Virus record (IMG/VR): IMGVR_UViG_3300032087_001361
Span: 1-26,141 of that record
Origin: a virus
Direction: 5' to 3' (one strand)
Length of the DNA stretch: 26,141 nt
Position numbers and translations under genes: made by a program. The notes below the pieces were generated by a model. The model saw only the letters and a program-made list of their open reading frames with translations, searched no databases and was not told where the DNA came from. Each line of letters opens with the position of its first letter. Within the stretch, counting starts at the first letter, position 1. This document shows, piece by piece, positions 1 to 26,141 of this stretch.

Positions 1-1
1 A

Positions 2-352
2 GACGCGAAGTCCTATCAGTTTTTGAAAATGGATCGCATACGAGAGCGTGTGGCGGAGCTCAAGCAAGATTCAATGCGCAGGCTACAGCTTGACGCGGAT
101 GACATCTTACGTCGTTTAGTGCGTATCGCAGATGCGACCGAACAAGAAGGGGACTATAATGCGGCGATTCGAAGTCTGGAGTTATTAGGTAAACACAAAG
201 CATTGTGGACTGAAAAGACAGTCAATGAAACAACCATTATGAATGCATTTGCATCAGGTAACTCAGAGGAAGATATCCAGCGTGACGTGGAGCGATTAAA
301 GAGAATCGCAACACCCAAACTTAAAGTAGTATCAGGAGACAAAAAGAAATGA
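2..352 (+). CDS. terS: Terminase small subunit, C-terminal part (5' truncated)
   Basis: The reading frame is open from the first complete codon at position 2, so the start lies outside the window. A TTG at 23 and an ATG at 29 are in frame, but the upstream residues DAKSYQFLK read naturally into the protein, so they are unlikely to be the true starts. The visible 116 residues show the pattern of phage small terminases: a leucine/lysine segment before RIRERVAELK, then LDADDILRRLVRIADA and an AAIRSLELLGKHKALW block. Small terminases recognise phage DNA and hand it to the large subunit for packaging; the DNA-binding N-terminus would lie upstream. The gene directly precedes the large subunit, the usual order. 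Its TGA overlaps the ATG of a 33-codon ORF. Identity rests on the motif pattern and the neighbour. Confidence 0.8.
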   Translation, partial: DAKSYQFLKMDRIRERVAELKQDSMRRLQLDADDILRRLVRIADATEQEGDYNAAIRSLELLGKHKALWTEKTVNETTIMNAFASGNSEEDIQRDVERLKRIATPKLKVVSGDKKK

Positions 353-450
353 TTTTAACACCAAGGTTAGAGCTGTACACAGGACAACAAGATGTGGATA
401 CTTATTCTCAGATAGTTTTGTGGGGCGGCGTTGCTTACATCACAGACTAA
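349..450 (+). CDS. Small ORF (33 aa) overlapping terS end and terL start
   Basis: An ATG at 349 overlaps the terS stop as ATGA, a classic translational-coupling arrangement. The frame stays open for 33 codons (beginning MILTPRLELYTG, ending GGVAYITD) to TAA at 448-450. It overlaps the first 20 nt of the large terminase ORF in another frame. It could be a genuine small protein, a leader peptide that brings ribosomes to the weak TTG start of terL, or the true N-terminus of the large terminase joined by a frameshift or separated by a sequencing error. No homologue is recognised. The ATGA junction and the otherwise empty 78 nt between terS and terL are the support. Confidence 0.4.
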   Translation: MILTPRLELYTGQQDVDTYSQIVLWGGVAYITD

Positions 451-2008
451 TACTCAAGCCACTAAAGAAGATAGAGACGCGGCAACTAGGCTAGCAGTCA
501 AACAAGCACGTGATGACTTACTAGCATTTGTCATGCTGATGAATCCTAGCTTCAATGTGGGACCGCATCACCGTTTGTTATGTGACGAGCTGATGAAACT
601 AGAGGCGGGCGAAACGGATCGACTGATGGTATTCGTATCTCCGCGTTCTTCTAAGTCGCTTATCACCTCAACATACTTCCCAGCATGGGCGCTGGGGCGT
701 AATCCTTACTGGCAAGAGATCGCAGTATCTCACTCAGATGACTTGGCTACCAAGTTTGGTAGAACAATTCGAGACATCATCAACACCACAGCCTACAATA
801 CCATCTTCCCAAAGGTACGAATCAAGAAAGATAACCGTGCGGCGAACTCATGGGCGCTAGAAGAGAGCGGGAAAATAGCTGGCAGCTTCTTGGCTGCAGG
901 TTCTGGCTCTGGTATCGCGGGTTTTGGTGCACACTTAGCTGTGATTGATGACCCAATATCAGAACAAGATGCGTTTTCCAAGACAAGACGTGAACAATTA
1001 AACGAATGGTACGCTTCAGGTTTACGAACACGACTAATGCCAGGCGGAAAAGTGGTGCTCGTGATGACAAGATGGCACGAAAATGACCTAGCAGGTCACT
1101 TGTTAAAGCAACAAGAGGCTTCACCGCTAGCAGATAAGTGGAATGTGGTGCGAATCCCTGCGCTAAACACTGCAGAATCTGCAGAACAACTCACACAAGC
1201 CAGGAATGCGTTGATTGAACAAGGATATTTACCAGAAACTTACCCCGAACCCAAGCTTGGTGAGTCTTTCTGGGGGGCACCTGACCGCGAAAATGGATTT
1301 TGCTGGACAACAGAGGACATTATCCGCACAAAAAACAACACACCCCCGTTTAAATTTGATGCATTGTACTTACAAAGCCCATCATCAGAGACAGGTGGCA
1401 TCATTCAGGTAGATTACTGGCAAGATTGGAGCAGTGAAGACCCGCCTGAGTGCGATTTCATCATTCAATCCTGGGATACAGCGTTTTCCACCCGTACAAC
1501 TGCAGACTATTCTGTGGTTACCACGTGGGGAATCTTTAAGAAAGACGATTTAAGTATGGCAAACATGGTATTGCTAGGAATGGAGAAAGGTCGCTGGGAT
1601 TTTCCTACGCTCAGACAGAAAGCAGTGGACAAATACATGAAGCACAGACCAGATTCCATCGTGATTGAGAAAAAAGCTTCAGGTCAATCTTTGATTCAAG
1701 ACCTAAGACTAGCAGGTTTACCTATTCAAGAGTATCAACCTGACCGAGACAAAGTATCTAGAGCATATGCTATCAGTTCTTTGTTTCACAACGCAAGAAT
1801 CTACGCACCACTAGACAAAGTGTGGGCAAAAGAAACTATTGAAGAGTGTCGCCAGTTCCCATCTGGACCTCATGACGATATTGTGGACTCCGTTACGCAG
1901 GCAGTTCTCTACGTTCGTAATGGTGGCTATCTTGAACATAGTGATAATTCATGGCTTGACTTAGACGAGTCATCAGTGTATAATAGAAAACGCAGACGTT
2001 ATTATTAA
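431..2008 (+). CDS. terL: Terminase large subunit (packaging ATPase and nuclease)
   Basis: Motor protein that cuts concatemeric phage DNA and pumps it through the portal into the prohead. All expected motifs are visible in the 525 residues. A Walker A-like loop SPRSSKS lies at about 70-76 and Walker B HLAVIDDP at about 168-175. A VMTRWHENDL segment at 211-220 is typical of the ATPase coupling motif. The RNase H-like nuclease carries acidic residues at D349 (QSWDTAF), E413 (VIEKK) and D482/D483/D486 (PHDDIVD). The start is uncertain: the longest frame begins with TTG at 431 after an in-frame stop at 413-415, and no strong ribosome site precedes it. The next in-frame ATG lies inside conserved sequence. 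The gene follows terS and precedes the portal. It contains one copy of the GGGGGCAC motif (1273-1280). Confidence 0.95.
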   Translation: MLTSQTNTQATKEDRDAATRLAVKQARDDLLAFVMLMNPSFNVGPHHRLLCDELMKLEAGETDRLMVFVSPRSSKSLITSTYFPAWALGRNPYWQEIAVSHSDDLATKFGRTIRDIINTTAYNTIFPKVRIKKDNRAANSWALEESGKIAGSFLAAGSGSGIAGFGAHLAVIDDPISEQDAFSKTRREQLNEWYASGLRTRLMPGGKVVLVMTRWHENDLAGHLLKQQEASPLADKWNVVRIPALNTAESAEQLTQARNALIEQGYLPETYPEPKLGESFWGAPDRENGFCWTTEDIIRTKNNTPPFKFDALYLQSPSSETGGIIQVDYWQDWSSEDPPECDFIIQSWDTAFSTRTTADYSVVTTWGIFKKDDLSMANMVLLGMEKGRWDFPTLRQKAVDKYMKHRPDSIVIEKKASGQSLIQDLRLAGLPIQEYQPDRDKVSRAYAISSLFHNARIYAPLDKVWAKETIEECRQFPSGPHDDIVDSVTQAVLYVRNGGYLEHSDNSWLDLDESSVYNRKRRRYY

Positions 2009-2018
2009 GGATTGATTT

Positions 2019-4442
2019 ATGGCAGTAGAAAAAAATTTTGACATTCCAGAGGGAGAAGAACTAACTCTCTTTGAAGAATTACCAGAAACTCCAGAGCAAG
2101 ATACAGATGTAATGGTGACACCAGACGGTGGCGCGGAAATTACATTGGAAGACAAAGCGATGATGGAGGAAGCAGAGGCAATGGGTCTCTTTGACGAAAT
2201 GGAGATGAGCCCAGATGCAATGCAACACGACGCGAACCTCGTAGATTTTATAGATAAAAAAGAACTCGACGCGATTGCGAATGAGTTACAAGATTCTTTT
2301 GAACGTGATAAACAATCACGTGATGAATATGATACAATTGCTGAAGAGGGTGTAGACCTTCTTGGTTTTAAAGCAGAAGAAAGTGATGAGCCATTCCCAG
2401 GTGCCTGCGCATCTTCTCATCCTGTTCTATCTCAAGCAGTTGTAAAGTTCCAAGCAAAAGCATACAAAGAATTATTTCCCACTGAAGGTCCAGTGCGTAC
2501 ACGAATTGTTGGTTTACAAACTCAACAAAAAATGGAACAGGCAAATCGTGTGCGTCACTTTATGAATTACCAAACACAAATTCAAATGCCTGAGTACGGT
2601 CCTGAGTTAGACCGTTTATTATTCTATGTGGCATTGTATGGTTCTGCATTTAAGAAAACATATTGGGATACGGCATTACAAAGACCACGTACTGAATATG
2701 TTAAAGCACAAGATTTTTATATTGACTACTATGCATCTGATTTAGAAACAGCAGAAAGATTTACACACAAGTATTCTATGTCTATGAATCAAATCAAAAA
2801 GTTTCAGATGGCTGGAACATTTGCAGATATAGATGTCAATGAAAGTTATTTAGACGAATCATCAGCACAAGAAGCATCAGATGAAATTCTAGGTGTCACA
2901 AAACCTTATGGTGATACAGACCGTGTAGAAATTTTAGAGATGCACGTCAACTTAGACTTACCAGGTTTTGAAGATCCCGATGGATTAAAACTTCCTTACA
3001 TTGTTCACATGACAGACGAAGGAAAGATTCTTGCTATCAGAAGAAACTGGAATGCTGAAGATTTCAAAAAAGAAAAGAAATTATACTTCACCCATTACTA
3101 CATGATTCCTGGTTTAGGTTTCTATGGTTATGGATACTTACACTTGATTGGAGGCTTAACCAAAACCGCAACATCATCTATGAGACAATTAGTAGATGCA
3201 GGTACATTTGCAAATTTACCTGGCGGATTCAAAGCACACGGACTACGAGTGTTGGCACCAGATGAACCAATCGCACCTGGTGAGTGGAGAGAAGTTAATA
3301 GTCCTGCGGGTGACTTAGGTAAATCATTACAACCTTTACCATTCAAAGAACCTTCAGGAACTTTATTTAATTTAATGCAGTATGTTGTTAATGCTGCAAA
3401 AGAGTTTGCTGACTCGGCTGACAACATAGTAGATCAAGCATCTAACTATGGACCTGTTGGCACAACCATGGCTTTGCTTGAGCAAAGTTCTAAGTTGTTC
3501 AGCGCTGTGCACAAGCGTCTGCATAACGCCCAATCCAAAGACCTGCGAATCTTAGCGAGATTAGATTTTGAGTATCTTCCTGATCTGTACCCGTATGAGG
3601 TCGCAGGTGGTGCACAGCAAGTTTTCAAAAATGATTTCAATTTAAAATCAATTGACGTACTTCCTGTCTCCGATCCCAACATGCCAACTGAGGCACACCG
3701 TATTGCAAAGATTAATGCGATTATGCAGATTGCACAACAGAATCCTAATGCATACAACATGGAACAGATTGGAATGGAACTGTTTGCCGCGATGGGTATT
3801 GATGAGCCTCAAAGATATTTGAAGCAACAACAGCAACCGATCTCTGCTGATCCTGTAACTGAAAACATGGCAGCAATGAAAGGTGCCCCCATCCGACCAA
3901 GACCAGATCAAAACCATGACGCTCATATTGTAGCGCATGCTTCGATGATGCAGAATCCTGCATACAAAGAAAATGTGGTAATGGTTCAAACACTGGCTTC
4001 TCACATTCAAGATCACTTGGCAATGAAGTACAGAAACGAAGTAGCACAAATGATTGGTGACCCGCAGATCGTACAAGCGATGATGTCTGGTCAACCGCTT
4101 CCGCCTGAAGTAGAAAATCAAATTGCATTGCTAACTGCAAATGCTTCGGATTCTATTATGAAGTTAGATGAAGAGAAACAAAAGATTATGTCTGGTGAAA
4201 AGAAAGATACAGCAGAGCAACAGATTCAATTACAGCGTGATGATTTAGAATTACGTAGAGCACGACTAGCATTAGACGCGAAAAAGCATCAAGACGAAAT
4301 GTCACTGGAAGAAGCGAAAGTGATGATTAATGATGAGAACACAGACCTAGAGCGTGAACGTAAGATGGCAAAAGATGCTATGGATATGGCGAAGCAAGGA
4401 ATCCAAGATGCAAAGATTATGATTAAACGGGAGGAATTATAA
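2019..4442 (+). CDS. Portal protein (P22-like large form)
   Basis: Dodecameric vertex protein that docks the terminase, lets DNA in and out, and anchors the neck. The 807 residues fit the large portals of P22-like podoviruses. An acidic N-terminus (1-75) is followed by a conserved region with PFPGACASSHPVLSQA at about 124-139. Next come a glycine/tyrosine-rich LGFYGYGYLHLIGG segment near 366-379 and an NLPGGFKAHGLR segment near 400-411. The block ADNIVDQASNYGPVGTTMAL (about 467-486) leads into a long helical part. The last ~110 residues are a charged helix, as expected for a C-terminal barrel or coiled coil. ATG 2019 follows AAGG at 2007-2010. It directly follows terL and ends within the strong ribosome site of the next gene. 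One GTGCCCCC copy lies at 3883-3890. Confidence 0.9.
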   Translation: MAVEKNFDIPEGEELTLFEELPETPEQDTDVMVTPDGGAEITLEDKAMMEEAEAMGLFDEMEMSPDAMQHDANLVDFIDKKELDAIANELQDSFERDKQSRDEYDTIAEEGVDLLGFKAEESDEPFPGACASSHPVLSQAVVKFQAKAYKELFPTEGPVRTRIVGLQTQQKMEQANRVRHFMNYQTQIQMPEYGPELDRLLFYVALYGSAFKKTYWDTALQRPRTEYVKAQDFYIDYYASDLETAERFTHKYSMSMNQIKKFQMAGTFADIDVNESYLDESSAQEASDEILGVTKPYGDTDRVEILEMHVNLDLPGFEDPDGLKLPYIVHMTDEGKILAIRRNWNAEDFKKEKKLYFTHYYMIPGLGFYGYGYLHLIGGLTKTATSSMRQLVDAGTFANLPGGFKAHGLRVLAPDEPIAPGEWREVNSPAGDLGKSLQPLPFKEPSGTLFNLMQYVVNAAKEFADSADNIVDQASNYGPVGTTMALLEQSSKLFSAVHKRLHNAQSKDLRILARLDFEYLPDLYPYEVAGGAQQVFKNDFNLKSIDVLPVSDPNMPTEAHRIAKINAIMQIAQQNPNAYNMEQIGMELFAAMGIDEPQRYLKQQQQPISADPVTENMAAMKGAPIRPRPDQNHDAHIVAHASMMQNPAYKENVVMVQTLASHIQDHLAMKYRNEVAQMIGDPQIVQAMMSGQPLPPEVENQIALLTANASDSIMKLDEEKQKIMSGEKKDTAEQQIQLQRDDLELRRARLALDAKKHQDEMSLEEAKVMINDENTDLERERKMAKDAMDMAKQGIQDAKIMIKREEL

Positions 4443-4443
4443 T

Positions 4444-6867
4444 ATGGTATTTGCTATAGCGGGTGGTGGTCAATTAGGAGTAGCTAATTATCAAATTGAC
4501 AATTCTGTCATGTTTAGTGCTACCGACACTGCGTATATGTCCAGAACACCTAGTAGCACTGGTAATAGACAAAAATTTACATGGAGTGGATGGTTAAAGT
4601 TAGGAACTAAACTTACAACTGAAAACAAAGTTTTTGGGGCAGCAGATACTTCAAATCCAACATATATTCAATTTACGGACAACACTACTTCTGCTTTAAC
4701 AGTAGCTAAATGGACTGGCAGTTCTCATGCTTTCCGATTAACAACAACAAGACTTTTTAGAGATACCGCTGCTTGGTATCATATTGTCATTGCTTTCGAT
4801 ACTACCCAAGCTACTGCTTCTAATAGAATAAAAATATACGTTAATGGTGAACAAGTAACAGATTTTGGTACAGCTAGTTATCCATCACAAAATTACAGCA
4901 CTGATATAAATCACACTGAACCTCATTATTTAGGTTTAACAAGTAACAATACAAGTAATCCTTTTGATGGTTACATGGCTGAAGTTCAACTTATTGATGG
5001 TCAACAATTAGACGCAAGTTCATTTGGCGAAACTGATGCAGATAGTGGAATTTGGAAACCGATTGCTTACACAGGTTCTTATGGAACAAATGGTTTTTAT
5101 TTAGATTTTGGAAATAGTGGAAGTTTAGGTGCTGACCAATCAGGTAATGGCAATAGCTTTACCACTACTAATTTTGCATCTACTGACCAAACTCCCGATA
5201 CTCCTACTAATCACTTTTGTACTTGGAATTACAGAGGAGATACCGCAAGTCATGGAAACTTTATTCATGGAATGTTGCAATACAGTGGACAAAACACTAA
5301 TGCTATTTGGCAAGGATCTCATGGATTTAGATCAGGCAAATGGTATTGGGAACATAAAAACGGAAGTGGTAGTGGATACCCTAGTATTGGAATCCTTTCT
5401 GACAAACATCATGGAGAGTTATCACAAACATTTTTTGCATGGAGAGTTTGGTTACAAACAGGAAATATATATAACGAGGCTGGATCTGTAGGTAGTCTAG
5501 GTGCGTTCAGCAATACTGATATTTTAATGGTAGCTGTTGATGCAGATAATGGCAAAGTGTGGTTTGGTAAAAATGGCTCTTGGTGGAATAGTGGTAACCC
5601 AGCTAGTGGCACAACTCCAGCGTATAGCAACTTACCAACAAGTGGATTTCAACACATAACACCAGCTTTACAACAATACAGATCAGGTAGTACCAACTTT
5701 GGTTATCCGCCTCCAGGTTTTTCTATCGCTAGTGGAAACAGTGATGCTAATGGCTATGGTAACTTTGAGTATGCACCCCCTAGTGGTTTCTATGCCTTAT
5801 GTTCTGCTAACTTAGCTGAGTTTGCAACTCCCGATATTGATAAACCGACAGATTATTTTAATACTGTTTTATATAGTGGCAACGCTGGTACAAATCGTTC
5901 CATAACAGGAATGGGCTTTCAACCAGATTTTCTTTGGCACAAAGAGAGAAGTTCAATTCGTAATTATTCTTTAGTAAATAGTAGCACAGGAACAAATGCA
6001 AGTTTACAAAGCAATAGTGCAGCAGCTGAATCAACCATGCCTTCTTTTGTTAGTTTTGATAGTGACGGATTTACAGTCACTCAAAATGGATCAACAAATC
6101 CAAACTGGAATGAATCTGGAGTCACAAAAGTTGTATGGGGTTGGAAAATCAATGGTGGTTCAACCTCCACTAATACCAACGGAACAATTAGCACAACTGT
6201 TCAGGCTAATCAAGATTTAGGTATAAGTATATTAACTTACACAGGAACTCAAGCAAATGCCACTATAGGTCATGGTTTAAGCAAAGCTCCAGAAGTGATG
6301 ATTGCAAAAATTAGAAATGAAGGAACTTATGGTTGGGGTGGAAACTGGTGGACTTTTAGGAATACAGGACAATTTCAAATAAACACTCAAAGTTCCTACT
6401 ATGAAAATGCAGTCTATTGGCAAAACACAGATCCTAGTAATACAGTAATTACAATGGGTGGACAAGTTGAAGCAAATAGGTCTGGTAAAAACATGATTGC
6501 TTGGTGCTTTCACTCTGTAGAAGGATTTTCTAAAATGGGTGTTTACAAAGGTAATGGAAATAATTTAGGAAAATTTGTTTATACTGGTTTTAAACCAGCT
6601 TTTGTCTTTTTAAAAAGAGCTACCAATACTTCTAACTTTGTTCTTTGGGATGGAGTAAGAAACACTTACAATCAAGGTAATTTTCAATTATTTTCTAACA
6701 GTAGTGAAGCAGAAGATAACACAGGTGCTTTCGATTTCTTATCAAATGGATTTAGATTAAGAAATACTAATGCTACTTGGAACGCAAATGGTGACGAATA
6801 TGTTTATATGGCATTTGCCGAAAATCCTATTGTTTCGTCTACAGGCGTTGTTGGTGGAGCCCGATAG
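4444..6867 (+). CDS. Large lectin-like virion protein with LamG-like, SPRY-like and repeated C-terminal domains
   Basis: An 807-residue protein rich in S, T, N, G and aromatics, typical of beta-rich phage adhesins. Residues ~20-215 resemble a LamG/concanavalin jelly roll (KFTWSGWLKLG, AAWYHIVIAFD, RIKIYVNGEQV). Residues ~265-425 resemble a SPRY domain (SGKWYWEHKNG, then VDADNGKVWFGKNGSWW). The C-terminal ~330 residues hold three diverged copies of one unit starting near 478, 596 and 698: GMGFQPDFLWHKERS, GHGLSKAPEVMIAKIR and YTGFKPAFVFLKRA, two of them followed by an F-x-S-D/N-G-F motif. I recall this unit from marine phage fibres but cannot confirm a family name. Carbohydrate or surface binding is inferred. 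ATG 4444 follows GGGAGGAA inside the portal end. Its position between portal and head genes is unusual for a fibre. Confidence 0.75.
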   Translation: MVFAIAGGGQLGVANYQIDNSVMFSATDTAYMSRTPSSTGNRQKFTWSGWLKLGTKLTTENKVFGAADTSNPTYIQFTDNTTSALTVAKWTGSSHAFRLTTTRLFRDTAAWYHIVIAFDTTQATASNRIKIYVNGEQVTDFGTASYPSQNYSTDINHTEPHYLGLTSNNTSNPFDGYMAEVQLIDGQQLDASSFGETDADSGIWKPIAYTGSYGTNGFYLDFGNSGSLGADQSGNGNSFTTTNFASTDQTPDTPTNHFCTWNYRGDTASHGNFIHGMLQYSGQNTNAIWQGSHGFRSGKWYWEHKNGSGSGYPSIGILSDKHHGELSQTFFAWRVWLQTGNIYNEAGSVGSLGAFSNTDILMVAVDADNGKVWFGKNGSWWNSGNPASGTTPAYSNLPTSGFQHITPALQQYRSGSTNFGYPPPGFSIASGNSDANGYGNFEYAPPSGFYALCSANLAEFATPDIDKPTDYFNTVLYSGNAGTNRSITGMGFQPDFLWHKERSSIRNYSLVNSSTGTNASLQSNSAAAESTMPSFVSFDSDGFTVTQNGSTNPNWNESGVTKVVWGWKINGGSTSTNTNGTISTTVQANQDLGISILTYTGTQANATIGHGLSKAPEVMIAKIRNEGTYGWGGNWWTFRNTGQFQINTQSSYYENAVYWQNTDPSNTVITMGGQVEANRSGKNMIAWCFHSVEGFSKMGVYKGNGNNLGKFVYTGFKPAFVFLKRATNTSNFVLWDGVRNTYNQGNFQLFSNSSEAEDNTGAFDFLSNGFRLRNTNATWNANGDEYVYMAFAENPIVSSTGVVGGAR

Positions 6868-6879
6868 GAGGGGGCACGC

Positions 6880-7179
6880 ATGAGTGATTCAAGATTAAAA
6901 CGAGCAGGAGTTTCAGGGTTCAACAAACCTAAGCGTACTCCTAGTCACCCAAAGAAGTCTCACATTGTTGTGGCGAAAGAGGGCGACAAAATTAAAACAA
7001 TTAGATTCGGTCAACAAGGCAAGAAAGTGGGCACATTGTCTGGCACAGCGGGGGCACCTAAGGCGGGTGAATCTCAACGCATGAAAGCCAAGCGTAAATC
7101 CTTCAAGGCTAGACACGCGAAAAATATTAAGAAGGGCAAGATGTCTGCGGCGTACTGGGCTGACAAAGTCAAGTGGTAG
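6880..7179 (+). CDS. Small, very basic conserved phage protein (function unknown)
   Basis: A 99-residue protein with a high lysine/arginine content and no hydrophobic segment. Motifs include KPKRTPSHPKKSHIVVAKEG, a central TIRFGQQG, then KRKSFKARHAKNIKKGKMS and the ending AAYWADKVKW. The same pattern is familiar from hypothetical proteins of marine phages. The charge suggests nucleic-acid binding or a place inside the virion next to packaged DNA, but that is inference. ATG 6880 is preceded by GGAGG fused to a GGGGGCAC motif (6870-6877). A second GGGGGCAC lies inside the gene (7050-7057, read as AGAP). Its TAG stop shares a G with the GTG start of the next gene. Confidence 0.7.
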   Translation: MSDSRLKRAGVSGFNKPKRTPSHPKKSHIVVAKEGDKIKTIRFGQQGKKVGTLSGTAGAPKAGESQRMKAKRKSFKARHAKNIKKGKMSAAYWADKVKW

Positions 7180-7700
7180 TGAAAGAACTTAGATTATTAT
7201 TTTTTATACTATTGGCTTTTGGATTTGTAGCTGTTACTACAGATTCAAGAGCTGAAACCAATACCGTATCCTCAACCGTAACTGGAACTACAACAGTTGA
7301 TAAAACTCCAAGCACTGCTTCAGCGCCATCTGTGATCGTAAATAATCAAGATGTTTGTACCACGGGTTCGTCGGCTGCTGTGCAAACACAAATACTTGGA
7401 ATCGCAGGAGCAACTGTCAACACAGATGAGAACTGTGAAAGATTAAAATTATCTCGTGCTTTATATGGTATGGGAATGAAAGTGGCAGCAGTATCTGTAC
7501 TGTGTCAAGATGAAAGAGTTTTTACTGCTATGGAAATGGCAGGAACCCCATGTCCATATTTTGGAACTATAGGTGAAGTAGCACAAGCAGGATGGGATTC
7601 ACATCCACAACACAAACCAGGATACAAGGAGCCTATAAACTATGAGAAATATATTGTGGGTAGTCTGTTGGCTATCATTACTGGTTTCGCAATCTTCTAA
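7179..7700 (+). CDS. Exported Cys-containing protein with C-terminal membrane anchor
   Basis: About 173 residues from a GTG at 7179 that overlaps the previous stop (TAGTG); GTG 7173 would add only two residues. The N-terminus is a clear signal peptide (KELRLLFFILLAFGFVAV followed by DSRAE, a likely signal peptidase I site). The mature part has four cysteines in the contexts DVCTTG, ENCERL, VLCQDE and TPCPYF, which could form two disulfides in the periplasm. The last ~16 residues (IVGSLLAIITGFAIF) are hydrophobic enough for a membrane anchor. It is first of three consecutive envelope-directed genes. Function is unknown; lysis, superinfection exclusion or a membrane-contact role are possibilities. 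The coding end overlaps the next gene by 59 nt. Confidence 0.7.
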   Translation: MKELRLLFFILLAFGFVAVTTDSRAETNTVSSTVTGTTTVDKTPSTASAPSVIVNNQDVCTTGSSAAVQTQILGIAGATVNTDENCERLKLSRALYGMGMKVAAVSVLCQDERVFTAMEMAGTPCPYFGTIGEVAQAGWDSHPQHKPGYKEPINYEKYIVGSLLAIITGFAIF

Positions 7701-9075
7701 GGCATACGAACAGCAATATAATGTTGGAGACACTGGTCCTAATGGAGGAGTTGTTACAAGCGTTACCTTGGAATCTATCCTTTCAGATAGTTCTACTGAG
7801 CTGGTAGGCGATTTTCTAGAGACTACAGATACTTACATTTACACAGAAACTATTGTTGAAGAAGTTGAAAATACAACTTACGAAACAGTTCAATCTACTC
7901 AAGAAGTTACAACCAACAATCTTTTAACTAATTCTTTTACAGACACAAACATAAACGTGGTAGGAAACAACTACGGAATGACAGGCGCGGAAATTACCAC
8001 AGGTAATCAAAGCCAAGGCGGTGGTTCTAGAGTTTATGATATTGATGTTTCAGATTATGAAAACATCCAAGAAATAGATTATGGTTCTACTGTGTATTCT
8101 CATAATTCTAATACCAGTGTTCCTTTATGTGCGAATACAACAGGAGATTGTAAAGATCAGTTTAAAATAACTGTACGTTTATATGATAGTGGAGTATTAA
8201 CTAAACAATATACCCACAACTATTCTGGTATTGATTGGGCAGGTAGCCGCGATTATTCATACAATCAAGACGTTTCTAATTTAAGTTTTAATACAGCAGA
8301 GCTAGAGCTTTACGGTATTGATGCTGGATACACAAGCGGTTATTATGGACCAGGATTTAGTGATATGTTTTTCATAGCAACTTATAATCAAATAGCTACA
8401 ATTGTTAATACTATTATCAATACAATAGAACAAACTACAATAAAGCAAACGACAGAATATGTTTATAGTTCAGAATATTTACCACCTGTAGAAGTTGTTT
8501 ATGAACCAATGCCTATAGATATATCTTTTGACATGGAGTTTCAAGACCCTGAAGGGGGCACGGTAGAGTTTGATTTTGTTGTAGTGGAAGATGATTCAGG
8601 TGGTTTTGATTTAGAAATAACTACCTTTGAAGACGAAATGCAAACAGACTTTGAAACAATGGACATTGATGTCCCAATGGATATGGAGGAAATGGCAGAT
8701 GAGATTGACATCGAAATGGATATTACAGAAGAAGAACCCGATAGCGAAACTGCTGGAGAATCCGCTGTGGAGGCAGAGGAAGAAGGAGAACAAGAAAGTG
8801 CACAACCGTCAGAAACTAAAGAAAGAGTTGCACAAAAGATCATGGCACGAGTTGTAGAACAAGGCAACCAAACTGTATTAAATAATGTTAAGCTGGCTGT
8901 CATGGCACAGCTAGCGGACACAGAAGCCTTTGAGCAATATCAAGCTAAACAAATACAAGATAATAATTTTGAAGTATTTATGCGGGAACCCCTTGAAGAT
9001 CCATACGCAATAATGTATGATATGGGCAACGATTATTTAATGGATCAAATGGTGAATCAACAGTGGCAGAACTAG
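7642..9075 (+). CDS. Large secreted acidic protein (function unknown)
   Basis: A 477-residue protein with an N-terminal signal peptide (RNILWVVCWLSLLVSQSSKA, cleavage likely after KA). ATG 7642 has AAGGAG at 7626-7631, inside the preceding gene. The mature protein begins QQYNVGDTGPNGG. It continues with a T/V/E-rich beta-like region to about 300, two cysteines (SVPLCANTTGDCKD), and long acidic stretches (~300-395; for example MDMEEMADEIDIEMDITEEE). It ends in a helical domain (~395-477; KERVAQKIMARVVEQGNQTV). No membrane anchor follows the signal peptide. No homologue with known function is recognised. A secreted acidic protein inside a structural operon could act in the host periplasm late in infection or be virion-borne. 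One GGGGGCAC copy lies at 8554-8561. Confidence 0.65.
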   Translation: MRNILWVVCWLSLLVSQSSKAYEQQYNVGDTGPNGGVVTSVTLESILSDSSTELVGDFLETTDTYIYTETIVEEVENTTYETVQSTQEVTTNNLLTNSFTDTNINVVGNNYGMTGAEITTGNQSQGGGSRVYDIDVSDYENIQEIDYGSTVYSHNSNTSVPLCANTTGDCKDQFKITVRLYDSGVLTKQYTHNYSGIDWAGSRDYSYNQDVSNLSFNTAELELYGIDAGYTSGYYGPGFSDMFFIATYNQIATIVNTIINTIEQTTIKQTTEYVYSSEYLPPVEVVYEPMPIDISFDMEFQDPEGGTVEFDFVVVEDDSGGFDLEITTFEDEMQTDFETMDIDVPMDMEEMADEIDIEMDITEEEPDSETAGESAVEAEEEGEQESAQPSETKERVAQKIMARVVEQGNQTVLNNVKLAVMAQLADTEAFEQYQAKQIQDNNFEVFMREPLEDPYAIMYDMGNDYLMDQMVNQQWQN

Positions 9076-9518
9076 AATTTGCAGGTGTAAAGTTTAAAGG
9101 CGGAAAGATTGTTATAATCTTAACTGCCCTATCTACATTAGCAGGTGGACTATGGGGTGGCTTTGAGTTTTATAAAGACTACCTTGATATGAAAACAAAG
9201 ATTCAAGAATACACTGCTCCTGATTTAACTTATCTAGAAAAAGAAATAGCTGTAATAAAATCAGAATTAGATTCTGTGCTAGCAGAAATAACTATTGTAG
9301 CAGACGTAGCAAAAGATTTAAAGAACGACATGAAAGCAGATTTGCGTAGTATGAATGGAGACATCCGACACATTACAGAAATAGTAAATGATGTAGAGGA
9401 TAGGCAGAAAGAAGATACACGCGAAATATTTGATGAGCTAAAAATAATTGAAGAACAATTAAATCTAGAAATAAATAAAGCATTAAATAATCCACTGTCA
9501 GCCTTGACAAATAAATAA
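9063..9518 (+). CDS. Membrane-anchored coiled-coil protein
   Basis: 151 residues from GTG 9063, overlapping the previous gene by 13 nt. Residues 1-13 (MAELEFAGVKFKG) are short and polar. A single hydrophobic segment lies at ~14-33 (KIVIILTALSTLAGGLWGG), followed by EFYKDYLDMK and then a long charged helical region to the C-terminus with heptad-like spacing. There is no signal-peptidase site, so it is probably a one-pass inner-membrane protein with an extended coiled coil. The layout is familiar from hypothetical proteins of marine phages. As third gene of the envelope cassette it may be a holin accessory, a spanin-like factor or part of an exclusion complex; nothing in the sequence decides between them. 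The -35 box of the promoter for the next gene lies within its last codons. Confidence 0.65.
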   Translation: MAELEFAGVKFKGGKIVIILTALSTLAGGLWGGFEFYKDYLDMKTKIQEYTAPDLTYLEKEIAVIKSELDSVLAEITIVADVAKDLKNDMKADLRSMNGDIRHITEIVNDVEDRQKEDTREIFDELKIIEEQLNLEINKALNNPLSALTNK

Positions 9519-9533
9519 TACTTCCTATATAAT
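9504..9533 (+). promoter_or_regulatory. Consensus sigma70 promoter upstream of hsp20
   Basis: TTGACA at 9504-9509 and TATAAT at 9528-9533 are exact matches to both bacterial sigma70 hexamers, separated by 18 nt. Transcription would begin near 9540, leaving a ~47-nt leader before the hsp20 start. The -35 box overlaps the 3' end of the preceding gene, so the hsp20 unit can be transcribed independently of the upstream structural genes. Confidence 0.75.
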
Positions 9534-9538
9534 ACACA

Positions 9539-9557
9539 TAGCCGCCGTAAGGGGCTA
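9539..9557 (+). promoter_or_regulatory. 5'-end stem-loop of the hsp20 leader
   Basis: The arms TAGCC(G)CC and GGGGCTA pair over seven base pairs with one bulged G and a GTAA loop, a GNRA-type tetraloop. The position coincides with the start predicted from the promoter, so the hairpin would sit at the extreme 5' end of the transcript, where such structures often slow mRNA decay. The role is inferred. Confidence 0.45.
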
Positions 9558-9586
9558 GTAAACTTCGCTTGCAAAGGAGGTATATT

Positions 9587-9985
9587 ATGACAAGCCTAGA
9601 ACAATACAATCCATTTTGGATAGGATTTGATGATCTATTCAACAGAATGAACTCATTCGAGTACACATCATTCCCACCATATAACATTAAAAAAGTAGAC
9701 TCTGAAAACTATGAGATCGAAATGGCTGTTGCTGGTTTTACCAAAGACGATGTGAAAGTTAAGTATGCAGAAAATACTTTAACCATCACAGGTAAAAAGA
9801 AAGATAAGCAAGAGTCCAAGCAAATGCTACACAAGGGCATATCAGAAAAGAACTTTAGTAAACAGTTCCAACTAGCTGATGACTTTGTGGTTGAAGATGC
9901 AGGGTTGCAAGATGGACTACTTTGTGTTAAACTTAAAAAGATAATTCCTGAAGAGAAGAAGGAAAAGATTATAGACATTAAGTAA
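9587..9985 (+). CDS. hsp20: Small heat shock protein, Hsp20/IbpA-like
   Basis: ATP-independent chaperone that holds unfolding proteins. The ATG at 9587 is chosen because AAAGGAGG (9573-9580) sits 6 nt before it; an upstream TTG at 9569 would place that site inside the coding region. The 132 residues match the IbpA pattern: PFWIGFDDLFNRMN near the start, PPYNIKKVDSENYEIEMAVA opening the alpha-crystallin domain, GFTKDDVKV, NTLTITGKK, HKGISEKNFSKQFQLAD, and the signature AGLQDGLLCVKL followed by an I-x-P tail (KIIPEE). Marine phages, notably T4-like cyanophages, are known to carry hsp20 genes. With its own consensus promoter and the GroES homologue two genes downstream, it probably supports capsid folding or protects host proteins during infection. 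Confidence 0.95.
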   Translation: MTSLEQYNPFWIGFDDLFNRMNSFEYTSFPPYNIKKVDSENYEIEMAVAGFTKDDVKVKYAENTLTITGKKKDKQESKQMLHKGISEKNFSKQFQLADDFVVEDAGLQDGLLCVKLKKIIPEEKKEKIIDIK

Positions 9986-9995
9986 TCTCACTTTC

Positions 9996-10019
9996 GGGGG
10001 TATCTTTCCAGGTGCCCCC
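9996..10019 (+). promoter_or_regulatory. G-run hairpin after hsp20 (GGGGGTATC / GGTGCCCCC arms)
   Basis: Arms 9996-10004 and 10011-10019 pair over nine base pairs, including two G-U wobbles, around a 6-nt loop. The right arm contains the recurring GTGCCCCC motif. The same two arms occur after the capsid gene at 13704-13729 with a different loop. No T-run follows, so a classical intrinsic terminator is doubtful; a processing or stability element is possible. Confidence 0.6.
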
Positions 10020-10043
10020 CACTTTCAGGTCACAGGAGAACCA

Positions 10044-10262
10044 ATGTTAGATCAAGTTAAGAATTACAAAGAACGTATGCAAAAAGTTTTGGCAGAAGCA
10101 ATTGCTGCCAATAATCAGCAACTCCTTAGCGGTACTGCTGATGACTATGCTGCCTATAGATTTTTAGTAGGCATAGGTCAGACATTAAACGACATGTCTG
10201 ATAGACTAGAAACCGAGTACAAGAAATTGTACAAAGACATTGCAGGAGGTAATGATGAGTAA
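10044..10262 (+). CDS. Small helical protein between hsp20 and groES (unknown)
   Basis: 72 residues, predicted almost wholly helical and charged (DQVKNYKERMQKVLAEAIAA at the start, NDMSDRLETEYKKLYKDIAG near the end). There is no signal peptide or membrane segment. ATG 10044 follows AGGAG at 10034-10038 with 5 nt spacing. The end overlaps the GroES start by 8 nt, so the two are probably translated together. I do not recognise a family. Its position between two chaperone genes makes a chaperone-adaptor role conceivable, but a head-assembly factor is equally possible. Confidence 0.65.
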   Translation: MLDQVKNYKERMQKVLAEAIAANNQQLLSGTADDYAAYRFLVGIGQTLNDMSDRLETEYKKLYKDIAGGNDE

Positions 10263-10584
10263 ACTACCAAAGCCACAAGGTTACAGGATGTTACTTAAAC
10301 CATGGGAACCACCAGCCGCAACAGCGGGAGGAATCCTATTATCTGATCAATCCAGAGAGCTCGCAAAATTTGCTTGCGTTGTATCTCAAGTAGTGGATAT
10401 GGGTCCAGAATGTTATAAGAACATGGACAAATCAGAAACAACATGGTGTAAAGTGGGCGACTATGTACTCACTGGTAAGTACGTTGGACTAAAGTTCAAG
10501 TATGAAAACGAAGACTATTCGATCATTAATGATGATGAAGTAGTCGCAATCGTACCAGAACCAGATAAAATAAAACATAGATAA
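10255..10584 (+). CDS. groES: GroES-like co-chaperonin
   Basis: Cap protein for the GroEL folding chamber; phages such as T4 (gp31) supply their own cap so that the capsid protein folds. The 109 residues show the GroES/Cpn10 layout: KPQGYRMLLKPWEPP as first strand, a mobile-loop-like PPAATAGGILLSD that carries the GGI-L motif contacting GroEL, a VVDMGPECYK turn, CKVGDYVLTGKYVGLKFKYE, and the C-terminal NDDEVVAIV. ATG 10255 is chosen because GGAGGT (10245-10250) lies 4 nt before it; ATG 10252 would leave 1 nt. It lies between the 72-aa gene and the scaffold gene, next to the head genes, which fits a role in folding the major capsid protein with host GroEL. The family assignment is firm; the client is inferred. 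Confidence 0.9.
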   Translation: MSKLPKPQGYRMLLKPWEPPAATAGGILLSDQSRELAKFACVVSQVVDMGPECYKNMDKSETTWCKVGDYVLTGKYVGLKFKYENEDYSIINDDEVVAIVPEPDKIKHR

Positions 10585-10588
10585 GCCC

Positions 10589-10618
10589 TTGCAATATAGC
10601 CACAAAATGTGGTATTAT
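10589..10618 (+). promoter_or_regulatory. Probable sigma70 promoter for the head gene block
   Basis: TTGCAA (10589-10594) and TATTAT (10613-10618) each differ from the consensus hexamer at a limited number of positions and are 18 nt apart, the same spacing as the promoter at 9504. The spacer ends with a perfect inverted repeat, CCACA-AAA-TGTGG (10600-10612), placed where a repressor or activator would act. The promoter would serve the scaffold-to-capsid genes. Confidence 0.5.
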
Positions 10619-10628
10619 ATTGTTCACA

Positions 10629-10651
10629 GCGTGAAACGCAGTTCGCAACTG
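10629..10651 (+). promoter_or_regulatory. Two short stem-loops in the scaffold leader
   Basis: GCGT-GAA-ACGC (10629-10639) and CAGTT-CGC-AACTG (10639-10651) are perfect small inverted repeats with 3-nt loops, lying just before the GGAGGT ribosome site of the scaffold gene. They may tune initiation or mRNA stability. Short stems of this size can arise by chance. Confidence 0.35.
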
Positions 10652-10663
10652 ACGGAGGTATAA

Positions 10664-11638
10664 ATGATAGAAGACCCAAAACAAGAAGAACTTAATCAAG
10701 AGGAAGAACTTGAGATTGAGATCGATGAAGGTGGGCAAGAACAAAGCCAACCTGAAGAGCAGCCAGCTCCAGAACCAGAAACTCCCGAAACAGATGATAC
10801 TGAAGATGATGAACCCGTAGAGGAAGAAGCATCAGCAGAACCAGAAACTGAAGAGGAAGAATCTGATGACAAAAGCAAATATGGCAAAAGAGCTGAGAAG
10901 CGAATCAAACGCCTAGTCAAGCAACGTAAAGAGCTTGAGGAAAGATTAAAAGCGTTAGAAGATGAGAAACAAAAGTTTCAATCTGAACGTGAAGAACTTC
11001 TAGGTAGATCCGCAGAGTCAGAACTAGCTGCAGTGAAGCAGTATGGTGATAGACTCAAGGCTCAAGAGAGAGAAGTATTGTCAACTCTTAAAGCTGCTAA
11101 AGAATCGGGCGACTTTGAAAAAGAGATTGAAGCTACTGATAAGCTAGCATCAATTAAAGCAGAGTCCTTGATTGTAAAGCAATATGAAGAGAAGGCAAAG
11201 TCAACTTCTACTAGAAAAGTTTCTGCTGAAGAAACTGCCAAGCCAGAAAAACAAGCACCTCTACCTGATAGAAGAGCTGTTCAATGGCAAAAAAGAAACT
11301 CATGGTTTGGAGGGCAAAACCAATCTGAAAAGATTATGACCCAAGCCGCCATGGTAATACATAAGGAGTTAATAGATGAAGGTGTATATCCTGACGCTGA
11401 TCCTGATGAGTACTATAGTGAACTTGATGCTCGCATCCGTTCTGAGTTTCCTGAAAAATTCAAGGCAGCGAACACAGCGAAAAAAGTACAAGTAGTAGCG
11501 GGTGGAACGCGCACTTCCCCCAGTGGCAAGCAAAAGGTCACATTGACTAAATCAGAAGTAGAGACTGCTAATAAGTTAGGAGTATCTTTACAAGAATATG
11601 CGCGACAAAAAATGCGCCGAGATGGAACGGCGGGATAA
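10664..11638 (+). CDS. Capsid scaffolding protein
   Basis: Internal scaffold that directs capsid-protein assembly and then leaves or is degraded. The 324 residues start with a very acidic, proline/glutamate-rich segment (1-68). A coiled coil follows at ~70-130 (KRAEKRIKRLVKQRKELEER, then LKALEDEKQK), with further helices to ~185. The conserved part has WQKRNSWFGGQN at ~206-217, MTQAAMVIHKELIDEG, and YYSELDARIRSEFPEKF at ~247-263. A C-terminal basic helix (LTKSEVETANKLGVSLQEYA, ~293-312) is of the kind that touches the coat protein. The order scaffold, small proteins, major capsid fits the usual head module. ATG 10664 follows GGAGGT. The identification rests on composition, length, conserved marine-phage scaffold motifs and position. 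Confidence 0.85.
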   Translation: MIEDPKQEELNQEEELEIEIDEGGQEQSQPEEQPAPEPETPETDDTEDDEPVEEEASAEPETEEEESDDKSKYGKRAEKRIKRLVKQRKELEERLKALEDEKQKFQSEREELLGRSAESELAAVKQYGDRLKAQEREVLSTLKAAKESGDFEKEIEATDKLASIKAESLIVKQYEEKAKSTSTRKVSAEETAKPEKQAPLPDRRAVQWQKRNSWFGGQNQSEKIMTQAAMVIHKELIDEGVYPDADPDEYYSELDARIRSEFPEKFKAANTAKKVQVVAGGTRTSPSGKQKVTLTKSEVETANKLGVSLQEYARQKMRRDGTAG

Positions 11639-11649
11639 GGAGTAGATGA

Positions 11650-12117
11650 ATGACACAGGCTACTAAGACAACTCGAACAACGCGAGCTTCGGGTACTCGC
11701 AAAAAGACGTGGACTCCACCGAGCAAATTGGAAACTCCAAAGGCTCCAGATGGTGTACACTATAGATGGGTTCGACATGAACTATTGGGTGATGATCACG
11801 CAGGTAATGTCCATGAAAGAACTCGTCAAGGATACGAGCCAGTTAGACCAGAAGAACTTGGCGGCGACTGGCAAGCGGATGTTTTAGACACAGGTAAACA
11901 TGCGGGTATAGTTAGATCAGGTGATTTGATTTTGATGAAGGTCGATCAAGAAATTGCAGACCAAAGAAATGAATACTTTGCTAACAAAACCAAAGCTGCA
12001 GAGGGAGCGGTCAACTCTGAGTTGCAGAAAAACAATAGCGCTGTTGCACCTATAAGCCAAGACGAACAGTCTTCCGTCTCAGTAGGCGGAGGAAGAAACG
12101 CAAAGTTTGAGGACTAA
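11650..12117 (+). CDS. Conserved small virion-region protein (unknown)
   Basis: 155 residues. A low-complexity threonine/arginine N-terminus (TQATKTTRTTRASGTRKKTW) is followed by a conserved core: WTPPSKLETPKAPDGVHYRW, VRHELLGDDHAGNVHERTRQ and GYEPVRPEEL, then a short strand with SGDLILMKV. A charged helical and glutamine/serine-rich tail follows. The core pattern is familiar from uncharacterised proteins placed between scaffold and capsid genes of marine phages. A role in head assembly is suggested only by position. ATG 11650 follows AAGGAG (11637-11642), which overlaps the scaffold stop. Confidence 0.7.
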   Translation: MTQATKTTRTTRASGTRKKTWTPPSKLETPKAPDGVHYRWVRHELLGDDHAGNVHERTRQGYEPVRPEELGGDWQADVLDTGKHAGIVRSGDLILMKVDQEIADQRNEYFANKTKAAEGAVNSELQKNNSAVAPISQDEQSSVSVGGGRNAKFED

Positions 12118-12125
12118 TCGTTTGG

Positions 12126-12162
12126 TTACCTCTGCTTTGCATAACAATAACAACGGAGGTAA
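12126..12162 (+). promoter_or_regulatory. Possible ribosome-site-sequestering hairpin
   Basis: TTACCTC (12126-12132) is the exact complement of GAGGTAA (12156-12162), which contains the Shine-Dalgarno sequence of the gene starting at 12166. The 7-bp stem with a 23-nt loop could hide the ribosome site and make translation conditional. Only sequence complementarity supports it. Confidence 0.35.
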
Positions 12163-12165
12163 AAC

Positions 12166-12765
12166 ATGGCATATGGTTTAAAGCCAGTTAAGCACGCTAA
12201 AGGTGGTATCGTAAGAACCAATAACTTTAGTGGTGTCAACGGTTACAGAATCGCTGCTACTGCTCCTAGTGCATTCTTCGAAGGCGATCTCGTGACTTTC
12301 TCATCAGGTAACATTGTTACTGATATGGGAGCAGCTTCACCAGGTGCAGTCGTAGGTGTATTCTGGGGTGCCGAATACGTTGACAATGCTTCAGGAGAAG
12401 TAAAATTTGTCAGAAGTATTCCAGCTTCAACTGTAGCTAAAGACAAGTACAAAGTGTACGTATATGATGATCCAGATATCATCTTCAAAATCGAAGCAGA
12501 CCAAGATACAACAGCTATCGCAGCTGCTGACGTAGGTAAAAACGTACAAATCGTAGCATCACCAACAGGTAGTGCTATCACACATAAATCAGGTCTTGTA
12601 GCAGATTCTAGCACAAAGAACACAACTAACACATTCCCACTAACTATCTTAGGTAGTGCAGAGTTAGATGATTCTTTCACATCAGCTGGAACATCTATGG
12701 ATATTTTGGTGAAAATCAATACTCATCAATTTGGACTAGGCGCTACTGGCGTAACAGGAATATAA
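12166..12765 (+). CDS. Putative head decoration (cement) protein
   Basis: 199 residues, beta-rich and with no cysteine. It opens with AYGLKPVKHAKGG, a pattern I associate with structural proteins encoded just before the capsid gene of marine podoviruses, followed by ATAPSAFFEGDLVTFSSGNI and GAVVGVFWGAEYVD. The C-terminal part is rich in T, S and D and ends HQFGLGATGVTGI. The beta character, the size and the place immediately upstream of the major capsid gene suggest a protein that binds the outside of the capsid lattice. GGAGGTAA precedes ATG 12166 and may be sequestered by an upstream complement. A role as an ordinary structural protein of the neck is not excluded. Confidence 0.65.
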   Translation: MAYGLKPVKHAKGGIVRTNNFSGVNGYRIAATAPSAFFEGDLVTFSSGNIVTDMGAASPGAVVGVFWGAEYVDNASGEVKFVRSIPASTVAKDKYKVYVYDDPDIIFKIEADQDTTAIAAADVGKNVQIVASPTGSAITHKSGLVADSSTKNTTNTFPLTILGSAELDDSFTSAGTSMDILVKINTHQFGLGATGVTGI

Positions 12766-12779
12766 TAGGAGGATAAATT

Positions 12780-13688
12780 ATGGCTATATCAAGAGCACAA
12801 ATCCTTAAAGAACTGGAGCCAGGGCTAAACGCGATTTTCGGAACTGAATATAACAGATACGAAAACGAGCACGCCGTCTTGTTCGATGAGGAAACATCCA
12901 ACAGAGCTTTCGAAGAAGAAGTACTCTTCCCAGGCTTTGGTAATGCAGGTGAGAAGTTCGAAGGTGCACCAGTAGCTTACGCTGATTCAGGCGAAGGTTA
13001 TGTATCTCGATACACTCACAAGACTGTAGCACTAGCATTCTCATTAACTGAGGAAGCTATGGAAGATAACTTATATGATAAGTTGTCAACCAGACTAACT
13101 AAAGCTTTAGCAAGAGCAATGGCTTCTGCTAAGCAACTTACAGCAGCTAACGTATATAACAATGCGTTCAGTGGTTCATACACAGGTGGTGACAATCAGC
13201 CGTTAATTTCTAACGCACACCCACTTCAGAACGGTAGCACAGGTTCTAACAGACCAGCTACTTACGCTGACTTATCTGAGACATCATTAGAAACAGCATT
13301 AATTGATATTGCTGGTCTAACAGATGACAAAGGTGTACCAGCTGCTATTCAAGGTAGAACCTTACACATCCCAAGACAATTAGTATTTGTTGCTGAGAGA
13401 TTAATGAAATCTCCAAACAGAGTAGCAACTGCTGACAATGACATCAATGCGATCAACTCTATGGGTATGCTTCCTGGTGGATACTTTGTGAACCACAGAT
13501 TCACAGACACTGATGCATTCTTCATTAGAACTGACGCTCCTAACGGTACAAAGATGTTCAACAGAGCAGCTATGAATACTAAGATGGAAGGTGACTTTGA
13601 AACAGGTAATGTACGATACAAAGCCAGAGAAAGATACAGCTTCGGTTGGTCTGACTGGAGAAGTGTCTACGGAAACCAAGGTGCTTAA
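12780..13688 (+). CDS. Major capsid protein (HK97-type fold expected)
   Basis: 302 residues that form the icosahedral shell. Recognisable features are an N-terminal helix (SRAQILKELEPGLNAIFG), EEVLFPGFGNAGEKFEGAPV, and a GYVSRYTHKTVALAFSLTEE strand-turn leading to a long spine-helix-like segment (KLSTRLTKALARAMASAKQ). The variable loop NAFSGSYTGGDNQPLISNAH and PLQNGSTGSNRPATYADLSE come next. The domain ends with FETGNVRYKARERYSFGWSD. This resembles the Mu gpT-like major head subunits. No long N-terminal prodomain is present, which agrees with a separate scaffold gene. A strong GGAGGATAA site precedes ATG 12780, as expected for the most abundant protein. A hairpin follows the stop, comparable in position to the terminator after T7 gene 10. 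Confidence 0.9.
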   Translation: MAISRAQILKELEPGLNAIFGTEYNRYENEHAVLFDEETSNRAFEEEVLFPGFGNAGEKFEGAPVAYADSGEGYVSRYTHKTVALAFSLTEEAMEDNLYDKLSTRLTKALARAMASAKQLTAANVYNNAFSGSYTGGDNQPLISNAHPLQNGSTGSNRPATYADLSETSLETALIDIAGLTDDKGVPAAIQGRTLHIPRQLVFVAERLMKSPNRVATADNDINAINSMGMLPGGYFVNHRFTDTDAFFIRTDAPNGTKMFNRAAMNTKMEGDFETGNVRYKARERYSFGWSDWRSVYGNQGA

Positions 13689-13703
13689 TCACTAATTCGG
13701 ATT

Positions 13704-13729
13704 GGGGGTATCCAACTTGCGGTGCCCCC
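13704..13729 (+). promoter_or_regulatory. G-run hairpin after the capsid gene (same arms as 9996)
   Basis: Arms GGGGGTATC (13704-13712) and GGTGCCCCC (13721-13729) are identical to those at 9996-10019, but the loop differs in length and sequence (8 nt). The conserved arms, including the two wobble positions, indicate a specific element rather than chance. The following bases are TTCC, not a T-run. Partial termination, RNase cleavage or 3' protection of capsid mRNA are candidate roles. Confidence 0.6.
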
Positions 13730-13799
13730 TTCCAAATGGATAAACTAAACAAACCCTAGACTGCACAAAAGCAGACTATATAAAAAAGGAGTATAGACT

Positions 13800-14027
13800 A
13801 TGGGAACAACAACTTTTTCAGGACCAGTGGTATCAACCAATGGTTTTCAATCTACATCAATTGCATTTGATGATCTGCCAACAGCTTCAGAAAGCACAGG
13901 CAGAATTATCTTTGTTAATGACGCATTGAAAGCATCTGAGACAGCAGGTAATGGTACAGGAAACTTAGTATTTTCTGACGGTTCAAACTGGATCAGAGTA
14001 GATACTGGCGCAACTGCTGGTAAATAA
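13800..14027 (+). CDS. Small structural protein (75 aa)
   Basis: 75 residues beginning GTTTFSGPVVSTNGF, followed by RIIFVNDALKASETAG and GNLVFSDGSNWIRVDTGA. The N-terminal pattern and the FSDGSNWIRV end resemble short beta-structured proteins often found next to capsid genes, and the end resembles tail-fibre modules with 'SDGTNWI' motifs. It is probably a minor head or fibre protein. AAGGAG (13786-13791) lies 8 nt before ATG 13800. No catalytic residues or membrane segments are seen. The 111-nt gap before it carries the capsid hairpin but no convincing promoter. Confidence 0.65.
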   Translation: MGTTTFSGPVVSTNGFQSTSIAFDDLPTASESTGRIIFVNDALKASETAGNGTGNLVFSDGSNWIRVDTGATAGK

Positions 14028-14033
14028 TTTAAC

Positions 14034-14051
14034 GGGGGAGGTAACTCCCCC
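14034..14051 (+). promoter_or_regulatory. Perfect hairpin with GTAA tetraloop
   Basis: GGGGGAG (14034-14040) and CTCCCCC (14045-14051) pair perfectly around a GTAA loop, in the 42-nt gap between two small virion genes. There is no T-run, so intrinsic termination is unlikely. It may set mRNA processing or stability, and it lies ahead of an AAGGAG ribosome site. Confidence 0.55.
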
Positions 14052-14069
14052 ACAACAAGGAGTTTATAA

Positions 14070-14375
14070 ATGGTAAGATCAGACTTAAGACCCGTAACAA
14101 GAACAGGCGATGGTCGCATGACTTATACAGATGGTGGTACAGACTACGTAGGAAGAACAAGACTACAGGGTATGATTATTGCCAATGATAATGTAGGTGC
14201 GGGTAGCGTGGTTTTCTATGACAATACATCTGCAACAGGTACAGCTCTATTAACTATTGACGTACCTCAAGGTGATGTAATGAATATAGGATTACCAGAT
14301 GCTGGTGTTCTTTTTAAGACAGGCATTTACGTAGATTTAACAAACATCTCAAGAGTAACTTTATTCGTTCAGTAA
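14070..14375 (+). CDS. Small beta-rich structural protein (101 aa)
   Basis: 101 residues with DYVGRTRLQGMIIANDNVGA, SVVFYDNTSATGTALLTIDV, VMNIGLPDAGVLFKTGIYVD and the ending SRVTLFVQ. This pattern of a short beta sandwich (a DN-x-SATGTALL turn, then G-I-x-F-x-x-G-I-Y-V) is common in small phage proteins encoded between capsid and adaptor genes. A head-surface or neck role is likely but unproven. AAGGAG precedes ATG 14070. Its TAA is followed, in the same reading frame, by GGG GGG CAC and the GTG start of the next gene, so the two frames are separated only by the stop codon. Confidence 0.65.
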   Translation: MVRSDLRPVTRTGDGRMTYTDGGTDYVGRTRLQGMIIANDNVGAGSVVFYDNTSATGTALLTIDVPQGDVMNIGLPDAGVLFKTGIYVDLTNISRVTLFVQ

Positions 14376-14384
14376 GGGGGGCAC

Positions 14385-15098
14385 GTGGCAACTTCTGGCA
14401 CATACACGTTCAGCCTTGACATAGCTGAAATAATACAAGAGGCGCACGAGCGCGTCGGATTAGAACTTAAGTCGGGTTACGACTTAGTAACAGCTAGACG
14501 TTCCCTCAACTTACTTTTAACTAAATGGGTCAATGAAGGTGTGAATCTATTCACTCTTGACCTAACAACAATTAACCTCACAAAAGATCAGACAACCGCG
14601 ACTATTGGTTCAGGTCAATACTTGGACATCTTAGATGCGGCAGTGCGTGATACAAACACATCACCTGTTACTGATACAACATGTGAGAGAATCAGTTTAT
14701 CTGAATATTTAAACTACCCAAACAAATCGACAAGCGGCAAACCTGTGCAATATGCAGTTGAGCGTAACAGCCAATTTGATTCATCAGGTGCAGGCTCGCA
14801 TACGATTCATTTATTTCCTCGACCAAATCAAACTTACTATCAGTTATTATGTTGGACAATCAGATATCCACAAGATGTAACTGATACATACACTCAGAAC
14901 CCAGACATACCTAGAAGATATTTACCTGCGTTAATCAGTGGCTTAGCTTTTGAATTAGCTAACAAGAATCCTGATAAAGTAGATGCAGCTAGACGCGGTG
15001 AATTAAAATCTATTTATTTGGAAGAGTGGCAGTTTGCAAAAGAAGAGGATAGAGAAAGAGCAAGTTTTTATATTCAACCTAAGATTCGCGGGTACTAA
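14385..15098 (+). CDS. Head-tail adaptor, P22 gp4-like tail accessory factor
   Basis: 237 residues that fit the P22 gp4 family, which binds below the portal and closes the filled head. The signature lies near the N-terminus: SGYDLVTARRSLNLLLTKWV followed by NEGVNLFTLDL. It continues with QYLDILDAAVRD, ISLSEYLNYPNK, a GKPVQYAVER strand, IHLFPRPNQTYYQLLCW, and a helical end with RYLPALISGLAFELANKNPD. Translation starts at GTG 14385; no ATG is available nearby, and the GGGGGGCAC motif (14376-14384) touches the start codon. The gene stands at the start of the neck genes, as gp4 does in P22-like genomes. The family assignment is from motif memory. Confidence 0.75.
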   Translation: MATSGTYTFSLDIAEIIQEAHERVGLELKSGYDLVTARRSLNLLLTKWVNEGVNLFTLDLTTINLTKDQTTATIGSGQYLDILDAAVRDTNTSPVTDTTCERISLSEYLNYPNKSTSGKPVQYAVERNSQFDSSGAGSHTIHLFPRPNQTYYQLLCWTIRYPQDVTDTYTQNPDIPRRYLPALISGLAFELANKNPDKVDAARRGELKSIYLEEWQFAKEEDRERASFYIQPKIRGY

Positions 15099-15103
15099 GA
15101 GCG

Positions 15104-16108
15104 ATGGCTAAAAGAGCTTCAGGTAAATATGCATATCTGATAGACGATCGTTCAGGCAGGAAGATACGCTACAAAGATGCGCGAACAGAGTGGAATGGGC
15201 TTCGAGTTTACAAAAAAGATTGGGAGCCCAAACACCCGCAACTCACACCACCGAAGCTCGGACCCGAAGCAACTTCATTAGATAATCCTAGACCCGATGT
15301 TGACAGTGTACCTGTTACAGTACGTTTAGGTTCTTTATATGGTAAAGGAACACCTGGCAGTGCTGCTTTTATTGGTGCATTACATATAGGTGGTCAAGAA
15401 GATTCACAAGGACTACAAGCTAATACAGCGATTGGTTCTCCACAAATTAAATTAGCGGAAGATGTAGCAGGTCTTCCTTTAACTTCAGCGCTAGGTTCAT
15501 TAACATTTAGTGCACAAGAAAATATTGAAGGTGTAGCCGCAACTACAACTATAGGTTCTGTTAATGTTACAGGTCAAGAAGACGTAGAAGGGCTAGCCTT
15601 AACAACTGCAGTTGGTACACTTGAACTAGCAACAGGTACTACAATGGTGGGTGTTGAATCATCTACTGCTGTAGGATCAGCGAACTTAAGCGCTCAAGAA
15701 AACATTGTAGGCGTATCTGCTTCAACTGATATTGGTTCAGTAACATTACAAAGCACTGAAGAAACTGAAGGATTAGCGGCAACTTCAAGTGTAGGTAGCT
15801 TATCATTCAGCGCTCAAGAGAATATTGAGGGCGTGGCGGCTTCAACTAACTTAGGTAGCGTCACTGCAGTAGTTCAAGTTGATTTAGCAGGACTATCTGT
15901 AGCAACAGCAATTGGATCATTCGACTTCTCTGCACAAGAAAATATAGTCGGTCAGTCCTTATCTTCTAACTTAGGTAGCGTAATTATTAGTGCCGCAGAA
16001 GATACAGCAGGGTTGCAAATGACTGCAAGTAATGGTACAATATCAATTACTATTAATAATACTGGATGGGGTCAAGATTCTTGGGGTTCATTCACTTGGG
16101 GCGAATAA
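15104..16108 (+). CDS. Structural protein with eleven 20-residue tandem repeats
   Basis: 334 residues. The N-terminal ~70 (KYAYLIDDRSGRKIRYKDAR, EWNGLRVYKKDWEPKHPQL) form a small domain common in marine phage neck genes. Related versions, as I recall, carry zinc-ribbon cysteines, which are absent here. From residue 103 to ~322, eleven repeats of exactly 20 residues follow, each near G-[LV]-x-x-x-T-x-x-G-S-[LV]-x-[FV]-S-A-Q-E-N-I-x. In DNA they begin every 60 nt from 15410 to 16010 without any indel. This predicts a beta-solenoid or stacked hairpin rod. The end, GWGQDSWGSFTWGE, is tryptophan/glycine rich like a segment of the 616-aa neck protein. Its place between two adaptor genes suggests a neck or head-fibre component. 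Confidence 0.75.
   Translation: MAKRASGKYAYLIDDRSGRKIRYKDARTEWNGLRVYKKDWEPKHPQLTPPKLGPEATSLDNPRPDVDSVPVTVRLGSLYGKGTPGSAAFIGALHIGGQEDSQGLQANTAIGSPQIKLAEDVAGLPLTSALGSLTFSAQENIEGVAATTTIGSVNVTGQEDVEGLALTTAVGTLELATGTTMVGVESSTAVGSANLSAQENIVGVSASTDIGSVTLQSTEETEGLAATSSVGSLSFSAQENIEGVAASTNLGSVTAVVQVDLAGLSVATAIGSFDFSAQENIVGQSLSSNLGSVIISAAEDTAGLQMTASNGTISITINNTGWGQDSWGSFTWGE
15410..16069 (+). repeat. In-frame 60-nt tandem repeat region (11 units)
   Basis: Units start at 15410, 15470, 15530 and so on to 16010, each 60 nt and each encoding 20 residues that begin with G. The AQEN segment recurs in units 2, 5, 7 and 9. Nucleotide copies have diverged mainly at synonymous sites, so the repeat is old and held by selection on the protein rather than freshly expanded. 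Confidence 0.85.
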
Positions 16109-16113
16109 TATAA

Positions 16114-16806
16114 ATGGGTTTAACATACGATCAACTTAAACAAAATGTACAAGATTGGCTAGAAAATTCAGCCACTTCGTTCACTACAGCAACAGGTAGC
16201 GGCAAAGCTCCCATTGATTTATGTATTGAACTAGCTGAATTGCGTATAGCAAAAGAGGTAGATTTAACTGCCTTTAGAAAAATTTCAACACTATCTTTAT
16301 CAGGGGGCACCTCAACGGTGGCTGTGCCTTCCGACATGGTAGTGCCGCGATATTTAAGGATTCAGAACGGGGATTTCCTACTGGAGAAAGATGAATCATT
16401 CATCAAAGAGTACAGCAAAAATCCTTCGACTGATACAGGCACGGTTAGATACTATGCCTTAAATCAAACTGGAACGACTTATACAAGTGGAAACCGTCAA
16501 ACTAATTTTCTGTTTGGACCAACTCCAGCCCTTGCAACAACAGTCGAAATAGGGTATACTATTAGAGTTCCAGGGTTATCATCAGGTAATCAAAACACTT
16601 ATCTAGGTGATAATGCCCCAGACGCTATACTATACGGCACATTGATCGAAGCTATAGGATACATGAAAGAGACACCTCAAGTAATAGAACTATGGCAGGG
16701 ATATTACAATCGTGCTATTCAAACATTAGCGAATGAGGAACAAGTAAGAATGCGAAATGATGAATTTCGTAATGGTGAACTAAAAACAATGCAGAGAGGA
16801 CAATAA
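16114..16806 (+). CDS. Second neck adaptor-like protein
   Basis: 230 residues with an all-helical start (TYDQLKQNVQDWLENSATSF), a helix IDLCIELAELRIAKEVDLTA, then VAVPSDMVVPRYLRIQNGD and RYYALNQTG, a VEIGYTIRVPGLS strand, and a helical C-terminus (DAILYGTLIEAIGYMKETPQ). This I-x-x-AE-x-RI-x-x-x-x-D-x-x-x-x-R plus proline-aspartate pattern is that of podovirus/siphovirus adaptor proteins such as those of the SU10 type. It would form a ring below the portal. Two adaptor-like genes in one phage may form two stacked rings. The ribosome site is weak (ATAATATAA before ATG 16114), which suggests coupling to the preceding gene. One GGGGGCAC copy lies at 16303-16310. Confidence 0.7.
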   Translation: MGLTYDQLKQNVQDWLENSATSFTTATGSGKAPIDLCIELAELRIAKEVDLTAFRKISTLSLSGGTSTVAVPSDMVVPRYLRIQNGDFLLEKDESFIKEYSKNPSTDTGTVRYYALNQTGTTYTSGNRQTNFLFGPTPALATTVEIGYTIRVPGLSSGNQNTYLGDNAPDAILYGTLIEAIGYMKETPQVIELWQGYYNRAIQTLANEEQVRMRNDEFRNGELKTMQRGQ

Positions 16807-16809
16807 AGC

Positions 16810-17265
16810 ATGGCTATTACATCAGCAATATGTAACAGCTTTAAACAAGAGATTCTTGTCGGTACACACGACTTTACAGCAAGTACAGGTGATACTTTTA
16901 AGATTGCTCTAATTAAAGCTCAAGCTTCCCAAGTGGGAACATACAATGCTTCGACCACAAATTATTCTGATGTTACAGGTAACAGTGACGAATTAGCAAG
17001 TGGTAGTGGATACACTACAGGCGGAAACACACTAACAAGTGTAACCCCAACTCTTGACAGTTCAACAGCTGTCTGTGACTTCGCGGATACTTCTTGGTCA
17101 AGCGCTACATTTACTACTAGAGGTTGTATTATTTACAACACATCCGATTCAAACAAAGCAGTTTGTGTAATTGATTTTGGTGCAGACTATTCTGTATCTG
17201 GTGGTACTTTTACAGTAAGTTTCCCAACAGCTGACGCAAGTAACGCAATCATAAGGATTAGTTAA
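16810..17265 (+). CDS. Beta-rich virion protein (151 aa)
   Basis: 151 residues starting AITSAICNSFKQEILVGTHD and continuing GDTFKIALIKAQ, SGSGYTTGGNTLTSVTPTL, FADTSWSSATFTTRGCIIYN and the ending GGTFTVSFPTADASNAIIRI. This family recurs in marine phage structural modules as a short beta protein placed just before the tail fibre. Here it precedes the fibre by 2 nt. It may be a fibre-attachment or tail-surface protein; the function is not established. GAGAGGA precedes ATG 16810. Confidence 0.7.
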   Translation: MAITSAICNSFKQEILVGTHDFTASTGDTFKIALIKAQASQVGTYNASTTNYSDVTGNSDELASGSGYTTGGNTLTSVTPTLDSSTAVCDFADTSWSSATFTTRGCIIYNTSDSNKAVCVIDFGADYSVSGGTFTVSFPTADASNAIIRIS

Positions 17266-17267
17266 GT

Positions 17268-19142
17268 ATGGCTTCAACCTGGAGTACTGGCGGATTAAAC
17301 CTCCGCTTGATGACCACTGGTGAAAACGATAACACCTGGGGTGATCAAACAAATGATAACTTAAAACGTCTTGAGAACAAGATAACAGGTTATGCTGCTG
17401 TCACACTTTCAGGTACAACACATACTTTAACATTTACAGATAACCCCACTTCTTACGCAGATGAAGACGGAAGAAATTTTGTCCTCAATTTCGGCGGTTC
17501 ACCAGGGGGTACCTGTACAGTCACAATCCCAGCGCGCGAAACCGTTTATCTGGTTTTAAACAACACCGCGGATTCCAACGATATAACTCTAACCACAGGC
17601 AGTGGTACAACATTTACAGTCCCTTCAGGTAAAGATGCTTTTGTTTATTCTGATGGTACGAATGTCTACAACGGTTTAGCTGATGTAGTTACTACAACTT
17701 TAGATACAGGAGCAATCACTACTACAGGTATTACATCTACTGGTAATATTAATCTTGGTGATAATGACAAAGCACAGTTTGGTGCATCTCAAGACTTACA
17801 GATTTACCATGATGCAACAGCGGGTAATTCTTATATTAAAGATAATGGAACTGGATATTTAATATTACAGGCTTCAACAAACTTACAGTTAAGAGGTGTT
17901 AATAACGAAGTATTTTTAAATGCGGGTGAAAATGGCTCTGTAGATTTATACTATGACAACGTAAAGAAATTAGAAACTACATCTACTGGTGCTGATGTAA
18001 GAACAACAACCTCTGGTGCAGAGTCAAAGTTAAGAGTTTCTTCAAACAATGCCACAGGAGATAATGATGCAACAGTAGTTATCTCTAATAGTGGTAGTGG
18101 TGATGCTATGTTGAGATTTGATTACGAAGAATCAAATACGGATAGAGCAAGAATTGGTGTTACAAGTTCTAGTCAAGCATTAAAGTTTTATACTGGTGGA
18201 AATAACCAAAGAATGGTTATTGATAACACTGGTGTTGATGTTACAGGAACAGTAACTGCTGACGGAATATCTTTAGGAGATAACGAAACTATCAATGTTG
18301 GTGCTTCTAATGACCTACAAATTTACCATGATGGTGCTGCTAGTTTTATTAAAGATAGTGGTGCGGGTAGCTTAACTCTTTTAGGTGGAAACTTTAGAGT
18401 AAACAATGTTGCAAATACTCAGCAAATGATTGCTGCTAATGATGGTGGTGCAGCAGAACTTTATTATGGAGGTTCTAAAAAATTAGAAACCACATCAAGT
18501 GGTGCAACTGTTACAGGAACTTTAACAGGAACTCAACTAGCAGTATCAGGTGCGGCAACTTTTAGAAATAATACAGGAGATTATGGTTCTATAGAAATTA
18601 CAGGTGGTGCAACTAACAGTTTTACAGGATATTCTATAGAGGGGCAAATTGCTTTTATGCAAAATGGATCTATTGGAGGCATTTATAATGATATAAATAA
18701 TCAATGGATTTTGAAAAGTACTTATAATGGTGCTACAACTATTCAACACGCAGGATCTGATAAACTAGCTACCACATCTTCTGGTGTGGATGTCACTGGT
18801 CAAGTATTAGCTGATAAGGCATATATTGCTGAAGCAACTTTAACTGACGGAGCAACAATCTCTTGGAATATGTCCACACAATCAGTAGCAAAAGTGACAT
18901 TAGGTGGTAATAGAACATTATCAGCACCAACGAATGGCAGCACAGGTCAATTCTGTTCTATAAACGTAATTCAAGATGGAACAGGAAGTAGAACCTTAAC
19001 ATGGAACGCAGTTTTTGAATTTAAAGATGACACTGCACCCACATTGACCACAACTGCAAGTAAAGGTGATTTATTCGTATTTAGATATAATGGAAGTAAA
19101 TGGTTAGAGGTAGGGAGAAATCTCAATATATCACAATCATAA
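17268..19142 (+). CDS. Tail fibre protein with repeated DLQIYHDG modules
   Basis: 624 residues. The N-terminal ~140 (TWSTGGLNLRLMTTGENDNT, WGDQTNDNLKRLENKITGYA) form the usual virion-attachment domain of such fibres. Two homologous modules follow at about 162-247 and 338-419, each with LGDN, DLQIYHD, a FIKD/YIKD-GxG turn, ELYY/DLYY and KKLETTS-x-G. Shorter echoes (IDNTGVDVTGTV near 18218, KLATTSSGVDVTGQV near 18762) extend the pattern. The C-terminal ~100 residues (ISWNMSTQSVAKVTLGGNRT, SKGDLFVFRYNGSKWLEVGR) form a distal head. Such modules are common in pelagiphage and cyanophage fibres and probably bind the host surface. AAGGA precedes ATG 17268. Confidence 0.88.
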   Translation: MASTWSTGGLNLRLMTTGENDNTWGDQTNDNLKRLENKITGYAAVTLSGTTHTLTFTDNPTSYADEDGRNFVLNFGGSPGGTCTVTIPARETVYLVLNNTADSNDITLTTGSGTTFTVPSGKDAFVYSDGTNVYNGLADVVTTTLDTGAITTTGITSTGNINLGDNDKAQFGASQDLQIYHDATAGNSYIKDNGTGYLILQASTNLQLRGVNNEVFLNAGENGSVDLYYDNVKKLETTSTGADVRTTTSGAESKLRVSSNNATGDNDATVVISNSGSGDAMLRFDYEESNTDRARIGVTSSSQALKFYTGGNNQRMVIDNTGVDVTGTVTADGISLGDNETINVGASNDLQIYHDGAASFIKDSGAGSLTLLGGNFRVNNVANTQQMIAANDGGAAELYYGGSKKLETTSSGATVTGTLTGTQLAVSGAATFRNNTGDYGSIEITGGATNSFTGYSIEGQIAFMQNGSIGGIYNDINNQWILKSTYNGATTIQHAGSDKLATTSSGVDVTGQVLADKAYIAEATLTDGATISWNMSTQSVAKVTLGGNRTLSAPTNGSTGQFCSINVIQDGTGSRTLTWNAVFEFKDDTAPTLTTTASKGDLFVFRYNGSKWLEVGRNLNISQS

Positions 19143-19151
19143 GGAGATAAC

Positions 19152-19784
19152 ATGTACGCATTAGTAGAAAATAATCAAATTACAAAATACCTAAATGGCA
19201 ACAAAGGTATAACCATTGGCGAAAATCAATATTCTAAATCTATCTTTAGATTATGGACCGAAGAAGAGCGTAATGCGATCGGTATTTATTCTGTTCAGAT
19301 AGACAGTACAAATAAGAAAAACGAAGAGTATTACATCAATACAGATATTACTTACGCATATGCAGATGGCACTGTTACAGGAAGTTACGGCACACCTACC
19401 GCGAAAAATTTAGGCGATACGCTATACACTGCTCAAGATGAAACTGATGGTTTAATTCCTGAAGGTAAGTCTGTAGGAGATGTTGCGGCGGAGGGTTTAA
19501 AGACACAACATAAAAGAGTTATCAAACAACAAGCTGCAGGCTTATTAGCTCCAACAGATTGGTATGTAGTCAAAGCATCAGAAGTTGCAGACTATACTGT
19601 ACCTGCAGATATAACAACATTCCGCGCAGCCGTTCGAACAAAGTCCAATGAAATGGAAACAATGATTGATAGTGTTGCGGATGTCGATGCTTTAGCGGCA
19701 TTATACGAAAACACAAATACTGGAACAGAAGAGAATCCTAGTTACTCAAGACCACTAGGACAGTTCCCTGAATCACCAGTATAG
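19152..19784 (+). CDS. Tail-fibre-associated or assembly-like protein
   Basis: 210 residues. The N-terminus MYALVENNQITKYLNGNKGI and SIFRLWTEEERNAIGIYSVQ resemble the fibre-tip associated domains that follow fibre genes in marine phages. The C-terminal half has LLAPTDWYVVKASEVADYTV, PADITTFRAAVRTKSNEMET and DVDALAALYENT, a helical block typical of tail fibre assembly-like proteins (the DWY-x-V-K plus IP-x-x-x-x-x-R-x-x-x-R layout). It is likely needed to fold or attach the fibre encoded just upstream, 9 nt away, with AAGGAG as ribosome site. Whether it stays in the virion cannot be told. Confidence 0.7.
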   Translation: MYALVENNQITKYLNGNKGITIGENQYSKSIFRLWTEEERNAIGIYSVQIDSTNKKNEEYYINTDITYAYADGTVTGSYGTPTAKNLGDTLYTAQDETDGLIPEGKSVGDVAAEGLKTQHKRVIKQQAAGLLAPTDWYVVKASEVADYTVPADITTFRAAVRTKSNEMETMIDSVADVDALAALYENTNTGTEENPSYSRPLGQFPESPV

Positions 19785-19795
19785 AAAGGACAGTC

Positions 19796-19987
19796 ATGTT
19801 TAAAATAGGAGACAAAGAATATGATGCAGAAAAATTAAGTGATAAAGGAAAAGTATTTCTTAATCAAGTTGTTTCTGCGCAGAATAAAAAGAACAGTTTA
19901 ATTATGGAAGTGGATCAATGTAATGTTTTAATTGAGCACTATATGGCTTTGTTAAAAACAGAAGTTAACCACGAAGAAGAAAAATAA
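19796..19987 (+). CDS. Small DUF6447-like protein
   Basis: 63 residues: FKIGDKEYDAEKLSDKGKVF then LNQVVSAQNKKNSLIMEVDQ, and a charged tail. The opening K-IGDKEYD-x-x-x-LS-x-x-GK is the pattern I associate with DUF6447, small phage proteins that often follow the tail-fibre genes of marine phages. The rest is helical and may be a coiled coil. AAAGGA precedes ATG 19796. The stop overlaps the next start as TAATG. The function is unknown. Confidence 0.65.
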   Translation: MFKIGDKEYDAEKLSDKGKVFLNQVVSAQNKKNSLIMEVDQCNVLIEHYMALLKTEVNHEEEK

Positions 19988-20187
19988 TGAAAATAGACCT
20001 CAAGTTAATAGCGCCTTATATCGTGATGGCATTTGGTATTGCAGTATCTTGGGGTATGTTTTCAGCTCGATTAGATGCGGTGGAACAAAAGGTTGATGCC
20101 GTATCACAGATGCAACAGGACGTTGCCATTATCAAAGAGAAGATAATGTGGATGGAGAATTATTTAATATCAATACCTAAGCGGTAG
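19987..20187 (+). CDS. Small one-pass membrane protein with coiled coil
   Basis: 66 residues. A short basic start (KIDLK) leads into one membrane segment (~7-25; LIAPYIVMAFGIAVSWGMF), followed by a short coiled coil (ARLDAVEQKVDAVSQMQQDV) and a basic end. The start overlaps the preceding stop (TAATG). The architecture fits a holin-like or holin-modulating protein, but also a generic membrane anchor. No endolysin is next to it, so a lysis role is only a possibility. The same layout, larger, is seen in the gene at 9063. Confidence 0.65.
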   Translation: MKIDLKLIAPYIVMAFGIAVSWGMFSARLDAVEQKVDAVSQMQQDVAIIKEKIMWMENYLISIPKR

Positions 20188-20206
20188 GGAAGGGGGCACG
20201 GGCAAA

Positions 20207-22057
20207 ATGCCATTCGTACAATTAACAGCGCCTCCAGGGGTTATCACAGACATCACAGACTACCAAGCGCAAATGCGTTACACAAACGCAGACAAGGTGC
20301 GCTTCTTCCAAGGTTATGCTGAGAAGATTGGTGGCTGGACAAAACGATTCTCTTCATCACAGATAAGCGGTGTATCGCGAAACATCTTTCCACACAGAGA
20401 TTTAAATGGTACCAAGTATATTCTTTATGGAACATCTACGCATGTCTATGCTGAGTATGGTGGTACCATGTATGACATCACTCCGTATCGAACTGATACA
20501 CGGTCACTAACTAATCCTTACACAACAGGTGCGGCAGGTACAAGCACAGTTACAGTCACTGACGTATCCCATGGTTTAGCTAATACTCAACCAGGTTCAC
20601 GTGTCGTGATAGATACAGCAGTAACCTTAGATGGTATTACAATTGCGGCAGGTGAATACATTGCAACTTTCATTGATACTAATTCTTATACTATCACAGG
20701 TTCAGGCACAGCAACCACAGGCGGTGTAACGGGCGGCGGATCGGTTGACTTACGTTATCTTGTAAACAATGGTCCTTCTGACGGTTTAACAGGTTATGGT
20801 TTTGGCGCAGGTCTTTGGGGAACTGCTTCATGGGGTACAGCAAGAAGTACTTCAGGTATTGTATTATCACCAAGAGTTTGGTCAATGGATGCTTGGGGCG
20901 AAGACATTGTAGCGTCAATAGGTGGCGGTGAAGATACTATTTATTATTTTGACATCAGTGCTTTTGTGGCTTCCCCTTCTACATTCCGAGGAACTACTTT
21001 AGCTTATTACGTTACTAATACTTTAAGTGGTGATGCTTCTCAAATACCTGATAAAGTCGGACAAGTCATGGTATCAACACCAGACAGACACTTAATTTGT
21101 TTTGGTGCTAATCCTGTAGGATCATCAGATTATGATCGTTTGACTGTGCGTTTTTCAAATCAAGAAGATTTACAAACATGGACACCTCAGCTGATTAATA
21201 CAGCTGGTGAACAAAGACTAGGTACAGGTACAAACATTGAAGCGGTAGAAAAAGGTCGTGGTCAAATATTCTTATGGACAGATGTGGATGTCTATTCAAT
21301 GCAGTTTATCGGTCCACCATTTACATTCTCATTCTCAGTGTTGGGAGAAATATCTGGTACCATATCCAAGAACGCGGCAACCACTATTGAGGGTGCGGCA
21401 TTCTGGATGGGTGTGGATAACTTCTATATGTATGATGGTGCGGTGCGAACTCTTGAGTGCCCCGTCTTGACTCACGTGTTTGATGACTTTAACCAAGTAC
21501 AAAGAGAGAAAGTTTTCTGTGGACAGAATATTAAGTTCAATGAACTATGGTGGTTCTATCCATCAGCAGATGCAACCGAGATTGATAGTTATGTTATCTA
21601 TAATTATATTGACAAGACTTGGTCTATTGGAACTTTAGATAGAACTGCTTGGGCAGATTCTAATATCTTTAGTAACCCACTAGCTGTTGATCCGACAGGA
21701 CTTCAATACAATCAAGAAGATGGAGTCAACGCGGCAGGTAGTGCAATCACTGCTTTTGTGGAAACTGGTTTCTTTAATGGTGATCCAAATGGGGACAATG
21801 TCTATTTCTTAGATCGTGTAATTCCCGATGTTACATTTAAAAATGGAACAGCAATGAAGTTTACTTTGAAGAGTAAGATATATCCGCAGAGTGAACAAAT
21901 AACTAAAGGACCTTTCACCATTAATTCGACAGATGGTGAATTTAATTTTCGCGCTCGAGGTAGATCGTTTCAAGCGAGATATGAATCTGATGCGACAGAT
22001 GTATCATGGAGATTAGGTACATGGCGCGCGGATGGTAGACAGGATGGATTAAGGTAA
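20207..22057 (+). CDS. P22 gp10-like packaged-DNA stabilisation / tail nozzle protein
   Basis: 616 residues. The start FVQLTAPPGVITDITDYQAQ then WTKR, the repeated RFFQGYAEKIGG element, and strands such as IFPHRDLNGTKYILYGTSTH point to the beta-propeller of P22 gp10, which plugs and stabilises the filled head below gp4. Other family-like motifs are SNQEDLQTWTPQ, FLWTDVDVYSMQFIG, AFWMGVDNFYMYDGAVRTLE and the ending VSWRLGTWRADGRQDGLR. An insertion at about 100-180 (VTVTDVSHGLANTQPGSRVV) looks like an extra beta domain, making it longer than P22 gp10. A GFGAGLWGTASWG segment near 197-209 echoes the end of the repeat protein at 15104. A GGGGGCAC motif (20192-20199) lies 7 nt before ATG 20207. 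Confidence 0.8.
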   Translation: MPFVQLTAPPGVITDITDYQAQMRYTNADKVRFFQGYAEKIGGWTKRFSSSQISGVSRNIFPHRDLNGTKYILYGTSTHVYAEYGGTMYDITPYRTDTRSLTNPYTTGAAGTSTVTVTDVSHGLANTQPGSRVVIDTAVTLDGITIAAGEYIATFIDTNSYTITGSGTATTGGVTGGGSVDLRYLVNNGPSDGLTGYGFGAGLWGTASWGTARSTSGIVLSPRVWSMDAWGEDIVASIGGGEDTIYYFDISAFVASPSTFRGTTLAYYVTNTLSGDASQIPDKVGQVMVSTPDRHLICFGANPVGSSDYDRLTVRFSNQEDLQTWTPQLINTAGEQRLGTGTNIEAVEKGRGQIFLWTDVDVYSMQFIGPPFTFSFSVLGEISGTISKNAATTIEGAAFWMGVDNFYMYDGAVRTLECPVLTHVFDDFNQVQREKVFCGQNIKFNELWWFYPSADATEIDSYVIYNYIDKTWSIGTLDRTAWADSNIFSNPLAVDPTGLQYNQEDGVNAAGSAITAFVETGFFNGDPNGDNVYFLDRVIPDVTFKNGTAMKFTLKSKIYPQSEQITKGPFTINSTDGEFNFRARGRSFQARYESDATDVSWRLGTWRADGRQDGLR

Positions 22058-22254
22058 TGGCATTATACAGCAGACCATCATATCCCGAACCTTCATACAA
22101 AGAACGTATGGAAGGTAAAATTGACGTAAGAACATATGACGCCTTGATACAGGTTTTAAAACTAAGGGATTATTCAGAAGAGAATCCACCAGTGAAGATA
22201 GCAGACCAAACAGAGATTAGAGCAATGGCTTGGTTTTTAGGAGATCATGTTTAA
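22057..22254 (+). CDS. Small protein (65 aa), unknown
   Basis: 65 residues: ALYSRPSYPEPSYKERMEGK, then IDVRTYDALIQVLKLRDYSE and DQTEIRAMAWFLGDHV. There is no membrane segment. The start overlaps the gp10-like gene's stop and the stop overlaps the next start, both as TAATG, so it is translated with its neighbours. Its compact charged character and position suggest a minor tail or neck factor. No family is recognised. Confidence 0.6.
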   Translation: MALYSRPSYPEPSYKERMEGKIDVRTYDALIQVLKLRDYSEENPPVKIADQTEIRAMAWFLGDHV

Positions 22255-22592
22255 TGTCAACATTATATAAATCGACAGGTTTTAATTTAACAACAACTGC
22301 TATAACAAATGTTTACACTTGCCCAGCAGAAACAGAAACTATTATTAAGAATGTCCAGACACACAACTATGGTGGTAATAATGTGGTGTTTGAAATATAT
22401 ATCAGTAAGAACGGGACTGACTATGATATAGCACACCATACAATGACTGCAAAAGATTCGATCAATGCCGTGGATGGTGTATTGGTTTTAGAAGAAGGTG
22501 ATATATTGAAAATGCAAGCAGCCACGGCTAACGCGATTAGCGGTTTGATTTCATATTTGGAGGTTAGAAGTGATACGAAAAACCCGATATAA
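22254..22592 (+). CDS. Small beta-rich tail-region protein (112 aa)
   Basis: 112 residues from ATG 22254, which overlaps the previous stop; a longer frame from 22230 is unlikely because it would overlap the upstream gene by 25 nt. The sequence has TLYKSTGFNLTTTAITNVYT, ETETIIKNVQTHNYGGNNVV, FEIYISKNGTDYDIAHH and VLEEGDILKMQAATANAISG. This is the pattern of small beta-sandwich proteins often found late in phage tail modules, possibly on the virion surface. A hairpin containing the GTGCCCCC motif follows the stop. Confidence 0.65.
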   Translation: MSTLYKSTGFNLTTTAITNVYTCPAETETIIKNVQTHNYGGNNVVFEIYISKNGTDYDIAHHTMTAKDSINAVDGVLVLEEGDILKMQAATANAISGLISYLEVRSDTKNPI

Positions 22593-22599
22593 TTTCGCC

Positions 22600-22623
22600 G
22601 TGCCCCCCTTGTATTCGGGGCAT
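22600..22623 (+). promoter_or_regulatory. Hairpin containing GTGCCCCC before the internal-protein block
   Basis: GTGCCCC (22600-22606) pairs with GGGGCAT (22617-22623) over seven base pairs, including one G-U, around a 10-nt loop. It sits in the 48-nt gap between the last small tail gene and the first ejection-like gene. It is followed by AAAAAGG rather than T residues, so an intrinsic terminator on this strand is unlikely. Confidence 0.5.
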
Positions 22624-22640
22624 AAAAAGGTTATAATATT

Positions 22641-23975
22641 ATGATGCAACAGTACGCAGGTCCCCTCAACCCAGGTGATATGGCTATCCGTGCGAATGAA
22701 CTTTCGCCAGGAATCTCTGCGCTTTTAATGAAGCAGATGCGTAACAATGCGGGCAGTGGCATCTATCAACTACCTGTAGCCAAACAACCAAACCCAGATT
22801 TTTATAATTCAGCATTAGATAATGTACAGAATAATATTAGAACAGCGGCACGTACTGTTAATGCGATGGCGCCTGAAGGTGAGCGACTTGCTTTTGTTAA
22901 TCCTCAAGAAGAAGGTATTTTAAAACTATTAGGCGGCGCAGGAGAACCTGAGCCTGTGACTGGTATTCCTTCTTACTTCAGAGCTTCACAATTTTCAGGA
23001 CCATCATCACCAGGTACATCCAGTTCTGGTGGTATGAGAAGTAGTGGTGCCTCAAGCCAAGGATCAGCTTTCGGCGGCGGAGCATTCAGAGGCGGAGGCG
23101 GTGGTGGAAACAATAGAAACAATCAAGCTGAACGTGATCAAATTCTTAGAGATATTGATAAAGCGATGGAACAAAAAGAAGCCCAAGAAAAAGCAAAAGC
23201 TGCTTATGTCATGACAGGTCCAGCTAACACACAGTTTACACAAGATGCAAAAGGATTAGCTGCAGCTATTACAGAAGCTACAGGTCCAGCATATGCTGAT
23301 CAAGCAAAAGGAGCAATTACTTCTTTTATCGGAGCGGGGGGAGTAGGTGCTGATGGTATGTATGATCCAATGGTAGCTGCCAAAAATTTAATCGCTAAGG
23401 CAAAAGAACTACCAGAAGGTGACGCTAAAAAAGCTTATAAAGATATGGCAGATGCCCTTAAATATAGTTTAGGTTCTTTTGACTATGGTGGTAAAACTTT
23501 GTTTGGTATGGGTGATGGTTATTATTTAGGTGATGATACTAAAAATATTCTACGTGCAGCAAAGACTTATGGTCAACTTCCTAGAGATAAAACATTCTTA
23601 GAGAAAGCGGGAGATGTTATTTCTGGTGTTGGTATTACAGGCTTGCTAAGCAAATTATTCGGCGGTGGTAAAAAATTAGAAGATATGACTCTTGAAGAAT
23701 TAAAAGATTTTTATGATAAACAAGATGCAATGAGAGCTGCTGAAGAAATGCGCAGACGTGATCGCGGTGGAGACAGTGGAAGAGCCCAAGCACCTGCTGT
23801 AATACCTGAAGAAGAAGAGGAAGAAGAGGAAGAGGATATTCTAGATTTCTTTGATTATTACAGAAGATTTAAACAACCCATGTCTTATGAAGATATTATT
23901 AAAAGAGCATACGAAGGAAGCTCAGGTCCTTTATTAGAATCATTTCAAGAAGCTATAGATAGAGAGCAAGAATAA
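22641..23975 (+). CDS. Probable internal virion protein (444 aa)
   Basis: 444 residues with the signature RLAFVNPQEEGILKLLGGAG, EPEPVTGIPSYF near 82-113, which I associate with internal or ejection proteins of marine podoviruses. A low-complexity linker (SSGGMRSSGASSQGSAFGGG, then a run of glycines) separates it from a helical domain (~165-300) and a C-terminal acidic region with nine consecutive glutamates (~392-400) before DILDFFDYYRRF. There are no membrane or catalytic motifs. ATG 22641 is used; ATG 22644 is also possible. It is the first of three consecutive genes linked by TAATG overlaps, like the ejection-protein trios of podoviruses. Confidence 0.7.
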   Translation: MMQQYAGPLNPGDMAIRANELSPGISALLMKQMRNNAGSGIYQLPVAKQPNPDFYNSALDNVQNNIRTAARTVNAMAPEGERLAFVNPQEEGILKLLGGAGEPEPVTGIPSYFRASQFSGPSSPGTSSSGGMRSSGASSQGSAFGGGAFRGGGGGGNNRNNQAERDQILRDIDKAMEQKEAQEKAKAAYVMTGPANTQFTQDAKGLAAAITEATGPAYADQAKGAITSFIGAGGVGADGMYDPMVAAKNLIAKAKELPEGDAKKAYKDMADALKYSLGSFDYGGKTLFGMGDGYYLGDDTKNILRAAKTYGQLPRDKTFLEKAGDVISGVGITGLLSKLFGGGKKLEDMTLEELKDFYDKQDAMRAAEEMRRRDRGGDSGRAQAPAVIPEEEEEEEEEDILDFFDYYRRFKQPMSYEDIIKRAYEGSSGPLLESFQEAIDREQE

Positions 23976-24880
23976 TGGCAATATTAGATTTTTTATTTGG
24001 AAGTAAACAAGCACAACAAGAATCTACTTCGCAAGTTAAGTTACCAGAATATTTAGAAAAAGCTACAGAATCATTAGTAGCAACTGCAGGTGATGTAGCA
24101 AAAGAAGGATACATTCCTTACACAGGTCCAAGGCTTGCAGGGCTATCTGCAATGGAACAACAAGCTATTCAACAAGCCCAAGCAGACAGAGGTGTGGGCG
24201 GTCTCAGGGGGACACAGGCATTCACTGCAGCGACAGCCGCGGGCGCACCACTGACAGGCGCGGAAATCTCCAGCTTCATGGACCCGTACATCTCGAATGT
24301 GGCGGATGTTGCGGCGCGAGAACTCACTCGTCGTTCTGATATTCAAGCACAACAGCAAAGAGCACAGGCGGCACAAGCAGGCGCATTCGGTGGTTCACGT
24401 CAAGCTATCTTAGAAGCAGAGCGTCAAAGAAATTTACAACAAGGTATTGGTGACATCTATACACAAGCACAATCACAAGCATATCAAACAGCGTTAAATG
24501 CGGCACAGCAACAAAGAAAACAACAGCTAGCTTCTGCTGTAGGTATGGGACAACAAGCAACAATTGCAGATACATTAGCTCAAGCAGACATCAGACAACA
24601 GATGGGTCTTGGTGGTTTACAAAGATCAATGGAACAGCAAGCATTAGACTTGGGTTATCAAACATTCTTAGCAGAAAGAGACTATCCAAAGACACAGCTT
24701 GGATTCTATTCAAACATTTTACGTGGTGTGCCTTATGGTTCAACCACAACAACAGTAGGAACACCTCCACCACAGCCAAGTATTTTTTCACAAATAGCAG
24801 GCGCAGGTATTGGCGCGCTAGGTGCAGCAGGAAATCTGGGTTTAGGTTGGAATGATATTACGGGGTTTTTTAATAGCTAA
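23975..24880 (+). CDS. Probable ejection or internal virion protein (301 aa)
   Basis: 301 residues, glutamine- and alanine-rich and mainly helical. The conserved centre reads FMDPYISNVADVAARELTRR, then AQAAQAGAFGGSRQAILEAE and RQRNLQQGIGDIYTQAQSQA. This pattern is familiar from internal virion proteins of marine podoviruses that are injected with the DNA. The C-terminal ~45 residues are glycine/alanine-rich with a weakly hydrophobic stretch (IFSQIAGAGIGALGAAGNLG) that could touch a membrane. ATG 23975 overlaps the preceding stop. Nucleotides ~24181-24330 are markedly richer in G+C than the rest of the gene. Confidence 0.7.
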   Translation: MAILDFLFGSKQAQQESTSQVKLPEYLEKATESLVATAGDVAKEGYIPYTGPRLAGLSAMEQQAIQQAQADRGVGGLRGTQAFTAATAAGAPLTGAEISSFMDPYISNVADVAARELTRRSDIQAQQQRAQAAQAGAFGGSRQAILEAERQRNLQQGIGDIYTQAQSQAYQTALNAAQQQRKQQLASAVGMGQQATIADTLAQADIRQQMGLGGLQRSMEQQALDLGYQTFLAERDYPKTQLGFYSNILRGVPYGSTTTTVGTPPPQPSIFSQIAGAGIGALGAAGNLGLGWNDITGFFNS

Positions 24881-26043
24881 TGGGTATAAAAATAAATAGC
24901 GACGGGTCAATGACTATTACTCTTGATGAGAACAATAATTTACCACAAGAACTTTTAGGCAATCCTAAACTTTTAAAAGAGATAGATGATCTTATGTTTG
25001 CACGATCTACTTCAAATCAAAATCCTAACGAACAGATAGAAGATATGTCTGTACCCTATATTAAGCCAAAAGATATTAGTAAAGATGAATTTATAAAAGA
25101 TATAGATAAAGCTTTAGGTCTTGAAGAAATAGATCCTTTAGATAAATTAGGGTTAGGTTCATTAAAAGATAGTAAGTTAATACAACAACTATTATATGGG
25201 CTAGATGGTACAAAAGAAGATATGCAGGGCGGTATCATGGGATTAAGTTCTGATATATTAGATGCTATCACTCAAGCAAAATTAAAAGCACAAGCAGAGA
25301 AAAATAAAAAAATGTCTGCCCCTGGTAAAGGAAATACTGGAGTAGCTCCCGTAGAAATCGTTGAAGAATTATTACCATTTTTAAAAAATAGCAAATCTAC
25401 TGATAAGAAAAAACAAACAGACAAAAATAAAGAAGATGAGCCTTTAGACATTACTTTAAAAGTTCCAATGGAAGAAGTAATTACAGATGGTAAAGCCGAT
25501 GGACCTGATATAAAATTAAAAAAGAAACCTAAACCACCTTCTAAATTAGATATGTTTATGCGAAACCTAATGACTAAAGATGACTTCTTAATGGATCTAG
25601 GTTCACGCTTAATGAAAGGTGAAGGGTTATTTCCTGGAGCTATTGAAGCAACTAAGACTCAAAAAGCAGCGGATGCTTCTGAAGCTGCTACTGCTTTACA
25701 AACTGAATTAACAAAATCTTTAATCAGAGAAAGAGGCAAGCCTGTTGATGTTATTGAAATTGCTGACATCGAAGCCAGAGCCGTGGCTGATCCTGTAGAA
25801 AATCCAAAAGCATATGAAGCAGCTTTACTTAAATCTATTAAAAGACAAACTACTGATACTCCAGGAGCAGCAAACATAGATACGTTAATGATGTTAAGTA
25901 TGATGTCTCCTGACTCAGATACAAGAGAACTTGCTACTAATCTTTTACAGCAAGAATTAGGTCGTTATAATTTACCAACGGATGGTCAAGGTGGAGGAAC
26001 CAGCCAACCCATAATAAGTTATCAACAAAAAAAGACCAGTTAA
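24880..26043 (+). CDS. Probable internal virion protein (387 aa), unknown
   Basis: 387 residues, lysine- and aspartate-rich, mainly helical, with disordered lysine-rich stretches (NSKSTDKKKQTDKNKEDEPL near 168-187, KLKKKPKPPSKLDMFMRNLM near 208-227). It begins with a strand pair, IKINSDGSMTITLDENNN, and ends in a GGGTSQPIISYQQKKTS tail. The middle includes DLGSRLMKGEGLFPGAIEAT, and the C-terminal third is alpha-helical. No membrane segment or enzyme motif is seen. The start overlaps the previous stop (TAATG), which places it in the same translational unit as the two ejection-like genes. No family is recognised. Confidence 0.65.
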   Translation: MGIKINSDGSMTITLDENNNLPQELLGNPKLLKEIDDLMFARSTSNQNPNEQIEDMSVPYIKPKDISKDEFIKDIDKALGLEEIDPLDKLGLGSLKDSKLIQQLLYGLDGTKEDMQGGIMGLSSDILDAITQAKLKAQAEKNKKMSAPGKGNTGVAPVEIVEELLPFLKNSKSTDKKKQTDKNKEDEPLDITLKVPMEEVITDGKADGPDIKLKKKPKPPSKLDMFMRNLMTKDDFLMDLGSRLMKGEGLFPGAIEATKTQKAADASEAATALQTELTKSLIRERGKPVDVIEIADIEARAVADPVENPKAYEAALLKSIKRQTTDTPGAANIDTLMMLSMMSPDSDTRELATNLLQQELGRYNLPTDGQGGGTSQPIISYQQKKTS

Positions 26044-26051
26044 CATAACTA

Positions 26052-26069
26052 AAGAAGCGCAAGCTTTTT
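26052..26069 (+). terminator. Weak terminator-like hairpin with GCAA loop
   Basis: AAGAAGC (26052-26058) pairs with GCTTTTT (26063-26069) around a GCAA tetraloop, with one G-U pair. The T-run is part of the stem, so termination would be weak at best. It lies in the 50-nt gap between the last complete gene and the partial gene at the right edge. Confidence 0.3.
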
Positions 26070-26093
26070 GAATGCACGAAAGTGTAAAGGAAA

Positions 26094-26141
26094 ATGGAAC
26101 TAGACACAAATAATATAGGACCTATACGAACTAGAACTCTT
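26094..26141 (+). CDS. Start of a further gene, cut by the window edge
   Basis: ATG 26094 opens a frame that is uninterrupted to the last base (16 codons, beginning MELDTNNIGPIRTRTL). AAAGGA (26086-26091) precedes it with unusually short spacing. The gene probably continues the internal-virion-protein block. No product can be named from so few residues. Confidence 0.5.
   Translation, partial: MELDTNNIGPIRTRTL

Follow-up and report, generated by a model that had tools for sequence, protein, structure and literature searches.

The 8-mer GGGGGCAC is almost certainly a selected DNA word of a group of uncultured marine phages, which carry it, in its exact form or in lineage-specific versions, every couple of kilobases on both strands. 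The evidence as a whole is best explained by a double-stranded DNA recognition word working like Chi, and we assign this Chi-like or self-label role a probability of about 0.4.

The window (the whole stretch of DNA that was analyzed; 26,141 nucleotides; 39.9% GC) contains 11 exact copies of GGGGGCAC, distributed over both strands. The coordinates and strands given for these copies in a first-pass annotation were all exact, and the expectation of about 0.2 copies proposed there compares with 0.26 in dinucleotide shuffles of the window, of which 0/100 reached 11 copies; the case is stronger than originally claimed. GGGGGCAC ranked first among all 8-mers of the window (11 copies versus 0.09 expected under an order-2 Markov model), and each of the models of orders 1 to 4 predicted less than one copy (0.21, 0.09, 0.34, and 0.86). 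Expectations were higher at orders 5 and 6 (3.6 and 7.8), but only because the 6- and 7-mer counts include GGGGGCAC itself. As had been noticed, 6 of the 11 copies are located outside genes, where only 3.9% of the positions lie, and the five genic copies are read in more than one frame (WGAP, GAP(I), AGAP, GGT, and GGT). Most copies had been said to belong to longer forms, and extension to GGGGGCACCT or GGGGGCACGG was found for eight of them.

Within genes, the copy at 1273..1280 (+) encodes W-G-A-P in the terminase large subunit gene and is kept in relative G002. The copy at 3883..3890 (-) corresponds to codons K-G-A-P of the portal gene, at which other lineages have the word on the opposite strand. 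The copies at 7050..7057 (+; A-G-A-P, small gene 6880-7179) and 8554..8561 (+; G-G-T, gene 7642-9075) are absent at these places in G002 and G005, and the copy at 16303..16310 (+; G-G-T, gene 16114-16806) is found by context at position 2349 of G017 and not in G005. Between genes, three copies occupy very short gaps: 6870..6877 (+) in a gap of 12 bp (stop 6867, start 6880; G002 equivalent at 44312), 14377..14384 (+) in a gap of 9 bp (stop 14375, GTG start 14385; G002 51815; lost in G005), and 20192..20199 (+) in a gap of 19 bp (stop 20187, start 20207; G002 872 and G005 10672). The copy at 22600..22607 (-) lies between 22592 and 22641 (G002 3283; G005 13076). Downstream from the Hsp20 gene, an RNA hairpin has the copy at 10012..10019 (-) as its 3' arm and a sequence other than the word as its opposite arm; the equivalent place is occupied in both G002 and G005. 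The copy following the major capsid gene, at 13722..13729 (-), is also in a hairpin arm (equivalents at G002 51191, G005 59607, and G017 4733).

Both enrichment and conservation, which the first-pass annotation had proposed to look for in homologous phages, were found. No 8-mer is more overrepresented than GGGGGCAC in relatives with nearly complete genomes (27 copies in 51.9 kb and 24 in 60.6 kb; 15 in 55.7 kb), in which the reversed control word has 0 copies. The two strands are used nearly equally (16/11, 11/13, and 7/8). Enrichment of GGGGGCAC extends to lineages A, B, and D (control word, 0), with densities of 0.3 to 0.5 per kb in the phages and observed/expected (O/E) ratios of about 60 to 150 under the order-2 model. 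One-letter variants of GGGGGCAC are near background in the lineage of the window. Other lineages carry slightly altered words (GGGGGCAM in C1, RGGGGCAC in C3, and GGGGGCAN), the differences falling at the word ends; the contigs provisionally grouped as E (L154 and L155) belong to branch C3 of lineage C in the PolA tree. Cultured relatives devoid of the replication block described below lack GGGGGCAC, and no comparable word was detected in MW202713, a distant carrier (42% identical) of the helix-turn-helix (HTH)-phosphoesterase of that block. Close word pairs gave 45 hits in unrelated viral contigs; the 15 records examined over their whole length contained only local clusters, such as coding repeats and iteron-like clusters, and no dispersed word. 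A literature search for GGGGGCAC returned nothing relevant.

Several observations indicate that selection acts on the DNA. At codons for identical amino acids, GGGGGCAC was retained in place in 9/10 cases versus 33% for GC-rich control words (P = 3e-4), and two further comparisons gave 9/11 versus 21% (P = 3e-5) and 5/5 versus 14% (P = 5e-5); for GGGGGCA in lineages C1 and C2, the values were 6/6 versus 19% (P = 5e-5), the control 8-mers being matched on GC content with the G-run itself unmatched and the homologous sites being non-independent observations. Synonymous-codon shuffles predicted 0.34 sense and 0.14 antisense copies in the genes of G002, versus 15 and 5 observed, and 0.23 and 0.08 copies in those of G005, versus 14 and 4 observed. 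The density is about 6-fold higher between genes (1.89 per kb) than within genes (0.30 per kb). Sites turn over among relatives with maintenance of the overall density, and a weak extended footprint surrounds the word from -3 to +13. Thus, retention in place, the intergenic excess, orientation neutrality, and the lack of enriched one-letter variants in the lineage of the window together point to a double-strand DNA signal under selection and argue against roles in RNA processing, transcription termination, or ribosome binding and against a mobile hairpin.

Among the interpretations initially listed for the word, that of a dispersed DNA mark, similar to Chi or of another kind, is supported by the DNA-level, two-stranded, and orientation-neutral character of the word, by retention in place, and by the density kept despite site turnover, whereas RNA processing, a mobile hairpin, and packaging are not supported. 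Intergenic copies in codirectional gaps are sense in 10 cases and antisense in 11, and the genic sense bias matches what coding alone gives in the synonymous-codon shuffles, which argues against RNA processing as well as ribosome binding or another sense-oriented RNA signal. Mobility of a hairpin does not fit a nonpalindromic word whose genic copies arise by substitution in alignments and whose copies have unrelated flanks, and a packaging mark needs one or a few sites, versus the 15 to 27 copies found. A role as intrinsic terminator was also rejected, since strong hairpins are present at only two of the six intergenic copies of the window and none is listed as terminator-like; equivalent copies in G017 and G010 have no partner arm visible alongside. 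Even spacing was likewise rejected, the regularity of the gaps exceeding chance only mildly, if at all (P of 0.009 to 0.20 for gap variation), and no orientation domains were found. An apparent tendency of intergenic copies to lie at boundaries between conserved and variable modules, striking by eye in the window, was not significant over three genomes (7/35 versus 4/38 gaps; P = 0.33).

In the Chi-like reading, selection would have spread GGGGGCAC on both strands, at about 0.3 to 0.5 per kb, as a frequent, short, asymmetric, G-rich label signaling phage DNA to a DNA-processing enzyme. The behavior of this enzyme would change at the word: it may cease degradation, load a recombinase, or cleave the DNA, in end processing, recombination, or self-recognition. 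A rival explanation, which we consider unlikely, is that GGGGGCAC is the Chi site of the host AddAB or RecBCD, kept by the phage so that the host enzyme repairs its DNA instead of degrading it. The established Chi sequences are short, asymmetric exact words, GC-rich in most cases (PMC5959072, Table 3), phages devoid of RecBCD inhibitors overrepresent Chi, including virulent T5 (PMC3784561), and the density and both-strand spread of GGGGGCAC fit. However, none of 385 alphaproteobacterial and 398 Pseudomonadota genomes approaches the phage density, none of the unrelated viral contigs examined carried the dispersed word, and the word varies between related phage lineages. Among the 20 alphaproteobacteria with most excess, the 15 modeled from the first sample had order-2 O/E ratios of 0.55 to 1.96 (about 1.9 for the densest, G103), compared to a 4- to 8-fold enrichment of Chi in Escherichia coli (PMC5959072). 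About 750 species of Pseudomonadota, sampled thinly, displayed no similar enrichment. Searches of genome contigs for a host link gave no relatives with the portal protein, and those with NrdB matched contigs of metagenome-assembled genomes that are probably phage.

Binding sites for a phage regulator or a DNA-organizing protein, dispersed like the stoperators of Cluster A mycobacteriophages, would account for an asymmetric word with 15 to 27 copies and an intergenic excess, as well as for the weak extended footprint, and regulator binding, as first suggested, is in part compatible with the data. Promoter or stoperator roles nonetheless fit poorly with a word whose orientation is neutral with respect to transcription; many copies are located inside genes, and no integrase or immunity repressor was detected among the proteins scanned (small unknown genes in part). 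We regard this explanation as rather improbable. Site-specific nicks, comparable to those localized in the genomes of T5, phiKMV-like, and tf phages, or replication-priming sites are less probable still: the repeated exact word and the conserved phosphoesterase with a DNA-binding domain adjoining the replication block speak for them, but the nicks of phage tf (14 sites; TACTRTGMC) are all on the top strand (PMC3517423), whereas GGGGGCAC is not confined to a single strand. Finally, the word may be a mutational by-product with no function directly selected for, arising for example by biased repair at a methylated word, the model put forward for HIP1 of cyanobacteria (PMC4390886). HIP1 is a precedent for a grossly overrepresented exact word of debated function, and near variants of GGGGGCAC are at background. 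Selection is a better fit to the 6-fold intergenic preference and to retention above control words, GGGGGCAC is not palindromic, and no methyltransferase was detected among the G005 proteins scanned (nonexhaustive annotation); we regard this possibility as very improbable.

For a Chi-like label, the lack of matching enrichment in the sampled Pseudomonadota favors a reader encoded by the phage, which we consider probable. Such a reader would most likely belong to the conserved replication/recombination block, which comprises a DUF3987 primase, a family A polymerase, a Sak4-like annealing protein, a Cas4/RecB-like PD-(D/E)XK nuclease, and an HTH plus Mre11/SbcD-like phosphoesterase. At locus L089, the nuclease and the phosphoesterase lie at 1884-2843 and 15521-16756, respectively. 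The gene for the phosphoesterase is present in every lineage whose contigs cover its position, and the protein retains the metallophosphoesterase motifs; in the predicted structure, the three-helix N terminus is confident and the part beyond the HTH is weakly supported (mean pLDDT of 58). This protein is a tentative and rather unlikely candidate reader: several genes of the block follow the distribution of the word, and since the phosphoesterase is distributed like the rest of the block, co-occurrence gives it no preference. Also rather unlikely is the specific scheme of a self-label whose reader is a nuclease of the phage carrying a domain for sequence recognition, for which the HTH-phosphoesterase would be the candidate; the dense word would separate phage from host DNA, allowing selective degradation of host DNA or selective processing of phage ends. 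If this is true, the phage would be both writer and reader of a Chi-like code for self and non-self.

An uncultured marine phage clade thus keeps a genome-wide DNA word beyond known Chi enrichment, with related words in related lineages, which makes it possible to test how phages mark DNA as their own. The reader could be traced through the joint variation of word and phage lineage. With a phage-encoded reader, the word would represent a self-recognition code of which the papers searched give no description; with a host enzyme as reader, it would be the Chi word of the host and could be used to assign the host.

Like HIP1 of cyanobacteria, GGGGGCAC is a grossly overrepresented 8-letter word with debated function and lineage-specific replacements, although HIP1 is a palindrome linked to methyltransferases. 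The localized interruption sites of T5, phiKMV-like, and tf phages resemble GGGGGCAC in being exact words repeated within a phage genome, the sites of tf, all on one strand, differing from the two-stranded distribution of GGGGGCAC. Cluster A stoperators and operators also comprise 20 to 30 asymmetric sites per phage genome with lineage-specific word variants, but stoperators are 13 to 14 bp long and predominantly aligned with transcription (PMC6550527), in contrast to the orientation-neutral 8-bp core of GGGGGCAC in phages in which neither repressor nor integrase was seen among the proteins scanned. Chi sites of RecBCD, AddAB, and RexAB differ by a lower frequency (about 0.2 per kb in E. coli) and a lower enrichment; no host genome enriched in GGGGGCAC was found among those sampled, and GGGGGCAC drifts between related phage lineages. 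With Chi, GGGGGCAC has in common the overrepresentation of a short, exact, asymmetric, G-rich word acting at the DNA level, present in many copies in genes and gaps and on both strands of phage genomes.

The window contains 11 exact copies of the 8-letter word GGGGGCAC (plus strand, 7; minus strand, 4), as the first-pass annotation had placed them. The over-representation was confirmed: dinucleotide shuffles contained 0.26 copies on average and never reached 11, Markov backgrounds of orders 1 to 4 each predicted <1 copy (at orders 5 and 6, the word becomes part of the model parameters), and GGGGGCAC ranked first among all 8-mers of the window, with 11 copies versus 0.09 expected under the order-2 model. 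The intergenic excess was also recovered, 6 copies being located outside genes, where just 3.9% of the window positions fall. Two of these six copies sit in strong RNA hairpins, in which the partner arm differs from the word; by reading of the sequence rather than folding, this arm was not visible beside the equivalent copies in the relatives G017 and G010. The minus strand also carries a strong GC-rich hairpin, GTGGGGGAGTTACCTCCCCCGT, in the gap separating two small variable genes (window 14032-14053), and G-runs at positions 51472 and 51485 of the related contig G002 resemble it.

The 26-kb record covers tailed-phage genes for packaging and structure, namely those for the terminase large subunit, the portal, the capsid, and virion structural proteins, along with GroES and Hsp20. 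The small heat shock protein Hsp20 and the co-chaperonin GroES are encoded in the structural module (9569-9985 and 10240-10584); no Hsp20 homolog was detected in G017, a lineage D contig. The nearest cultured relatives share only ~37 to 43% identity with the window by portal protein; they include phage DSL-LC04, the Pelagibacter phages HTVC023P and HTVC027P, and the Roseobacter phages CRP-901/902. Nearer relatives are uncultured contigs, assigned by portal or PolA identity to lineages A (which includes the window), B, C1 to C3, and D. Phage-like NrdB genes (69 to 72% identical) were found on L176 and L177, assigned to Neomarinimicrobiota and Pelagibacter MAGs; both are probably phage contigs within those bins.

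Enrichment extends to homologous phages, since GGGGGCAC was the top 8-mer in lineage A (152 kb), lineage B (192 kb), and D loci. The near-complete contigs G002, G005, and G017 contain 27 copies in 51.9 kb, 24 copies in 60.6 kb, and 15 copies in 55.7 kb, respectively, and no copy of the reversed word. The cultured relatives examined, most of them read over their initial 50 kb, contain 0 to 3 copies. Words of the CCGCCACC/CCACCACC type are strongly enriched on one strand of L082 (HTVC023P) and L083 (023Pt_psg01), probably reflecting glycine-rich coding repeats.

GGGGGCAC is a real, selected, genome-wide DNA word of this uncultured phage clade. Synonymous-codon shuffling, which preserves every protein and codon usage, predicted, for G002, 0.34 genic copies in the sense and 0.14 in the antisense direction (15 and 5 observed) and, for G005, 0.23 and 0.08 (14 and 4 observed). 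Thus, the excess is not due to coding, in agreement with the initial claim, and the genic sense bias is about that which coding alone would yield. Codon alignment of orthologs revealed in-place conservation well above that of GC-rich control words. At sites with agreeing amino acids, letter-for-letter retention was 9/10 from G005 to G002 (controls, 33%), 9/11 from G002 to G005 (21%), and 5/5 from G017 to G005 (14%). For the conserved portal peptide K-G-A-P, the window and some lineage A relatives use GGTGCCCCC, and lineage B and most of C use GGGGGCACC, indicating that the word sits there on opposite strands. Retention of this site is incomplete: GGTGCCCCT takes its place in most of the remaining lineage A members. 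When one lineage is compared with another, a third to four fifths of its genic copies have no counterpart in place, as in the polymerase gene, where the D positions partly differ from those in A and B; despite this turnover, density stays similar between lineages.

One-letter variants are near background in lineages A and B. Among 87 sites with dissimilar flanks, preferences were weak (purines at -3 to -1, G at +8 to +10, A at +12 and +13). The word is GGGGGCAC or GGGGGCAA in C1 and C2 and GGGGGCA with a free last letter in the relatives G012 and G778; D (G017) and C3 combine GGGGGCAC with AGGGGCAC. In C1 and C2, GGGGGCA was retained in place at 6/6 sites versus 19% for controls. In the PolA tree, the variants fall mostly by clade, as expected if the reader changes with the lineage, yet D and C3 share a relaxed first letter on separate branches.

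Several other readings were considered. The RNA-processing signal proposed initially, or a ribosome site, would show orientation; the word shows none, with 10 sense versus 11 antisense copies in co-directional gene gaps. The mobile hairpin was also discarded, since the copies have unrelated flanks and those within genes originate by substitution. The copies neither are clearly evenly spaced nor mark module boundaries. If the word were the Chi of the host, GGGGGCAC would be expected to abound in that host's genome, but no genome approached phage density among 385 alphaproteobacterial and 398 Pseudomonadota genomes (~750 distinct). Twenty alphaproteobacteria were chosen for the greatest excess of the word over its reverse; in the 15 modelled, from the first sample, order-2 observed/expected ratios were 0.55 to 1.96, and the densest genome (G103) gave ~1.9 once more sequence was included. 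The Chi of E. coli is reported to be 4- to 8-fold over-represented (PMC5959072). With genomes sampled this thinly, a host Chi becomes less probable but stays a candidate reading. Scanning viral contigs for close pairs of the word gave 45 matches, and the 15 whole records checked displayed local clusters instead of a dispersed word. Dense one-spot clusters of GGGGGCAC in two unrelated viral contigs (L318:6775-6957 and L333:4444-4628; TGGGGGCACAT and TCAGGGGGCACTT repeats) resemble iterons or transposase-binding clusters.

The lineages with the word have in common a replication and recombination block comprising a family A polymerase, a separate exonuclease/uracil-glycosylase protein, a DUF3987-type primase, a Sak4-like annealing protein, and a Cas4/RecB-like PD-(D/E)XK nuclease. 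DNA polymerase A looks split in L089, a locus of G005 (4341-5423 and 5934-7490), with a uracil-glycosylase-like plus 3'-5' exonuclease protein apart from the polymerase domain protein. Adjoining the block, a 412-residue protein combines an N-terminal Fis-type helix-turn-helix with an Mre11/SbcD-like phosphoesterase domain (L089:15521-16756, L294:18188-19417, and L284:14971-16197). It is present in every lineage whose contig spans its place, and motifs DxH, GGD, GNH, H, and GHxH are kept in 11 sequences, down to 60% identity. Structure prediction was confident for the helix-turn-helix and not for the remainder (mean pLDDT, 58); the best Foldseek matches, at low TM-scores, were to the metallophosphoesterases LpxH and MRE11. 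In the phage collection, tblastn gave distant relatives only. We infer that this protein is a candidate reader of GGGGGCAC, a choice qualified by the identical distribution of the whole block.

Of the Chi-like mark envisaged in the first-pass annotation, the part that stood is likeness in the likely mode of action, and the word itself is at most a candidate Chi. Orientation excludes the word from two known phage repeated-site systems, the stoperators and the localized nick sites: stoperators would be oriented, whereas GGGGGCAC copies are orientation-neutral. The word may work most like Chi, a DNA signal steering repair.
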